A stretch of 64,000 bases of DNA from contig NZ_CP114905.1 of the NCBI RefSeq assembly GCF_027497195.1, positions 682,001 through 746,000 of the forward strand, written 5' to 3'. Shown here piece by piece: positions 1 to 64,000 of the stretch; the first letter of the stretch is position 1; each line of letters opens with the position of its first letter. This stretch comes from Streptomyces sp. WMMC500. Lineage in GTDB: Bacteria > Actinomycetota > Actinomycetes > Streptomycetales > Streptomycetaceae. The translations under genes were made by a program, and so were the position numbers. Below the pieces are notes generated by a model, which saw only the letters and a program-made list of their open reading frames with translations, made no database searches and had not been told where the DNA came from.

Positions 1-750
1 CAGGAGTTCGAGATCGGGCGGCACCAGGGTCGTGGACTCCACCAGTCCGCGCAGCAGGTTGTGCTTCAGGACGCTGTCGCTGGGGCCGCCGCCGTCGTCG
101 CCCCGGGTCACCTGGTACGGGAATCCGCCGCGCGCCAGCCGCCGGCGGACGTCCTCGACCTTGTGCTCGATCCGGCGCTTGGTCCACGCGCTGCCGCCGG
201 GCAGGAAGGCCAGCAGTTCGGCCGCCTGCCGGTACGACAGCGGGTGCGGATCCGACTCGTACTGCAGATACTGCTGTCCGAGGACGACGAGCAGCAGCCG
301 CTCCTCGTCGCTGAGCGGCCAGCGCTTCGGCGGCAGCGTCTCGGCGCGGTGCCGCGGCACGCGACCGTCCTCGCCGGCGTCCGTGACGTACAGCTCGACC
401 AGGTGCTCGCGGTGCCCCGAACCCTTGACGAACAGCGGTGTGTAGCCGGGGGCGAGGGGAATCGGCTCGGTGGTCAGGTGCATCAGACGGCCGCGGGGCA
501 GCCGCACGAGCTGCTGCCCGGTGTTCCGCAGCCACCAGGTGCTGCGCTGGTACGACAGCTCGCCGTGCCGGCGGCTGACGCGCTGGTCGTCCTCGCCGAC
601 GCACAGGTCGACCTCGTCCTTGTCGCGTCCGAAGCTCACGACGCGCGCGGCACCGGGCGCGACCCGGATGCCGCCGGCGACGCTGCGGGCGTGCAGGGTG
701 CCGGGCGGCGACGGCGCGGCACCGCGCGCCAGGCTCTCTCGCAGGGTCAT
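1..750 (-). CDS. FHA-domain protein (C-terminus cut by window edge)
   Basis: The frame is open to the left edge, so 250 residues are visible and the C-terminus is missing. The start is the ATG at 750 (MTLRESLARG). Residues about 30-90 have the forkhead-associated layout: a GRD near the start of the domain, then VGEDDQRVSRRHGEL with the conserved SRRHG, then a W-x-L-x-N-x-G strand. FHA domains bind phosphothreonine, so a Ser/Thr-kinase signalling role is expected. The C-terminal half (about 150-240) is charged, with a helix-turn-helix-like stretch (YRQAAELLAFLPGGSAWTKR), as in many uncharacterised streptomycete FHA proteins. The target is unknown. Confidence 0.75.
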   Translation of the reverse strand, partial: MTLRESLARGAAPSPPGTLHARSVAGGIRVAPGAARVVSFGRDKDEVDLCVGEDDQRVSRRHGELSYQRSTWWLRNTGQQLVRLPRGRLMHLTTEPIPLAPGYTPLFVKGSGHREHLVELYVTDAGEDGRVPRHRAETLPPKRWPLSDEERLLLVVLGQQYLQYESDPHPLSYRQAAELLAFLPGGSAWTKRRIEHKVEDVRRRLARGGFPYQVTRGDDGGGPSDSVLKHNLLRGLVESTTLVPPDLELL

Positions 751-853
751 CGCCGGCCTCCGGTCGCTCGCTGCGGTACGTGCCCCGCCAGTGTCCCGCG
801 ACTTCCGGGGACCGGTCCCCGAACGGTGCGACCGGGAAGGAACCCCTGGGTCC

Positions 854-899
854 AGCCGGGAGTTCGAGCCGGAGAGTCGAGCCGGGGAGTTCAGCCGGG
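854..899. repeat. Degenerate 13-bp tandem repeat at end of Gfo/Idh gene
   Basis: About 3.5 copies of a 13-bp unit of the form AGCCGGGAGTTCG at 854-866, 867-879 and 880-892, with a partial copy after 893. The stop codon of the Gfo/Idh gene (891-893) lies inside the array. No function is apparent; slippage is a likely origin. Confidence 0.6.
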
Positions 900-1787
900 C
901 AGGGCCCGGTGCAGCAGCTCCTGGAGGCGCAGGCCCCGGCGGGCGTCGAGGCCGCCGGAGCGGCCCGCGCGGACGGCCGCGGCGAACTCGCGGCGCAGCA
1001 CGGGCCAGCACTCCTCGTGGTCCAGCCCGGCGGTGTCGTAGACGAGTGCCTCGCCGGGGCCGAACAGCTCGACGCGGGTGTGGGCGGCGGGCAGCCGGAC
1101 GCTGCCGGACAGCGACGCCTGGCTGACGGCGCCGTTTTCGTGCTCGCAGGTCAGCTCGATCCAGCGGCGGGGGTCCCCGGTGCCGCGGACGGCGGCGACG
1201 GGGCCCACGGCGGCGTCGAGGAGGTCGAGCAGGTGCGGGCCGAGGTCGAGCAGGGCGCCGTGCTCCAGCCGCCAGGAGGTGGCGAACTCGCCGCCGAGGA
1301 AGGCGCCGTGCAGATAGCAGGAGCGGGCGCCGCTGACGTCGGCGGCGGCGGCGCGCCGCAGGAAGTCGCGGGTGGCGGGGTGGTACCGCTTGGTGAGCAC
1401 GAGCTGCGAGACCACGCCGTGTTCCGCGACCGCGTCGGCGACGGCGCGGGCGGCGCCGAGGTCGGGCCCGAGCGGCTTCTCCAGCAGCAGCGCCTTGCCC
1501 GCGGCGGCGGCACGTACGGCCAGCCCGGCCTGGACGGCGGGCGGTACGGCGAAGTCGACGGCCTCGCAGCCGTCGAGCAGCTCCGCGAACGAGCCGGCGA
1601 CCGCGGCGCCGTACGGCGCGGCGACCTCGGCGGCGGCCTCGGGGCGGCGGGCCCAGACGGCGGTCAGCTCGGTCTCGGGCCCGGCGGCGAGCATCCGGGC
1701 GTGCATCGCGCGGGCCCAGGGGCCGGCGCCGACGAGCCCGACCCGTACCGGCGTCGCCGCGGGGGGAGTTCGCGCGCCGGCCGTCAT
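891..1787 (-). CDS. Gfo/Idh/MocA-family NAD(P)-dependent oxidoreductase
   Basis: 298 residues. The N-terminal Rossmann fold has VGLVGAGPWARAMHA (GxGxxA type) near residue 17, and the family EKPLG motif, whose Lys is catalytic in characterised members, lies near residue 98. The C-terminal half fits the family's dimerisation and substrate-binding domain. Members oxidise or reduce sugars, inositols and related polyols with NAD(P). It is the last gene of the minus-strand sugar operon and overlaps the ROK regulator gene by ATGA, so it is probably co-translated. The substrate cannot be read from sequence; the sugar importer next to it suggests catabolism of an imported glycoside or polyol. Confidence 0.85.
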   Translation of the reverse strand: MTAGARTPPAATPVRVGLVGAGPWARAMHARMLAAGPETELTAVWARRPEAAAEVAAPYGAAVAGSFAELLDGCEAVDFAVPPAVQAGLAVRAAAAGKALLLEKPLGPDLGAARAVADAVAEHGVVSQLVLTKRYHPATRDFLRRAAAADVSGARSCYLHGAFLGGEFATSWRLEHGALLDLGPHLLDLLDAAVGPVAAVRGTGDPRRWIELTCEHENGAVSQASLSGSVRLPAAHTRVELFGPGEALVYDTAGLDHEECWPVLRREFAAAVRAGRSGGLDARRGLRLQELLHRALPG

Positions 1788-2983
1788 CGGGTCCGCTCCC
1801 CGGCACGGGCCGCCAGCCGCTCGTCGGCGCGGCCTGGCGCGTACAGGTGCTCGACCACCAGCGCCCCGGCGCCCGCGAGCCCGGCGCCGTCGCCGAGGCC
1901 GGAGGTGACGACCTGCAGATGTGCGGTGGTGCGCGGCATCGCGCGCTGGTACAGCAACTCCCGTACCCCGGTGAGGAAGGGCGTGCCGGCGAGGTCACCG
2001 ACGATCATGAGCACGCCCGGGTTCAGCAGCGTGACGACCGTGGCCAGCACCTCGCCCACCCGCATCCCCGCCTCGCGCGCGAGCCGCACCGCGTCCGGGT
2101 GCCCGGCGGCCAGCAGGTCGCGCACGTCGGAGCCGGAGGTGGCGGGCACGCCGAGTGCGGCGAGCCGGCCGGCCAGCGCCCGCCCGCTGGCGACGGCGGC
2201 GAGGCAGCCGTACGAGCCGCAGGCGCAGAGGGCGTCCATCCCGTCGTGCAGCCGCACGTGCCCGATGTCGCCCGCGCCGCCGTCGATGCCGCGGTAGATG
2301 CGGCCGTCGACGACGACGCCGGCGCCGATGCCGGTGGAGACCTTGACGAGCACGAACGCGCCGCAGTCGGCGAAGCCGGCGCGCTGCTCCGCGTACGCCA
2401 GGAGGTTGGCGTCGTTGTCCACGAGCACCGGCACGTCCCCGGGCCCTTCGGCGTGCTTGGCGAAGGACCGCCGCATGTGGTCCTGGATCGGGTAGCCGTC
2501 CCAGCCGGGCATGATCGGCGGCTGCACGACGAGCCCGGTGTCGAAGTCCACCGGGCCGGGCACCGAGATGCCGACGCCGCAGACCTCGTCCGCGCCCCGC
2601 CCGGCCTCGGCGAGCAGCGGTCCGAACCAGCGCCCCAGCTCGTCGAGGACCGTCTCGGGACCGTCGCCGACGCGCAGCGCGCCGGTGCGCGCGGCCAGCG
2701 GCCGGCCGGCGAGGTCGAGGACGGCGGCGCGGCCGTGCCGGGTCTGCAGGTCGGCGGCGAGCACGACGGCGTGCTCGGTGTCGAACTCCAGTTGCACGGA
2801 GGGCCGGCCGCCGGTGGAGACCCCGGCGGCGCCGCGCAGCCAGCCGGCGGCGCTCAGCGCGTCGAGCCGGCCCGCGACGGTGGAGCGGGACAGGCCGGTG
2901 GCGTCCTGCAGCGCGGCGCGGGTGGTGGCCTCGCCGGTGCGGATGAGCTGGAGCAACTGCCCCGCGCTGGCCTGGTTGCGCAT
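1784..2983 (-). CDS. ROK-family transcriptional regulator
   Basis: 399 residues from the ATG at 2983. Residues 1-65 form a winged HTH (TRAALQDATGLSRSTVAGRL). The rest is the ROK sugar-kinase-like domain, with GISVPGPVD, a DNDAN motif and STGIGAG. The zinc signature is present as C-A-C-G-S-Y-G-C but lacks the usual following Glu (Ala instead). ROK repressors normally sense a sugar or sugar phosphate and release the promoter of adjacent transporter and catabolic genes. Its place between the permease and oxidoreductase genes makes the divergent promoter region 6333-6488 its likely target. A longer upstream reading frame exists, but this start fits the family N-terminus. Confidence 0.88.
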   Translation of the reverse strand: MRNQASAGQLLQLIRTGEATTRAALQDATGLSRSTVAGRLDALSAAGWLRGAAGVSTGGRPSVQLEFDTEHAVVLAADLQTRHGRAAVLDLAGRPLAARTGALRVGDGPETVLDELGRWFGPLLAEAGRGADEVCGVGISVPGPVDFDTGLVVQPPIMPGWDGYPIQDHMRRSFAKHAEGPGDVPVLVDNDANLLAYAEQRAGFADCGAFVLVKVSTGIGAGVVVDGRIYRGIDGGAGDIGHVRLHDGMDALCACGSYGCLAAVASGRALAGRLAALGVPATSGSDVRDLLAAGHPDAVRLAREAGMRVGEVLATVVTLLNPGVLMIVGDLAGTPFLTGVRELLYQRAMPRTTAHLQVVTSGLGDGAGLAGAGALVVEHLYAPGRADERLAARAGERTR

Positions 2984-2997
2984 GTGTCTCTCTCCGG

Positions 2998-3864
2998 TCA
3001 GCTCTTGTCGGCGCCGCTGGTCAAACCCTCGGTGAGCAGGCGCTCCGCGGCGAAGAACAGCAGTACCACGGGGATGGTGAGGACCACGGAACCGGCCATG
3101 AGCACGGTCTTGGACACCTCGATGCCGTTGGAGAGCTGCGCCAGGCCCAGCGAGACGGTCCAGCTCTCCGGCTCGGCGGCGAGGAAGAGCAGGGCGAACA
3201 GGAACTCGTTCCAGGCGATCATGAAGACGTACAGCCCGGTGGCCATGAGCGAGGGCGCAGCCAGCGGCAGCACCACCTTGCGCAGCGTCTGCAGCCTGCT
3301 GCAGCCGTCGAGCGCCGCCGCCTCCTCGATGGAGGCCGGGATGGTGACGAGGTAGTTCTTCAGCATGTAGAGGGAGACTGGCACGGTCTGCGCCACGTAC
3401 ACGATCGCCAGGCCCACGAGGCTGCCGGACAGGCCCATGCGCGCGAACATCACGAACAGCGGGACGGCGAGCAGCGTGGCGGGGAACAGGTAGACGGCCA
3501 GGAACACCGCGCTGACCTGACGGCTGCCGAAGAACGTCAGCCTGCTGACGGCGTACGCGCCGGGCACGGCCGCGGCGAGCGTGAGGGCCACGGTGCCCAG
3601 CGAGACGAGCGCGGAGTTGAGCATCAGCTTCAGGAAGCCCTGGCCGCCGTCCTCGGTGGGCTTGAGCACGTCCCGGTACGTCGCGAGCGTGAGGTCCTTC
3701 GCCGACACCCACATCGACCCGGGGTCGACCAGCAGGGCGTCGATGGGCTTCAGCGACAGCATGACCATGTAGTAGAAGGGGACCAGAGTGATCAGCGCCA
3801 GGAACGCGATCACCACCCAGCGGAGCGTGCCGAAGAGGCGTTCCTCGAACCGCGCGCGCGTCAT
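2998..3864 (-). CDS. Sugar ABC transporter permease, MalG type
   Basis: 288 residues from the ATG at 3864, which shares one base with the stop of the upstream permease gene (TGATG), implying translational coupling. It has about six hydrophobic segments, and near residues 190-210 the EAAALDGCSRLQTLRKVVLP loop, the EAA motif contacting the ATPase. It pairs with the other permease and the lipoprotein to import a sugar or oligosaccharide. No ATPase gene is present in this operon. In Streptomyces such CUT1 systems commonly use the shared ATPase MsiK encoded elsewhere, which I infer here. Confidence 0.88.
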   Translation of the reverse strand: MTRARFEERLFGTLRWVVIAFLALITLVPFYYMVMLSLKPIDALLVDPGSMWVSAKDLTLATYRDVLKPTEDGGQGFLKLMLNSALVSLGTVALTLAAAVPGAYAVSRLTFFGSRQVSAVFLAVYLFPATLLAVPLFVMFARMGLSGSLVGLAIVYVAQTVPVSLYMLKNYLVTIPASIEEAAALDGCSRLQTLRKVVLPLAAPSLMATGLYVFMIAWNEFLFALLFLAAEPESWTVSLGLAQLSNGIEVSKTVLMAGSVVLTIPVVLLFFAAERLLTEGLTSGADKS

Positions 3865-4880
3865 CACGCCTCCCCCTGGACCCGCTTGGCGAAGAACCTG
3901 AAGTAGATGCCCAGCAGCACCGTCAGCACGGCCGCGAGGACGAGCGCCTGGGCCGCGGCGGCTCCCACGTCGAAGCGCGAGGTGAGGAAGTCGTAGACGC
4001 GCACGGCGGCGACGTCGGTGCCGGCGCCGCCGCCGGTGAGCAGGTAGACGTCGTCGAACTTGTTGAACGTCATGATGAAGCGCAGCACGCACAGCAGCGC
4101 GATCACGGGCATGAGCTGCGGCAGCAGTACGTGCCGGAAGCGCTGCGAGATCGTGGCGCCGTCCACGGTCGCGGCCTCCTCCAGGGTGTCGGGCACGGCC
4201 TGCAGCCGGGCGAGGAGGAAGAGGAAGGCGAAGGGGAAGTAGCGCCATATCTCGAAGGCGATGACGGTGAGCAGGGCGAGCGGTATGTCGACGTGCCAGC
4301 CCAGCAGGTTCACCTCGTACTGCCGGGTGGACAGGAACGCGATCGGGTCGTCCCAGCCGAAGACGGACCGGCCCCACTCGTTGACGACGCCGTACTGGGG
4401 GCTCAGCGCCACCTCCCAGACGAACGCGACGGCGACGACCGGCGCGACGTACGGCAGGAGCATCGAGCCGCGCAGCAGGCCGCGGCCGCGGAACGGGCGG
4501 CGCAGCGCGAGGGCGGCGACGAGGCCGAGCAGCACGGATCCCGCGGTGGCGCCGACGGTGTAGACGAGGGTGGTGCCGAGGCTGGACCAGAAGCCGGCCG
4601 AGGCGAAGACGTCGGAGAAGTTCTCCAGCGACCAGTTGCCGAAGATCCCCATGCCCTGGATGTCGACGAGCTTGGCGTCCTGGAAGGCCAGCAGGACCGT
4701 CCAGAGGATCGGGACGATCACGACGACCAGCACCACCAGGAAGGTGGGGCTGACGAAGGCCAGTCCGGCGCGGTTCTCGCGGCGTGCGGCGGTCATGGGG
4801 CGGCGGGCGCGCGGCCGGCCGCCGGCGGGTGGGCGCGGGCCGGCGGACTCGGCTGCGCCGCGGCTGTCGATCGTGGTCAT
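3864..4880 (-). CDS. Sugar ABC transporter permease, MalF type
   Basis: 338 residues. A Pro/Arg/Gly-rich cytoplasmic N-terminus of about 45 residues precedes the first membrane helix (LAFVSPTFLVVLVVVIVPIL). Six or so helices follow, and the ATPase-contacting EAA loop reads EEAATVDGATISQRFRHVLL near residues 230-250. It forms the membrane channel with the MalG-type partner encoded immediately downstream. The gene is second in the operon after the solute-binding lipoprotein (48-bp gap), the usual CUT1 order. Confidence 0.88.
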   Translation of the reverse strand: MTTIDSRGAAESAGPRPPAGGRPRARRPMTAARRENRAGLAFVSPTFLVVLVVVIVPILWTVLLAFQDAKLVDIQGMGIFGNWSLENFSDVFASAGFWSSLGTTLVYTVGATAGSVLLGLVAALALRRPFRGRGLLRGSMLLPYVAPVVAVAFVWEVALSPQYGVVNEWGRSVFGWDDPIAFLSTRQYEVNLLGWHVDIPLALLTVIAFEIWRYFPFAFLFLLARLQAVPDTLEEAATVDGATISQRFRHVLLPQLMPVIALLCVLRFIMTFNKFDDVYLLTGGGAGTDVAAVRVYDFLTSRFDVGAAAAQALVLAAVLTVLLGIYFRFFAKRVQGEA

Positions 4881-4928
4881 GTGCGGTGTCCTCGGTGAGG
4901 GTTCCTCGGGGGGAGAGAGGCCGGCCGG

Positions 4929-6332
4929 TTACTCAAGGGAGGTCTTCAGCGCGTCGACTTCCTCGTACGCCTCGCGCGCGGCCTCCTCGGGACTCGTCTG
5001 TCCCGAGGTCATGGCGCCGACGGCCTTGGCGACGGGCAGTTCGCCGTTGGTGGCGCCGACGAGCGCGCCCTCGCCCTGGTCGATGCCCCACCGCTTCATG
5101 TCCCCGACGCCGGCGACGAGTTGGTCGAGCAGTTCGGGGGAGAAGACCTCCTCCATGGACTTCCTGGTGTCGACGCCCATGTCGCTGGCGCGCCAGGCGT
5201 CGACGTAGCGGCCGGGCTGCTCGGGGGTGCCGGTACGGACCGGGATCTTGCCCTCGGGCGCCATGCCGAACCAGTCCTCGTAGCCGGCGCTCATCATGTA
5301 CTCGATGAACTCGGTCGACGCCTCGGTCTCGGCGGTCCTGGTGGCCAGCCACGAGGTGATCTCGCCGAACTGGGCGGGCTCCGTGCCGCCCGGGCCCTTC
5401 AGCGAGGTGACGATGCCGCTGTTCGAGGCCAGGAACCCGGGGTCGTCCTTGCACGGGCCGCAGCTCGGCAGGGCGTCGTTGCGCAGCCCGGCCAGCTCGT
5501 CCAGCAGGAAGGAGGACCAGATGATCATGCTGGACTGGCCGGCGAAGTAGGTGGCGCGGGTGGTGTCGACGGTCTGCAGCCCGGGCGGGCCGTACTGCCG
5601 GGCGAGGGCGTCGTACGCCCCGAAGGCGGTGCGGCACGCCTTCGAGTCCAGGCCGATGTCGCCGGCGTCGTCGACGAGGTCGCAGCCGTTGGCGAGGGCC
5701 AGGTCCTCGAAGCTCTGCTGGGTGAAGACGTCGGCGGGGTCGGTGGCGACGGAGATGCCGTCGCGGCCCCTGACGTCCAGCGTCTCGGCGGCCTTGAGCA
5801 GGCTCGCGTAGTCGTCGGGTACGTCCAGTCCGGCCTCGCGGAACAGGTCCTGCCGGTACGCGACGATCTGCACCCAGGCGTCGGAGGGCACCCCGAGCCG
5901 GGTGCCGCCGTCGGCTGTCAGGCGCAGCCCGTTGGCGTCGAAGGTGTCCTCGCCGAGGCGGTCGACCACCTCGGCGGGGATGCGGGTGTCCAGCAGCTCG
6001 TTGCTGTACATCTGCCAGGCCTGGCCGAGCGGTACGGCGCCGATCACGTCCGGCAGGTCGCCGGCGGCGGCGGCCGACATGATGAGCTGCGGGAGCTGGT
6101 TCTCGTCCACGCCGACCAGCTCGACCTCGACGCCGCTTTCGTCCTCGAAGCGGTCGATGACCTTCCGGGTGTGGGCGATGCGGTCGGTCAGGCTCTCCTC
6201 CGACCACACGGTGATCTTCCGGTCGGGCTTGCCCGGGCCGGAGGCGTCGGTGGCGCAGCCGGCGAGCACACCCATGACGAGGGTGCCCGCGAGCAGGGCC
6301 GAGGTCGTCGACCGCCGGGTCCACGTGCGCAT
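4929..6332 (-). CDS. Extracellular sugar-binding lipoprotein (ABC transporter)
   Basis: 467 residues. The signal peptide MRTWTRRSTTSALLAGTLVM ends in the lipobox LAGC with lipidated Cys26, so the mature protein is anchored outside the membrane. The body fits family-1 solute-binding proteins (early ITVWSEESLTDR, later GIVTSLKGPGG and AREAYEEVDALKTSLE at the C-terminus). It delivers substrate to the two permeases encoded downstream. It is the first gene of the minus-strand operon, with its promoter in the divergent gap shared with the plus-strand catabolic genes. The ligand is unknown, but the linked glycosidases suggest an oligosaccharide or glycoside. Confidence 0.88.
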   Translation of the reverse strand: MRTWTRRSTTSALLAGTLVMGVLAGCATDASGPGKPDRKITVWSEESLTDRIAHTRKVIDRFEDESGVEVELVGVDENQLPQLIMSAAAAGDLPDVIGAVPLGQAWQMYSNELLDTRIPAEVVDRLGEDTFDANGLRLTADGGTRLGVPSDAWVQIVAYRQDLFREAGLDVPDDYASLLKAAETLDVRGRDGISVATDPADVFTQQSFEDLALANGCDLVDDAGDIGLDSKACRTAFGAYDALARQYGPPGLQTVDTTRATYFAGQSSMIIWSSFLLDELAGLRNDALPSCGPCKDDPGFLASNSGIVTSLKGPGGTEPAQFGEITSWLATRTAETEASTEFIEYMMSAGYEDWFGMAPEGKIPVRTGTPEQPGRYVDAWRASDMGVDTRKSMEEVFSPELLDQLVAGVGDMKRWGIDQGEGALVGATNGELPVAKAVGAMTSGQTSPEEAAREAYEEVDALKTSLE

Positions 6333-6406
6333 GTTCTTGATCCTTTGACTCTTCCCTGGATCGACTTAAGCGTTGGCGGACTGCATCACACCATTACTTT
6401 TTCATG

Positions 6407-6434
6407 TTGACAAGACATAAGTCTGAGATATCTT
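6407..6434 (+). promoter_or_regulatory. Promoter with palindrome between -35 and -10
   Basis: A perfect -35 TTGACA at 6407-6412 is followed, after 16 bp, by TATCTT at 6429-6434. The spacer contains AGACATAAGTCT (6413-6424), whose AGAC/GTCT arms form a short inverted repeat. A repressor bound there would block polymerase. The adjacent ROK regulator is the natural candidate. The promoter would drive the plus-strand genes starting at 6489. Confidence 0.6.
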
Positions 6435-6488
6435 CGACGCAAGCCGTTAACAGCAGCGCCCCCGATCAGCCCCACCGGAGCACTCACC

Positions 6489-7535
6489 GTGGAACGCGTC
6501 GTCCAGTTCACCGCCCCCCGCCAGGTCGAGGTCGCCGAGCACGAGAGCGCCCCGCTGCCGCCCGGCCACCTGCGGGTCCGTACCCGGTACTCGGGCATCT
6601 CCGCCGGTACCGAACTCACCGCCTACCGGGGTACGAACCCCTATCTGACCCGCTCCTGGGACCCCGGCGCCCGGCTGTTCCGCGAGGACGCGGCGGGGCT
6701 TTCGTATCCGGTCGCCGGCTGGGGCTACTCCGAGGTCGGCGAGGTCACCGAGGTCTCCCCCGAACTGGCCGGCACCCCCGGCCTGCCCGTGGTGGGCGAC
6801 CTGGTCTGGGGCATCTGGGGCCACCGCAGCGAGGGCGTCGTCCCCGCCGAGCGGATGGCCGGGCACACGCTGCCCGCCGGGCTCGACCCGCTCGCCGGGT
6901 CGTTCGCCCGGGTCGGGGCGATCGCCTACAACGCGGTCCTCGCCGCCGGCATCCACGTCGGCGAGGACGTCGCCGTCTTCGGGCAGGGCGTCATCGGGCT
7001 GCTCGCCACCCGGCTCGCCGCGCTGAACGGCGGCACGGTCACCGCCGTGGACGCCCTCGACGCCCGGCTGGACCGGGCCCGGGAGCACGGCGCGGCCCGT
7101 ACGCTGAACGCCCGCACCGACGCGGTCGCCGAGGAGATCCGCGCGGCGGCCGGCGGCCGGGGCGCCGACGTCGCGATCGAGATCAGCGGCGCGTACGCGG
7201 CACTGCACGAGGCGGTGCGCTCCGTCGTCGTCGACGGCCGGGTGGTGGCCGCCGGCTTCTACCAGGGCGACGCGGTCGGGCTGCGGCTCGGCGACGAGTT
7301 CCACCACAACCGGGTCCGGCTCGTCTGCTCCCAGATCGGCGGCGTCCCGCCGGAGCTGGCCGGGCGGTGGGACCAGCAGCGGCTCCAGCAGACCTTCCTG
7401 CGGCTCGTCGCCGAGGGCCGGGTCGAGGTGCTGCCGCTGGTCAGCCACGTGGTGCCGGCGGAGGCGGCGGCGGAGGCGTACGCCCTGCTCGACGAGCGGC
7501 CGGAAGCCGCCCTCCAGGTCGTCCTGGAGTTCTGA
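6489..7535 (+). CDS. Medium-chain (MDR) dehydrogenase, Zn-dehydrogenase-like
   Basis: 348 residues; GTG start preceded by GGAG eight bases upstream. The N-terminal GroES-like part (SGISAGTEL) and the nucleotide-binding part (VAVFGQGVIGLLATRLAAL, a GxGxxG fold near residue 160) mark the medium-chain dehydrogenase/reductase family. The usual catalytic-zinc Cys and His are not obvious, so it may be zinc-independent or use other ligands. It is the first gene of the plus-strand operon, divergent from the importer. A role in oxidising a sugar or polyol from the imported substrate is plausible, perhaps together with the Gfo/Idh enzyme. The exact reaction is not determinable. Confidence 0.8.
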   Translation: MERVVQFTAPRQVEVAEHESAPLPPGHLRVRTRYSGISAGTELTAYRGTNPYLTRSWDPGARLFREDAAGLSYPVAGWGYSEVGEVTEVSPELAGTPGLPVVGDLVWGIWGHRSEGVVPAERMAGHTLPAGLDPLAGSFARVGAIAYNAVLAAGIHVGEDVAVFGQGVIGLLATRLAALNGGTVTAVDALDARLDRAREHGAARTLNARTDAVAEEIRAAAGGRGADVAIEISGAYAALHEAVRSVVVDGRVVAAGFYQGDAVGLRLGDEFHHNRVRLVCSQIGGVPPELAGRWDQQRLQQTFLRLVAEGRVEVLPLVSHVVPAEAAAEAYALLDERPEAALQVVLEF

Positions 7536-7611
7536 GAACGCCGTGCCCCAGTCCGCACCTCCCCGCGCACGTCCGCGCACACAACCGCGCAGAAAGGCCG
7601 ACCGCCCCACC

Positions 7612-8412
7612 ATGTTCTCCCTCGCGGCCCAGGAACAACTGCTGCCCGGCGACACCCTCCAGCAGAAGTGGGAGTTCGCGCAGGCCGCCGGTTACGACGG
7701 CATCGAGCTGCGCGCCCAGGGCGACCTGCGCTTCCGCGCCCGGCTGCCCGAGCTGAAGCGGGCGCTCGCCGACGGCGTCGTCATGCCCACCGTCTGCGTC
7801 GAGATGCTCCACTTCTTCGGCGCCTTCGACGAGGGGCAGCGCCGCGACGCGGTGGCCCAGATGAAGTCCCAGCTCTCCGTGATCGCCGAGATCGGCGGCG
7901 TCGGCGCCCAGACCCCCGCGTCGTACGGGATGTTCTCCCGCCGGCTGCCGCCCTTCACCCCGCCGCGCGACGAGGCGGGCGACCGCGCCGTGCTGCTCGA
8001 CGGGCTGGCCGAACTGGGCGAGCATGCACGCCGCGAGGGCGTCACGCTCTTCCTGGAACCGCTGAACCGCTACGAGGACCACATGGTCAACCGGCTGGAA
8101 CAGGCCACCGAACTCATCCGCGCCACCGGCCTGGACAGCGTGCGGATCGGCATCGACAGCTACCACATGAACATCGAGGAGGCCGACCCGTCCGCGGCCA
8201 TCCTCGACAACGCGCCCTGGATCGGCCACGCGCAGGTCTCCGACTCCAACCGCTTCCAGCCCGGCGCCGGCCACCTCGACTGGCCCGCCTGGCTCGGCGC
8301 GCTCCGGGCCGCCGGCTACACCGGCTGGCTCGCCGCCGAGTGCCGGCTGACCGGCGACCCGGCGGCGGCCGTCGCCGCCGTGCCGGGGTTCCTGCGCAGG
8401 GCCGGCGCATGA
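7612..8412 (+). CDS. Xylose isomerase-like TIM-barrel protein
   Basis: 266 residues from the ATG at 7612; a GTG at 7543 in the same frame would add 23 basic, Pro-rich residues and looks less likely. Family landmarks are GYDGIELRAQGD near the N-terminus, LFLEPLNRYEDH with the metal-ligand Glu near residue 146, IGIDSYHMNIEEAD with Asp and His ligands, and the C-terminal WLAAECRL Glu. These match divalent-metal sugar isomerases/epimerases of the IolE/IolI/hydroxypyruvate-isomerase group. The gene overlaps the next by ATGA. It probably isomerises the ketose formed by the neighbouring dehydrogenases; the substrate is unknown. Confidence 0.85.
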   Translation: MFSLAAQEQLLPGDTLQQKWEFAQAAGYDGIELRAQGDLRFRARLPELKRALADGVVMPTVCVEMLHFFGAFDEGQRRDAVAQMKSQLSVIAEIGGVGAQTPASYGMFSRRLPPFTPPRDEAGDRAVLLDGLAELGEHARREGVTLFLEPLNRYEDHMVNRLEQATELIRATGLDSVRIGIDSYHMNIEEADPSAAILDNAPWIGHAQVSDSNRFQPGAGHLDWPAWLGALRAAGYTGWLAAECRLTGDPAAAVAAVPGFLRRAGA

Positions 8413-9905
8413 CGGCGCTGCCCGCGGTGCCCGCGGAGGGCCGGAGCGCGACGGCGCTGACGGCGGCGCCCGGCGGCGGGGCGGGCGCCGGCCGCCTGGG
8501 GTGGCTACGCCCGGACGACCCGTGGCGGGCCGCCGCGGCGGTGCTGCTGGGCAACTGGACGGGGGCCTCGACCGTGCCGTCGCGCACGCTGTACCCGCAC
8601 CAGTGGAGCTGGGACTCGGCGTTCGTGGCCATCGGGCTGCGGCACCTGTCGCCGCGGCGGGCCCAGCGTGAGCTGGAGATGCTTCTCGGCGCGCAGTGGG
8701 GCGACGGCCGCATTCCGCACATCGTCTTCAATCCGGCCGTGCCACACGCCGCGTACTTCCCGGGCCCGGACTTCTGGCGCTCCGCGGCGTCCTCCGCCGC
8801 GGGCGGCAGGAGCGCGGGGGCGCGGGCCGGCGCCCCCCGACACACCCAGACCTCCGGCATCGTGCAGCCGCCGGTGCACGCGCTCGCCGCGCTGCTGGTG
8901 CACCGGGCGGACCCGGCGGCCTCCGCCCGCCGCGGCTTCCTGGCCCGCGTCTACCCGCGGCTGCGCGCCTGGCACCGCTACCTCACCGTGGACCGCGACC
9001 TCGGCGGCGCCGGCCTGGCCGCGATCGTCCACCCCTGGGAGTCCGGGATGGACAACAGCCCCTGCTGGGACGGCCCGCTGGCCCGGATCGAGCCGGCCCC
9101 GGCGGCGTCGTTCCGCCGGGCGGACCTCGACCACGGCGATCCGGCGGACCGGCCGACGGATCTGGACTACGGGCGGTACGTCCGCCTCGCCGCCGACTAT
9201 CGCGACGCGGACTACGCGGACGCGGGGGTGCGGCACGGCTTCGCCGTCGAGGACCCGTGCGTGAACGCGCTGCTGATCGCCTCGGAGGAGGCGATGGCGG
9301 AGATCGCGGCGGAGCTGCGTGCCACGGGGCGGCCGGTGCCGGCCGGCCCCGCGCCGCACCGGGAGCGGGCCGCGCGGCTGACCGAGGCGCTGGTCGCCCG
9401 CCTGTGGGACGCCGGGGCGGGCATCTTCCGCGGCCGCGACCTGCGGGCGGACCGGCCGATCGAGGAGTACGGCGTCGCCGGGCTGACCCCGCTGCTCACC
9501 GCCGGCCTCCCGCCGGCGGTGACGCGGGCGCTGCTGGACACCCTGGCGGGCGAGCACTTCCGCCTCGGCGAGCTGCCGCTGGTCCCCTCGTACGACCTGG
9601 AGGGGCGGGCGTTCGACCGCACCCGGTACTGGCGCGGCCCGGCGTGGTTCAACACCGCCTGGCTGCTGGAGCGCGGCCTGCGCCGGCACGGGGTGTCCGG
9701 GACGGCCGACGCGCTGCGGCGGGCGGTGCTCGACGGGGCGGCCGGGTCGGGCTTCGCGGAGTACGTGGACCCGCTCACGGGGGCGGGCCGGGGCGCGCGG
9801 GGCTTCAGTTGGACGGCGGCGCTGGCGCTGGACCTGGCGGCGGACGGCGCGGGTTGGCCGGGGCCGGGTCAGGGCGGCGGTCCCGGACCGGCGGCGGCGC
9901 GATGA
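8409..9905 (+). CDS. MGH1-like glycoside hydrolase (GH63-related)
   Basis: 498 residues starting at the ATG that overlaps the upstream stop. The (alpha/alpha)6-barrel signature motifs are visible: HQWSWDSAFVAIG near residue 62, PHIVFNP, HPWESGMDNSPCWD near residue 210, and YWRGPAWFNTAWLL near residue 410. These resemble mannosylglycerate-hydrolase-like and GH63-type enzymes acting on alpha-glycosidic bonds. There is no signal peptide, so it acts in the cytoplasm on imported substrate. It is coupled (ATGA) to the downstream debranching-like gene, so the two probably act on the same oligosaccharide or glycoside. Confidence 0.83.
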   Translation: MTALPAVPAEGRSATALTAAPGGGAGAGRLGWLRPDDPWRAAAAVLLGNWTGASTVPSRTLYPHQWSWDSAFVAIGLRHLSPRRAQRELEMLLGAQWGDGRIPHIVFNPAVPHAAYFPGPDFWRSAASSAAGGRSAGARAGAPRHTQTSGIVQPPVHALAALLVHRADPAASARRGFLARVYPRLRAWHRYLTVDRDLGGAGLAAIVHPWESGMDNSPCWDGPLARIEPAPAASFRRADLDHGDPADRPTDLDYGRYVRLAADYRDADYADAGVRHGFAVEDPCVNALLIASEEAMAEIAAELRATGRPVPAGPAPHRERAARLTEALVARLWDAGAGIFRGRDLRADRPIEEYGVAGLTPLLTAGLPPAVTRALLDTLAGEHFRLGELPLVPSYDLEGRAFDRTRYWRGPAWFNTAWLLERGLRRHGVSGTADALRRAVLDGAAGSGFAEYVDPLTGAGRGARGFSWTAALALDLAADGAGWPGPGQGGGPGPAAAR

Positions 9906-12289
9906 GCGGCGACGGGCGGGTACTGCTCGCGCGGGACGGTACGTTCGCCGCGCTCACCCGCGGCGGCGGCGTGACGGGCCGCCGCGGCACCTCACCGGAC
10001 GGGCTGTTCCGCCGCGACACCCGGCATCTGAGCCGCTGGCGCCTGACGGTCGACGGCGCGGAACCGGCGGTCCTGGTGCCGGCCCGCGACGGCGAACTCC
10101 CGGCCGCCTGCGTCCTCACCCCGCCGGGCGCCCGCGACGCCCCGGCGCCGTACACGGTCTTCCGCGAGCAGGCCGTCGCCTCGGGGGTGCTGCTGGAGCG
10201 GCTGCGTCTGGTCAGCAACCGCCCGGAAGCGGTGACGGCCCGGCTGGAGCTGCTGGCGGACGCGGACTTCGCGGACCAGTTCGAGCTGCGCTCGGACGGC
10301 CGCACGTACGCCCGCCCGGCGGACACGTCCCGGGACGAACGGGAGCTGCCGGACGGCGTGGAGTTCACGTACCGCCGCGGGGAGGGATGGCTGTCTCGTA
10401 CGACGGTGAGATGCGCGCCGCCGCCGGACGAGGTGACCTCAGTGCCGGAGAAGGACGCGGCGGAGGGGCATCGGGCGGACGGGGACGGAGGCCGGTCCGG
10501 CGGCTGTGCGGGCGGAGACGCGGGCCGGGCGGGCAGAGACCCGGGTGGGCCGCGCAGGGAGGTACACCCGAAGCGAGGCGCGGGTCCCGGCGCCGGCACG
10601 GCCCGGCGGCTGGCGTGGACGCTGGCCCTCCCCCCGCACGGCACCGCGGAGCTGACCCTGCGCGTCGAGGCCCGGCCGCACGGTGCGCCGGACGTCGCGG
10701 CCCCCGCGTCCCCGGCACAGGCCGCCGCGGAACTCCGCGCCGGCATCGCGGCGTTCACGAACCCGCCGGCCGGGCCCGCGCCGGCCACGGGACCCGGGAC
10801 AGCCGCCCCGGAACACGACCGCCTTGCCGGGCCGGCCGCCTCCGGCGGTTCCGGGCCGGGCGGCGCGACCAGCGCGCCCCACCACGCCACCGCCGGGCAC
10901 CCGGCAGGTACCCACACCCCCGGGAGCGCCGGACCGGCCCCGGGTGCGGGCGCGCCGGAACACGACCGCGCCGGCGGCACGCCCGCCATCGCCACCGGCA
11001 CCGCGCACGCCACCCCCGACCACCCCACCCGCACGGGCGCCCCGGGCGACGCCGCCCTCTCCCCCGCCGAGCGCGCCGCGCTCGCGCGCGCCTGCGCGCA
11101 GGGCCTCGCCGATCTCGCCCTGCTGCGGGTGCCCGCCGCCGGACCGCGCGGGGAAGCGCTCGCCGTGCCCGGGGCCGGAATTCCGTGGTTCCTCACGGTC
11201 TTCGGCCGGGACTCCGTGCTGACCTCCCTCTTCGCGCTGCCCTATCGCCCCGCCCTCGCCCGCGACACCCTCCTCGCGCTCGCCGCCATCCAGGGCACCC
11301 GCCACGACGCGTTCTCCGCCGAGCAGCCCGGCCGGATCGCGCACGAGGTACGCCACGGCGAGCTGGCCGCCTTCCGGCAGGTTCCGTACGGGCGTTACTA
11401 CGGCTCCGTCGACGTCACCCCCCTCTTCCTCGTCCTGCTCCAGGCGTACGCCGAGACCACCGCCGACACCGGGCTCGCCGCGCGGCTGGAGCCGCAGGCG
11501 CGGGCCGCCGTGGGGTGGATGCTCGGCGACGGCGGGCTGGGGGAACGCGGCTGGCTGGTCTACACGCCCGACCCCGGCGGGCTGGTCAACCAGAACTGGA
11601 AGGACTCCGCGGGCGCCATCTGCTTCGCGGACGGCTCTCCCGCCGAGGGCCCCGTCGCCGTCGCCGAGGCGCAGGGCTACGCCTACGACGCCCTCGTACG
11701 CACCGCGCGGCTCGCCCGCGGCGTCTGGGGGGACGCCCCGTACGCCGACCGTCTCGACGCCGTCGCCGCCGAGTTGCGCGACCGCTTCCACCGCGACTTC
11801 TGGCTGCCCGACGAGGACTTCCCGGCGCTGGCGCTGGACGGCCGCGGGCGGCGGGTGGACGCGCTCGCCTCGGACGCCGGCCACCTGTTGTGGTCCGGGA
11901 TCCTCGACGGGCCGCGCGGCGCGCGCACCGGGCGGCGGCTGCTGGCCGGCGACTTCTTCTCGGGCTGGGCGGTGCGGACGCTCGCGGCCGGTCAACTGCC
12001 GTACCACCCGCTGTCGTACCATCGCGGGAGCTGCTGGCCGCACGACAACGCCGTCATCGCCCTCGGCCTGGCCCGCTACGGACTCGGCGCCGAGGTCCGC
12101 ACGCTGACCCGGGGGCTGCTGGCCACCGCGCAGGCGCACGGCTGGCGGCTGCCGGAGGTGCTGGCCGGTTACGGACGCAGCGACCACCCGGCACCCGTAC
12201 CGTATCCACACGCCTGCTCCCCGCAGGCGTGGGCGGCGGCCACGCCACTGGCGCTGCTCACCGCAGTCTCCGGGGGCGGCGGAACCTGA
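9902..12289 (+). CDS. Glycogen debranching-like (amylo-alpha-1,6-glucosidase) protein
   Basis: 795 residues. Residues 1-220 form the bis-type N-terminal debranching domain (SPDGLFRRDTRHLSRW). Residues from about 400 form the catalytic (alpha/alpha)6 barrel with WFLTVFGRDSVLTSLF, NQNWKDS and HRGSCWPHDNAVIALGL. Between them lie disordered Gly/Ala/Pro/Thr-rich stretches, including an insert near residues 285-385 that contains APEHDR twice. It has no signal peptide and is the last gene of the operon. The likely role is cytoplasmic hydrolysis of an alpha-linked glycoside delivered by the divergent importer. Similar proteins are widely annotated as glycogen debranching enzymes, but the family has several substrates. 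Confidence 0.85.
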   Translation: MSGDGRVLLARDGTFAALTRGGGVTGRRGTSPDGLFRRDTRHLSRWRLTVDGAEPAVLVPARDGELPAACVLTPPGARDAPAPYTVFREQAVASGVLLERLRLVSNRPEAVTARLELLADADFADQFELRSDGRTYARPADTSRDERELPDGVEFTYRRGEGWLSRTTVRCAPPPDEVTSVPEKDAAEGHRADGDGGRSGGCAGGDAGRAGRDPGGPRREVHPKRGAGPGAGTARRLAWTLALPPHGTAELTLRVEARPHGAPDVAAPASPAQAAAELRAGIAAFTNPPAGPAPATGPGTAAPEHDRLAGPAASGGSGPGGATSAPHHATAGHPAGTHTPGSAGPAPGAGAPEHDRAGGTPAIATGTAHATPDHPTRTGAPGDAALSPAERAALARACAQGLADLALLRVPAAGPRGEALAVPGAGIPWFLTVFGRDSVLTSLFALPYRPALARDTLLALAAIQGTRHDAFSAEQPGRIAHEVRHGELAAFRQVPYGRYYGSVDVTPLFLVLLQAYAETTADTGLAARLEPQARAAVGWMLGDGGLGERGWLVYTPDPGGLVNQNWKDSAGAICFADGSPAEGPVAVAEAQGYAYDALVRTARLARGVWGDAPYADRLDAVAAELRDRFHRDFWLPDEDFPALALDGRGRRVDALASDAGHLLWSGILDGPRGARTGRRLLAGDFFSGWAVRTLAAGQLPYHPLSYHRGSCWPHDNAVIALGLARYGLGAEVRTLTRGLLATAQAHGWRLPEVLAGYGRSDHPAPVPYPHACSPQAWAAATPLALLTAVSGGGGT

Positions 12290-12301
12290 CGCCCGCCGCC
12301 C

Positions 12302-12341
12302 CCGGTCCCCCGCCGTGGCGTCTCGTCTGAGACGGGACCGG
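12302..12341. terminator. Nested hairpin between convergent genes
   Basis: Outer arms CCGGTCCC (12302-12309) and GGGACCGG (12334-12341) enclose an inner hairpin CGTCTC-GTCT-GAGACG (12319-12334, sharing the terminal G). It lies 13 bases after the debranching gene stop and faces the end of nhaA, so it could terminate both. No U-tract, as is common in this GC range. Confidence 0.5.
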
Positions 12342-12410
12342 CGCTCCCGCATCGGGCGGCGGACCTCGTCGCGGGCCCGGCCGATCGCCGCCGCGCCCGC
12401 AGCGCGGCGG

Positions 12411-14309
12411 TCACCCCTCCGCTTCCTCCTCTTCGAGCATCGCCCGCGCCCGCGCCGCCCGCACCGCGGCCGACAGGCTGTCGATGTCGTACGCGCCGTG
12501 GTGGCGGCGTCCGTTGACGAAGAACGTCGGCGTGCCCGCGACCCCGCTGAGGTCCGCGGACTCCGTGTCCTCGTCGACCCGGCCCGCGCCGCTGCCGCCG
12601 TGCAGCGACCGGCTGAAGCGCTCGACGTCGAGGCCCAGGTCCGCCGCGTGCTCCACCAGATCCCGCGGCGTCAGCCGGTCCTGGCCGGCGAGCAGCCGGT
12701 CGTGCATCTCCCAGAACGCGTCCTGCTCGGCCGCCGCCTCCGCCGCCTCGGCGGCGAGCTGGGCGCTCGGGTGCACGTCGGTGAGCGGCAGGTGCCGCCA
12801 GACGTAGCGGACGTCGCCGAAGTCGGCGAGGAGGTCGCGTACGACGGGCTCGGCCATGCCGCAGTACGGGCACTCGAAGTCGCCGTACTCGACGACCGTG
12901 ACGGGGGCCGCCAGCGGGCCGCGGATGTGGTCGCGCTCGTGGTCCACGGGTACGGCGAGGTCCACGACGACGGGCGCGGTGCCCATGAGCGCGCGGATGC
13001 GCCGCTGCTTCGGCAGCCGGGCGACGGCGAAGGCGACGCACGCGGTCACGACGCCCGAGCAGACGACGGCGGCGAGGATCCCGATCTTCGCCATCGCGAG
13101 CTGCTCACCGTCGAACGCCTTCGTGGCGATCAGCAGCGCGACGGTGAACCCGACGCCGGCGATGGTGCCCCCACCGGCGACCGCGGCCCAGCCGACCGGC
13201 GGGTGCGTCCGGCCGCGGCTCAGCCACGTCGTCAGCGCGGTGGCCCCGACGATGCCCACCGGCTTGCCCAGCACGTACGCCACCAGGACGCCCAGCGTCA
13301 GGGGCGAGGTGAACGCCCGCGACAGCAGCTCGCCGTCGAGCTGTATGCCGGTGTTGGCCAGGGCGAACAGCGGCACGATCAGATAGCTGCTCCACGGGTG
13401 GTAGATCCGCTGCAGCCGCTCGTTCGGGGAGATCGCCGAGGCGATGCCCTGCCGCGCCTCCCGCTCCAGCTCCGAGGTGGGCTGCTCCCGGAACGAGCGG
13501 AACAGCCCGCTGGCCCGCTCCAGCTCGCTGCGCGGCGCGGGGTAGGCGTTCGTGGCCAGCCCGATGAGCAGCCCGACGACGACCGGGTCGATGCCGGACT
13601 CCACGACGGCGACCCACATCGCGATTCCGAGCAGCGCGTAGACGGGGCCCCGCCGGCTGCCGGCGGCGCGCAGGACCAGGATCGCCGCGAAGAACACGGC
13701 GCCGGCGAGCAGTGCGGGCCACGTCAGGGAGTCGCTGTAGACGATGGCGATGACCGCCAGGGCGACGAAGTCGTCGACGACGGTGAGGGTGAGGACGAAG
13801 GTGTACAGCCGCCGCGGGAACCGCTTGCCGAGCAGGGCCAGGATCCCGAGCGCGAAGGCGGTGTCGGTGGACATCGCCACACCCCAGCCGGAGGCGGAGG
13901 ACTCGCCGGCGTTGATGGCGAGGTAGATGAGCACCGGTACGAGCATCCCGGCGACGCCGGCGGCCATCGGCAGCGTGATCCGGCGCCGTTCCCGCAGCTC
14001 CCCCATGTCGAACTCGCGCCGCGCCTCCAGCCCGACGACCAGGAAGAACAGAGTCATCAACCCGGTGTTGACCCACTCGCGCAGATCCATGCCGAGGCTG
14101 CGGTCGCCCAGTTCGACGGACAGGTGGGTGCGCCAGAAGTCGGCGTAGCTGCCGGGGGCGGCGTTCGCCCAGACGAGGGCGGTGACGGCGGCGCAGACGA
14201 GGAAGGTGGCGCTGCCGCTCTCCGTGCGGATGAACGTCCACCGGGCCGAGGAGGTCGGGCCGGCGCCGGTCGTCCGGCTGGCGTCCTGCGCGGCGTCCGG
14301 CTGCGACAT
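12411..14309 (-). CDS. nhaA: NhaA Na+/H+ antiporter fused to DsbA-like thioredoxin domain
   Basis: 632 residues. Residues about 25-400 are NhaA with roughly 11-12 membrane helices. The paired transport aspartates lie in LTVVDDFVALAVIA near residue 181, and AMSTDTAFALGIL is also conserved. Residues about 440-632 form a DsbA/thioredoxin_4-type domain with active site GDFECPYCGMAEP (CPYC near residue 482), then a helical insertion and TPTFFVNGRRHHG with the cis-Pro. The antiporter expels Na+ in exchange for protons. The fused redox domain recurs in actinobacteria, but its role (redox control or disulfide exchange) is not settled. The gene is monocistronic and convergent with the sugar operon. 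Confidence 0.9.
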   Translation of the reverse strand: MSQPDAAQDASRTTGAGPTSSARWTFIRTESGSATFLVCAAVTALVWANAAPGSYADFWRTHLSVELGDRSLGMDLREWVNTGLMTLFFLVVGLEARREFDMGELRERRRITLPMAAGVAGMLVPVLIYLAINAGESSASGWGVAMSTDTAFALGILALLGKRFPRRLYTFVLTLTVVDDFVALAVIAIVYSDSLTWPALLAGAVFFAAILVLRAAGSRRGPVYALLGIAMWVAVVESGIDPVVVGLLIGLATNAYPAPRSELERASGLFRSFREQPTSELEREARQGIASAISPNERLQRIYHPWSSYLIVPLFALANTGIQLDGELLSRAFTSPLTLGVLVAYVLGKPVGIVGATALTTWLSRGRTHPPVGWAAVAGGGTIAGVGFTVALLIATKAFDGEQLAMAKIGILAAVVCSGVVTACVAFAVARLPKQRRIRALMGTAPVVVDLAVPVDHERDHIRGPLAAPVTVVEYGDFECPYCGMAEPVVRDLLADFGDVRYVWRHLPLTDVHPSAQLAAEAAEAAAEQDAFWEMHDRLLAGQDRLTPRDLVEHAADLGLDVERFSRSLHGGSGAGRVDEDTESADLSGVAGTPTFFVNGRRHHGAYDIDSLSAAVRAARARAMLEEEEAEG

Positions 14310-14445
14310 GCTCGGTCTCTCTCGTCTCGCGAACCGTGGTCGGCGGGAGGACCGGGGGGTGCCGCCACGGCCGATGGTACGTGGCGCGCACGTGCTGCCG
14401 GGGGTACGCGGCGCTCCGGCACGGCGGGCGGGTCACCGCTCGTCG

Positions 14446-15990
14446 CTACTCCTTGTCCTCGATCCAGCCCATGGTGCGTTGGACTGCTTTGAGCCAGTCG
14501 TTGTACTCGCGGTTGCGGGTGGCTTCGTCCATGCGGGGGGTCCATTCCGCGGCGCGGCGCCAGTTGGCGCGCAGGGCGTCGGTGTCGGGCCAGTAACCGA
14601 CCGCCAGACCCGCGGCGTAGGCGGCACCCAGACAGGTGGTCTCGGCGACCAGCGGACGCACCACCGGCGCGTCCAGCACATCCGCCAGGGTCTGCATCAA
14701 CAGATTGTTGGCCGTCATACCACCATCGACCTTCAAACTGCTCAGCTCGACACCCGAGTCCTTGGTCATCGCATCGACGATCTCCCGGGTCTGCCACGCG
14801 GTGGCCTCCAGCACCGCCCGCGCCAGATGCGCCTTGGTCACATACCGCGTCAGCCCCGCGATCACCCCACGCGCATCATCACGCCAGTACGGAGCGAACA
14901 ACCCCGAAAACGCCGGCACGAAATACGCCCCGCCGTTGTCCTCCACACTCAACGCCAGAGTCTCGATCTCCGCGGCGGTGGAGATGATGCCCATCTGATC
15001 ACGCATCCACTGCACCAGCGCACCCGTGATCGCGATCGACCCCTCCAGCGCGTACACCGCCGGCTGGGTACCGATCCGGTAGCCGACGGTGGTCACCAGC
15101 CCGTTCTCCGAGTGCACCGGCTCACCCGCGGTGTTCATCAACAAGAACGTGCCGGTCCCGTAGGTCGACTTCGCCTCCCCCTGATCGAAACACGTCTGCC
15201 CGAACAACGCGGCCTGCTGATCGCCCAGTGCGGAGGCGACCGCAATCCCCGTCAACGTCCCCGAAGCAGCCCGCCCGTAGACCTCCGCCGAAGACCGGAT
15301 CTCCGGCAACACCGCCTGCGGCACCCCCATGGCCTGGCAGATATCCGCATCCCAGTCCAGGGTTTCCAGATTCATCAGCATCGTGCGCGAGGCGTTGGTG
15401 ACATCCGTGACATGCACCCCCCGGCCCGGACCCCCGGTGAGGTTCCAGATCACCCAGGAGTCCATCGTGCCGAAGAGGATGTCACCGGCCTGGGCACGGG
15501 CCAGCAGCCCGGGCGTGTTGTCCAGCAACCACCGGATCTTCGGCCCCGCAAAGTACGACGCCAGCGGCAGACCGGTCGCGGCGCGGAAGCGGTCCTGGCC
15601 CTGGCTGCCGCCGAGCTGACGGCACAGCTCCGCGGTACGGGTGTCCTGCCAGACGATCGCGTTGGCGACCGGCTCCCCGGTGTTCTTGTCCCACAGCAGG
15701 GTGGTCTCACGCTGGTTGGTGATCCCGATGGCCTTCACATCCGCCGAGGTGATCCCGGCCTTGGTGACGGCACCGTCGACGACCTGCTGGACGTTGCGCC
15801 AGATCTCGTTGGCGTTGTGCTCCACCCAGCCGGGCCTGGGAAAGATCTGCTCGTGTTCCTTCTGGTCCACCGACACGATCCGGCCATCGGTGTCGAACAC
15901 GATGCACCGGCTCGAAGTCGTCCCCTGATCGATAGCCGCAATGAACGGGCCGGGGCGCTGCGGGGAGGGGGCGCTGTCATCGTCGGTCAC
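14446..15990 (-). CDS. glpK: Glycerol kinase (first copy, unusual codon use)
   Basis: 514 residues from the GTG at 15990, which has AGGAG six bases upstream; the frame extends 27 codons further to an ATG at 16071 that would overlap the upstream regulatory region. FGGY-kinase motifs are clear: [15 protein letters not shown] (phosphate-binding), [37 protein letters not shown] and [14 protein letters not shown]. It phosphorylates glycerol to glycerol-3-phosphate. Codon use departs from its surroundings: the [10 protein letters not shown] stretch uses GAT, GGT, GGT and AAT, and sampled 60-base blocks are 55-63% GC against about 75-80% nearby. It is divergent from the GylR-like regulator. glpF and glpD are not adjacent. 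Confidence 0.93.
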
Positions 15991-16175
15991 GGTCTGCTCC
16001 TGCTCCGAAACGTCGCATCGGTCGCCGGGACCGTGCCGCTGCGCCGGCACCCCGGCCCGTGGTGAGTACATGACCAGCGCGGAAACCCGCCGTCAACGAC
16101 GCCCTGCCGACATTGTCGAACGAATCTGCTGCACCCCGCTTTCACCGGCGGGGCGCGGAGGCTTATGGTCGGCGC

Positions 16176-16943
16176 GTGCCAGGTCCGGTTCAGTCGGTTG
16201 AACGCGCGGCGGCGATACTGCACCTGCTGGCGCGCGGTTCCGGCCGCCTCGGGGTCAGCGAACTGGCCGCGTCCCTGGGCCTGGCGAAGGGCACGGTACA
16301 CGGGCTGCTGCGGACGCTGCGGCAGGTGGGGTTCGTCGAGCAGGACCACGACACCGGCAAGTACCGGATCGGCGGCGCGCTCCTCGACCTCCGCTCCGGC
16401 CACGTCGACGCCAACGAGCTGCGCTCCCGGGCCCTCAACTGGGCCGACGGGCTGGCCGCCAGAAGCCGCGAGGCCGTGCGCATCGGCGTCCCGGCCGACG
16501 GGCGGGTCCTCGTCGTCCACCACGTCTTCCGGCCCGGGGACCCGCGGCAGACCCTCGACGTGTCCGCCAGACTGCCGGCGCACGCGACCGCGCTGGGCAA
16601 GGTGCTGCTCGCGTACGACGTGAACGCCGCGGCGGCGCTGGGCGCCACACCCCCGGCCGCGTACACCCCGCGGACCCTGACCGCGCCGGCGGTGATCCTC
16701 GCGGAGCTGCGGCGGATACGCGAGGCGGGCTGGGCCGGCGAGCACGGCGAACGGCGCCTGCAGGAGGCGGGGATCGCGGCGCCGCTGCGCGGTGCTGGCG
16801 GGCTGGTCGTCGGCGCGCTCGGCATCTCCGGACCGGCCGAGCGGCTCTGCGAGCCCTCCGGCACGCCGCGCCAGGACCTGGTGGGACTGGTGCTCGGCAC
16901 GGCCCGGTCGGTCTCGCGGGATCTGAGCGCGTCCCGCAGGTGA
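16176..16943 (+). CDS. gylR: IclR-family regulator, GylR-like
   Basis: 255 residues from the GTG at 16176 ([15 protein letters not shown], the usual GylR-type N-terminus); an in-frame ATG at 16113 would add 21 residues. The winged HTH at residues 8-65 includes [21 protein letters not shown], followed by the IclR effector domain with [20 protein letters not shown] [11 protein letters not shown], and ISGPAERLC. It resembles Streptomyces GylR, the glycerol-operon repressor that senses glycerol-3-phosphate. Its position between two glycerol kinase genes, divergent from one and upstream of the other, supports that role. Confidence 0.85.
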
Positions 16944-17037
16944 CGGCGGCGCGCGGCGGAGGAGACGACCGGACGGGCCAGGACGGGCAGACCGGGCAGG
17001 CGGGGCAGGCGGTAGGGACCGACGGAGCGGGGGCGGC

Positions 17038-19044
17038 GTGGTGCAGCGTTACGTGATGTCGGTGGACCAGGGCACGACGTCCACCCGGTGCATACTCTTC
17101 GACGCCCAGGGCCGGCTGGTCTCCGTGGCGCAGCGCGAGCACAAGCAGCACTTCCCGCGGCCCGGCTGGGTCGAGCACGACGCCGTGGAGATCTGGCGGA
17201 ACCTGCGCCGGATCATGCCGCGGACCCTCGCCGAGGCGGGCGCGGACGCCGGCCAGGTCGTCGCGCTGGGCATCGCCAACCAGCGGGAGACGACGGTGCT
17301 GTGGGACCGGCACACCGGTCGCCCGGCCGCCCGCGCCGTCGTCTGGCAGGACACCCGTACCGACGAGCTCGCCGACCGGCTCGCCCGGGACCCGCGCGCG
17401 GACCGGGTGCGCGCTCTCTGCGGGCTGCCGCTGGCCACGTACTTCTCCGCGCCACGGATCCGCTGGCTGCTGGACGCGGCCCCGCGGCTGCGCGAGCGGG
17501 CGGAGCGCGGCGACGTGCTGTTCGGCACGATGGAGAGCTGGCTGATCTGGAACCTGACCGGCGGCCCCGCGGGCGGGCTGCACATCACGGACGTCACCAA
17601 CGCCAGCCGCACGATGCTGATGAACCTGCGCAGCCTGTCATGGGACGACGAACTGCTGGACTTCTTCGGCGTGCCGAAGGCGATGCTGCCGGAGATCCGC
17701 TCCTCCACGCAGACCTACGGCACGACCACCGCCGTCGTGCCCGGCATCCGTATCGCCGCGGCGCTCGGGGACCAGCAGGCGGCGCTCTTCGGGCAGACCT
17801 GCTTCGCTCCGGGCGAGGCCAAGTGCACGTACGGTACGGGCAGTTTCCTGCTGCTCAACACCGGCGAGACCCCGGCCGCCTCCCGGCACGGGCTGCTGAC
17901 GACCGTCGGCTTCAGGATCGGGGACGAGCCGGCGGTGTACGCGCTGGAGGGCTCGATCGCGGTGACGGGGTCCCTGGTGCAGTGGTTCCGGGACGGGCTG
18001 CGGCTGATCGACAGCGCGCCGGAGATCGAGACGCTGGCGCAGACGGTCGACGACAACGGCGGCTGCTACATCGTGCCTGCGTTCTCCGGGCTGTTCGCGC
18101 CGCACTGGCACAGCGAGGCACGCGGCGTGATCGCCGGGCTCACCTCGTACATCACCAAGGGACATCTGGCGCGGGCGGTGCTGGAGGCGACGGGCTGGCA
18201 GACGCGGGAGGTGGTGGACGCGATGAACGCCGACTCCGGTCTGACGCTCTCCGGCCTGCGCGTGGACGGCGGCATGACGGCGGACAACCTGCTGATGCAG
18301 TTCGTCGCCGACGTCCTCGACGTGCCCGTCGTACGGCCCATGATGGCGGAGACCGTCTCGCTGGGCGCGGCCTACGCGGCGGGACTCGCGGTCGGCTACT
18401 GGCCCGACCTGGAGGGGCTGCGGCGCAACTGGCACCGGGCGGCGCAGTGGCTGCCCGCGATGCCGGAGAGCCGGCGGGCCGCGGAGTACGCCAACTGGCG
18501 CCACGCCGTGGAGCTGACGTTCGGCTGGACCCGGCCGGCCGGGAGCCCGGCGCCGTCGGGGGCCGACGTGGTCGACCTGGTGCTGGCCGACCACCGCAGG
18601 GTGGAGCACCTGCTGAGCGCGCTGCGCGACGAGGGGGCGGACCGGCACGCGGTGCTGCACGAACTGGCGGCGCTGCTGGTCGCGCACGCGGAGGCCGGCC
18701 GGGCGGCGGCGCACGCCGGGGCCGGCCCGGCGGCGCACGTGCTCTGCCCCGACGACGGCGCGCACGGGCCGGCGGCGCTCGCCCGCGACCTGCTGGCGCT
18801 GCTGCGCCTGGACACCCTCGCCGGGCCGGAGTTCGACGCGGCGCTGGACCGGCTGGGCGCCGTCGCCGCCGGGCACGTCGCCGCGGGCGAGCGCGTCCAC
18901 CTCAACGCGGTACGCCGCGGCGCCTCCGCGCAGGAGCGTGCCGTCCTCGGCCGGGCGTACGCCGTGGCGCGCGGCCGCCTGCTCGCCTCCGGCGGCGACG
19001 GCACCACACGGGTCGCCGCGCTGGCGGGCGAGTCCGACGGCTAG
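17038..19044 (+). CDS. glpK: Glycerol kinase with C-terminal hemerythrin-like domain
   Basis: 668 residues, about 160 longer than a standard glycerol kinase. Residues 1-500 are a complete FGGY kinase: [69 protein letters not shown]. After a short Gly/Pro/Ala linker, residues about 512-650 form a four-helix HHE-like domain: [38 protein letters not shown] and [13 protein letters not shown]. Canonical hemerythrins have HxxxE in helices two and four; here both read HxxxG, so the di-iron site is probably lost or altered. GTG start at 17038; a second GTG at 17041 is possible. Codons are ordinary for the region. Confidence 0.85.
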
Positions 19045-19068
19045 CCGCGCGCTTCCGCGGGCCTGCGG

Positions 19069-19323
19069 TCAGGCGCCGGTGGTGCCGCGGTCCGCGACGA
19101 GGTCGTCGAAGTCCCCCTCCTTGGCTGCCCGCAGGAACGCGGCCAGCCCGGCGGGGCCGTAGACCAGAGCGGGGCCCCGCGGATCCCGCGAGTTGCGCAC
19201 CGCGACCTGACCGCCGGAGAGCCCCGCCAGCTCCACGCACTCGCCGTTGGGGTTGCTGTGGTTGCTCTTGCGCCACTCGACGGTCCCCAGCCGGCCGGCG
19301 GGCACACCGTTGTCGACCTGCAT
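19069..19323 (-). CDS. DUF397 protein
   Basis: 84 residues from the ATG at 19323, preceded by GGAGG. The DUF397 pattern is clear: EWRKSNHSNPNGECVELA, then VAVRNSRDPRGPALVY and a C-terminal FLRAAKEGDFDD. These small proteins are usually encoded beside a DUF5753 HTH regulator, as here; some pairs behave like toxin-antitoxin or developmental regulators in Streptomyces. It is downstream of the HTH gene on the same strand but separated by a hairpin and about 205 bases, suggesting its own promoter. Confidence 0.88.
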   Translation of the reverse strand: MQVDNGVPAGRLGTVEWRKSNHSNPNGECVELAGLSGGQVAVRNSRDPRGPALVYGPAGLAAFLRAAKEGDFDDLVADRGTTGA

Positions 19324-19388
19324 GGCTGCTCCCTCCAACTGATCTTCTGCGTACTGTACTTGTGTCTGTGCTTGCGGATGCACTTACA

Positions 19389-19402
19389 GATGAAATTTCA
19401 TC
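19389..19402. promoter_or_regulatory. Perfect 14-bp palindrome upstream of the DUF397 gene
   Basis: GATGAAATTTCATC is identical on both strands and AT-rich against a GC-rich background. It lies 66 bases upstream of the DUF397 start. A TACAGT -10-like hexamer is found between it and the start. It is a good candidate operator for the neighbouring HTH regulator. Confidence 0.5.
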
Positions 19403-19480
19403 GAGCTCTCACCGAGGGGTCGGCACGCGATGGCGCACGGTGATCGAATCCGGCCGGAGTACCGTGCGGAAGCACGAAGA

Positions 19481-19510
19481 GGCCCGGTGGACCAGCGGAT
19501 CCACCGGGCC
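19481..19510 (-). terminator. Terminator after the HTH regulator gene
   Basis: A perfect 11-bp stem, GGCCCGGTGGA (19481-19491) pairing with TCCACCGGGCC (19500-19510), with an 8-base loop. It lies 20 bases past the HTH gene stop, and the minus strand continues TCTTCGTGCTT, a modest T-rich tail. Confidence 0.7.
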
Positions 19511-19529
19511 GGAAGCGGGCGGGCGCCCG

Positions 19530-20447
19530 TCAGGTGGCCTGCAGGAGCCGCCGCAGGAACGCGTCGGTGCTCGTCCCTTCGGTCACCGGCGCGGCCAGCC
19601 GGTCGACGGCCAGGCGGTGCCGCTCGACGTCGTCGGGATCGTCGAGGTAGAGCGCGCCGGTGAGCTGTTCCAGGTACGCGATGTCCGGCAGGTCCGCCTC
19701 CGCGAAGCGCAGCAGCGTCACCGAGCCGGCCAGCGCCGTCGCGGCGGAGGTGCGCAGCGGCACGACGTGCACCGCGATCTCCGGGAACTCCGGGCTGTGC
19801 AGCCGGATCAGATGGCGTATCTGCTCGCGCATCACCGCCGGGCCGCCCACGCTGCGCAGCAGCGCACCCTCGTCGATGAGCTGCCAGCAGCGCGGCGGAT
19901 CGGGCCGGGCGAGCACCTGCTGGCGGCGCTCCAGCAGGTCGACGCGGCGGGCGACGGCGTTCGGGCTGTCGTCCGGGTACGTCAGGCGCGCCAGCGCGGC
20001 CGCGTAGGCGGGGGTCTGCAGCAGGTCGGGCACGCGGTGCGACTGATAGCCGCGGATGAGCGTCGCGGCCTCTTCGAGCCCGAGGTACGTTTCCAGCCAG
20101 CGCGGCGTCAGGTCGCCGTACTGCTGCCACCAGCCGGGGGTGTTGGCGCCCCGGGCCAGCGCGAGGTACGCGTCGCGCTCCCGGATGTCGGTGACCCCGT
20201 AGAGCGTGAGCAGGTCCGCGATGTCGCGCTCCTTGCAGCCGCCCTGCCCGCGCTCCAGCCGGCTCATCTTGGGCACCGAGGCCCGGATGGCCTGCGCGGC
20301 CGCGTCGAGTCCGACGCCGCGCCGCATCCGCAGTCTGCGCAGCCGCGAGCCGAGGACGATCCGCCGGATCGTGGGCCCGCCCCGGCCGGGGTCCGTGCCG
20401 CCGCCGGGCAGCCGCCGCCCGCCGGCCACCGGTACTGACGCCGCCAT
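19530..20447 (-). CDS. HTH (XRE-type) regulator with DUF5753 domain
   Basis: 305 residues from the ATG at 20447, directly after a purine-rich GGGGAGGGGAG. The N-terminal HTH (SRLRRLRMRRGVGLDAAAQA, then SVPKMSRLERGQ) spans residues about 30-90. The remainder is DUF5753: YQSHRVPDLLQTPAYAAAL, RQQVLARPDPPRCWQLIDEG, VHVVPLRTSA and EQLTGALYLDDPDDV. This family is greatly expanded in Streptomyces and usually partnered by a DUF397 gene, found here at 19069-19323. Roles in differentiation and antibiotic control are known for some pairs; the effector is unknown. Confidence 0.88.
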   Translation of the reverse strand: MAASVPVAGGRRLPGGGTDPGRGGPTIRRIVLGSRLRRLRMRRGVGLDAAAQAIRASVPKMSRLERGQGGCKERDIADLLTLYGVTDIRERDAYLALARGANTPGWWQQYGDLTPRWLETYLGLEEAATLIRGYQSHRVPDLLQTPAYAAALARLTYPDDSPNAVARRVDLLERRQQVLARPDPPRCWQLIDEGALLRSVGGPAVMREQIRHLIRLHSPEFPEIAVHVVPLRTSAATALAGSVTLLRFAEADLPDIAYLEQLTGALYLDDPDDVERHRLAVDRLAAPVTEGTSTDAFLRRLLQAT

Positions 20448-20493
20448 CTCCCCTCCCCCGCCGGTCGGTTCACCATCCCGTCGCCAGCGCGGA

Positions 20494-20499
20494 ATAATA
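20494..20499 (-). promoter_or_regulatory. -10 element of the HTH regulator gene
   Basis: On the minus strand TATTAT, a near-consensus -10 in otherwise GC-rich DNA, about 47 bases before the ATG at 20447. A matching -35 is poor (TTCGGG-like), suggesting activator dependence or autoregulation. Confidence 0.45.
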
Positions 20500-20528
20500 C
20501 CCGCCCGCGGACACTTTCCCGAACCTTC

Positions 20529-20550
20529 GTCCGGTTTTCGACTACCGGAC
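20529..20550. promoter_or_regulatory. Inverted repeat GTCCGGT-N8-ACCGGAC
   Basis: 7-bp perfect arms (20529-20535 and 20544-20550). It lies about 30 bases upstream of the HTH gene -10 and 35 bases past the end of the permease gene, so it may be an operator or a weak terminator for the ABC operon. Confidence 0.4.
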
Positions 20551-20584
20551 CGGACGCCCGGGCGGGTCCGCGTGCGGGCGGAGA

Positions 20585-21388
20585 TCAGCCGCTGGCGCCT
20601 GGTTCGTCCACGGACTCGTGCCAGCCCCCGACGACGATGCGCGCGAGCCAGCCGAAGAACCAGAAGACCAGGACGCCGAAGAGCGAGGAGACCAGCACCG
20701 CCGCGAGCAACTGCTCGGACTGCAGCCGCGACTGGTAGAGGTCGATGAGCACCCCGATGCCCGGCTGCCCCTGGCGGAAGAAGAAGTCGCCGACGATCGC
20801 GCCGACGACGGACATCCCGGCGGCGATGCGCAGTCCGGTGAAGATGTGCGGCAGCGCGGCGGGCAGTTGGAGCTTCCACAGCCGGGTCAGCCGGCTCGCG
20901 TTCTGGAGCCGGAACAGGTCGTGGTACGACGCGTCGGCGGAGCGGATGCCGAAGAGCGTGCTGGTGAGGATGGGGAAGAAGGCGATGATGACGCAGACCA
21001 GCACCCGGGTGGAGAACCCGTACCCCCACCAGAAGCCGAAGAGCGGGACCAGGGCGAGGATCGGCGTCACCTGGAGGACGACGAAGTACGGGAAGAGGGA
21101 GCGCTCCAGCCACCGGGCCTGGCTCATCAGGATCGCCATGGCGATCGCCCCGGCCGCCGAGATGAGCAGCCCGAGCGAGGCGACCTGCGAGGACAGCAGC
21201 AGGGCGTCGAGGAGTTCGGCGCGGTTGTCGCCGTCGAGGAACCCCACGCGCACCACGTCGTGCGGCGGCGGGAAGAGGAAGCGCCGGTCCTCGGCCAGCA
21301 CCACCATGCTGATCAGGTACCACACCCCCACGGCGGCGCCGGCCACCAGCACGGCCGGCAGCCTGCGGAGCAACGGGCGCAGGTTCAT
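20585..21388 (-). CDS. ABC transporter permease, SsuC/TauC/ThiX type
   Basis: 267 residues with about six membrane helices. The start at 21388 overlaps the methyltransferase stop by ATGA. Family features are the LFGFWWGYGFSTRVLVCVII segment and the ATPase-contact loop near HDLFRLQNASRLTRLWKLQL followed by PAALPHIFTGLRIAAGMSVV. Such permeases import nitrate, sulfonates, taurine or thiamin-pyrimidine precursors. It is the last gene of the operon ATPase - binding protein - methyltransferase - permease. Confidence 0.87.
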   Translation of the reverse strand: MNLRPLLRRLPAVLVAGAAVGVWYLISMVVLAEDRRFLFPPPHDVVRVGFLDGDNRAELLDALLLSSQVASLGLLISAAGAIAMAILMSQARWLERSLFPYFVVLQVTPILALVPLFGFWWGYGFSTRVLVCVIIAFFPILTSTLFGIRSADASYHDLFRLQNASRLTRLWKLQLPAALPHIFTGLRIAAGMSVVGAIVGDFFFRQGQPGIGVLIDLYQSRLQSEQLLAAVLVSSLFGVLVFWFFGWLARIVVGGWHESVDEPGASG

Positions 21389-22203
21389 GGCTTGACGGCC
21401 ACCAGCGTGTAGGCGTTCCCCTCGGTACGGTCCGGCGGGCGGGGACGCCAGCGGTGCGCGACCACCACGCCGGGCTCGACCGGCTCCCACCCCTCGATGA
21501 TCCGCTCCAGCTCGGCGCGCCCGCGCTGCACCATCGGCGTCGCCCCGCGCGCCCACACCTCGGTGAGCCGCTCGACCCGGGAGTCGAGTTCCGCAGAGAT
21601 CTGGGACACGGCGAGGTGGCTGCCCGGGACCACCCCGCGGCGCACCCGCGCCACCAGATCCGCCGGATCGTCCTTGTCGGACAGGAAGTGCAGCAGACCG
21701 ACCATGAGCACGCCGACGGGCCGGTCGAAGTCCAGCACGGCGCGCGCGTCCGGATGGCTGAGGATCAGCTCCGGCTGCCGGACGTCGCCGGCGAAGGCGA
21801 CGGTCAGAACCCCGTCCGTGTGCAGGGCCTGCATGTGCGCCACGGCGACGGGGTTGTAGTCGACGTAGGCGACCCGGGTGTCGGGGGCGATCCGGTGCGC
21901 GATCTCGTGGACGTTGGGCATGCGCCGCTGCGGCAGGCCGCAGCCGATGTCGAGGATCTGGCGGATGCCCGCCTCGGCGACCAGGTAGCGCACGGCCCGC
22001 TCCAGGAACAGCCGCTGGGCGCGCACCCGCATCTTCACGTCCGGCATGAACGTGGATTCGACCTCGTCCACCAGCGCGCGGTCCGGGCCCAGGTTGTCGC
22101 TGCCGCCGAGGTGGTAGTCGTACGTGCGGGAGGCGTGGGCGGCCGTGGGGTCGGGCAGGGGCGACGTGCCGTGCGGCCCGTCGGCTATGCCGTTGTCGCT
22201 CAT
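21385..22203 (-). CDS. SAM-dependent methyltransferase (DUF574 family)
   Basis: 272 residues. The family signature is complete: ASRTYDYHLGGSDNLGPDRA at residues 26-45, ILDIGCGLPQRRMPNVHEIA (SAM-binding glycine loop), VAYVDYNPVAVAHMQAL, and a C-terminal HRWRP. DUF574 proteins are abundant in Streptomyces, and their substrates are mostly unknown. What is odd is its position: inside an ABC-importer operon and translationally coupled (ATGA) to the permease gene, which suggests its substrate is linked to the imported molecule. Confidence 0.88.
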   Translation of the reverse strand: MSDNGIADGPHGTSPLPDPTAAHASRTYDYHLGGSDNLGPDRALVDEVESTFMPDVKMRVRAQRLFLERAVRYLVAEAGIRQILDIGCGLPQRRMPNVHEIAHRIAPDTRVAYVDYNPVAVAHMQALHTDGVLTVAFAGDVRQPELILSHPDARAVLDFDRPVGVLMVGLLHFLSDKDDPADLVARVRRGVVPGSHLAVSQISAELDSRVERLTEVWARGATPMVQRGRAELERIIEGWEPVEPGVVVAHRWRPRPPDRTEGNAYTLVAVKP

Positions 22204-22333
22204 GAACCTCTCCGCGTCGGCCGCGTACGGCCGTGGTCGTGCAGGCGCGCACCGCGGTACGGGCCGGAAGGGCAGCGTACTCCACCTCGCCGCCGGGACC
22301 CGCGGCGCGCGGGCCCGGCGGCCGGGCGGCCGG

Positions 22334-23536
22334 TCATGCGCCGTGTCCGATCCCGGGGTCGAGGAACTCGTTGGTCACGACGTCGGCCGGTTTCAGGCCG
22401 TCCTTGATGGGCTTCTTCTGCTCGGCGAAGATGGGCTCGTCGATGTCGATGATCTTCTGGACCCGCGGGGTCTCGAAGTTCCCGACGGTGGTGTCCTCGC
22501 CCTCGGCGTCGTCCGAGGCGATGCCGAGCTTCTTCATCTCGCCGATGCCGTACTTCGCGATGCCCTCGGTGAGCACGTCGCCGCCCTTGTACTGCTCGGC
22601 GATGTCGACGATGGTGGCGATCGTCGCGTCCGGGTCGCGCAGGTAGTCGACCTGCGACTGCTGGATGATCGGCACCAGCTTCTCCAGGCAGGGCGCCAGT
22701 TCGTCCTTCGCCTCGGGGCGGACGACGAGGGAGGGCCCGTAGATCGGGTAGCCGGCCTCGTAGACGAGCTGGCCCTTGACGGGCTTCATCCAGTCGTCGA
22801 TCTCGTTCTCGAACATGTACGGGTCCTCGGCCGCGTACCCGGAGGAGGCGAGCTCGCCGCCGGAGGCCACGAAGCGCGCGGGCGAGCCGTCGAAGGAGCC
22901 GTCCACCTGGTCCTTCTTGAGGATCCCGGTGCCGGTCAGATACTCCATGTACGTGTCGCCGCCGGAGTACAGCACGGTGGTGTCCGACCTGCCGACGTCC
23001 TCGATGGTCTCGAACTCCGGATGGGTCTCGGGATCCCAGTAGATCATCGTCGGGTCCTTCTCCAGCAGCGCCAGCACCGCGGTCGTGGGCTGCGTGGCGG
23101 AGAGCTGGACGATCTCGTCGAAGCCGCCGACCACCCCGAGGTCGATGTCCTCGTCCGTGTACATCTGCGCGGAGGTGGCGGCGAAGCCGATCGCCGGGCC
23201 GCCGGCGCGCAGTTCGAGCGAGATGCCGGTGTCCTCGCCGCCGGCGACCAGGGGGGCGGTGGCCCGTTTGCTGTTCGCGTCCACCCGGGGGTCGTCACCG
23301 AGGAGCGCGTACAGCGGGCCGAAGGCGGTGGCGTTCGGCAGCCACGAGGTCTGCACCGTCACGGTCTCGGGGCACACGCCGGTCAGGTCGGCCGCGCCGC
23401 TCTTCGCCGCCGGCGCCGGCCTGCCGCCGTCGCCGTCCTGCTGCTCACCGCCGCCGTCGTCGCCGCAGGCGGCCGTGAGCAGCACGATGGCGACGAACGG
23501 CACGGCTAAGGAACGCAGGTGGATCTTCACGGGCAT
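22334..23536 (-). CDS. NMT1/THI5-like ABC substrate-binding lipoprotein
   Basis: 400 residues. The signal peptide is MPVKIHLRSLAVPFVAIVLL with lipobox LTAAC (Cys24), then an acidic/Gly linker. The body begins VTVQTSWLPNATAFGPLYAL, the NMT1-type lobe start, with later IDLGVVGGFDEIVQL and GLKPADVVTNEFLDPG at the C-terminus. NMT1/THI5-like proteins bind pyrimidine, taurine, sulfonate or other small charged ligands. It follows the ATPase gene by about 48 bases and precedes the methyltransferase gene. The ligand is unknown. Confidence 0.85.
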   Translation of the reverse strand: MPVKIHLRSLAVPFVAIVLLTAACGDDGGGEQQDGDGGRPAPAAKSGAADLTGVCPETVTVQTSWLPNATAFGPLYALLGDDPRVDANSKRATAPLVAGGEDTGISLELRAGGPAIGFAATSAQMYTDEDIDLGVVGGFDEIVQLSATQPTTAVLALLEKDPTMIYWDPETHPEFETIEDVGRSDTTVLYSGGDTYMEYLTGTGILKKDQVDGSFDGSPARFVASGGELASSGYAAEDPYMFENEIDDWMKPVKGQLVYEAGYPIYGPSLVVRPEAKDELAPCLEKLVPIIQQSQVDYLRDPDATIATIVDIAEQYKGGDVLTEGIAKYGIGEMKKLGIASDDAEGEDTTVGNFETPRVQKIIDIDEPIFAEQKKPIKDGLKPADVVTNEFLDPGIGHGA

Positions 23537-23584
23537 CGGGGGTTCCTCCGGAGGGGATCGGGGGGGTCGGATCTCGGTCGGGTC

Positions 23585-24361
23585 TCACGTGGCGGATGCG
23601 CGCATGCAGGCGGACACCTCGGCCGCGATGCGGTTCAGCTCGGGGTCGTAGCGCTGGGTCTCGGTCCGCGGGTAGCCGAACGGGACGGTGAACTCCCCGC
23701 AGATGCGCCCGGGCCGGGGGGACATCACCACGACCCTGGTGGACAGGTAGACCGCCTCCAGCACGGAGTGGGTGACGAAGACGGCCGCGAACCGCTCGGC
23801 GGCGAAGAGCCGGAGCAGGTCGTCGTCCAGCCGCTCGCGGGTGATCTCGTCCAGCGTGCCGAACGGCTCGTCCAGCAGGAACAGCTCCGGGCGTAGCGTG
23901 AGGGAGCGGGCCAGGGAGACGCGCATGCGCATGCCGCCGGACAGGGCGCGGGGCCGGTGGCCCGCGAACTCGGTGAGGCCGACCAGCTCCAGCGCGGCGT
24001 CGGCGCGCGTGCGCCGCTCGGCGCGCGGGACGCCGCGCAGCTCGCCGAAGAGCTCGACGTTCGTACGCACCGAGCGCCAGGGCAGCAGCGTCGGGTCCTG
24101 GAAGACGTAGCCGAGGCGGTCGGCGCGCGCGGCCACGGCGCCGGCGGAGGGCTCGACGAGGCCGGCGGCGATGCGCAGCAGGGTGGTCTTGCCGCAGCCC
24201 GAGGGGCCGACGACGGAGACGAACTCGCCGGCGGCGACGTCGAGGTCGACCGGATCCAGGGCGCGGGTGCCGTCGGGGAAGCGCTTCTCGACGGCGCCGA
24301 GGGAGAGGACCGGACCCGCGCCGGACACGGGCGCGGCCTTGTCGGCGTCCGCGACGGTCAT
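23585..24361 (-). CDS. ABC transporter ATPase, SsuB/TauB type
   Basis: 258 residues from the ATG at 24361, which has GGGAGGTG about seven bases upstream; further upstream codons are unlikely. Walker A is GPSGCGKTT, the signature is LSGGMRMRVSLARSL, Walker B is LFLLDEPFG, and the switch His is in VFVTHSVLEAVYL. It powers the permease of the same operon. In the signature loop the residue after LSGGM is Arg rather than the usual Gln/Arg-Gln pattern, within family variation. It is the first gene of the four-gene operon. Confidence 0.9.
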   Translation of the reverse strand: MTVADADKAAPVSGAGPVLSLGAVEKRFPDGTRALDPVDLDVAAGEFVSVVGPSGCGKTTLLRIAAGLVEPSAGAVAARADRLGYVFQDPTLLPWRSVRTNVELFGELRGVPRAERRTRADAALELVGLTEFAGHRPRALSGGMRMRVSLARSLTLRPELFLLDEPFGTLDEITRERLDDDLLRLFAAERFAAVFVTHSVLEAVYLSTRVVVMSPRPGRICGEFTVPFGYPRTETQRYDPELNRIAAEVSACMRASAT

Positions 24362-24562
24362 GGGCCCACCTCCCGTGTGCGCCGGCGGGGGGTCAGTGCC
24401 GCCGGGCAGGTACATGCACCGCGGCGGGTGCCACGGGCTCGGGGCCACAGAGGCTACGGGATGGCGACACGCGCCGGTACGCGGGGTGCCCTGCGGGCGG
24501 CGGAGGGTGAGGGCGCTCCGGCTCGCCGGCCGGGCGAACGCGCGGCGGGCGCGGGGCCGTTA

Positions 24563-24599
24563 CGCCGGCGGAGCGCCGGGACCCCGGGCTCCGCCGGCG
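24563..24599 (-). terminator. Strong hairpin after the Tat-signal protein gene
   Basis: A perfect 12-bp stem CGCCGGCGGAGC (24563-24574) / GCTCCGCCGGCG (24588-24599) with a further CCGG/CCGG pairing inside the loop. It lies about 47 bases past the stop at 24646 within a 284-base intergenic stretch in which I see nothing else. Confidence 0.6.
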
Positions 24600-24645
24600 G
24601 TGCGCGGCCGTGGCACCGCGGGCCGCGTGGGGCCCGGGACGGGGT

Positions 24646-25794
24646 TCAGCGGTCGTCGTGCGGGTGCCCCGGACGGGCCGTGTGGCGCCAGACGTCGAGC
24701 AGGCGGGCGGCCGAGCCGCCGATCGGGCCGACGGCGTCGGCGAGGACGTCCGGCGCGGGCAGCCGCGCGGAGCCCACGGCCGGCACCGCCTCCGCCGGAT
24801 CGTCGATGGTCGAGGAGCACACCGCCAGCAGGTAGTCCGGCACCGTCAGCCCCGTGTCGGTGATGCCGACCAGCGGCACGCCGACCGCGGCGACCAGCGG
24901 GAAGACCGTCCCGGGGATGCCGACCGCGGCCTCCGCCCGCGCCGCGGCCTGGAGCGACGGCACGTCGCTGATCTCGTACGCGTCCCACAGCTTGGGGTCC
25001 TCGCGCGGGTGCAGGCCCACCAGGATCCGCTTCCCCGCGGCCTGCAGCTTCTCGGCCGCGGCGAGCAGCAGTTCGGTGCCCGGCGCGGCGCCGCCGGTGT
25101 CGTCGGGGTGCGTGACGCTGGTCAGGACGAGCACGAGCCCCGGCTCCGGCCGGTGGGCCGGCAGCGCGTCGGTCTGCGGCGAGCCGACCACCCGGATCCG
25201 GCGACGAGTGCCGAGGTAGCCGCCGAACGCGCGCGCCTCGGCCGGCGAGGAGGAGGTGACCGCGCGCAGCCGGGGCCGCAGCAGCCGCGCGCCCGGGGCT
25301 TGCTGCGGGCCGAGATACGCCAGTGAGCTGGCCGCCACCGGCAGCCGCCGGAAGCGCGCGGCGCACTCCAGCGGCCAGTCACCGGCGCCGGTGACGACCA
25401 GCAGATCGGCGGGCGGGGCGCTCTGCGGCGTGGCGACGGGCACGGGGTCGCCGGGCTGGACACCGGAGGTGTCGGGCACGAGCTGGGTGATCCGTACGCC
25501 GCGCCGTCCGGCCTCCGCGAGCAGCGGCTTGACGTGGTACGTGCCCCAGGGCTCGTTCGTGGCGACGAGCACCCGCAACGGCCGCCCGGGGCGCCCGTGG
25601 TGACCGCCGCCCGCCGTGGCGGGGGCGGCGCCCAGCGCGGCGAGGCCGGCGGCGCCGGCCGTCGCGGTGAGGCCGCGCAGCACGCGGCGGCGGGTCGGCG
25701 AGGAGGGCGCGGGCGCGGCGGATCCGGCCGCGGCGGCGGTTACTTCGGGGGCGGCCGGGCCTGCGGGGACTGCCGTGTCGTGCGTGGTGGGCAT
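24646..25794 (-). CDS. Tat-signal protein with GT-B-like pattern, unknown function
   Basis: 382 residues from the ATG at 25794. An Ala-rich start leads to a twin-arginine signal (PTRRRVLRGL) and a hydrophobic stretch ending near ATAGG, so export by Tat is predicted. The mature part resembles a two-lobed GT-B fold: RVLVATNEPWGTYHVKPLL at its start, a mid-protein VVGSPQTDALP, then KRILVGLHPREDPKLWDAYE and ARAEAAVGIPGTVFPLVAAV, an order also seen in CDP-glycerol transferase-like and epimerase-like proteins. I do not recognise a named family. A nucleotide-sugar enzyme outside the cytoplasm would be unusual, so a binding or sensing role is also possible. The gene is divergent from the chitinase. 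Confidence 0.55.
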   Translation of the reverse strand: MPTTHDTAVPAGPAAPEVTAAAAGSAAPAPSSPTRRRVLRGLTATAGAAGLAALGAAPATAGGGHHGRPGRPLRVLVATNEPWGTYHVKPLLAEAGRRGVRITQLVPDTSGVQPGDPVPVATPQSAPPADLLVVTGAGDWPLECAARFRRLPVAASSLAYLGPQQAPGARLLRPRLRAVTSSSPAEARAFGGYLGTRRRIRVVGSPQTDALPAHRPEPGLVLVLTSVTHPDDTGGAAPGTELLLAAAEKLQAAGKRILVGLHPREDPKLWDAYEISDVPSLQAAARAEAAVGIPGTVFPLVAAVGVPLVGITDTGLTVPDYLLAVCSSTIDDPAEAVPAVGSARLPAPDVLADAVGPIGGSAARLLDVWRHTARPGHPHDDR

Positions 25795-25873
25795 GGCGGC
25801 ACGGTAAGGCACCGTCGCGAACTCGCAGGTGAACGCGGCACGAACAGCTCCCCCACGCTCCGCTCCCCGGCCT

Positions 25874-25916
25874 TTGGTCCAGACCTCTTGACGAAAGGTC
25901 TGGACCAACTTACCTT
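25874..25916 (+). promoter_or_regulatory. Chitinase promoter with two DasR-like (dre) sites
   Basis: -35 TTGACG at 25888-25893, 17-bp spacer, -10 TACCTT at 25911-25916. TTGGTCCAGACC (25874-25885) and GGTCTGGACCAA (25897-25908) flank or overlap the -35 and are perfect reverse complements of each other. Each matches the dre core TGGTCTAGACCA at 10 of 12 positions. DasR represses chitinase genes in Streptomyces and is released by glucosamine-6-phosphate, so the same control is expected here. Confidence 0.8.
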
Positions 25917-25976
25917 GTGCCGCAGCGCAACACGTACCTCTCCTGGCAACCCCACAGCCCAGAAGGCGAGCGTGTC

Positions 25977-27053
25977 ATGCAGTCTGCGATCAGCCGGACG
26001 CTGCGTCTCTTCGGCATCGGCCTCACGCTGGTGCTCGCCGCCCAGCTCCCCGCCACGGCGGCGACCCCGCCCGAGGCGGCCGGGCCCGCGGCGGCCGACA
26101 CCTGTCCCACCAAACCCAAGCCCGGGGGGAAGATCCTCCAGGGCTACTGGGAGAACTGGGACGGCGCCGCCAACGGCGTGCACCCGCCGTTCGGCTGGAC
26201 CCCGATCACCAACCCCGACATCCGCGGCCACGGCTACAACGTCATCAACGCCGCCTTCCCCGTCATCCTCTCCGACGGCACGGTCAAGTGGGAGGACGGG
26301 ATGGACAGCACCGTGAAGGTCGCCACTCCCGCCGAGATGTGCGCGGCCAAGGCGAACGGCGCCACCATCCTCATGTCGCTCGGCGGCGCCACGGCCGGCG
26401 TGGACCTCAGCTCCAGCGCCGTCGCCGACCGGGTCATCGCCACGCTCGTGCCGATCCTCAAGCAGTACAACTTCGACGGCATCGACATCGACATCGAGAC
26501 CGGCCTCGTCGGCAGCGGCAACATCAACCAGCTCTCGACCTCGCAGGCCAACCTCATCCGCATCATCGACGGGGTCCTCGCCCAGATGCCCGCCGGCTTC
26601 GGCCTCACGATGGCCCCCGAGACGGCGTACGTCACCGGCGGCAGCGTGGTCTACGGCTCGATCTGGGGCGCGTACCTGCCCATCATCAAGAAGTACGCGG
26701 ACAACGGCCGGCTGTGGTGGCTCAACATGCAGTACTACAACGGCAGCATGTACGGCTGCTCCGGCGACTCGTACCAGGCGGGCACCGTCCAGGGCTTCGT
26801 CGCCCAGACCGAGTGCCTGAACCGCGGCCTCGTCGTGCAGGGCACCACCATCCGCGTCCCGTACGACAAGCAGGCCCCCGGACTGCCCGCGCAGCCCGGC
26901 GCGGGCGGCGGCCACATGTCGCCGGGGCTCGTGTCGCAGGCGTGGAGCCACTTCGGCGGCGCGCTGAAGGGCCTGATGACCTGGTCGATCAACTGGGACG
27001 GGTCGCGGAGCTGGACATTCGGCGACAACGTCAAGTCGCTCCAGGGCCGCTGA
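25977..27053 (+). CDS. Secreted GH18 chitinase
   Basis: 358 residues from the ATG at 25977 (GAAGG upstream). An N-terminal Sec signal ends near PATAA. The catalytic GH18 motif DGIDIDIE lies at residues 167-174, with Glu174 as the proton donor, preceded by the substrate-binding SLGG (ATILMSLGGATAG). The C-terminal W in MTWSINWDGS is the conserved substrate-stacking Trp. No carbohydrate-binding module is attached, so it is a single-domain enzyme. It hydrolyses chitin outside the cell. Regulation by DasR is expected from the promoter. It is monocistronic with a strong terminator. Confidence 0.93.
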   Translation: MQSAISRTLRLFGIGLTLVLAAQLPATAATPPEAAGPAAADTCPTKPKPGGKILQGYWENWDGAANGVHPPFGWTPITNPDIRGHGYNVINAAFPVILSDGTVKWEDGMDSTVKVATPAEMCAAKANGATILMSLGGATAGVDLSSSAVADRVIATLVPILKQYNFDGIDIDIETGLVGSGNINQLSTSQANLIRIIDGVLAQMPAGFGLTMAPETAYVTGGSVVYGSIWGAYLPIIKKYADNGRLWWLNMQYYNGSMYGCSGDSYQAGTVQGFVAQTECLNRGLVVQGTTIRVPYDKQAPGLPAQPGAGGGHMSPGLVSQAWSHFGGALKGLMTWSINWDGSRSWTFGDNVKSLQGR

Positions 27054-27058
27054 CCGCC

Positions 27059-27103
27059 GCGTCCCGGCCGCCCGCCTCCCCCCGCCGCGGGCGGCCGGGA
27101 CGC
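27059..27103 (+). terminator. Terminator after chitinase
   Basis: A perfect 17-bp stem, GCGTCCCGGCCGCCCGC (27059-27075) with GCGGGCGGCCGGGACGC (27087-27103), and an 11-base C-rich loop. It begins 6 bases past the chitinase stop. Confidence 0.85.
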
Positions 27104-27132
27104 CACAGAAGTCCAACCGGTGTCCGAAAAGT

Positions 27133-30115
<2,983 letters not shown>

Positions 30116-30122
30116 CGCGCGG

Positions 30123-30162
30123 GGCCCGCCCCCGCCCGGATCCTCCCGGGCGGGGGCGGGCC
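30123..30162. terminator. Bidirectional terminator between beta-galactosidase and protease
   Basis: A perfect 17-bp stem, GGCCCGCCCCCGCCCGG (30123-30139) with CCGGGCGGGGGCGGGCC (30146-30162), and a 6-base loop. It begins 8 bases after the beta-galactosidase stop and also faces the 3' end of the convergent protease gene. Confidence 0.85.
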
Positions 30163-30207
30163 GTGGCACCGGTCTTCAGGCCGGGGCGGTCCCTGCGGTC
30201 ACCCGCG

Positions 30208-31458
<1,251 letters not shown>

Positions 31459-31649
31459 CAGAACCTTTCGTTGACCGGATCACGGGCAAGGAGGTGCAGT
31501 GCGGTGCGGATGGCCCGCCGCGGTGTCGGCGGTGCCCCGGCAGCGTCTCGCATGCCGGACGCCCCGACAAGTGGCAGGTTCACGCCAATTACGAGCCGAA
31601 GGCACTGGTGGCGGCGGCGCGTGGCGGGGTGTGCGGGGCCGGCGGGGAC

Positions 31650-32564
31650 TCAGGTCGAGACGGTCCCGGCCGCCGCGGTGCCTGCCGCGAGGGCGTCGTG
31701 CAGCGCGCGGGCGGCGGGCGGGACGGCACGGGTGCGGCTGCGCCGGAGCACCAGGTGCACGGCGGGGACCGCGGCGCCCGCGAGGGGGCGCCAGGTGACC
31801 GCGCCGTGCCGCTCCAGCGGATCGCCGACGACCCCGAAGTCCGGCAGCACCGTCACCCCCAGCCCCTCGGCGACCAGGTACTTCGCCGCGTCGGACGTGT
31901 CGGCCGCGTACGCCGGCAGCGGCGGGCGGGCGGCGCCGAGGCGGTGCAGCAGGCGGTGGACGAGGCACCCGGAGCGCACCCCGACCAGCGGCTCGGCGAG
32001 CAGCTCCACGGCGCCGATCTCGTCCAGCTCGGCCAGCGGGCTCGCGGGGCTCAGGCACACCACGGGACGGCCGCGCAGCAGGTCGGTGTCGTGCAGGTCG
32101 GGGTGGGGGTCGTCGCCCGCGAGCCGGACGACGAGGCCGAGGTCGAGCCCGCCTTCGAGGAGCCCGCGGTGCAGGGCGTCCGGTGCCGCGGCGACGATCT
32201 CCACCCCGGTCAGGGGATGACCCGCGCGGAACTCCCGTACGGCCGGGGCCAGCACCGACGCGGCGACCGCGCCCCCGGTGCCGAGCCGGACCGACCGGCC
32301 GGCCCGGTGCTGCTCGTCGGCGGCCCCCCGCAGCCGGTCCACGGCGTCGAGCACGGCGGCGATGTGCGGCAGCAGCTCCCGGCCCGCGTCGCTGATCCGC
32401 GCCCCGGACCGCCGCCGGTCCAGCAGATCGACGCCGAGCTCGCGCTCCAGATTCCGTACGGTCTCGCTGAGCGCCGGCTGCGACAGGTGCAGCGATTCCG
32501 CGGCGCGCCGCAGGGAACCGAACCGGGTCACCGCGGCCACGTACTCCAGTTGCTGTATGCGCAC
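31650..32564 (-). CDS. LysR-family transcriptional regulator
   Basis: 304 residues. The N-terminal winged HTH (QLEYVAAVTRFGSLRRAAES, then LSQPALSETVRNLERELG) is typical, followed by the periplasmic-binding-protein-like effector domain (VRLGTGGAVAASVLAPAV, GLLEGGLDLGLVV). The gene stands alone, upstream of the protease gene on the same strand and divergent from the stretch leading to the LLM oxidoreductase. The target and effector are unknown; the divergent oxidoreductase gene at 33192 is a candidate, though about 630 bases away. Confidence 0.9.
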   Translation of the reverse strand: MRIQQLEYVAAVTRFGSLRRAAESLHLSQPALSETVRNLERELGVDLLDRRRSGARISDAGRELLPHIAAVLDAVDRLRGAADEQHRAGRSVRLGTGGAVAASVLAPAVREFRAGHPLTGVEIVAAAPDALHRGLLEGGLDLGLVVRLAGDDPHPDLHDTDLLRGRPVVCLSPASPLAELDEIGAVELLAEPLVGVRSGCLVHRLLHRLGAARPPLPAYAADTSDAAKYLVAEGLGVTVLPDFGVVGDPLERHGAVTWRPLAGAAVPAVHLVLRRSRTRAVPPAARALHDALAAGTAAAGTVST

Positions 32565-32858
32565 CCCGACCCCCTGCTCCGCCGCAGGTCGAACACCCTA
32601 GCGCCGGGCGCGGGGAGCGCTTCGGGCCGGGGCGGGCGGGGTGACCGGAAAATGACCCCGGGGAAAGGGGAAATGCCTCGTCACGAAGGTTTGTGAACGC
32701 TGCGTTTCGGGTTTGTGCAGTTCCGGGGTCAGGGGCCGGATACCGCGAGGCGCACGCCGTCGAACGGACGGACCCGAAGGGACCTGTCGGTCCGGGGAGA
32801 CCGCCGCCGGGCCCCGTCAACGGCCGCTGAGGCACGGCGCGTTCGCACAGAAGTGCAG

Positions 32859-32900
32859 TGGTACAGACCTCTTGACGCATTGGTCTAGTCCTTTTAACCT
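32859..32900 (+). promoter_or_regulatory. Orphan chitinase-type promoter with DasR-like sites
   Basis: -35 TTGACG at 32872-32877, 17-bp spacer, -10 TAACCT at 32895-32900: the same geometry as the chitinase promoter at 25888. CAGACCTCTTGACG is identical in both. TGGTCTAGTCCT (32881-32892) matches the dre core TGGTCTAGACCA at 10 of 12, and TGGTACAGACCT (32859-32870) at 9 of 12. No chitinase or other gene follows closely. Confidence 0.7.
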
Positions 32901-32956
32901 GCTCCGCAGACTCGGAGGTGCTCCACCACGGGGCCTGCTGACCCGCCCCGCGGACC

Positions 32957-32993
32957 GCGGAAGGCCCGGCACCCCTCCGCCCGGGCCTTCCGC
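32957..32993 (+). terminator. Hairpin about 50-90 bases after the orphan promoter
   Basis: A perfect 13-bp stem, GCGGAAGGCCCGG (32957-32969) with CCGGGCCTTCCGC (32981-32993), and an 11-base loop. With a start near 32907 the transcript would be about 85-90 nt. Confidence 0.7.
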
Positions 32994-33099
32994 TCCGGCC
33001 GCGGCGGGCGCGCCACCCACCCCGCCACGCGCGCCCGCCGCCCCGCTGCCGCCCGCGCCGTCACCGCGGGCGGCAGCGCCCTTTCCCCGGATCCCGGGA

Positions 33100-33131
33100 A
33101 CACGGGAATGCGGAAACACGGGAATACGGAG
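33100..33131. repeat. Two tandem 16-bp repeats upstream of LLM gene
   Basis: ACACGGGAATGCGGAA (33100-33115) followed by ACACGGGAATACGGAG (33116-33131), 14 of 16 identical. The 14-mer ACACGGGAATGCGG occurs again at 36745-36758 before the TerD gene. It could be a regulator site; a matching sigma-factor spacing was not found. Confidence 0.5.
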
Positions 33132-33191
33132 CCGCCCTCCTGTTGTCGGCATGGGGAGGACCACAGGACACCCGACGACCAGGAGGACCAC

Positions 33192-34322
33192 GTGGCGGCA
33201 GCGGACGTGACGGCACCCGACGCGCAGGACGGGATACGGGGGCGGGTGGAGGGCTCCGCGCCCGTGCCGCTGTCCGTGCTGGACCTGGCCACCGTGGGCG
33301 CCGGCTACACGGCGGGCGACGCGCTGCGCACCGGGGTCGCGCTGGCCCGGCTCGCCGAGGCGCGCGGCTTCCACCGCTACTGGGTCGCCGAACACCACTC
33401 GATGCCCGGCGTCGCCTCCTCCTCGCCCGCCGTGATCCTGGCGCACCTGGCCGCGCACACGACGGCCATCCGGCTCGGCTCCGGCGGCGTGATGCTGCCC
33501 AACCACGCGCCGCTCGTCGTCGCCGAGCAGTTCGGCACGCTGGAGGCGCTGGCCCCGGGCCGCGTCGACCTGGGCCTGGGCCGGGCGCCCGGCACGGACG
33601 GCGCGACCGCGGCGGCACTGCGCCGCACGGAGCGGCTGCACGAGGGCGCCGAGGAGTTCCCGCAGCAGTTGGCGGAGCTGATCCGGTTCCTCGACGACGA
33701 CTTCCCCGACGGCCATCCGTACCGCAGGATCCACGCCGTGCCGGGGCCGGTGCAGGGCACGGCGGCCGGCGGGGTGCAGTCCCTGCACCGGCCGCCGGTG
33801 TGGCTGCTGGGCTCGTCGATGTTCAGCGCCCGGCTCGCCGCGGAGCTGGGGCTGCCGTTCGCGTTCGCCCACCACTTCGCCGGGCAGCACACCGGGCCCG
33901 CGCTGGAGCTGTACCGGGAGGCGTTCCAGCCGTCGGCGGTGCTCTCCGCCCCGTACGCCCTGATCGGCGTCTCGGTGCTGGCCGCGGAGGACGGGCGGGA
34001 GGCGCGGCGGCAGGTGGCCGCGGGGGCGCTCAGCATGCTGCGGCTGCGCACCGGCAGGCCCGGTCTCGTGCCCTCGCCGGAGGAGGCGGAGGCGTACGAG
34101 TTCAGCCCGCTGGAGCGGGAGTTCGCCGACTCCTGGATCGCCAACGTGGTGCACGGCACCCCGGACGAGGTCTGCACCGGCCTGGGCGATCTGCAGAAGC
34201 GCACGGGGGCCGACGAGCTGATGCTCACCACGAACGTGCACGGGCCCGAGGCGCGGCTGCGCTCGTACGAGCTGATCGCCGACGCGTACGGCATGCCGGC
34301 CGGCGCGGCGGCGCAGGGGTAG
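33192..34322 (+). CDS. LLM-class flavin-dependent oxidoreductase (MsnO8-like)
   Basis: 376 residues from the GTG at 33192, placed by AGGAGG five bases upstream. The luciferase-like (beta/alpha)8 pattern is clear: ARLAEARGFHRYWVAEHHSM, GVMLPNHAPLVVAEQFGTLE, GRVDLGLGRAPGTD and PVWLLGSSMFSARLAAELGL. The LSVLDLATVGAG start and AEHHSMPGVA place it with the single-component MsnO8-type members found beside many streptomycete pathways. It would use FMNH2 supplied by a reductase. The gene is isolated, so the substrate is unknown. Confidence 0.87.
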   Translation: MAAADVTAPDAQDGIRGRVEGSAPVPLSVLDLATVGAGYTAGDALRTGVALARLAEARGFHRYWVAEHHSMPGVASSSPAVILAHLAAHTTAIRLGSGGVMLPNHAPLVVAEQFGTLEALAPGRVDLGLGRAPGTDGATAAALRRTERLHEGAEEFPQQLAELIRFLDDDFPDGHPYRRIHAVPGPVQGTAAGGVQSLHRPPVWLLGSSMFSARLAAELGLPFAFAHHFAGQHTGPALELYREAFQPSAVLSAPYALIGVSVLAAEDGREARRQVAAGALSMLRLRTGRPGLVPSPEEAEAYEFSPLEREFADSWIANVVHGTPDEVCTGLGDLQKRTGADELMLTTNVHGPEARLRSYELIADAYGMPAGAAAQG

Positions 34323-34326
34323 CCGG

Positions 34327-34379
34327 GGCGGTGCCCGGAGCCCGGCTGCGCCGGTTGCGTAGCGGCTCCGGGCACCGCC
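34327..34379. terminator. Bidirectional terminator between LLM and MauE-like genes
   Basis: A perfect 16-bp stem, GGCGGTGCCCGGAGCC (34327-34342) with GGCTCCGGGCACCGCC (34364-34379), and a 21-base loop. It ends just before the MauE-like stop codon. Confidence 0.8.
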
Positions 34380-34380
34380 T

Positions 34381-35313
34381 TCAGACGCCTTCGCCGAGCA
34401 GCGCGCCGGGACGCTCCCGGCCGGCGGTGACGTCGACGCGCTCGCCCGTCTCCTCGTCGACGACGCCGACGCGGATCGCCGGCGGTCGCGGGCTGTCGAG
34501 ATCCGCCTTCGCGTCCATCGCGAAGACCACGGACACCGGCCGGCCGGCGCCCTCGGCGCCGTCCCGGCCGGTGTCGTGCAGGCCGGTGTAGCGCAGGAAG
34601 CGCCAGCCGTCGTCGTCCCAGTGCTCGCGCAGCCCGGAGCGGACGACGTGGGTCACCGTCTGCCAGGCGAGCGAGCGTTCCAGCAGTTCGACGGAGCCCT
34701 CGACGGGCACCGCCTCGGGGTCGCCGCCGGGACCGGGACCGCCGTGCAGCGGGTGCCCGAAGAGCCGCAGCCGCAGCCGGCGCAGCGGCAGCCGGACGGC
34801 CCGGTCGGGGTCGCCGAAGAGCAGCCAGGCCAGCGCCGTGCCGGCGGCCAGCAGGCCGAGCGCGGCGCCCGGCCCGTCCCGCAGCGCCTCCCACCAGGGC
34901 CCGCCGGCCGGTGCCGGCAGACCGCCCGCGCCGTCGGCCAGCACGACCGCTCCGCCGGCCAGGACGAACCCGGCCCTGGCGAAGGCCCGTACGCCGATGG
35001 GCGCCTTGTCCCGCGCGGTGCAGCCGCAGGACGAGTCGGGCGCGGTGGCCTTGGCGTAGCCGAGGTACGCCGCGAAGCCCGCGCCGGCGAGCGCCGCGAG
35101 CGCCCCGGTGACCAGCGGCACCGGCAGGGCCACCAGCGCGAGCGCGACGAGCAGTTCCGCCGCCCCGACCGCGCGCAGCGCGACCGTGGCGCGCGGCAGC
35201 CCGCCGAGCTTGCGCTCCAGCACGGTGCCCGATGCCTGGACCGGGGTGTTGCGTCCGAACAGCTTGGTGCTCCCGGTCCAGCCGAGCACGCCGCCGACCA
35301 GCAGTGCGATCAT
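34381..35313 (-). CDS. MauE/DoxX-like membrane protein with C-terminal cytoplasmic domain
   Basis: 310 residues from the ATG at 35313 (GGAGG five bases upstream). The N-terminal half holds about four hydrophobic helices in the MauE arrangement (LVGGVLGWTGSTKLFG, then ALVALPVPLVTGALAALAGA), followed by an SSCGCTARDKAPIG loop with a CxC pair near residues 100-103 and a further helix. The C-terminal 120 residues are soluble and unlike MauE. MauE helps mature the disulfide-rich methylamine dehydrogenase small subunit. Here the partner genes are a Tat-signal protein and a 16-Cys protein, so a disulfide-handling role is inferred. It is third in the three-gene unit. Confidence 0.75.
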   Translation of the reverse strand: MIALLVGGVLGWTGSTKLFGRNTPVQASGTVLERKLGGLPRATVALRAVGAAELLVALALVALPVPLVTGALAALAGAGFAAYLGYAKATAPDSSCGCTARDKAPIGVRAFARAGFVLAGGAVVLADGAGGLPAPAGGPWWEALRDGPGAALGLLAAGTALAWLLFGDPDRAVRLPLRRLRLRLFGHPLHGGPGPGGDPEAVPVEGSVELLERSLAWQTVTHVVRSGLREHWDDDGWRFLRYTGLHDTGRDGAEGAGRPVSVVFAMDAKADLDSPRPPAIRVGVVDEETGERVDVTAGRERPGALLGEGV

Positions 35314-35344
35314 GCTGCCTCCGTCCTCGAAGTGGCCGCGCGGG

Positions 35345-35962
35345 TCAGTGCCCGACCGTGATCCTGGCGATGTCGATCGCCCCGTCGTTGGGGCGCCAGG
35401 CGCCGAGCACCAGCGCATGCTGCCCCATCCGCACCCCCGACAGGTCGTCGGTGAGCGCGGCGCCCGCGTAGGAGGCGGTGGAGCGGCCCGGGACGATGCG
35501 GCCGATCAGCTCGCCGCCGTGGTACCCGAGCTGGAGCCGGTCCTTGCCGATGCCCCGGACGGTGACGTCGAGGTTGACGATGTTCACCCAGACCGCGTCG
35601 GCGGCGATGGTGCCGTCGGGCATCTCCAGGCCGCGGGCGTAGAGGCCGTCGCCGGTCTCGACGTCGTCGGCGGTGGTGGGGTGGAGCTTCCAGATGCTGG
35701 TGGCGTTGGTGAGCTGGATGCGGTGCCGTTCGCCGTGCGAGCCGGCGACGTGCAGCAGGGTGCCGCCCTCGATGCCGGTGATCAGGCCCTCGGCGAACGA
35801 GGTCGCGGCGACCGCCGGGTCGAGCGGCGGGGTGGGCGCCGCGAACGCGGCGTCGGGGTCCACGGCGCCGAGCGCCGTGGCGCCGACGACGGTGGCGCCG
35901 CCGAGTGCGCTGGCGGACAGGAAGCGCCGCCGGTCGAACGTCGAGCCCGTTGCGTGGTTCAT
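35345..35962 (-). CDS. Tat-signal secreted protein, DUF5666-like
   Basis: 205 residues. The N-terminus has a clear Tat motif (DRRRFLSASALGG) and a hydrophobic stretch ending AFA|APTPP, so the mature protein starts near residue 43. The body resembles the small beta-rich DUF5666 type: GLITGIEGGTLLHV, VETGDGLYARGLEMPDGTIA, ADAVWVNIV. It has no Cys in the mature region that I can see. It lies between the Cys-rich gene (14-base gap) and the MauE-like gene (31-base gap), so the three are probably one operon. A carrier or partner role for the Cys-rich protein is possible. Confidence 0.7.
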   Translation of the reverse strand: MNHATGSTFDRRRFLSASALGGATVVGATALGAVDPDAAFAAPTPPLDPAVAATSFAEGLITGIEGGTLLHVAGSHGERHRIQLTNATSIWKLHPTTADDVETGDGLYARGLEMPDGTIAADAVWVNIVNLDVTVRGIGKDRLQLGYHGGELIGRIVPGRSTASYAGAALTDDLSGVRMGQHALVLGAWRPNDGAIDIARITVGH

Positions 35963-35975
35963 GGCCGCGCCTCCT

Positions 35976-36401
35976 TCACTCGTAGATCCACACGCCGGTC
36001 TTGCCGGAGCTGAGGCTGGCGATCTGGGAGTACGCCGCGGGCGTCAGGTCGAGGATGCGGTTGGTACGGCAGACGCCGTTGCAGCAGGCCGCCTCGCCGC
36101 AGAAGCTCTTGGTGCGCGGGCCGCAGTCGGTGATGGTGATGCAGACGGCCGCCTTGGAGCACTCCTGGACGACGCGCATGACGGCCCCGCAGCCGCGGCG
36201 CGGGATGCCGCCCTCGCCGCACAGGTCGGGCCGGGTGATGTTCCAGCACGCCGCGGAGGCGTTCGGCCAGGCGCCGTGGTTCGAGGCGGAGCGGCAGTTG
36301 CCGCAGGCGCCGCCGCCGGCGGAGCCGCAGGGGCCCCAGGCGGCGCCGCAGCAGAACCAGGTGGCCTCGCCGCGCCAGAGGTAGTTCGTACTGCAAGCCA
36401 T
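35976..36401 (-). CDS. 16-cysteine protein with double-psi beta-barrel-like C-terminus
   Basis: 141 residues with 16 Cys (positions 3, 17, 18, 25, 33, 36, 52, 61, 71, 81, 87, 93, 101, 106, 107, 111). The C-terminal half resembles the RlpA/expansin/barwin-like fold: VCITITDCGPRTKS, then ILDLTPAAYSQIASLSSGKT, where the T-D-x-G-P and the D-L-[ST]-x-x-A-[FY] motifs are typical. Despite the Cys content there is no signal peptide; AAGGGAG precedes the ATG at 36401, so the start looks right. Export might rely on the Tat partner encoded next. Cell-wall or polysaccharide interaction is a guess from the fold. No enzyme residues were identified with confidence. Confidence 0.7.
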   Translation of the reverse strand: MACSTNYLWRGEATWFCCGAAWGPCGSAGGGACGNCRSASNHGAWPNASAACWNITRPDLCGEGGIPRRGCGAVMRVVQECSKAAVCITITDCGPRTKSFCGEAACCNGVCRTNRILDLTPAAYSQIASLSSGKTGVWIYE

Positions 36402-36772
36402 GTGTTCGAGCTCCCTTCAGATTGGCCCGTACATGACAGTCCGGAGGTCATGTGGGGGTGGTGTACGGGGTACCGAGAGCCCGCCGGGGGACATGGATGG
36501 CGGACGGCCCGAGCGTGACGTGCCCCACACGTACGGTCAATCGGGCGCCGCGGCGCCAGTGGACCGGTCCTCTGGTGTAACCGCCGCGCAAGGCGGCCCG
36601 TACGGCCGCGGGCGCTCCCGCGCCGGGCCGCGCGCTGCCGCCCCCCGCGTGCCGCCCCGCGCTCCCCGCACGCCGCTCCCCGGGCCGGCGGGACGTGACA
36701 CGATAGGGGCAACCGGCGGTCCGCGCCGGGCAGTTGTGTCAAGCACACGGGAATGCGGGAGAGGGGAGCCCG
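36402..36772. other. Divergent intergenic stretch between Cys-rich and TerD genes
   Basis: 371 bases without a gene. On the left are a ribosome site (AAGGGAG) and an inverted repeat for the Cys-rich gene. The middle is GC-rich and featureless apart from local G/C palindromes. On the right near 36735-36758 lie GTGT-N4-CACAC and the 14-mer ACACGGGAATGCGG shared with the LLM gene upstream region, then GAGGGGAG before the TerD GTG. Confidence 0.5.
36431..36453. promoter_or_regulatory. Inverted repeat ACATGAC-N9-GTCATGT
   Basis: Perfect 7-bp arms (36431-36437, 36447-36453) about 30 bases upstream of the Cys-rich gene start. The spacing is right for a dimeric repressor on the 5' leader or promoter of the three-gene unit. 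Confidence 0.5.
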
Positions 36773-37306
36773 GTGACCGGTCTCAACAAGGGTGTCGGCA
36801 AGGTCGAGGTGGCGCTGAAGTGGGACCCCAGTCCCCTCGGGGCGCCCTCCCACGACCTGGACCTGATCGCGGCGACGTACACCGCCGACGACCCGCGGGG
36901 CGAGCCGGCCTACCTGGTCCACTTCGACCGCCGCGCCCCCGACGGCACGATCACCCTGCAGCGGCACAGCCAGACCGGGCAGGGCTTCGGCGCCGACGAG
37001 GTGCTGACGCTGGAGTTCGCGCGCATCGCCCCCGCGTACGCGCGCGTGGTCGTCGGCGTCGCCATCCAGCAGGGCGGGGGACGGCTGACGTTCGGAGAGG
37101 TGTCCGGCACCCGGGTCCTCGTCCGCGACGGCCACGACGAGGTGGCCGCCGACGACTTCGCAGGGGTCGCCGCCGCCACCGCCGCCACAGTCGCGGAGTT
37201 CGTCCGCCAGGACTCCGGCACCTGGCGGTTCCGCCCCGTGGTGCAGGGCTTCGACACCGACCCCGCGTCGTTCTCGGCCCTCATGGGCTCGGTGGGCGGC
37301 GGTTGA
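36773..37306 (+). CDS. TerD-family stress protein
   Basis: 177 residues from the GTG at 36773 (GAGGGGAG upstream). TerD features are present: GVGKVEVALKWDPSP, DLDLIAATYT, a mid-domain ADEVLTLEFARIAP, and a C-terminal GTWRFRPVVQGFDTDP. The usual acidic Ca2+-binding positions are represented by DLDL and E/D residues, although the typical SVD/GDNLTG loop is replaced by HSQTGQGFGADE, so calcium affinity is uncertain. TerD proteins are abundant in Streptomyces and linked to tellurite and stress responses and to development. The gene is isolated, convergent with the IclR gene. Confidence 0.83.
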   Translation: MTGLNKGVGKVEVALKWDPSPLGAPSHDLDLIAATYTADDPRGEPAYLVHFDRRAPDGTITLQRHSQTGQGFGADEVLTLEFARIAPAYARVVVGVAIQQGGGRLTFGEVSGTRVLVRDGHDEVAADDFAGVAAATAATVAEFVRQDSGTWRFRPVVQGFDTDPASFSALMGSVGGG

Positions 37307-37377
37307 CCGCCGGCGCCGGCCCCGGGGGATGCCACCGCGCCACGCGAGGCCGGCGGTGACACCCCCCGGGGGCGGCG

Positions 37378-38142
37378 CTAGCGCCGCCAGGTGCTGAGCG
37401 AGTCGGACAGCTCCGCCGCGGCGGCCACGACGCGGTCCGTGATGTGGCCGGCGCGCTCGTCGTCGATGCGGAAGTCCGGCCCGGCGACCGTGACCGCGGC
37501 GACGACCTTCTCGCCCACCCGGATCGGCGCGGCCACCGCCCACACGCCCTCGTCGACCTCGGCCTCGCTCTTGGACCACCCCTGCGCGGCCACGGCCTGC
37601 ACCTCCGCCAGGACCGCGTCCCGCTCGGCGGGCGACGGCGCGGGGCGCAGCCGCTCGAAGTAGCGCTGGGCCCACGCCTCCCCCATCGCGGCGAGCAGCA
37701 CCTTGGGCCCGGCGCCGCGGTGCAGGCTCATGATCTGCCCCGGCTCGAACGACAGCCGGATCGTGTGCTCGGGCTGGCTCATCTCCACGCAGGTCGCGAA
37801 GTCGCCCACGCGCCTGATCACGAGCGCCGCCTCGCCGGTGTCCTTCGACAGCCGCTCGACGAGCGGACGGAGCACCCGGGAGACCGGGAACGCCTGCTCC
37901 GCGCTGCGGGCCAGCAGGAAGATCCGCGGCGAGAGCACGTACGTGCCGCCGCCGTTGTCCTCCACCATGTCCATCTCGCGCAGCAGCGAGACGAACCGGT
38001 ACGCGGAGGGCACCGAGATCCCGACGGAGTGCGCGATCTCCTCCACGCTCAGCTCCGGCCCCTTCTCCGTGAAGAGAAGAAGGATCTTCAGGACTCGCCT
38101 GGCGCTGTCCACGCCGGGGGTCCGCTCCCGCCCTTCAGACAC
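37378..38142 (-). CDS. IclR-family regulator of the B6-type operon
   Basis: 254 residues (GTG start at 38142). The winged HTH spans residues 10-75 (LSVEEIAHSVGISVPSAYRFVSLL), followed by the IclR effector domain (MSLHRGAGPKVLLAAM, PIRVGEKVVAAVTVAGPDFR). It is the last gene of the long minus-strand run from 46036 and probably controls the promoter at 46086-46114, responding to a pathway intermediate. This is inferred from position. Confidence 0.87.
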   Translation of the reverse strand: MSEGRERTPGVDSARRVLKILLLFTEKGPELSVEEIAHSVGISVPSAYRFVSLLREMDMVEDNGGGTYVLSPRIFLLARSAEQAFPVSRVLRPLVERLSKDTGEAALVIRRVGDFATCVEMSQPEHTIRLSFEPGQIMSLHRGAGPKVLLAAMGEAWAQRYFERLRPAPSPAERDAVLAEVQAVAAQGWSKSEAEVDEGVWAVAAPIRVGEKVVAAVTVAGPDFRIDDERAGHITDRVVAAAAELSDSLSTWRR

Positions 38143-38185
38143 GATGCGCTCGCCCTTCTGTGCTCGTGGTGTGGCCCCGGGTGCG

Positions 38186-38647
38186 TCAGGCGGAGTACGT
38201 GCCGACGAGCCGGTTCTGCTCGATGACGCGATCGCCGTACGCGCTCAGGAACTCCTCGCGCGACGGCTCGCCCGCGACCGGGGTGTCGAGGGCGTACACC
38301 CAGAAATAGTAGTGATGGGTGCCGTGCCCGGGCGGCGGCTGGGGTCCCGAATACGCCCTGTCGCCAAGGGAGTTGGGGCCCTCGCGGACCGTGCCGGCCG
38401 GCCCGGGGGCGGACACGTCGGGCGCGGCCGGGTCGATCCCGTAGACGACCCAGTGGGTGAAGCCGTGCGGCAGCGGCGCGTCGGGGTCGTGGAGGATCAG
38501 CGCGAGTTCGGCCGTGCCGGCGGGGACTCCGGTGATCTCGACCTCGGGGGCGGCGTTGCCGTGGCCGGCGGCGTGCCGGTCCGGGATCCGCTCGCCGGGG
38601 CCGAAACCGCGGGCGGCGACGGCGAGGTCCTCGATGTTCAGGGGCAT
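38186..38647 (-). CDS. YbhB/YbcL (PEBP/RKIP-like) protein
   Basis: 153 residues. Family features: NAAPEVEITGVPAGTAELAL, then DPDAPLPHGFTHWVVYGI with the anion-pocket DPD and H, and GPQPPPGHGTHHYYFWVYAL. These small proteins bind phosphorylated or carboxylated ligands, and their bacterial role is mostly unknown. It lies between the hydrolase and IclR genes (6-base gap to the hydrolase), so it is probably co-transcribed with the degradation genes, but nothing ties it to a step. Confidence 0.88.
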   Translation of the reverse strand: MPLNIEDLAVAARGFGPGERIPDRHAAGHGNAAPEVEITGVPAGTAELALILHDPDAPLPHGFTHWVVYGIDPAAPDVSAPGPAGTVREGPNSLGDRAYSGPQPPPGHGTHHYYFWVYALDTPVAGEPSREEFLSAYGDRVIEQNRLVGTYSA

Positions 38648-38653
38648 GGGTCC

Positions 38654-39574
38654 TCAGGTCCTCTCGGTGGCGGGACGCGGGCGGGGTCGGCCCGTCGTCC
38701 GGTCGAGCATGCGGACGATCTCGTCCGCGACGGTGTGCGGGTCCTCCTCGGGCACGTAGTGGTCGAGCCCGGAGAGTTCGACGGCGCGGAAGTCCGGGCG
38801 CAGTTCGCGGGTGGCGGCGAAGGCGCGCGGGGAGACGACGGCGCTGTGCTCGCCGCGCAGCAGCGTGACGGGGACGCGGACGGCCCGCGTCTCGGCGTCG
38901 AAGTCGCGGCGCAGTCCTTCGACGGTGCGGACCATGGCCGCGGGGTCCGCGAGCGGGCGCAGCACCGGGCCGGCGCCGGCCGGGGCGTAGCCGTAGCGGC
39001 GCCGGCGGCGGACGGCGTCGGCGGGCAGCAGGGGGTAGCGCTCGCGCAGATACGTCTCGACGTCCGTCCCGGAGGCGAAGGCGCGGTCGCCGCCGCGTAC
39101 CCGCGTCTCCAGGGCGTCGAGCACGGCCGGTTCGACGTACGGCGCGTAGTCGACGGCGACGACGCCCGCGACCAGGCCGGGGTGTGCGGCGGCGAGCACG
39201 ACGGCGTTGCGGGCGCCGAGGGAGTGCCCGACGGCCACCACGGGGCCGCAGTCCAGCGCGCGGATCAGCGCGTGCAGGTCGGCGGTGTACGCGGCGGCGT
39301 CGTAGCCGGCGGCGGGCCTGCCGCTGCGGCCGTGGCCGCGCTGGTCGACGGCGACGGTCCGCACCGTCCCGCCCAGCCGCTCGACCACCGGATCCCAGAC
39401 GCCGAGGGTGGCGGTCGTGCCGTGCAGCAGCACGACCGCCGGGCCGGCACCCGCGTCGCGTACGCACAACTCCACCTGTCCGGCGCGCACGTACGTCAGC
39501 CCCGCCGGCGCGTCAGGGGGTGCGGCGGAGGTCGCGTGCGGCGGCGGGTCCGCCGGCTGCGGTGTGCGGTTCAC
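38654..39574 (-). CDS. Probable (E)-2-(acetamidomethylene)succinate hydrolase
   Basis: 306 residues from the GTG at 39574 (GGGAG six bases upstream). It is an alpha/beta hydrolase: VVLLHGTTATLGVW (oxyanion HG), VAVDQRGHGRSG, nucleophile elbow GHSLGARNAV with Ser near residue 130, VAVDYAPYVEP, and the His in LSGLDHYVPEE. From memory these match the Mesorhizobium loti vitamin B6 enzyme AAMSH (GHSLGARN and DFTPYIE-like segment), which cleaves 2-(acetamidomethylene)succinate to succinic semialdehyde, acetate, ammonia and CO2. The neighbouring three genes encode the preceding steps, which strengthens the assignment. Confidence 0.78.
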   Translation of the reverse strand: MNRTPQPADPPPHATSAAPPDAPAGLTYVRAGQVELCVRDAGAGPAVVLLHGTTATLGVWDPVVERLGGTVRTVAVDQRGHGRSGRPAAGYDAAAYTADLHALIRALDCGPVVAVGHSLGARNAVVLAAAHPGLVAGVVAVDYAPYVEPAVLDALETRVRGGDRAFASGTDVETYLRERYPLLPADAVRRRRRYGYAPAGAGPVLRPLADPAAMVRTVEGLRRDFDAETRAVRVPVTLLRGEHSAVVSPRAFAATRELRPDFRAVELSGLDHYVPEEDPHTVADEIVRMLDRTTGRPRPRPATERT

Positions 39575-39591
39575 GGTCGGCTCCCGCCCCC

Positions 39592-40524
39592 TCAGACCGG
39601 CTTGATCGCGGAGAGCGCCTTGCGGACGCTCACCAGCCCGTCGACGATGTCGGACCGCTTGGCGGCCACCTCGCCCTCGCCGTACTCGTACAGGCCGCCG
39701 CCGGTCTTCATGCCGAGCCTGCCCTCGGCGGTCAGCTCGGTGACCAGGGAGGAGACGCCCGTCTCGGTGGACAGTTCGCGGTTGAGGTAGGAGCCGACGG
39801 CCTGGTAGATGTCCAGCCCTGCCATGTCGACCAGCCGCATCGGGCCGATGACGGCGAGCTTGTAGCCGACGCCCCACTTCACGACGGTGTCCAGGTCGCG
39901 CTGGGAGACCACGCCCTCCTCGACGAGGGCCATGCACTCGCGCAGCACGGCGTACAGCACCCGGTTCTCGACGAAGCCGGGCACCTCCTTCTCCACCACG
40001 GCCTCGTAGCCGAACGCCTCGACGATGCCGACGAGCCGGTCCTCGGCGGCGGCGTCGGTGCGCTCGCCCCTGACCACCTCGATCATCGGGATGAGGTGCG
40101 GCGGGTTGGACCAGTGCATGCCGATCAGGCGCTCGGGGTGGGCCATGTCCACCGCCATGTCGGAGATCGGGATGCCGGAGGTGTTGGTCGCGATGATCAC
40201 GTCGTCCCGGACCGCGGCCTCGACCTGGGCGAGCACCGTCTTCTTCAGCTCCAGTTGCTCCGGCACCGCCTCGATGACGAGGTCGGCGCCCGCCAGCGCC
40301 TTCGCCTGGTCCCGTTCGAAGGTGACGGAGCCGCCGGGGGTGACCGGCACGTCGAGGCGGTCGAGGTGCGTGACGACGCCGGCGCAGGTTCCCTCCGCCC
40401 GCGCCAGGGCCTCTTCGCTGACGTCGTGGAGCCGGACCTCGGATCCGTAGCGGGCGAGCAGCGCGGCGATGCCGGGCCCCATGCTCCCCGAGCCGAGTAC
40501 GGCGCTGGTGGTGGGAATGCTCAC
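39592..40524 (-). CDS. Probable FHMPC dehydrogenase (3-hydroxyacyl-CoA dehydrogenase fold)
   Basis: 310 residues from the GTG at 40524 (AAAGGA six bases upstream). The N-terminal Rossmann fold has VLGSGSMGPGIAALLARYG; the middle has NTSGIPISDM and IGMHWSNPPHLIPMIEVV; the C-terminal domain has VPGFVENRVLYAVLREC and GYKLAVIGPMRLVDMAGLDI. It lacks acyl-CoA-type features at the substrate end and instead resembles, from memory, the M. loti NAD-dependent 5-formyl-3-hydroxy-2-methylpyridine-4-carboxylate dehydrogenase, including the WSNPPHxIPMIEV segment. That enzyme makes 3-hydroxy-2-methylpyridine-4,5-dicarboxylate. Annotators may call it 3-hydroxybutyryl-CoA dehydrogenase. Confidence 0.75.
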   Translation of the reverse strand: MSIPTTSAVLGSGSMGPGIAALLARYGSEVRLHDVSEEALARAEGTCAGVVTHLDRLDVPVTPGGSVTFERDQAKALAGADLVIEAVPEQLELKKTVLAQVEAAVRDDVIIATNTSGIPISDMAVDMAHPERLIGMHWSNPPHLIPMIEVVRGERTDAAAEDRLVGIVEAFGYEAVVEKEVPGFVENRVLYAVLRECMALVEEGVVSQRDLDTVVKWGVGYKLAVIGPMRLVDMAGLDIYQAVGSYLNRELSTETGVSSLVTELTAEGRLGMKTGGGLYEYGEGEVAAKRSDIVDGLVSVRKALSAIKPV

Positions 40525-40577
40525 GATGGTTCCTTTCGTGCTGCGGCTGCTCCGGCTGCCGCGGATGCGTGGCGGGC

Positions 40578-41318
40578 TCAGCGGGCGGCTTCGAGCCGGT
40601 CGAGCTTGCGGTTGAAGTACATCCAGTAGTTGTCGCGGGCGCGTTCGGGGTAGATGCGGCGGTTCTTCTCGACGCTCTCGTCGGCGTCCGGCGGGTCGTA
40701 CGGCAGGCCGGAGGCGGCCAGCGCGAGCTGGAAGGCCGCCGCCTTCTCCAGGAAGATCCCGGCGAGCGTCGCGTCCCGGACGTTGCGGCCCACGAACGAG
40801 GCGCCGTGGTTGGCCTGGAGCACGGCGTCGGCGTCGCCGAGCACCCGGGCGAGGTCCCGGCCGAGCTCCTGGGTGGTGATGATGTGGCTGGTGGCGTCGA
40901 AGCGCGGGACGCCGTGCTCGGCGAACCACACGCCGTGGTTGTTCACCGGCTCGATCCGCGCCCGGCCGGCGCCGAAGACCGTGGCCTGGAACGGGTGCGA
41001 GTGGCCGACGACGTCGACGTCGGGCCGGGCGCGCATGATCTCGGCGTGCAGCGGCCATTCGAGGTGGCGCAGGCCCTGGCCTTCGAGGACGGCGCCGTCG
41101 AAGTCGATGAGGATGTGGTCGGCGGCTCCCACCTCCTCCATGCCGAGGTTGCCGCGCTTGAGCCACAGCCCGCGGCCGTGCGGGTCGCGGTACGACAGGT
41201 GGCCCATGGACATGTCGCCGTGGCCCTCCATCTCCAGGATCCGGTGGGCCCTGGCGAGGTTGTCGAGCACGTTGGCGACGGAGTCGTCCTGGGAGTACAG
41301 CGCATCGCTGGTCTGCAT
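40578..41318 (-). CDS. Probable HMPDC decarboxylase (class II aldolase family)
   Basis: 246 residues. Class II aldolase/adducin features: DMSMGHLSYRDPHGRGLW near residue 35, the metal-binding HSHP in VVGHSHPFQATVF near residue 107, and a further His in QANHGASFVGRNV. In the vitamin B6 pathway a class II aldolase homologue decarboxylates 3-hydroxy-2-methylpyridine-4,5-dicarboxylate at C4 using a divalent metal. The gene sits between the dehydrogenase that would make that substrate and the DUF1185 and oxygenase genes. Family membership is firm; the decarboxylase role rests on context. Confidence 0.75.
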   Translation of the reverse strand: MQTSDALYSQDDSVANVLDNLARAHRILEMEGHGDMSMGHLSYRDPHGRGLWLKRGNLGMEEVGAADHILIDFDGAVLEGQGLRHLEWPLHAEIMRARPDVDVVGHSHPFQATVFGAGRARIEPVNNHGVWFAEHGVPRFDATSHIITTQELGRDLARVLGDADAVLQANHGASFVGRNVRDATLAGIFLEKAAAFQLALAASGLPYDPPDADESVEKNRRIYPERARDNYWMYFNRKLDRLEAAR

Positions 41319-41333
41319 CGGATTGCCTCCTTC

Positions 41334-41945
41334 TCAGCGGGCCCGGCCGGCCGCGGCCTGCTCGCGCGCCCCGGCGACCGTCAGGCCGCCGACGCGCTCG
41401 TGGATCCGGCCGCCGCTGGCCACGGCCACGCACACGAACAGCTCGTCGGGGCGCGGCACGTCGGGTACGGAGACGGTGACGGCGTCGTAGTGGGAGCGGA
41501 CGTACACCTCGTCCTTGTACGCGAGCGGGATGTCCAGCGCCGCGCCCGCGGACGCGGTCTTGGTCGCGGAGGAGATCCACGCCGCGCCGCCGCCGACCGC
41601 CTCCCGCAGAGCGTTGCCGAAGACGGTGGTGACGCAGGCGACGACGTGCTCCTGTTCGCCGGCGAGTCCGGCCAGCCCGCCCTTGCCGTAGCTCTCCACC
41701 GGCGCGTCGCCGAGGAGGGCCGCGGCCCGCAGGCCGAGCGCCGTCCCCAGCGCGGCGCTCGGCGCGGTGAGCGCGGACAGGTCCTCGGCGTAGCCGCCGG
41801 CGAACGGGTTCCTGATCACGACGCCGCAGACGGCCTTGCGCAGCGGCCGGGCGGCGACGGGGCCGTTCTCGTGCAGCGTCTCCTCGACCAGGCCGACCCA
41901 GCGCCGTACCCGGTAGTCCTTGGTCACCTGCTCCTCGGGGGTCAT
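41334..41945 (-). CDS. DUF1185 (amino acid synthesis family) protein
   Basis: 203 residues from the ATG at 41945, which has GAGAGGAG nine bases upstream; the ATG at 41954 abuts that site and is less likely. Features: KAVCGVVIRNPFAGGYAEDL, ESYGKGGLAGLAGEQEH, and IPLAYKDEVYVRSHYDAV. Structures of this family are known, but its reaction is not established to my knowledge. It lies between the ring-opening oxygenase and the decarboxylase genes, 15 bases upstream of the latter, so it is probably part of the pyridine-degradation pathway. Possible roles include accessory or transfer of the acetamido/ammonia group; this is speculation. Confidence 0.75.
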   Translation of the reverse strand: MTPEEQVTKDYRVRRWVGLVEETLHENGPVAARPLRKAVCGVVIRNPFAGGYAEDLSALTAPSAALGTALGLRAAALLGDAPVESYGKGGLAGLAGEQEHVVACVTTVFGNALREAVGGGAAWISSATKTASAGAALDIPLAYKDEVYVRSHYDAVTVSVPDVPRPDELFVCVAVASGGRIHERVGGLTVAGAREQAAAGRAR

Positions 41946-42005
41946 AAGGACCATCTCCTCTCAGTGGTCTCAGTGAAGTCCGGTGCTGGCGCGGCCGCCG
42001 GGGGG

Positions 42006-42024
42006 CCGGGGGCGGAGCCCCCGG
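42006..42024. terminator. Compact GC hairpin after the oxygenase gene
   Basis: CCGGGGGC-GGA-GCCCCCGG, a perfect 8-bp stem with a 3-base loop, 34 bases past the oxygenase stop. The same kind of element recurs after genes across Streptomyces genomes. It may attenuate rather than end transcription of the downstream genes. Confidence 0.5.
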
Positions 42025-42057
42025 AACCCTTTCGGCACCCGCCCCCGGCGGAGCCGA

Positions 42058-43209
42058 TCAGCTCCGCACGACGGACAGGGCGTGGCGGTTGGGGTTGGTC
42101 GGGTCGTACAGGGCGGTTTCGAGGTTCTCCAGCGTGAACTGGTTGCCCTCGGACATCGCGCGGGTGGCGGCGAAGTCGGCGGAGCGGCGCTGGCAGCGGT
42201 CGGTGAACGGCCGCTCCAGCTCCTCCCACCCGGCCAGGGCCGCCTCGATGCCGCCGTCCTCGGCCTCGGTGGCGGCGACGGCGAGGGTGTAGGCGTTGGC
42301 CATCGCGCAGCCGGCGCCCTGCGCGAGCGCGGGCGGCATGGCGTGGGCGGCGTCGCCGACGAGGGCGACGGCGCCGCGGCGCCACTCGGCGACGGCGGTG
42401 GTCTCGTAGCCGTAGTAGCGGGGGTCCGCGGCGGTGGCCGCGGCCTGGAGGACGGGCGTCAGCTCGGGGTACGCGGACGTCCACAGGTCGAGGTCGATGG
42501 GGGTGCGGCTGCCCTGTTCGTCGGCGCGGGGCGCGCCGAGGGCGAGGTAGAGCTCGCGGTCGTTGCAGGGCACGTAGAGCACCCGCAGGTAGCGGGGTTC
42601 GAGGTTCCAGAAGTCGATGACGTTGTCCCACTCGCCGGTGCCGAGTTCGGCCCTGCGGCGCGGCACGAGGAAGCGGGTGATCCCGTCGCGGGACTTCCAG
42701 CGCTCCTGCTCGACGCCTATGGAGTCGCGGACCTTGGACTTCACCCCGTCGGCGCCGACGACCAGGTCGGCGTAGAGCGTCTCGCCGGAGGCGAGGGTGA
42801 CCCGGCCGCGGGGGTCGGCGGCGACCACCTCGGAGCCGGTACGGATCTCCACGCCGGCCGCGAGCGCGGTGTCCAGCAGGCACTTGTGCAGATAGGGCCG
42901 GGTCATCGTGCGCCAGGGCAGGCCGCCGAAGTCCTCGTGGGACACGCTGGCGTGCTGGAAGCGGGTCTCGTAGTACGGCGGCGTCATCGAGTCCGCGAGC
43001 ACCGCCTCGTACGCGCCGATGGCCTTCAGCACCTTGAGGCTGTTGTGCCACAGGACGATGCCCGCCCCCTGCTCGCGCAGCTCCGCCCCCTTCTCGTGCA
43101 CCCGCACCGACCACCCGCGCTGGGCGAGCGCGGCGGCGGCGGTCAGGCCCGCGAACCCGGCGCCGGACACCTCCGCGTGGCGCCCCCGCCTGTCAACCGT
43201 GGTTTCCAT
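42058..43209 (-). CDS. Probable 2-methyl-3-hydroxypyridine-5-carboxylate oxygenase (MHPCO)
   Basis: 383 residues from the ATG at 43209; upstream in-frame codons are not family-like. It is an FAD aromatic hydroxylase of the PHBH fold: VSGAGFAGLTAAAAL (GxGxxG), GADGVKSKVRDS (the DG motif), and LVGDAAHAMPPALAQGAG (GD motif). Several segments match MHPCO of M. loti/Pseudomonas MA-1 as I remember it: AGIVLWHNSLKVL, GLPWRTMTRPYLH, GEWDNVIDFWN, and LYVPCNDRELYL. MHPCO adds O2 and opens the pyridine ring of MHPC, giving 2-(acetamidomethylene)succinate, the substrate of the hydrolase at 38654. Confidence 0.83.
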   Translation of the reverse strand: METTVDRRGRHAEVSGAGFAGLTAAAALAQRGWSVRVHEKGAELREQGAGIVLWHNSLKVLKAIGAYEAVLADSMTPPYYETRFQHASVSHEDFGGLPWRTMTRPYLHKCLLDTALAAGVEIRTGSEVVAADPRGRVTLASGETLYADLVVGADGVKSKVRDSIGVEQERWKSRDGITRFLVPRRRAELGTGEWDNVIDFWNLEPRYLRVLYVPCNDRELYLALGAPRADEQGSRTPIDLDLWTSAYPELTPVLQAAATAADPRYYGYETTAVAEWRRGAVALVGDAAHAMPPALAQGAGCAMANAYTLAVAATEAEDGGIEAALAGWEELERPFTDRCQRRSADFAATRAMSEGNQFTLENLETALYDPTNPNRHALSVVRS

Positions 43210-43261
43210 AGCTCCGCTCTCACTCGTCGCGCCGGCCGCCCGGAGGCGGCCGGCCGCGCCT

Positions 43262-44368
43262 TCAGTTGCCGGCGTCGTTCCCGGCACCGGACGCGGCGCC
43301 GGCCTTCGCGGCCTTCTCGACGAACTTCTCCTGGTGGACGTCGGCGACGCTCGGCGTACCGCCCTTGAGCACGTCCTGGTCGGCGAGGGTGTCGATGGTC
43401 GCCTGCCACGTCCCGGCGTCCATCGCCCCGAGGCCGTGCTGCTCGGTGGCGTCGCTGGTGAAGGTGTGGTCGATGTCCGCCTGGATCTGCCGCTCGAACA
43501 GGTCCGCCTTGTCGCGGTTCTCCGGGGAGGACTCGGCGAGGATCCGGGCGGTCTCGCCGGGGTTCTTCATGACGTAGTCGAACGCCTTGACGTAGGCGTT
43601 GGTGAAGCGCTGCACCAGAGCGGGGTCGTCCTCGACCATGTTGTCGCTGGTGAACAGGCCGGAGCCGTAGCCCGCGTAGCCGTGCTCGGAGCCGAGCAGG
43701 ACGTCGAGCGAGCCCTCGCCGCCGGCGGCGTCCTCCAGTTGCGGCACCTCGGCGTCGATGTAGCAGGGGACGGTGTCGACCTTGCCCTGGATCAGGTAGT
43801 TCTCGTACGGCGGGGTGACGCTGACCTCCTTGAGGTCGTCGCGGTCCAGGCCGTTGGCCGCGAGCAGCGCCTGGTAGAAGAGGAAGGTCGAGCCGGCGGC
43901 GTGGATGCCGGCGGTCATGCCCTCCAGGTCGTCGATCGACGTCAGCTTGTTCTCGTCCTTCACCGTGCACATGGCCAGCGGCGAGGTCTGGTTGACGGCG
44001 GCCAGGGTGGTGACGGGCACGTCCTGGGAGCGCGCGGTGACGAGGGAGGGCAGGTCGCCGAAGCCGAAGTCGGCGCGGCCGGTGCCGACGATGCGCAGCG
44101 CGTCGGGCGAGCCGGTTCCGGTCTTGATGTCCTCGACGTCGATGCCCTCGTCCTCGAAGTAGCCGAGCTCGTCGGCGACGAAGAACATGCCGTGGTTGCC
44201 GCGGAGTTGGTAGTCGAGCTGCACGGTGACCTTGTCGAGTCCGCCGTCGGCGGAGTCGCCTCCCGAGTCGCCGCCGCAGCCCGCGAGAAGGAGCGCGGCG
44301 GTCGTCGCACCCGCGATACCGGCGACGGTTTTCCTACTCTGCCTGAATTTTTTTCCGGAGGGGAACAT
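43262..44368 (-). CDS. NMT1/THI5-like ABC binding lipoprotein (B6-type operon)
   Basis: 368 residues; AGGAG six bases before the ATG at 44368. The signal peptide ends in lipobox LLAGC (Cys31). The mature part starts VTVQLDYQLRGNHGMFFVAD and has YFEDEGIDVEDIKTGTG and DALRIVGTGRADFGFGDLP, the NMT1/THI5 pattern. Relatives bind pyrimidine or other small aromatic amines. Its position between the importer genes and the pyridine-degradation genes suggests it captures 4-pyridoxate, pyridoxal or a related pyridine carboxylate (inference). Confidence 0.85.
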   Translation of the reverse strand: MFPSGKKFRQSRKTVAGIAGATTAALLLAGCGGDSGGDSADGGLDKVTVQLDYQLRGNHGMFFVADELGYFEDEGIDVEDIKTGTGSPDALRIVGTGRADFGFGDLPSLVTARSQDVPVTTLAAVNQTSPLAMCTVKDENKLTSIDDLEGMTAGIHAAGSTFLFYQALLAANGLDRDDLKEVSVTPPYENYLIQGKVDTVPCYIDAEVPQLEDAAGGEGSLDVLLGSEHGYAGYGSGLFTSDNMVEDDPALVQRFTNAYVKAFDYVMKNPGETARILAESSPENRDKADLFERQIQADIDHTFTSDATEQHGLGAMDAGTWQATIDTLADQDVLKGGTPSVADVHQEKFVEKAAKAGAASGAGNDAGN

Positions 44369-44406
44369 GAGGAACTCCTAGTGCAGGAGAGAATGCCAAG
44401 CCGGAT

Positions 44407-45255
44407 TCAACGGACGGTGTCGGCCGTGATGTGCGGGAAGCGTTTGCGGAGCACGAACTCCAGCAGCGACATCCCGTAATAGAGGATCAGGCCGAGCAGG
44501 GACACGAGGGTCAGGGCCGCGAACATGAGCGGGGTGTCCAGTTGCGTCGAGGCGAACTGGATGAGATAGCCGAGGCCGTTTTCGGCGCCGGAGAACTCCG
44601 CCACCACCGCGCCGATGACGGCGAGGGTGATCGCGATGCGCATGCCGGCGAAGAGGTACGGCAGCGAGGTGGGGATCCGGATGCGGGTGAGGATCTGGTT
44701 CCGCGACGAGCCCACGGACCGCATGAGCAGCAGCAGGTCCTGGTCGATGGCCTTGAGGCCGACGATCATGTTGAGGGTGATCGGGAAGAACGTGATCACC
44801 ACGATGAGCAGCAGCTTGGGCGCCAGCCCGTAGCCGAACCACAGGATGAAGATCGGCGCCAGGGCGACCTTGGGAACGACCTGGAAGAGCACGATCAGGG
44901 GGTAGAGCGCGCGCTCCAGCCAGCCGAAGCGGACGATGAGCACGGCGAGCAGCACGCCGATGGCGAAGCTGAGCAGGAAGCCGTACAGGATCTCCTGGGT
45001 GGTGACCCAGGTGGCGTCCCACAGCATGTCCCGCGAGCGCCACATCTCGGCGAGGAACTCGCTCGGCTTGGCCAGCTCGAAGCTGGAGATGCCGAAGACC
45101 TCGACGGCCAGCTCCCAGAGCACGAAGCCGGCGACGAACACGGCGAGGCTGGGCCACACGCGCCGGAGCCAGGTGCGCACCGCGCCGCCGCGGGCGCGCG
45201 CGCCGCCGGGGCGCCGTCGGGCCGGCTTCTTCACGTCGTCCTGTGCGAGCACCAT
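44407..45255 (-). CDS. ABC transporter permease (B6-type operon)
   Basis: 282 residues with a basic, Gly/Ala-rich N-terminus of about 30 residues, then about six helices. Family features: LIVLFQVVPKVALAPIFILW, KLLLIVVITFFPITLNMIVG and the ATPase-contact loop SVGSSRNQILTRIRIPTSLP, PYLFAGMRIAITLAVIGAV. It is one base away from the ATPase stop, so translation is coupled. It imports the ligand of the adjacent NMT1-type lipoprotein. Confidence 0.88.
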   Translation of the reverse strand: MVLAQDDVKKPARRRPGGARARGGAVRTWLRRVWPSLAVFVAGFVLWELAVEVFGISSFELAKPSEFLAEMWRSRDMLWDATWVTTQEILYGFLLSFAIGVLLAVLIVRFGWLERALYPLIVLFQVVPKVALAPIFILWFGYGLAPKLLLIVVITFFPITLNMIVGLKAIDQDLLLLMRSVGSSRNQILTRIRIPTSLPYLFAGMRIAITLAVIGAVVAEFSGAENGLGYLIQFASTQLDTPLMFAALTLVSLLGLILYYGMSLLEFVLRKRFPHITADTVR

Positions 45256-45256
45256 G

Positions 45257-46036
45257 TCAGACCGTCGCTTTCGGTTCCAGGTGGCCGCGCAGCCGTGCCG
45301 TGTACTCGGTGAACACGGGGTCGTCGAGGACCTCGCGGGTGCGCGGCCGGGGCAGGGCGACGTCGAGCGTCTCCAGGAAGCGGCCCCGGTCCAGGCCCAT
45401 CACGTGCACGGTGTCGGAGAGGAAGACCGCCTCGGAGAGGGAGTGGGTGACGAAGACGACGGTCTTGCCGGTCGTCGCCCAGATCTCGGCGAGCTTCAGG
45501 TTCATCTCGTCCCTGGTGATGGCGTCCAGGGCGCCGAACGGCTCGTCCATCAGCAGGATGGCCGGGTCCATGGCCAGCGCGCGGGCGAGGGACACCCGCT
45601 GCGCCATGCCGCCGGACAGCTCGTGCGGCAGCTTGTCCTCCGCCGCGGCGAGGCCGACCAGCTCCAGCGCCCGGCGTGCCGCGGGGGCGGCGTCGGCGGC
45701 GCGCTCGCCCGCGGCGATCTGCCGCAGCATGCTCGCGTTCTGCAGCGCGGACTTCCACGGCAGCAGCGCGGGCCGCTGCGGCACGAGGCCGATGACGCGG
45801 CCCTTGACCGCGTCCGCGGCCGGCCGGCCGCCGATCCGCACGGCGCCTTCCGTGGGTTCGAGAATGCCGCCCAGAATTTTCAGCAGCGTGCTCTTGCCAC
45901 AGCCTGAGGGGCCGAGCAGCGTGACAAAGCTGCCGGGGGTGACGTCGAGGTCCAGGTTCTCCAGAACCGTCTGTTCCTGCTCGCGCCGAGCAAAACTCAT
46001 CGCGATACCCTGCGCTGAAATCCCCATGGATTCCAT
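45257..46036 (-). CDS. ABC transporter ATPase (B6-type operon)
   Basis: 259 residues from the ATG at 46036, which has GGAGGAG about eight bases upstream; longer frames to 46093 lack a site. Walker [12 protein letters not shown], signature [15 protein letters not shown], Walker [14 protein letters not shown]-switch [13 protein letters not shown]. It energises the permease encoded next. It is the first gene of the ten-gene run and follows a promoter-like sequence. Confidence 0.9.
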
Positions 46037-46085
46037 GGAAAGCTCCTCCCCGCGCATCAGAGCGACACCGGAGTTGGCGGATCGG

Positions 46086-46114
46086 GTTATCACCGTCTAA
46101 GAATGTGTTATCAA
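46086..46114 (-). promoter_or_regulatory. Promoter of the B6-type operon
   Basis: On the minus strand, -35 TTGATA (46114-46109), 17-bp spacer, -10 GATAAC (46091-46086), in an AT-rich patch. The motif TGATAAC occurs twice, overlapping both boxes, and may be the operator of the IclR regulator encoded at the end of the operon. The start codon is 50 bases downstream of the -10. Confidence 0.5.
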
Positions 46115-46226
46115 GCACGTTAGGCACGTCGCTGCGAGGGCGTCAAGAGCCGAAACATGGATTTCCCTCGGACGACCCGGCCCGGACACACGGAGAGGCG
46201 GCCGGAGCGCCGGTGGTCAACCGGTG

Positions 46227-46243
46227 CCCCGACCGCCTCGGGG
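46227..46243 (-). terminator. Hairpin past the end of the biosynthetic cluster
   Basis: CCCCGA-CCGCC-TCGGGG, a 6-bp stem with a 5-base loop 25 bases past the stop at 46269. Just beyond it GCCGGT and ACCGGT pair again. It probably ends the long minus-strand transcript. Confidence 0.45.
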
Positions 46244-46268
46244 TGCGGACGGCGTTCTTCCGCGCCGC

Positions 46269-47999
46269 CTACAGCGCGGTCTCCCGTACGAACCGCAGCC
46301 GCAGCCGCGCGTAGACGGCGTCGTCCCCGGACAGCTCCGGATCGTCGTGCGGCCAGAGCCGGCGCGGCGTGCCGCCGGCGGCGCGGCAGGCCGCGGGGAG
46401 CGTGACGACGGCGCCGTCGCCGGCCGCGAACCGGCGCTCGGCGTCGTCCACCGCCGCGGTCACCGCCGCGCCGCGCAGCCCGGCGGCGCGCAGCCGGGCC
46501 ACGGTGGCGGCGCGCGTCTCGACGGTGCCCTTCCAGCCGCCGTCGAGGAGCGCGGCGAGGCCGGCGAGCGGGCGGGGTTCGAGGCGTTCGCAGGCGAGGA
46601 CGGTGAGGGTGGAGTCGCCGGCGACCTCGCTGAGGTGCTCGCCGAGCCAGCGGACCGGCAGGTCGCGGGTGGGCGGGACCGGCTCGGCGGCGGGATGCTC
46701 GGGGCAGGGCAGGACCCTGAGCCGGACGTCGGGCAGTTCCGCCGGCGCCGTGCCCAGCAGGAGCCGTGCCTCACGGCGCGCCATCCGCTCCAGGACGGCG
46801 CGCGGGTCCGTGGCGGACGCGGTGCCGGGAGCGGCGCGGTCGCGGTCCGCCGTCTCGTCCGCGGCGGGCGGGCTCTCGTACGGGCCCGGCAGACCCGCGC
46901 GCGCCGCCCGGCCCGCGGCCACGGCGCGCGCCGCCCACACTGCCGCCTCCGCGCACCCCTCCTCGCCGAGGGCCGCCAGGTCGTCGGGGCGCAGCCCCGC
47001 GGTGATCCAGCTCCGCAGCGCCGCCGCGCGGGCGTCCTCGCGTACGCGCCGGTGCTCGGCCCGCGCGTCCCCGCCGTCCGGGGTGAGCGCACCGAGCAGG
47101 TAGCCCGCGGCCCAGATCTCGCCGGCCGGCTCCCCGGGCAGCACCCGCGGTGCGGGCCCGGCGGCGCGGGCGGCGGCGGCGACGGTCTCGTGCGCCACGC
47201 CGAGCAGCGCCGACCAGGGCCGCCACGGCCAGGTGAACGGCTGCTCCGCCGGCTCCTGTGCGCCGCTGCGCCGGATCCGCACGTGGCAGCGGGACGCGAC
47301 GAGTTCGACGGCGTAGCCGAGGCCGCCGTGGCGGGCCGGGTCCGCCAGCTCCGGGCCCGCCCAGTGGTCGGTGCCGACGGGCCCGGCCGCGCGGGCGACG
47401 GCGAGCCGGACGCCGTGGTGGTCGTTGCCCGCGACGGAGGGCCCGACGCCGTGGTCGAGCACGTGCGGCACCGGCGCCACGACGGGGATGCCCCGCTCGG
47501 CGCAGAACACGGCGATGTGCTCGTCGTCGTCGCGGGTGTCGTCGGGGAACCCGGCGAGGTACGCCGCGAGTTCGCGGGCGGTGTCCGCCGGCAGCGCCAG
47601 GGCCAGCGACGGCACCCACTCCCACGGCGCGAGCCGCACCGCGGCATAGCCGCCCACGGCCGCCTGCCGCACCCGGTAGGAGTTGTACGGCGACACCCAC
47701 AGCACGCTCAGCGACACGGCCCGGTCCGGGTGGCGTTCGAGGAGCGCGGTGACGTGTCCGGCGAAGCCGGGGATGAGGTGGGCGTCGTCCTGCACCACGA
47801 GGTGGTGGGTGGCGCCGGGCGCGATCGCGGCCCACGCGACCTTCGCGGTGCGCAGCGGGCTCGGGACGCCGCCGGGCTCCGGGTCCCGGACGATACGGGC
47901 GGGCAGCGGCGCGCACTCGCCGGCGACCCGCTCGGCGCCGGCGAGGCGCGAGGGGTGGCACATGACGACGGTGCTGAGCCGGACGGGCGGTCGCGTCAT
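46269..47999 (-). CDS. GT-A/GT25-like protein, unknown role in the biosynthetic cluster
   Basis: 576 residues from the ATG at 47999, overlapping the condensation-domain gene by ATGA. The N-terminal 250 residues look like a small GT-A-type transferase: LSTVVMCHPSRLAGAERVAG, then THHLVVQDDAHLIPGFAGHV with a QDD motif where GT25-type enzymes have ED/DD, followed by LSVLWVSPYNSYRV. The C-terminal half is helical and charged without a recognised domain. It is the last gene of the minus-strand cluster. It could add a sugar or other activated group to the product, but that rests on the weak QDD similarity. Confidence 0.5.
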   Translation of the reverse strand: MTRPPVRLSTVVMCHPSRLAGAERVAGECAPLPARIVRDPEPGGVPSPLRTAKVAWAAIAPGATHHLVVQDDAHLIPGFAGHVTALLERHPDRAVSLSVLWVSPYNSYRVRQAAVGGYAAVRLAPWEWVPSLALALPADTARELAAYLAGFPDDTRDDDEHIAVFCAERGIPVVAPVPHVLDHGVGPSVAGNDHHGVRLAVARAAGPVGTDHWAGPELADPARHGGLGYAVELVASRCHVRIRRSGAQEPAEQPFTWPWRPWSALLGVAHETVAAAARAAGPAPRVLPGEPAGEIWAAGYLLGALTPDGGDARAEHRRVREDARAAALRSWITAGLRPDDLAALGEEGCAEAAVWAARAVAAGRAARAGLPGPYESPPAADETADRDRAAPGTASATDPRAVLERMARREARLLLGTAPAELPDVRLRVLPCPEHPAAEPVPPTRDLPVRWLGEHLSEVAGDSTLTVLACERLEPRPLAGLAALLDGGWKGTVETRAATVARLRAAGLRGAAVTAAVDDAERRFAAGDGAVVTLPAACRAAGGTPRRLWPHDDPELSGDDAVYARLRLRFVRETAL

Positions 48000-49465
48000 G
48001 CGAGCGCCGCCCGGCTCCGGCCCGCGGCACCCGCGCCCCGGGCATCCCCGACGGTGTCCTCGGCCGCCGGCGCCGCCGCTGCCGCCTCTGCCGCGTCGAC
48101 GATCAGCGCCTCGAACCCGGTCAGCATCGCCTCCGCGGCCGGCTCGTCGATCAGGCCGGTGTCCACGGTCAGCGACACCGGCATGAAGTGCCGGCTGCTG
48201 TACACGTGCCAGGCCACCGACGTCTCCGACTGCCGGCCGAGGGTCTGCCACTCGATGACCGACGACTCGGGCCGCACGCCCTCGTGTTCGCGCCGGTCCA
48301 CAGAGCGCGCCTCGGTGATCATGTCGCGCAGATCGTTGTACCAGCAGGTCCGGTCCACGGGCCGGCCGCGCCGCTCGTCCAGCCCGCGCAGGTCGTCCAG
48401 GAGCGCCGACTTGTCGTAGTACGCGTGGTAGTACGTCTTCATCGCCGCCTGCGCCGCGCGCCGGGCCAGCGCCTCGAACGCCCCGGGTCCGGCGTCGGGT
48501 CCGAGTGCCGCGTCGAGGGTGAACAGGCCCTCCAGCGTCACCGTGCTCACCGCCTCGCGCAGCGCGGGCTGGAACCGGTTGCTCACCATCACCTGGAAAA
48601 CGGCGCGGTCGTGCCGCGACTGCCGGGCCACCACCGCCGAGGCGGCGGCGAGCAGGATCGCCGAGGAACTGATCCGCCAGCGCTCGTCGAGCGTCCGCAG
48701 CGCCCCCGGCAGGCTCGGCGAGGCGAGCACCGCCTGCCGGAACCGGGGACGCGCGCCCGGCCGGCGCGTGAACAGCCGCTCGGGGGCGTCGCGCAGGGAC
48801 TCCACCCAGTGCCGCCGGGCCGCCGCGTCGCGCTTGCGACCCTTCTCCGACGTCTGGAACCCGGCCTCCGCGAGCGGCTGGTGGCCGCGGCTCGCGGCGC
48901 GCAGCGCCGCCGGGTCGGCGCCGCGCAGCAGTTCGGTGAGCGCGCGGTGCAGCAGGGTCAGGCCCATCGCGTCGGTGGCGACGTGCGCGAGGACGAGGAC
49001 CGCGCACACCACCTCGCCGTCGACGCGTACGAGCGCGGCGCGTACCGGCCACTCGCGGTCGTACGCGAACCGCACGGCGCGCCACCGGCGTTCGACGGCA
49101 TCCGCGAGCCCGGTGGCCGCCGCGGCGTCCGCGGCGTCGAAGACGTGCACGTCGAACGTGCCGTCGCCGTCGAGCTCCTGGTGCATCGCGCCGTCGCCGC
49201 CCACGTGGACCCGGGTGCGCAGCGCGTCGTACACGGTGAGCAGGCCGCGTACGGCCTCGACCGCGCGGGCGGTGGGGACGGCGGGGGCGACGGGCACCAC
49301 CACCTTGACGTTGGTGCCGTGGTCGTCGGGTTCGGTGTCGAGCATCGCCCGCCGGATGGCCCACTGGCCCCAGGTCACGGGCCCCCGGCCCGCGGGTGCT
49401 CCGGTGATGCCGACGCGGGCGGTGTGGGCGGTGCGGCCCGCCACCTCGCTCAGTTCCGTACGCAC
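47996..49465 (-). CDS. Stand-alone condensation-domain protein
   Basis: 489 residues (GTG start at 49465, GGAGGGA upstream), one domain only. The NRPS condensation-fold pattern runs from PVTWGQWAIRRAMLD to the core VCAVLVLAHVATDAMGLTLL. The canonical HHxxxDG reads AHVATDA, so the catalytic second His and the Asp are kept, but the first His and the Gly are both Ala. No adenylation or carrier domain is fused. Free-standing C domains can form amide or ester bonds between a carrier-bound acyl group and a free amine or alcohol, which would suit release of the chain from the ACPs encoded upstream. Confidence 0.78.
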   Translation of the reverse strand: MRTELSEVAGRTAHTARVGITGAPAGRGPVTWGQWAIRRAMLDTEPDDHGTNVKVVVPVAPAVPTARAVEAVRGLLTVYDALRTRVHVGGDGAMHQELDGDGTFDVHVFDAADAAAATGLADAVERRWRAVRFAYDREWPVRAALVRVDGEVVCAVLVLAHVATDAMGLTLLHRALTELLRGADPAALRAASRGHQPLAEAGFQTSEKGRKRDAAARRHWVESLRDAPERLFTRRPGARPRFRQAVLASPSLPGALRTLDERWRISSSAILLAAASAVVARQSRHDRAVFQVMVSNRFQPALREAVSTVTLEGLFTLDAALGPDAGPGAFEALARRAAQAAMKTYYHAYYDKSALLDDLRGLDERRGRPVDRTCWYNDLRDMITEARSVDRREHEGVRPESSVIEWQTLGRQSETSVAWHVYSSRHFMPVSLTVDTGLIDEPAAEAMLTGFEALIVDAAEAAAAAPAAEDTVGDARGAGAAGRSRAALA

Positions 49466-50181
49466 AGGTCCCTCCAGTCACAACTGCGGTAGTCGATGCG
49501 GCCGGTGGGGCGGCCGGTGGTGGCGACCGCGGCGGCGTACCCGGGTCCCACCGCGAGATCGGCGACGGCGTACCCGGTGCCGCCCGGCCGGCGGGACCCG
49601 CCGTCCGGTGCCGGGGCGGCGCCGACGTCGTGGCGCAGGAAGTCCAGCAGCCGCCCGCCGACGGCCTTGGCCCGCGCCTCCTTGCGGGCCAGCAGCAAGC
49701 ACAGCCGGCGCACACGGGCCCGGCCCGGGGGCAGCGCGGCGAGCTGCGTCGCCTCGGCGGGCGCGAAGAACCGCCGGGCCAGCGCCAGCGGGTCGCCGTG
49801 TGGGTGTTCCGCCTGCAGATCGACGCCGACGGGCGCGGCGCCGCCGACGGCGACGAGCGCGCGCAGCCCCGAGCGCGACAGGTTCCACTCGCAGCCGCGG
49901 CCCGCACCCGTCAGTGCCGGCTTGCCGTACGGCCCCGGGGTCCACCCGATCCGCTCCGGGGGCAGCCCCAGGTGCTCGGCGAGCAGCCGCCGGGCGGCGG
50001 CGTGCGAGCGGAGCAGCGCCGTGCGGCGTACGGGGTCGGCGAGCCGCGCGGCCCGGGCCCGTTCGGCGTCGGTGAGCAGCCCCGTGGCGGGGCCCGCCGC
50101 ACCGGCGTCGCCGGACAGGTCGACGTCCCAGACCCGCACGGCACCGCCGCCGGCCGCGCCCCCGGCTGCCTTCCCGGACAC
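49450..50181 (-). CDS. 4'-phosphopantetheinyl transferase (Sfp type)
   Basis: 243 residues (GTG start at 50181, directly after the MATE gene stop). Signature residues: WNLSRSGLRALVAVG, GVDLQAEHPHGDPLAL (Mg-binding Asp) and LLLARKEARAKAVGG (the KEAxxK motif). It activates carrier proteins by adding the phosphopantetheine arm from CoA, here presumably the ACPs of this cluster. Its end overlaps the condensation-domain gene by 16 bases. The C-terminal 35 residues extend beyond the usual core. Confidence 0.87.
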   Translation of the reverse strand: MSGKAAGGAAGGGAVRVWDVDLSGDAGAAGPATGLLTDAERARAARLADPVRRTALLRSHAAARRLLAEHLGLPPERIGWTPGPYGKPALTGAGRGCEWNLSRSGLRALVAVGGAAPVGVDLQAEHPHGDPLALARRFFAPAEATQLAALPPGRARVRRLCLLLARKEARAKAVGGRLLDFLRHDVGAAPAPDGGSRRPGGTGYAVADLAVGPGYAAAVATTGRPTGRIDYRSCDWRDLCVRN

Positions 50182-51540
50182 CTAGGCCGCCTCCGCGGCG
50201 CGGCCGAACCGGTGCCAGGCCGTGGCCAGCAGCAGCCCGCCGATGACGACGTTGCCGGCGGCCAGGGCGACGAAGTACGCCTCCGCGTCGTCCACGGCAC
50301 GCGCGACGAGCCCGCCGCCGACGTTGACGGCGCCGAGGTAGACGACGTCGGAGGCGATGGTGATGTGCCCGTTGCGCACCTGCTGCAGGCTCATCGTCAC
50401 CATGTTGAGCAGCCCGAACGCCAGCCAGCTCGGCGCGACGACGGTCAGGTAGTCGTCGGTGAACGCGGCGGTGCCCCCGTCGTCGCTCATCAGCCTGCCG
50501 AGCGGCCCGGCCAGCGCGAAGCCGGCCACGGCCAGGACCGCGTACACCGCCAGCACGTACCGCACGCCCTCGCGCAGCACGGGCCGCAGCAGGTGGCCCT
50601 CGCCGGCGCCGAGGGACTGGTTCATGGTGATGGCCACGGCCGAGCCGAGCGCGATCGCGGGCGACAGCGACAGCACCTGGATGGCGTGCGCGCCGCCGTA
50701 GCCGGCGACGGCGTCCGGGCCGAAGTCGGAGAGCACCCACAGCGACGTGTAGTTCATGCCGGCGATGAAGAGGTACGAGACGGCCACCGGCACCCCGACG
50801 GTGACCAGGATCCCCACCGTCTGCCTCAGCGGCTCCGCCGCCCCGCCGAAGCGCAGCAGCCCGGTGCGCGCCAGCAGGACCAGCCCGGACGCGAGGCCGA
50901 CCACCGAGGCGCCTGCGATGGACGCGGGCACGGCGAAGACGCCCATGCCGGCGTGGAAGCCGAGGAGCCACACCCCGAGCACCTGCATCAGGGCGACGGC
51001 GATGGTGATCACGGACGCCGACCGCGCGCTGCCCCAGCCCCGCAGGGTGCCCGCGACCACCGAGGTGAGCACGGCCAGCAGGAAGGACGCGGCCACCAGC
51101 CGGGCGAAGAGCACGAAGTCGTCGTGCGAGGCGGCGTCCACGTCCAGCGTCCGCGCCATCTGCGGCGCGGCCAGCGCGATGACCGCCGCCGCGACGGCGA
51201 AGCAGCCGAGGGCGATGGCGCCGATGCGTACCAGCGGCGGCTGCGAGTCGTCGCCCTCGTCGGCCCCGCGGCGGCGGGCGGACACGACCTGGCTGCTGAT
51301 CTCGATGCCCTCCTCCAGCGCCAGAAAGAAGAAGGAGACGGGGATGAAGAGGGCCCGGATGTACAGCGCGTCGCCGCCCATGTTGCCCAGCAGCGCCGAG
51401 ATGGCGAACTGGGCGCCGAGGCCGGTGACGACGCCGAGGCAGATCGGCACGGCCAGCCCGCGCAGCCGGCCGCGCAGGTCGGGGGGCGGGGCGGGGGCGG
51501 CGTCCGGGGCCGGGTCGCCGTGCTCCTTGACGTCAGTCAT
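50182..51540 (-). CDS. MATE-family exporter
   Basis: 452 residues with about 12 membrane helices arranged as two similar halves (LAVPICLGVVTGLGAQFAIS; later LVTVGVPVAVSYLFIAGMNY). Conserved features include ALEEGIEISSQVVSARRRGA, where acidic residues fit a MATE cation site, and SLQQVRNGHITIASDVVYLG. It is in the middle of the minus-strand biosynthetic run, overlapping the acyl-CoA dehydrogenase gene by 8 bases. It probably exports the cluster product and may give self-protection. Confidence 0.83.
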   Translation of the reverse strand: MTDVKEHGDPAPDAAPAPPPDLRGRLRGLAVPICLGVVTGLGAQFAISALLGNMGGDALYIRALFIPVSFFFLALEEGIEISSQVVSARRRGADEGDDSQPPLVRIGAIALGCFAVAAAVIALAAPQMARTLDVDAASHDDFVLFARLVAASFLLAVLTSVVAGTLRGWGSARSASVITIAVALMQVLGVWLLGFHAGMGVFAVPASIAGASVVGLASGLVLLARTGLLRFGGAAEPLRQTVGILVTVGVPVAVSYLFIAGMNYTSLWVLSDFGPDAVAGYGGAHAIQVLSLSPAIALGSAVAITMNQSLGAGEGHLLRPVLREGVRYVLAVYAVLAVAGFALAGPLGRLMSDDGGTAAFTDDYLTVVAPSWLAFGLLNMVTMSLQQVRNGHITIASDVVYLGAVNVGGGLVARAVDDAEAYFVALAAGNVVIGGLLLATAWHRFGRAAEAA

Positions 51541-52741
51541 CGAGGATCCTGCCTTTCCGGTGGCCCAGGGCGAGGTTGAGCCGCTGCATGGTGCCGGTGC
51601 CCTCCATGAACTCGAAGGCCCTGGCGTCGCGGTGCAGCTTGTCGAGCAGCGGGTGCTCCAGCCGGGCGCCGGGCCCGAAGAGCCGGAGGGCGTACTCGGC
51701 GGTCTCCAGAGCCAGTTCCGCGGCCCGGTACTTGGCGGCCGAGGCGACCGTGCCGTCGCCGGGGTCGCGGTCGGCCTGTTCGGCGGCGGCCAGCACCAGC
51801 CGCCGGGTGCCGGCCAGCCGGCGCCGCAGGCCCTCCATCGCGGACGACTCGTCGGCGCGCAGCGCGCGGCGGTTCACGGCCGCGTAGTCCCAGGCGGCCT
51901 GGGCGATGCCGAGGGCCATGGCGGCGACGACGGGGCGGGCGCGGTTGAAGGTCCGCATCGCGCCGACGATGCCGCGGCGGGTGGCGGACAGGTGCATGCC
52001 GAGGATGTCGGAGCGGGCCACGGGCACGCCGTCGAGGCGGACTTCGGCGAGCCCGATGGCGCGCATGCCGGTGGTCGGCAGGGCGGTGGCCGTGAAGCCG
52101 GGCCGGGTGGGCTCGACCAGCACGGCGACGACCCCGACGGGTCCCGGCTTGATGCGGGCGAAGACGACGCCCAGGTCGGCGCGGACGGCGTTGCCGATGT
52201 ACTTCTTGACGCCGCTGAGCCGGTACGGACCGGGGGCGCCGGCCTCGGTCCCGGCTTCGGTGAGCGCGGTGGTCAGCGCGGTGGCGTCGGAGCCGGCGTG
52301 CGGCTCGGTGAGCGCGAAGAACGTCCACGTGGGGCGGGCGGCCAGGGTGGCGTAGTAACGCTCCTTCTGGTCGTCGTCGCCCAGTTCCTCCGTGAGCACG
52401 CCGGAGAGGGAGGGGCCGGGTGCGGCGACCATCAGCGCGGCGTCGCCCCAGGCCAGACGCTCGTACACGACGACGCGCTCGACGCAGGAGTGCAGGTGGC
52501 AGGGGCGGCCGTCGACGATCAGCGGGTCGGGGTTGTACGCGGGCGGCAGGCCCAGGAGGACGGGGAAGTAGGCGTCGTGGACGACGGGGTTGAGGGTCCT
52601 GGGGTCGGCGCCGGGCTCGTCCATGGCCAGTGCGGTGGCGCGGAAGGCGTGCGCGTACTCCTCCACGGCGGCACGCAGGCGCGTGAGGTCCGGGGGCGTG
52701 CGGGTGGGCGTGGCCGGCCCGCGGGTCGGTGTGGTGGTCAT
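51533..52741 (-). CDS. Acyl-CoA dehydrogenase-family flavoprotein
   Basis: 402 residues from the ATG at 52741. Domains follow the family: N-terminal helices, a beta domain with FFALTEPHAGSDATALTTAL, YRLSGVKKYIGNAVRADLGV, and a helical C-terminal domain ending RDARAFEFMEGTGTMQRLNL, which keeps the EGT motif next to the FAD. The start overlaps the small partner gene by ATGA. Beside an ACP and PUFA-like synthase it may desaturate or oxidise an ACP- or CoA-bound chain. Confidence 0.83.
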   Translation of the reverse strand: MTTTPTRGPATPTRTPPDLTRLRAAVEEYAHAFRATALAMDEPGADPRTLNPVVHDAYFPVLLGLPPAYNPDPLIVDGRPCHLHSCVERVVVYERLAWGDAALMVAAPGPSLSGVLTEELGDDDQKERYYATLAARPTWTFFALTEPHAGSDATALTTALTEAGTEAGAPGPYRLSGVKKYIGNAVRADLGVVFARIKPGPVGVVAVLVEPTRPGFTATALPTTGMRAIGLAEVRLDGVPVARSDILGMHLSATRRGIVGAMRTFNRARPVVAAMALGIAQAAWDYAAVNRRALRADESSAMEGLRRRLAGTRRLVLAAAEQADRDPGDGTVASAAKYRAAELALETAEYALRLFGPGARLEHPLLDKLHRDARAFEFMEGTGTMQRLNLALGHRKGRILDD

Positions 52742-53448
52742 GGCCTCACCTCGGTGGCGTACTGCCCGCTCGCCGGCTCCGCGGGGACGGGATGGACGTC
52801 GGCCAGCAGGTCGACGGCACGGGCGAGCCGGCCGGGGCCCGCGTCGAGATAGCCGGCGGCGCCCAGCAGCCGCAGCACCGCGCGCAGCGCCCGGACGAGC
52901 GCGTCGGCAGCGCGGGGTGCGGCGAGCGCGGCGGAGCCGGGTCCGCCGCCGGCCGCGCCGTGTTCGAGCAGCAGCCGGGCCTCCAGCAGGTCCGCGGCGG
53001 CTTCGCCGTGCATGGTGCGTACGGACGAGATGTCGGCCAGTACCTCGCCGCCCACCCGGCGGCCCGCCAGGTGGTCGGCGGCGGTGCGCAGCAGGTGCTC
53101 CGTGAGGCCCAGCCGGATCCACAGCACACCCGTGGTCCAGGGGCCGGTGGTCCCGTCGCGGTGGCGTTCGTCGCGCCACACCCCGAGGTCGCCGCCGGCG
53201 AACTCCAGGGTGGCCACCGGTGCGCCGCCCGGTGCCTCGGCGGCGGCCAGCGGCAGCAGGGCGTGCCCGCCGGGGCCCCAGGCGCGGGCGTCGGGGCCGA
53301 GTCCCGCGCGGAGTTCGGCGAGCGCGGGGGCGGGGCCTTCGGCTTTGGCGCGGGCACGGCAGCGCAGCCCGAGCGCGGTGTCGAGCACCGGGTCGGCGAC
53401 CGGGGCGGCCGGTTCCGGTGCGGGATGCGGGAGGGGTAGTGCGGTCAC
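52738..53448 (-). CDS. Small acyl-CoA dehydrogenase-like partner
   Basis: 236 residues (GTG start at 53448). The N-terminal 100 residues are Ala-rich with beta character and lack the TEPxAGSD motif; residues 110-236 resemble the helical C-terminal domain (TGVLWIRLGLTEHLLRTAAD, VLADISSVRTMHGEAAADLL). It has no EGT/EGx catalytic segment, so it is unlikely to be active alone. It is coupled on both sides (ATGA to the larger dehydrogenase; 4-base overlap with the KS-like gene), suggesting a heteromeric flavoenzyme. Confidence 0.7.
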   Translation of the reverse strand: MTALPLPHPAPEPAAPVADPVLDTALGLRCRARAKAEGPAPALAELRAGLGPDARAWGPGGHALLPLAAAEAPGGAPVATLEFAGGDLGVWRDERHRDGTTGPWTTGVLWIRLGLTEHLLRTAADHLAGRRVGGEVLADISSVRTMHGEAAADLLEARLLLEHGAAGGGPGSAALAAPRAADALVRALRAVLRLLGAAGYLDAGPGRLARAVDLLADVHPVPAEPASGQYATEVRP

Positions 53449-54299
53449 GTCCGCGCCTCCAGGAACGGGGTGGTGAGCCGGTCGGAGACGACCGGTTCCG
53501 GTGGGAAGCCGCCCGCGCCGGCCGCGGGTACCGGCGTGAACAGGGCCAGGCAGTCGTAGCCGAGGGCCTCGTCCCGGTCGGCGACGGCGAGTTCGCGGCC
53601 CGGGTCGGCGGCGTGCCGCAGGGCGGCCTCGTACCACGGCTGCAGCCAGCCGGCGGGCCGCGGGCGCGGCGGTCGCCGGTCCGCCGCGGGCAGCCGGCGG
53701 ACCGTCAGCTCCGCGAGGCGGAGCCCGGTCCCGGACCCTGGTCCGGCGCGGCGGGCCGGGCCCGCCCCGGAGTCCGGGCCGAAGTCCGCGCCGGAGTCCG
53801 CCCCGAGCACCACGACGACCGCGCCGCTGCCCGGCGGCAGCGCGTACCCGGGCTCGGGCGGCAGCGTCGACTGCTCCATGACGACGACCGCGGCGCGCCG
53901 CGCCTCGCCGCCCGCGATCCGGCCGCGCGCCAGGCGCAGCGCGGTGAACGGCCCGGCGGCGCCCTGGTCGTTGACGCCGATGACCAGCGGCCGGCCGCCC
54001 AGCAGTTCGGCCAGCAGGCAGCCGGGCAGCACCCGGGCCTGGCAGTCCGGCACGGGGGTGACGGTGAGCAGCAGGTCCACGCCGCTGCCGGTGCCGCCGA
54101 GCACGTCGGCAGCGGCCGTCACCAGGTCCGCGTACGAGACGCGCTCGCCGCGATCCAGCCAGGTGCGGTCGGGCAGCGGGCCGTAGACCGTCTCCAGGTC
54201 GTCGGCGTACTCGCTCAGGTCCGCGGCCGTGGTGCCGCCGTGGCCGGCCTCCGGCGGGCCGACGGCGGTCAGCCGCTCCAGTCTGACGGGCATCGCCAC
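53445..54299 (-). CDS. KAS-like (thiolase-fold) protein lacking the catalytic Cys
   Basis: 284 residues (GTG at 54299; ATG at 54293 possible). Weak thiolase-fold features: VDLLLTVTPVPDCQARV in the first half and VIGVNDQGAAGPFTALRLA where KASIII has a ...QxACASGxxA... nucleophile loop. Aligned this way, the Cys position is Ala. EARRAAVVVMEQST and GALGYD-like EALGYDCLALF complete the pattern. It is about 40 residues shorter than a full KAS. It lies directly after the ACP gene. A chain-length, docking or acyl-transfer role is possible; condensation is unlikely without the Cys. Confidence 0.62.
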   Translation of the reverse strand: MAMPVRLERLTAVGPPEAGHGGTTAADLSEYADDLETVYGPLPDRTWLDRGERVSYADLVTAAADVLGGTGSGVDLLLTVTPVPDCQARVLPGCLLAELLGGRPLVIGVNDQGAAGPFTALRLARGRIAGGEARRAAVVVMEQSTLPPEPGYALPPGSGAVVVVLGADSGADFGPDSGAGPARRAGPGSGTGLRLAELTVRRLPAADRRPPRPRPAGWLQPWYEAALRHAADPGRELAVADRDEALGYDCLALFTPVPAAGAGGFPPEPVVSDRLTTPFLEART

Positions 54300-54302
54300 C
54301 GC

Positions 54303-54584
54303 CTAGCCCGCCGCGCCGGTGCCGGCGGACACCCGGATGAACGCGCACACCGCGCCGACCGTCTCCAGGTGCTCGGGCTCCAGGGTCTCGGGGTCGATCT
54401 CGATGCCGTGGTCGTCCTCCAGCGTCATGAGGAGTTCGAGGACGCTGGTGGAGTCCAGGCCCAGTTCCTCGAAGAGCTTCGTCTGCGCGGTGGCCTCGCC
54501 GAGGTCCTTGCGCAGCACGGCTTCCAGCGACTTGATGACCTTGGACTCAAGGTCGGACCCGGCCTCGTCGACGTGCGTGGTCAT
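54303..54584 (-). CDS. Acyl carrier protein (BtrI-like position)
   Basis: 93 residues. The carrier motif is LGLDSTSVLELLMTLED, with phosphopantetheine Ser45; after DS comes Thr rather than the common Leu/Ile. The rest is an acidic four-helix ACP with a flexible GAAG tail. It is the first of ACP - KAS-like - dehydrogenases downstream and follows the PLP decarboxylase and ATP-grasp genes, the same trio as butirosin BtrI/BtrK/BtrJ. The amino acid is probably loaded on this protein. Confidence 0.85.
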   Translation of the reverse strand: MTTHVDEAGSDLESKVIKSLEAVLRKDLGEATAQTKLFEELGLDSTSVLELLMTLEDDHGIEIDPETLEPEHLETVGAVCAFIRVSAGTGAAG

Positions 54585-54645
54585 GCTCTGCCTCCTGAGA
54601 AGTGCGGTGGTGCGTGCGTGCGTACGGTGGTCGGTGGGGGCGGGG

Positions 54646-55917
54646 CTACGGCGCGGCGTCCGACTGCGGCTCCAGCAGGTCGTCGACGGTGTCGCGGCGC
54701 CGGACGAGACGGGCGCGACCGGCGGTGACCAGCACCTCGGCGGGGTGGCCGTGGCTGAGGAACAGCACGGGCGAGGCGCTCGGCCCGTACGCGCCGGAGC
54801 GGGTGACGGCGACGAGGTCGCCGGGCGCCAGGTCCGCGGGCAGGTCGACGGCCTTGCCGAGGGTGTCGTTGGGGGTGCACAGCGGCCCGGTGACGTTCCA
54901 CGGGACGAGGGGTCCGCCGCCGCCGACGCGGTGCAGGGGGAAGTTGCGGCGGAAGGGCGAGCCGATGCCGACGGCGGCCATGTGGTGGTTGGTGCCGCCG
55001 TCGCAGACGGCGAAGCGCTCGCCGCGTGACTCCTTGACGTAGCGCACCCGGGTCAGGTAGGTGCCGGCCGGCGCGGCGAGGTAGCGGCCCAGCTCCATCA
55101 CCAGCCCGGTGTCCGGGTGCGCGGCGTGGAAGGCGGCGACGACCGGGTCCAGCGCCGTCGTCAGCTCGTCGGCGTCGAGGTCGCTCTCGGCAGCGTGGTA
55201 AGCCACGCCGAGCCCGCCGCCGACGTCGACCGTGCCCAGCTCGAACCCGAGCCGTCCCGCGAGCCGTTCGGCCAGCTCCAGGATGCGCCGGGTGTTCTCC
55301 ACGATCGCGGCGGCGGCGAGGATGCGGGTGCCCATGTACGCGTGCACGCCGGTCACCCGCACGTTCCCGTACCGCCGCAGCTCGGCCGGGTCGAGCGCGT
55401 CGAGGACTTCCTCGTCGATGCCGAACTGCCGCGGCTTGCCGCCCATCGTCAGCCCGCCGCCCTTCAGCTCGAACGCCGGGTTGACGCGGAGCAGCACCTC
55501 GGCGGTGGTGCCGCGGTGGCGGGCCTCCTCGTCGATCACGGCCAGCTCGGGCAGCGACTCGGCGATCAGCCGGGCCCCGGCCTTGAGGCAGGCGGCGATC
55601 TCGTCGCGGCTCTTGCCGGGGCCGAGGAACAGCATCTCCTCGCCGGTGGCGCCGGCGCGCTGCGCGGTGGCCAGCTCGGCCAGCGACGACAGTTCGAGAC
55701 CGGCGCCCAGTTCGCGCATGGTGCGGGTCACGGCGAGGTTGGGGTTGGCCTTGAGCGAGTAGAAGAGCCGCAGCGCCGGGTGCAGCCGCTCCCGCAGGCC
55801 CGTGTAGCGGTCGCGCAGCCGGTCGGCGTCGTAGAGGTACAGCGGCGTGCCGAACTCGGCGGCCAGGTCGGTGAGGGCGAGGCCCTGGCAGTGGGTGACG
55901 AGGGTGTCGTCGGTCAT
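54646..55917 (-). CDS. PLP-dependent decarboxylase, BtrK/PvsE type
   Basis: 423 residues from the ATG at 55917, overlapping the ATP-grasp stop by ATGA. Fold-type III features: PLP Lys56 in FYSLKANPN, the VDVGGGLG phosphate loop, HAYMGTRI, and the active-site Cys in FAVCDGGTNHHMAAVGIG followed by FRRNFPL. The DGGxxHH...RRNxP pattern is typical of carrier-linked members such as BtrK and PvsE rather than lysine or DAP decarboxylases. BtrK decarboxylates glutamyl-ACP to 4-aminobutyryl-ACP. The same role is inferred here from sequence and neighbours. Confidence 0.8.
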   Translation of the reverse strand: MTDDTLVTHCQGLALTDLAAEFGTPLYLYDADRLRDRYTGLRERLHPALRLFYSLKANPNLAVTRTMRELGAGLELSSLAELATAQRAGATGEEMLFLGPGKSRDEIAACLKAGARLIAESLPELAVIDEEARHRGTTAEVLLRVNPAFELKGGGLTMGGKPRQFGIDEEVLDALDPAELRRYGNVRVTGVHAYMGTRILAAAAIVENTRRILELAERLAGRLGFELGTVDVGGGLGVAYHAAESDLDADELTTALDPVVAAFHAAHPDTGLVMELGRYLAAPAGTYLTRVRYVKESRGERFAVCDGGTNHHMAAVGIGSPFRRNFPLHRVGGGGPLVPWNVTGPLCTPNDTLGKAVDLPADLAPGDLVAVTRSGAYGPSASPVLFLSHGHPAEVLVTAGRARLVRRRDTVDDLLEPQSDAAP

Positions 55918-57311
55918 CGTACGTCTCCGAACTCGGTGAGGCGCGCGGCCACTTCGGCGTCCAGGGCGTCCGCTTCCGCCTGGCCGGGGGCGACGAGCAG
56001 GAAGTAGAAGCGGCCGTCCGCCGGGGCCGCCGGGGCTGCCGGAGCCCGTTCCGGGCCGGCGAAGGCGGCGCCCGCGGTCGCGTGGTTGTCGGGGAGTGCG
56101 CCGCGGCCGGCGGCGCGGTCGAACAGGAGCCCGCCGAGGGCTTCGGCGAGCCGGTCGAACGGGACGGGGGCGGGCAGCCGCACGTCGTACTGCCGGGCGA
56201 CGACGACCGCGCCGGCCGGGACGCACTGCTCCTGGAGCCGGGTCTGGTAGGTGGACATGTTGTTGCGGGCGTTGATCTCCAGTACGGGCAGCAGCGTGCC
56301 GTCGGTCCGCACCAGGGCGTCGACGCCCACGGGCCCGTGGTAGCCGTCGGCGGCCAGCCGCCGGCCGAGGAGCCGCGCGGTGTCCGCCACGACGGCGTGC
56401 TGTGCGGGGGTGAGCCGGGCCGGGAAGCGGTGGCCTTTGTGGACGCCGCCCGCGGTCAGCGCCTCCTTGACGAAGTCGAAGCGCACGGATCCGTCGCGGC
56501 CCACGGTGAGGTGGTAGTTGAGGTCCGCGGCCTTGTCGGCCCAGACCTCCACGACCACGGCGAGCCGGTCGTCCCCGGTGCGTTCCGCGCGCCGGCGCAC
56601 CATCCGCACCACCTGCTCCAGCCGGCGCACCCGGTCGGCGACGACGATGCCCTTGCCGGAGACGCCGTAGGCGTCCTTGACCCCGACGACGGCGCCGTCC
56701 GCGATCCGGGCCGCGGCCTTCTCCGCGACGGCCTCGAACTCCGCGACCGACTCGCACTCCCAGCCCTCGGCGAGCGGCACGCCCAGCTCGGCGGTGACGC
56801 GGCGGCTGTAGATCTTGCTGTTGACCCGCTTGGCGAGCGTCGCGGCCGGCAGCGCCGACGCCAGCCCCGTGCGCCGGCACAGCTCCTCCTCGGCCGCGGA
56901 CATCCCGTGCGGCAGGAGCCGGGGGGTGCCGAGCTCGCGCAGCCGCGCGAGCAGGCCGGGCGACTCCAGCGCCTCCTCCGTGACGGGGACGCCGGGCCGG
57001 CAGCGGTCGGTGACCTGCACGTGCGGCAGGCCGAGGCCGAGGCCGCGCAGGTAGTCGAGGTAGCCGGGGTCGGGTGCGGACTTGAGGATCACGTGGTCGG
57101 CCGCGTCGCCGAGCAGCAGCGCGAACTCGTCCATGCGCGCGACGACCGGGGAGAGCGCGTTGTCCCCGACGGCCGGTACCCCGGGCTCGCCGCGCGCCCA
57201 GTCGCGTTCCACCTCGATGTTGCCGAGCAGAACGAGCGGTGCGGCCGGGTCGCCGGTGCAGGCGCGCCGGACGCCGCTCATGAAGTCGTCGGCCGGCGGG
57301 TTGCCGGTCAT
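55914..57311 (-). CDS. ATP-grasp ligase, BtrJ-like
   Basis: 465 residues from the ATG at 57311 (GAAGGGGGA five bases upstream). A pre-ATP-grasp part (LVLLGNIEVERDWARGE) is followed by the ATP-grasp core, VGVKDAYGVSGKGIVVADRV and VVVEVWADKAADLNYHLTVG, then LLPVLEINARNNMSTYQTRL with metal-ligand E and N, and a C-terminal YFLLVAPGQAEADALDAEVA tail as in PGM1-type ligases. BtrJ uses ATP to attach glutamate to the BtrI ACP. The adjacent ACP and BtrK-like genes make the same reaction likely. The amino acid cannot be fixed from sequence. Confidence 0.78.
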   Translation of the reverse strand: MTGNPPADDFMSGVRRACTGDPAAPLVLLGNIEVERDWARGEPGVPAVGDNALSPVVARMDEFALLLGDAADHVILKSAPDPGYLDYLRGLGLGLPHVQVTDRCRPGVPVTEEALESPGLLARLRELGTPRLLPHGMSAAEEELCRRTGLASALPAATLAKRVNSKIYSRRVTAELGVPLAEGWECESVAEFEAVAEKAAARIADGAVVGVKDAYGVSGKGIVVADRVRRLEQVVRMVRRRAERTGDDRLAVVVEVWADKAADLNYHLTVGRDGSVRFDFVKEALTAGGVHKGHRFPARLTPAQHAVVADTARLLGRRLAADGYHGPVGVDALVRTDGTLLPVLEINARNNMSTYQTRLQEQCVPAGAVVVARQYDVRLPAPVPFDRLAEALGGLLFDRAAGRGALPDNHATAGAAFAGPERAPAAPAAPADGRFYFLLVAPGQAEADALDAEVAARLTEFGDVR

Positions 57312-57321
57312 GTCGTCCCCC

Positions 57322-57352
57322 TTCTCCTGGCGTTCTCCTGGCGTTCTCCTGG
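57322..57352. repeat. Tandem 11-bp repeat carrying three Shine-Dalgarno-like sites
   Basis: TTCTCCTGGCG at 57322-57332 and 57333-57343, with a partial copy to 57352. On the minus strand this reads CCAGGAGAACG repeated, so three AGGAG sites precede the ATP-grasp start. The nearest is about 14 bases upstream, and a separate GAAGGGGGA is closer. Confidence 0.75.
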
Positions 57353-57382
57353 AGCCGTGCGGTCTGTCGCGTGCGCCCGCCG

Positions 57383-58312
57383 TCAGTGGCGGAACACCGC
57401 GGCCGCGAAGGTGGCGCCGAGCCCCACCGCGGCCATCAGGTAGCAGTCGCCCTTGCGCAGCCGGCCGGCGTCGCGCAGGGTCACGTAGTTGATGAAGGAG
57501 TCGGCGCCGAAGCAGTGCCCGAGCGAGGCGACGTTGTCCAGGCAGACGCGCGAGCGCGGGAACTCCAGCAGTTGCGCGGCCTTCGCCCAGGAGATGCGGT
57601 TGACGTTGTGCGGGAGGATCCACGCCAGGTCCTCCGGGGAGATTCCGGCCGCGGCCACCGCCTCGCGGATCACGGTCGTCAGCCGCTCCGCGTAGCGGCG
57701 CTCGAACTCCTCGCCGCGCGGCGGCGGGAGCTTCACGTCGTGGTACTCGCCGAACGTGCGGGTGACGTAGCTGCGCAGCACGTCCCCGCCGCCCCCGGCG
57801 GACACCAGGCAGGCGGCCGACGACTCACCCATCACGGTGGTGCCGGGGATGAGCTGGGCGGTGGGCCAGTCGGCCTTCTCCCCCGCGACGACGAGCGCCA
57901 GCGCGCCGGGGTCGCCGTCCTCGGCGAGGAGCCGCCCGGCGAGGTCGACGGCGGCGAGCCCGGAGGCGCACGCCTGCTGGGTGACGGTGAACACGGCGGC
58001 GTGCCCGAGGCCGAGTTCGTCGGCCGCGTCGTGCACCGGGTTCCGGGAGGCGCGGGAGCCGATGGGGATGGTGCGGGCGCTGACGACGTACGACACGCGG
58101 TGCTCGTTGCCCCGCAGCGCGGTGAGCCCGCGGCCGGCGGCCACGGTCATCTCGCGCAGTCCGGCGCCGGGCGACATGCGGACGTCGCGGAGGCCGAAGT
58201 AGCGGTGGAAGAGCGCGAGGTCGCGGTCGCCGACGCCGAGGCGGGGGGCGAGGTCGGCGATGGGCACCGACACGGGCGCGACGTGGGCGGCGACGTCGTA
58301 CAGGGCCGTCAT
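57383..58312 (-). CDS. KASIII-like condensing enzyme
   Basis: 309 residues. The nucleophile loop is VTQQACASGLAAVDLA with Cys115, and PHNVNRISW supplies His235. The third catalytic position, Asn in the GNxSAA motif of FabH, reads LGHCFGADSF, so Asn is replaced by His. With Cys and His kept it may still condense or transfer acyl groups. The start overlaps the large synthase stop by ATGA. It could join the ACP-bound amino-acyl starter to malonyl-ACP or move a chain between the synthase and the small ACP. Confidence 0.82.
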   Translation of the reverse strand: MTALYDVAAHVAPVSVPIADLAPRLGVGDRDLALFHRYFGLRDVRMSPGAGLREMTVAAGRGLTALRGNEHRVSYVVSARTIPIGSRASRNPVHDAADELGLGHAAVFTVTQQACASGLAAVDLAGRLLAEDGDPGALALVVAGEKADWPTAQLIPGTTVMGESSAACLVSAGGGGDVLRSYVTRTFGEYHDVKLPPPRGEEFERRYAERLTTVIREAVAAAGISPEDLAWILPHNVNRISWAKAAQLLEFPRSRVCLDNVASLGHCFGADSFINYVTLRDAGRLRKGDCYLMAAVGLGATFAAAVFRH

Positions 58313-61300
58313 CGGGCACTCCTTCCGGCTGCGGTACGGGACGGGGGCGGCGGGCCGTCAGCCGCCGCGGGGGCCGGTCGGCCGGAGAGCCGTGCCGTGG
58401 CACGCTTGTCGCGGGTCCTGAGCCCGGTGAACGCGAACAGCACCCGGCCGCCGTCGCCGACCGCCTCGCAGCGGGCCACCGTGCCGTCGCCCGCGGTCCG
58501 GTGGCGCAGGTCCACCGGCGCGGGGGCCTCGGCGAGCGCGGCGTCGTTGCCCGGGGCGTAGAGGTCGAACCGGTCGATGCGGACGGGCACGGGAACCGGC
58601 GCGTCGGCGGCGTCCGCGGAGGCGGCGGTCGCCCGCAGCAGGCTGTCCATGGCCAGCGCGGGCAGGAGGAAGTCCCGGAGCGGCCCGAGGTGTTCTGGCG
58701 GCGGCAGGTGCAGTCGGGCCGAGCCCCCGGCGGCGCCGGTACGGAGCTCGCGGAGCGAGTCGAACATGCCGCGGAGCCGCACCGGGGAGCCGGCGTCCGC
58801 GTAGGCGTCGCGAGCGGGGACGAGCGGGTCCCCGCCCGGCTCAGGGTCGGGGCCCGGGGCGTACGCGCCGTCGAGCAGGACCGTCATCCGGCTGTACTCC
58901 TGCGCCGGAATGGGGCCGCGCGGCGGGGCGGCGAGGACCACCTCGACGCGGCCGGGCCGCTCCGCCCGCGCGGTGACCAGCAGCCGGCGCGGCCAGTGCT
59001 CCTCCGCCGCGCGCACGAACCGCGCGAACACGGCGTCCGTGACCGCCACCGGGCGCCCGCCCCCGACCGCGGCGGCGGCCTCGGCGGCGATCTCCATGAG
59101 GAACGTCCCGGGCAGCGTGGGCCGTTCGTCGACGCGGTGGTCGCGCACGTACGGGTGGTCGTCCAGACCGAGCCGTACCTCCCAGGCCGTGCCGCCGCCT
59201 TCTGCGGGCGCGCCGGCACCGCGGACGAACGCGCCGGCGGGGTCGGGTGGCCGGGCGCCGGCGGCGCGCAGCTCCGGCGCGGCGGCGGCGAGCATGCGCC
59301 ACTCGGTCTCGCCGAGCCACACGGAGGTGAGCGGGTCGCGGCGGCGGTGCAGCAGTTCGGTGCGGAACCAGCGGCGGCCGAGGGCGTCGTCGAGGTGGGT
59401 GAAGTTGTCCTCGCGGGCGAGGTAGGCGTCCTGGACCTGGGTGTGCGTCACCATCCCGGTCTCGGTCCACAGCCCCGAGACCGGGGCGTGCACGTCGGCC
59501 TGCGCGGTGGCGCGGGCGTGGGCCGCGGCGTGGGTGAGGAACTCGTTGGCGGAGATGTAGTCGGCCTCGCCGGGGCGGGCCACGACGGTGGTGACCGAGC
59601 TGATCGCCAGCCACAGCGCGGGGTCGTGGGCGGCGAACGCGGCGCGGAGGTGGAGCCAGCCGCGTACCTTCACGTCCCGTACGGACCGGAACTCGGCGGG
59701 CGTCTTGCGGCGCAGCGCGGTGGCCCGCTCGACGCCGGCGCCGTGCACGACGACGTCGGCGCCGCCGGCCGCGGCGATCTCCGCGGCCACCGCCCGCAGC
59801 GCGCCGGGGTCGAGGACGTCGCACTGCCGGTAGTGCACGCGGTCGGCGCCGTGGCGGGCGGCGAGCCGCCTCAGGGTACGGGCCCGCTCGGCGGCCTGGA
59901 GTGCGCGGTTGTGGCGCCGGTTCAGCTCGGCGAGCTTGGCGCCGGGGTGCTCGGCCATCAGCCGGCGCAGCGCCGCCGGCCGGTCGGCGGGGAGGTCGCC
60001 CGCGTCCGCGGGTCCGGGGGCGGGCCCGGAACCGAGCAGCCAGATCGCGGCGGGTCTGGACAGCCCGGCGAGCTGGTCGACCAGCTCGGCGGTGATGCCC
60101 CGCCCGCCCCCGGTGGCGACGACGACGGGCGCGCGCGGCAGCCCGCCCGCCGGAAGGAGGCCGTCCGCCGGAAGGAGGCCGCCCGCCGGAGGGAGGCCGC
60201 CCGCCGGAGGGAGGCCCTCCGCCGGAGGGAGGCCCTCCGCGGGGGCGAGCACGGCTTCGGCGCGGACGCCCCGCCGGTAGTGGGCGACGGCGAGGTGCCG
60301 TTCGACGGCGGACTCCCGGCCCAGCGGTTCGAGCCCGCCCGCGAGGTCGTCGGCGTCGGCCACGACCGCGTAGACGAGCGCGCCGGGCAGATCGGCGGCC
60401 AGCGCCCGGACGAGCCCGGTGAAGAGCCCGGTGGCGGGGTCGGGCGCCGGGTCGCCGGAGTCGAGGACGAGCACGGCGAAGGACCCGCGGGCGTCGAGGT
60501 CGTCGGCGAGGAGGTGCGCGGCGGCGAACGCCAGCTCCTGCAGTTCCAGGGCCGCGGTGGGCAGGTCGTCCCCGGCCGGGCGGCGCCTCGTGTCGAAGAG
60601 GACGCGCACGTGGCGGAGTCCGCGCTCCGCCAGGACGGCGGCCAGGTCCTCCGGGGCGTCAAGTACGCGCACGTCCCCCGCCGGCTCCGGGTGCGCCGCC
60701 CGCGGGACCGCCACGACGCAGCCCGGCGGCGTGAGACCGGCCGCCCCTTCCGGGTCGTTCGTCAGCACCAGGGTGTCCGGCGGCAGCGCGGGCAGCGGGG
60801 TGCGTACCCCGGGGCGGTCCAGCCGCTTCAGGCGCAGCACGTGCGGGCGCAGTTCGCCGAGCCGGTCCGGTGCCGCGGGCGGCTCGGGCACGTAGGTCAG
60901 CGCGGGCGTGCCGGGCTCCGCGGGGGCCAGGTCCGCCGCCGCGTCGTCCGCGCGGACGGCGCGGTGCAGCGCCACGAGCCCCTCGGCGGCGTGGTGGTAC
61001 GGCCGCGCCCCGGCCGGGTCCGCGGCGGTGCCGGCACGTGCGCGGCGGCCCGCCACCGGCGGCTCGGCCACCCGCAACTCCCCCAGGATCTTCAGGCCCC
61101 GTGCCCGGGCCTCCGCCCGGCGCATCAGGACCGCCGCTGCCGCCGCCTCCGTCGCGACGCCGCCCGGCGGCGGCGTCACCAGTTCCGCCGCCGCGGTCAC
61201 GCCGATCACGACCGCCGCGTCCAGTTCCCGTGCCGCGAGGCGGCGGCAGGCCGCCGCCAGGGCCGCGTGGGAGGAGTCCGGGCCGGCGTCGAGGGTCATG

Positions 61301-63273
61301 TTCGGGCCGTGCAGGTCGAGGAGCTGGGCCACCCGGGACGCGATGATGTTCGGCATCAGCCCGGGCAGGGAGTCGCTGTTGCTCTCGGGCGCCAGCGCCC
61401 GTACGCCCGCCGCCAGCGCGGACACGTCCGCCTCCGCACGCGCCGCGATGTCGTCCAGGTACGCGCGCAGCGTGCACGCCATCGCCTGCCGCACCTGGCC
61501 GCTGTGCCCGACGAACACCCCCGTGCGCGCCAGGAGTCCGGCGTCCGGTTCGCCCCACCCCGCGCGCAGCGCCAGCGCGCAGCGCAGCGCCATGAGCTGG
61601 CTGCGGTCCAGCCGCTCCAGCACCGCCGGCGGCAGCCGCACCTCCAGCGGCGCCGGCGTCGGGAACGACGTGCCGAAGACCGGGCCGGCCTCCGGTGCCA
61701 GCAGGGTCGTCGCGACGACGACGACCGGCTCCGGGGCTGCGGGCGCCGGTGCGGCCGGTCCCGGGCGGTCGCTGACGATCAGGTGCGCGTTGGTGCCGCC
61801 GAAGCCCATCGCGGAGACCCCCGCGGTACGGGCCCGGCCGTCCGGCGACGGGTGCCACGGCAGGGTCCGTACGGGCACGGCGGCCGGGCCCGCGACCGGT
61901 TCGGTGTAGAGGTGCTGCGCGGGGATCGCCTCGTGGCGCAGCGCGAGCAGCGCGTGGATGACGTTGACCGCGCCCGCCGCCCAACCGGTGTGCCCGATCA
62001 GCGACTTGTTCGACGTCAGCGTCCACCGCCTGCCGGGCGCCGCGGCGGCCAGCGCCTCCAGCTCCGCCCGGTCGCCGGCGGCGGTGCCGGTCGCGTGGGC
62101 GACGACCCAGTCGACGTCCTCCGGGCCGACGCCGGCCGCGGCCCAGGCCCGTTCGAGGGCGATCCGCTGACCCGCCGGGTTCGGTGCGTAGACCGCCTTG
62201 CCGCGCCCGTCGGACGAGCCGCCGAAGCCGCGGACGAAGCCGAGGACCGGATCGCCGTCCGCCAGGGCGCGCCCGTACGTCTTGAGCGCCACGACCGCGG
62301 CGCCGTCCGCGAACAGCACGCCGTCCGCGCCGCGGTCCAGCGAGCGCACGCGGTCGCCCCGGGCCAGCCCGTCCAGCTTGGCGAACAGCACCATGGTCTG
62401 GGCGTTGACGCTGTACGTGCCGCCGCACAGGGCGAGGTCCGCGCGGCCTTCACGCAGGGCGCGCATGCCGAAGTCGAAGCTGTAGAGGGAGGAGGAGCAG
62501 GCGGTGTCGACGACGACGGTCTCCACGGGGTCGGCGAGCCCGGCCAGCGCCTCACGCACGACGCGGTACGGCGCGGTGTCGGCGAGGTCGGGCGAGCCGG
62601 CCGGGTAGAGCGCGGCCAGCGGGTCCGCGTCACCGGCTTCCGGTCCGGCCAGCAGCCGGGCGCCGTGGCGGAGCAGGCTGTGCTCGGCGGCGTGGCCGCC
62701 GTCCGCGGTCATGCCGACCGCGGCGAAGGTGCGCGTACCGGCGTCGAGCCGGACGCCGTCGAGCGCCTGCAGCACGCTGTGCCGCAGCCACCGGCCGCTC
62801 GGCTCGCGCTGCGGGGCGCGGCCGGCGGCGAGTTCGGCGCCCAGCCGGGGGTGGGGGCGCAGGTCGTGGAGGAAGCCGGAGGTGCGGGTGTACGTCTTGT
62901 CCGGTGCGGCCGGGTCCGCGGACCAGAGGGCGTCGATGTCCATCCGGTCCCCGGGCTCGCTGAACTGCGGGACGCGGTCGCGCAGCAGGTGCCACAGCTC
63001 GTCGGGCGAGCCGGCGCCCGGCACGGCCAGGCCCATGCCGACGGCGACGATCGCGCCGGGGTCGGCGTCCGCGGGGCGGCCGTCGCCGGGGCCGCCGTCG
63101 GCTGGTGCCGGCGCGAGGGACGGCAGCGAACCCGCGGTGCGTACGGCGGCGTCCAGGCCCCGCGCGCGCAGGGCCGCGACGGCGGCCTCGGCGGCGGCGC
63201 GGTCGGCGGCGCCGGCCTCGACGCGGTAGCGGAGCGGGCGGATGCCACCACCGCCCCCGGTGCCGTCAGCCAT
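58309..63273 (-). CDS. PUFA-synthase-like polyketide synthase (KS, KS-like, KR, DH)
   Basis: 1654 residues from the ATG at 63273. Domains: a short N-terminal region; KS at about 75-500 with nucleophile in VVDTACSSSLYSF (near 256), VAHATGTAAGD (near 393), and NKSLIGHTGWAAG (near 428); a second KS-like domain about 510-860 whose nucleophile loop reads LDAGPDSSHAALA, with no Cys, as in chain-length-factor partners; a KR at about 1050-1290 with ATGGGRGITAEL, Ser in ISSVTTV, and Tyr in ADYISANEFL; and a hot-dog DH-like domain at about 1360-1640 with HPYVRDHRVDERPTLPG, in which the usual Gly is Glu. No AT or ACP is included; the upstream gene supplies an ACP. It resembles PfaA/PfaC/HglE-type iterative lipid synthases split over proteins. 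Confidence 0.82.
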   Translation of the reverse strand: MADGTGGGGGIRPLRYRVEAGAADRAAAEAAVAALRARGLDAAVRTAGSLPSLAPAPADGGPGDGRPADADPGAIVAVGMGLAVPGAGSPDELWHLLRDRVPQFSEPGDRMDIDALWSADPAAPDKTYTRTSGFLHDLRPHPRLGAELAAGRAPQREPSGRWLRHSVLQALDGVRLDAGTRTFAAVGMTADGGHAAEHSLLRHGARLLAGPEAGDADPLAALYPAGSPDLADTAPYRVVREALAGLADPVETVVVDTACSSSLYSFDFGMRALREGRADLALCGGTYSVNAQTMVLFAKLDGLARGDRVRSLDRGADGVLFADGAAVVALKTYGRALADGDPVLGFVRGFGGSSDGRGKAVYAPNPAGQRIALERAWAAAGVGPEDVDWVVAHATGTAAGDRAELEALAAAAPGRRWTLTSNKSLIGHTGWAAGAVNVIHALLALRHEAIPAQHLYTEPVAGPAAVPVRTLPWHPSPDGRARTAGVSAMGFGGTNAHLIVSDRPGPAAPAPAAPEPVVVVATTLLAPEAGPVFGTSFPTPAPLEVRLPPAVLERLDRSQLMALRCALALRAGWGEPDAGLLARTGVFVGHSGQVRQAMACTLRAYLDDIAARAEADVSALAAGVRALAPESNSDSLPGLMPNIIASRVAQLLDLHGPNMTLDAGPDSSHAALAAACRRLAARELDAAVVIGVTAAAELVTPPPGGVATEAAAAAVLMRRAEARARGLKILGELRVAEPPVAGRRARAGTAADPAGARPYHHAAEGLVALHRAVRADDAAADLAPAEPGTPALTYVPEPPAAPDRLGELRPHVLRLKRLDRPGVRTPLPALPPDTLVLTNDPEGAAGLTPPGCVVAVPRAAHPEPAGDVRVLDAPEDLAAVLAERGLRHVRVLFDTRRRPAGDDLPTAALELQELAFAAAHLLADDLDARGSFAVLVLDSGDPAPDPATGLFTGLVRALAADLPGALVYAVVADADDLAGGLEPLGRESAVERHLAVAHYRRGVRAEAVLAPAEGLPPAEGLPPAGGLPPAGGLLPADGLLPAGGLPRAPVVVATGGGRGITAELVDQLAGLSRPAAIWLLGSGPAPGPADAGDLPADRPAALRRLMAEHPGAKLAELNRRHNRALQAAERARTLRRLAARHGADRVHYRQCDVLDPGALRAVAAEIAAAGGADVVVHGAGVERATALRRKTPAEFRSVRDVKVRGWLHLRAAFAAHDPALWLAISSVTTVVARPGEADYISANEFLTHAAAHARATAQADVHAPVSGLWTETGMVTHTQVQDAYLAREDNFTHLDDALGRRWFRTELLHRRRDPLTSVWLGETEWRMLAAAAPELRAAGARPPDPAGAFVRGAGAPAEGGGTAWEVRLGLDDHPYVRDHRVDERPTLPGTFLMEIAAEAAAAVGGGRPVAVTDAVFARFVRAAEEHWPRRLLVTARAERPGRVEVVLAAPPRGPIPAQEYSRMTVLLDGAYAPGPDPEPGGDPLVPARDAYADAGSPVRLRGMFDSLRELRTGAAGGSARLHLPPPEHLGPLRDFLLPALAMDSLLRATAASADAADAPVPVPVRIDRFDLYAPGNDAALAEAPAPVDLRHRTAGDGTVARCEAVGDGGRVLFAFTGLRTRDKRATARLSGRPAPAAADGPPPPSRTAAGRSAR
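60143..60240. repeat. 18-bp minisatellite inside the synthase gene
   Basis: About 5.4 copies of an 18-bp unit coding for PAGGLP/PAEGLP-type hexapeptides, in the linker between the KS-like and KR domains. The copies differ by single bases (CGTCCGCC, CGCCCGCC, CCTCCGCC). Confidence 0.75.
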
Positions 63274-64000
63274 CGGCCCGTACGCCGGTGCCGGCGGCGG
63301 TGGTGCGGCCGGTCTCGTCGATGAGCCGGGCGAGGCCGCCGAGGGTGGACTGGAGGGCGAAGCGGGTGTCGTCGGCGACGTGGTGCAGGCCGAAGCGGTC
63401 GATGAGGGTGCTGAGCACCTCCATGCGCTTGAGGGAGTCGATGCCGAGGTCGCCTTCGAGGTCGGCGTCGGGGTCCATGGCCTCGACGGGGTAGCCGAGG
63501 CGGTCGGCGTAGACCTGCTGGAGGGTGCCAAGCACGTCACCGCCTGCGGCGGGCCCGGCGGGTGCGGCGGGCGCGGCCGCCAGAGGGTCCGGCGCCACGG
63601 GGGGCGTTGCAGGTACGGGAGTGGGGGCGGGGGTCGCCACCGGCATCGACGGGCCGTGCACGGCCCGCGCCGCACGCGCCGGGCCCGGCGCCGCACCGGC
63701 GGCGTCCGGCACGGCGGTCGCCGCAGGCATCGCCGACGCCGCAGGCACCGCCGACGCGGGAGCGGGGGCGGGGGTCGCCACCGGCATCGGCGCGCCGGGC
63801 GCGGCGGGCGCCGCAGGCGCCGGGCCCGCCGCCGCACCGGCGTCCGAAGCGGCCGGCACCGCAGGCACCGCGGTCGCCGCCGATGCCGGAGCGAGGGCGG
63901 GGGTCGCCACCGGCATCGGCGCGCCGGGCACGGCCCGCGCCGCAGGCGCCGGGCCCGCCGCCGCGCCGGAGTCCGGCACGGCCGGTCCGGCGGGCGCCGC
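63266..64000 (-). CDS. ACP-containing synthase subunit (N-terminus outside window)
   Basis: 245 C-terminal residues are visible; the frame is open to the right edge. The ACP lies near the C-terminus with DADLEGDLGIDSLKRMEVLS (phosphopantetheine Ser in GIDSLKR), very like the ACPs of PUFA synthases. It is preceded by about 140 residues of Ala/Pro/Thr linker in which PGAPMPVATPA-type segments repeat about every 43-47 residues. The start of the next gene overlaps this stop by 8 bases. The missing part probably carries KS and/or malonyl transferase domains. Confidence 0.78.
   Translation of the reverse strand, partial: AAPAGPAVPDSGAAAGPAPAARAVPGAPMPVATPALAPASAATAVPAVPAASDAGAAAGPAPAAPAAPGAPMPVATPAPAPASAVPAASAMPAATAVPDAAGAAPGPARAARAVHGPSMPVATPAPTPVPATPPVAPDPLAAAPAAPAGPAAGGDVLGTLQQVYADRLGYPVEAMDPDADLEGDLGIDSLKRMEVLSTLIDRFGLHHVADDTRFALQSTLGGLARLIDETGRTTAAGTGVRADG

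Follow-up and report, generated by a model that had tools for sequence, protein, structure and literature searches.

Enamidonin, autucedine and olenamidonin (gene clusters aut and ole) are cyclic lipopeptides in which a dehydro-beta-alanine (Dba) residue is N-acylated by a lipid chain, and for the enamidonin type a 3-oxoacyl-ACP synthase has been proposed to join the acyl-CoA to the carrier-bound unit. For the bolagladins of Burkholderia gladioli (bol), deletion experiments on BolN, which is BtrK-like, and on BolQ, a dehydrogenase, support a beta-alanyl unit that comes from Asp and is then desaturated. In vitro, the AFC-BC11 system of the Burkholderia cepacia complex (afc) loads Asp, decarboxylates it on the carrier and forms an amide by means of a KASIII-like enzyme. 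We likened the Dba systems to the locus presented here by their published descriptions.

In butirosin biosynthesis, BtrJ loads glutamate onto BtrI, and BtrK decarboxylates it to 4-aminobutyryl-ACP. Pfa synthases are made up of a ketosynthase (KS) plus a KS-like domain, KR, DH, AT and an ACP motif of the PUFA type.

The locus lies in a window of 64,000 nucleotides of DNA from Streptomyces sp. WMMC500. Every gene named in the initial annotation is present there on the minus strand, to which all operon coordinates below refer, in the single coupled run that it had described; overlaps or gaps at the junctions range from -16 to +89 bases, and the operon extends beyond the window end. Pfam backs every operon gene listed below except the KAS-like and the glycosyltransferase-like (GT-like) gene. 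Gene content and order, family kinship, active-site residues and the conservation of a cassette of genes are read directly from the sequence. We propose, with a probability of roughly two in three, that the product of the operon is an enamide in which dehydro-beta-alanyl carries an N-polyenoyl chain. Six steps are envisaged, the second to fifth modeled on other pathways and the first and sixth on domains only.

In the first step, an iterative PKS comprising KS, KS-like, KR and DH domains by Pfam (58309..63273) and an AT-ACP protein (PF00698 and one PF00550) would build an unsaturated acyl chain. The C-terminal part of the AT-ACP protein occupies 63266..64000 of the window, the whole gene being 63266-65014 (L009:9266-11014). 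The PKS has two ketoacyl-synt stretches, with the motif DTACSSS in the first KS and DAGPDSS in the second; the latter lacks the active-site Cys, in agreement with the chain-length-factor-like KS of Pfa. Relatives of the PKS with the same domain make-up were found. Shared with Pfa synthases are KS and KS-like domains, KR, DH, AT and the PUFA-type ACP motif. The window differs from them in its one ACP (tandem ACPs were not found, the AT-ACP protein having a single PF00550 stretch), in that a Pfam scan of the cluster proteins detected no enoyl reductase, including the PfaD type, and in a PfaA model match of 244 bits, under the cut-off of 1010. The gene initially listed as a PUFA-type ACP does carry the corresponding motif, but it is the end of the AT-ACP protein with its one ACP rather than a separate carrier.

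The second step would be the loading of an amino acid, by analogy most likely L-Asp via its side-chain carboxyl, onto a small ACP (54303..54584; PF00550; Asp44-Ser45 in 68/68 rows), the proposed amino acid carrier. The proposed amino acid:ACP ligase is a PreATP-grasp/ATP-grasp protein (55914..57311; PF18604; nearest solved relatives by profile: PGM1 and an L-propargylglycine--L-glutamate ligase), which stands in place of an AMP-binding (VinN-type adenylation) enzyme, none of which was found in the operon by Pfam. In an ATP-grasp tree of 81 rows, the window protein belongs to a group of 24 rows (support 100/100) from which loci with Dap-type genes are absent, and the rows closest to it come from loci carrying methylaspartate mutase; the amino acid may therefore differ from Asp. 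Methylaspartate itself was rejected as the substrate, since the genome has no MutE, although sister loci have one.

In the third step, a BtrK-like PLP decarboxylase (54646..55917) would strip the alpha-carboxyl to give beta-alanyl-ACP. The kinship with BtrK suggested in the initial annotation is well borne out: among solved chains it scores highest against BtrK (311.8 bits, versus 170 for the best DAP decarboxylase), the protein carries the BtrK-like motif GPLCTPxD (Cys347-Thr348-Pro349 in 71/71 rows), and a separate LysA is encoded elsewhere in the genome (G000:C1:2721344-2722594; 469 bits, with the window decarboxylase at 288.5, below the cut-off of 297.9). Judged by its sequence, the decarboxylase is BtrK-like and not an enzyme of the lysine pathway.

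Like butirosin BtrI, BtrJ and BtrK, the window has an ACP, an ATP-dependent ligase and a BtrK-like decarboxylase together; unlike in butirosin, the module is coupled to KASIII, KAS-like and dehydrogenase genes. We consider it unlikely, however, that a butirosin-type variant operates, in which the ATP-grasp would load glutamate and the decarboxylase would turn it into 4-aminobutyryl-ACP, which would take an acyl group on its nitrogen and be desaturated, yielding a 4-aminocrotonyl unit. Such a route would fit the structure entry of BtrK, titled L-glutamyl-[BtrI acyl-carrier protein] decarboxylase, and the absence of methylaspartate mutase from the genome, and Asp and Glu substrates are not distinguishable here by sequence alone. 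Yet Asp is the amino acid used in the known systems where a decarboxylase of this kind occurs together with Dba, and the BtrK-like motif is just as conserved in loci with enamidonin-type neighbors (71/71 rows).

In the proposed enamide pathway, the fourth step would be the transfer of the acyl chain, held on Cys, to the beta-alanyl nitrogen by analogy with the described systems. The candidate N-acyltransferase is a KASIII-like enzyme (57383..58312; PF08541) whose Cys115, His235 and His266 are invariant in 69/69 rows (3 short members left out); in the alignment, His266 sits where solved KASIII chains have Asn. Its proposed partner is a KAS-like protein of KASIII fold (53445..54299), assigned by profile and model: the profile picks up KASIII chains (best E 1.3e-6), and the model (pLDDT 84) matches OleA, ChlB3 and FabH. 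This protein had been called Cys-less, which is true of the nucleophile loop (residues 109-123 of the window protein include no Cys; Cys in at most 8/63 rows at the positions shown) but not of the remainder, where Cys residues are present.

The fifth step, whose order with the fourth may be reversed, would be desaturation to the Dba thioester by the acyl-CoA dehydrogenase ACAD1 (51533..52741; 402 aa; PF02770 and PF00441) and its proposed partner ACAD2, an ACAD C-terminal-domain protein (52738..53448; PF00441, 27.7 bits). Glu380 of the EGT motif of ACAD1 is found in 59/60 aligned rows (340-430 aa). What had been described as a split dehydrogenase does comprise two ACAD-like genes, but they encode one ACAD of 402 aa plus a separate C-terminal-domain protein.

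The bolagladin system resembles the window in that it has a decarboxylase like BtrK, an ACP that stands free, a pair of KASIII homologues and an acyl-CoA dehydrogenase proposed to make Dba. It differs in that Asp is loaded by a VinN-type adenylation enzyme rather than an ATP-grasp, the KASIII homologues have Ser/Thr in place of Cys, the citrate-primed fatty acid is proposed to come from the primary fatty acid synthase, and an NRPS makes a tetrapeptide. AFC-BC11 shares Asp loading and on-carrier decarboxylation (both proposed in the window), a KASIII-like amide maker and the lack of a classical NRPS. There, Asp is loaded by a VinN-type adenylation enzyme, N-acylation is the work of a fatty acyl-AMP ligase, which is missing from the window, and the KASIII-like AfcL does not acylate the beta-alanyl nitrogen but passes a beta-alanyl chain on to an amine; the pathway makes an iterative (beta-Ala)3 without a C domain, and the accessible parts of its account name no PKS, whereas the window has both. 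Solanimycin was set aside as a counterpart, its residues being stated as dehydro-alpha-alanine, as was kinship with cispentacin (AmcB 36.3 bits versus a cut-off of 80; AmcF 120.4 versus 325).

KASIII, ATP-grasp, decarboxylase, ACP, KAS-like and the two acyl-CoA-dehydrogenase-like genes form a conserved cassette of seven genes, complete in 53/80 actinobacterial loci (decarboxylase in 71/80, ACAD2 in 58/80). Relatives of the ATP-grasp at E 1e-30 occur in 34/391 genomes drawn from the order, its own genome counted. The complete cassettes adjoin very different acyl suppliers, namely, a stand-alone AMP-binding enzyme with an ACP (16 of the 53 loci), type II KS pairs (4 loci) or a PUFA-like PKS (3 loci), so that the acyl source appears to be exchangeable. 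The whole cluster, from the HAD to the GT-like gene, is found again in four others, Streptomyces smaragdinus, S. aculeolatus, CNH099 and G360; together with the completeness of the cassette in 53/80 loci, this indicates that the grouping of genes is more than chance.

One relative of the cassette (locus G062, identical with L092, in Streptomyces sp. CG 926) is flanked by SbnB-like and SbnA-type diaminopropionate genes, the former scoring 185.3, under the model cut-off of 326.9. Two NRPS proteins follow the cassette region, with motifs read as C-A-T-E-C-A-T and C-A-T-C-A-T-TE. Four modules and diaminopropionate genes would suit the enamidonin/olenamidonin backbone, which has four residues including one D-Dpr, and link the cassette to the enamidonin, autucedine and olenamidonin systems. 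Unlike these, the window cluster has neither NRPS modules nor diaminopropionate genes; it has its own iterative PKS, a free C domain, a MATE exporter and a GT-like gene.

In the sixth step, predicted from domains only, a free-standing condensation domain (47996..49465; PF00668, 61 bits) would release the chain by passing the Dba thioester to an acceptor bearing an amine or a hydroxyl, and the MATE exporter (50182..51540; PF01554) would carry the product out; between the two genes lies a 4'-phosphopantetheinyl transferase (PPTase) gene (49450..50181; PF01648). Release by this domain, as initially suggested, is a possibility. His161 is found in 11/12 and Asp165 in 12/12 aligned rows (4 fragments left out), and in the window protein Ala replaces the first His and the Gly of HHxxxDG. 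The acceptor is perhaps sugar linked, given the GT-like gene and a HAD sugar-phosphatase-like gene that belongs to the cluster. The GT-like product (46269..47999), a GT-A-like glycosyltransferase candidate of 576 aa with a conserved N-terminal part of ∼370 aa and a low-confidence C-terminal part, has no Pfam or NCBIfam match; it matches a PHROG glucosyltransferase (E 8.6e-10), Asp71-Asp72 is invariant in 12 aligned rows, and its model, with a mean pLDDT of 67, bears a weak resemblance to glycosyltransferases (best E 5.6e-5). Its role in the pathway and the acceptor are guesses.

Downstream ABC and monooxygenase genes (below 46.1 kb) were excluded from the cluster, since in one locus, that of S. 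smaragdinus, a different gene follows the GT-like one. G360 keeps ABC/monooxygenase genes adjoining the cluster. Upstream, the window genome, G360, CNH099 and S. aculeolatus all carry PhyH, DUF6271, a second decarboxylase and GNAT genes next to the cluster and oriented like it; these genes could in principle serve the pathway, e.g., by making an amine acceptor. We regard this as quite improbable, since S. smaragdinus has the whole PKS-Dba cluster but carries DUF6271 and PhyH on another contig, and the cassette of Actinoplanes palleronii is on a different contig from its DUF6271, decarboxylase and GNAT genes; because DUF6271 lies on other contigs in both species, the DUF6271/PhyH neighbors look separate.

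The least credible reading is that of the initial annotation, in which the amino-acyl-ACP would prime the PUFA-like synthase through the KASIII to yield an amino-terminated unsaturated chain: although the KASIII and amino acid genes directly adjoin the PKS in one run and VinN/VinO-type aminoacyl starters exist (bolagladin paper), the PUFA-like PKS is absent beside 50/53 complete cassettes (within up to 21 kb per locus), which recur with unrelated acyl suppliers and in one relative adjoin a four-module NRPS and diaminopropionate genes, 69/69 rows have His where ordinary KASIII has Asn, the dehydrogenase pair has no evident priming role, and in Dba pathways as described or proposed the fatty chain is attached to the carrier-bound unit at its nitrogen. 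It is probably wrong to see the amino acid module as a starter of the butirosin type for the PUFA-like synthase.

The full gene set was not found in the open-access literature searched, so that the earlier statement that no characterized pathway has this set holds for the whole but not for the core module, which has known counterparts. New here are the dedicated iterative PKS feeding the cassette without an NRPS and the invariant Cys/His/His set of the KASIII. A more specific version, which we advance tentatively and well short of even odds, is an NRPS-free route to polyenoyl-enamide glycolipids: the iterative KS/KS-like PKS would feed an ATP-grasp-type Dba cassette, the Cys/His/His KASIII and its inactive KASIII-fold partner would act as an amide synthase, and a sugar-bound acceptor made by the GT-like and HAD genes, an amino sugar for instance, would receive the Dba thioester from the free condensation domain.

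Two points are directly testable, namely, whether a KASIII with His replacing Asn makes the amide bond and whether the part of the VinN-type loader can be taken over by an ATP-grasp. The window represents a PKS-fed branch of the cassette without NRPS modules, and the cassette, tied to an enamide chemistry known from few lipopeptides, may serve as a marker for finding such compounds.

The minus-strand gene run described in the initial annotation was present as given, and gene calls together with Pfam matches bore out its gene list with small corrections only. From 46269 onward its genes overlap or are closely spaced, and the run crosses the window end, past which (in window numbering) it continues with an AT-ACP gene (Pfam; minus strand, gene end at 65014) and a HAD gene (65104 to 65697). 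Beyond these lie a plus-strand af470-like gene (66274 to 66726), whose homologue in the related locus L063 belongs to the af470-like monooxygenase family, and a second PPTase gene (66754 to 67566; Pfam). Gene order is the same in Streptomyces smaragdinus RB5 (locus L062; ATP-grasp 76% identical to that of the window), namely, PPTase, af470-like, HAD, AT-ACP, PKS, cassette, MATE, PPTase, free condensation (C) domain, and GT-like genes, with a PIG-L deacetylase gene after the last of these. The window covers G000:C1:682001-746000 of an 8.6-Mb genome, in which PhyH, DUF6271, second decarboxylase, and GNAT genes stand before the cluster. The DUF6271 and PhyH genes of S. smaragdinus are found on contig C34 (75,938 bases), and its cluster is on a different contig (97,961 bases). 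Given this separation and the L062 gene order, we take the putative cluster to extend from 46269 to 67566, with the lower border drawn from L062 alone.

Just beyond the window, an uninterrupted gene series (L009:13628-18899, equivalent to G000:C1:749628-754899) comprises PhyH, DUF6271, the second PLP decarboxylase, a GNAT gene, and an MFS gene and forms a conserved, uncharacterised unit; away from the Dba cassette, Actinoplanes palleronii has DUF6271-decarboxylase-GNAT, and S. smaragdinus has DUF6271-PhyH. Below the cluster, co-oriented genes at 37378 to 46093, which from their translations we take to include genes for an IclR-like regulator, a 3-hydroxyacyl-CoA-dehydrogenase-like protein, an FAD-monooxygenase-like protein, and an ABC importer, look catabolic and separate from it.

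The core module (KASIII, ATP-grasp, decarboxylase, ACP, KAS-like, ACAD1, and the small ACAD2) is most likely the already known dehydro-beta-alanine (Dba)/enamide cassette, here with an ATP-grasp loader. In Streptomyces sp. CG 926 (G062, the same locus as L092), the cassette is flanked on one side by an SbnB-like gene, whose 185.3 bits are under the cut-off of 326.9, and on the other by an SbnA gene, whose 352.5 bits are over the cut-off of 349.95; after these come two NRPS proteins (2683 and 2704 aa) with the motifs C-A-T-E-C-A-T and C-A-T-C-A-T-TE; in another relative, L089, both genes passed the SbnA and SbnB cut-offs. According to the bolagladin study, VinN-like BolO is proposed to load Asp on BolC and BtrK-like BolN to decarboxylate it (BolN deletion stops production, and beta-alanine does not rescue it), N-acylation is assigned, as a proposal, to KASIII homologues, and BolQ is the proposed desaturase, its deletion yielding dihydro compounds (PMC7756342). 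The proposed role of OleH/AutS, a 3-oxoacyl-ACP synthase, is to couple acyl-CoA with the unit on the carrier (PMC11204786). For AFC-BC11, Asp loading and on-carrier decarboxylation are reported to have been demonstrated in vitro; the amine was acylated by a fatty acyl-AMP ligase, and KASIII-like AfcL transferred beta-alanyl peptides to Lys-S-CoA, so that a KASIII-like enzyme is able to form an amide in such a pathway (PMC12186527).

The putative active sites of the cassette enzymes are well kept among relatives. The decarboxylase motif is GPLCTPNDTLGK, where BtrK has GPLCTPEDCLGK and a DAP decarboxylase has GPICETGDFL; its C-T-P was kept in 71/71 rows (window counted; one member of other length excluded). 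LysA of the same genome is encoded elsewhere and scored 469 bits; the window decarboxylase reached 288.5, below the 297.9 cut-off. Cys115, His235, and His266 of the KASIII were kept in all 69 rows (window counted; three members of <250 aa excluded), and alignment with solved KASIII chains places His266 at the Asn of the G-N motif, which we take to be the third triad residue. Since AfcL has a Cys/His/Asp set (PMC12186527) and BolM/BolP have Ser/Thr replacing Cys (PMC7756342), this Cys/His/His set is another variant. Profile comparison (best E 1.3e-6) gives the KAS-like protein a KASIII fold, and its model (pLDDT 84) matches OleA, ChlB3, DpsC, and FabH at E values of about 1e-8, although the TM-scores are low, at about 0.35 to 0.52. 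Also kept were Glu380 of ACAD1 (59/60 rows), the Ser of the cassette ACP (68/68), and His161 of the free C domain (11/12).

From the 131 relatives that a scan of genome contigs with 26 aligned ATP-grasps yielded, we retained the 80 best. By our gene calls, these 80 loci have the ATP-grasp (80), decarboxylase (71), KASIII (70), ACP (67), KAS-like (66), and small dehydrogenase-like (58) genes, and all seven cassette genes, including a co-oriented ACAD of 330 to 420 aa no more than 9 kb away, are present in 53. Several of the 27 incomplete loci are interrupted by contig ends; nine, from Amycolatopsis, have the ATP-grasp without the remaining cassette genes and form one tree group (100/100). In these nine (L091, L096, L099, L104, L107, L108, L119, L121, and L124), the lone ATP-grasp lies between type II KS pairs and diaminopropionate (Dap)-type genes, and no decarboxylase, KASIII, or small dehydrogenases were found in the DNA examined.

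Within up to 21 kb of the 53 complete cassettes, with families named from one or two members each, we observed a stand-alone AMP-binding enzyme plus ACP in 16 cases (two long ACADs also being present in 9 of these), methylaspartate mutase E in 6, a type II KS pair in 4, and a PUFA-like PKS in 3; 24 had none of these four, and both Dap-type genes accompanied 7. A second sample, 17 of 35 ATP-grasp matches outside the window genome, some coinciding with loci among the 80, contained one PUFA-like PKS (G360). In most of the loci L065, L067-L071, and L073-L076, methylaspartate mutase, class II tRNA-synthetase-like, and glutamate-synthase/FMN-type genes precede the cassette (families named on L071), which hints that the unit made there is methyl-branched. 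The cassettes of L129 (Lentzea aerocolonigenes) and L131 (Micromonospora sp. ATCC 39149) are closely related to each other, rearranged, and interrupted by a MATE gene, possibly reflecting transfer between families. L079, labelled Sphaerisporangium cinnabarinum ATCC 31213, falls inside Cellulosimicrobium by ATP-grasp tree and common flanking families and is possibly a mislabelled assembly.

The amino acid loaded is most likely Asp, with Glu or another also considered. In a tree of 81 ATP-grasps, the window sequence clusters with L062-L064 (100/100), and this group is nested in a larger one of 24 rows (100/100) that also takes in the methylaspartate-mutase and Cellulosimicrobium loci. Dap-type genes are absent, within the DNA examined, from all 23 other loci of this group, and every locus having them sits among the other 57 rows; it is mainly for this reason that we remain cautious about the amino acid. 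In a butirosin-type variant, Glu would be loaded and decarboxylated to 4-aminobutyryl-ACP, then N-acylated and desaturated. The beta-alanyl chain serves as donor in amide formation by AfcL (PMC12186527), and this opposite direction, together with the G062 SbnB-like gene scoring under its cut-off, slightly lowered our confidence in the Dba proposal and slightly raised that in the glutamate route, which we still consider unlikely.

For the acyl chain of the favored Dba product, the 1654-aa PKS (58309 to 63273, minus strand) has KS, a second KS lacking the active-site Cys, KR, and DH by Pfam, and scored far below the PfaA and PKS_plus_SDR cut-offs. Among the 120 best of 1436 relatives, 13 are 61 to 86% identical, some over partial length; the rest reach at most 51% and belong to Streptomyces, Kitasatospora, further actinobacteria, Burkholderia, and a small number of other groups. 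With a single ACP and no ER found for the system, a conjugated polyene would be the simplest product.

The GT-like protein matched no Pfam family; its N-terminal part resembles a PHROG glucosyltransferase (E 8.6e-10), and its model (mean pLDDT 67) gave Foldseek matches to glycosyltransferases (best E 5.6e-5) with low TM-scores. The closest model to the HAD protein is a sugar phosphatase (142.8 bits, cut-off 282), and its family occurs in 10 of the 15 loci having the GT-like gene. Such loci also carry Gfo/Idh/MocA-type (L086, L100, L103, L111, and L133), aminotransferase (L100, L103, and L111), polysaccharide-deacetylase (L086 and L133), and PIG-L deacetylase (L062) genes, and these neighbors suggest a sugar amine as a candidate acceptor.

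Our literature search found no description of a Dba cassette that is fed by a PKS and has a free C domain without NRPS modules. This form is a variant of the Dba cassette, and we consider it probable, at roughly two in three, that the operon directs the synthesis of an N-polyenoyl dehydro-beta-alanyl (enamide) product.
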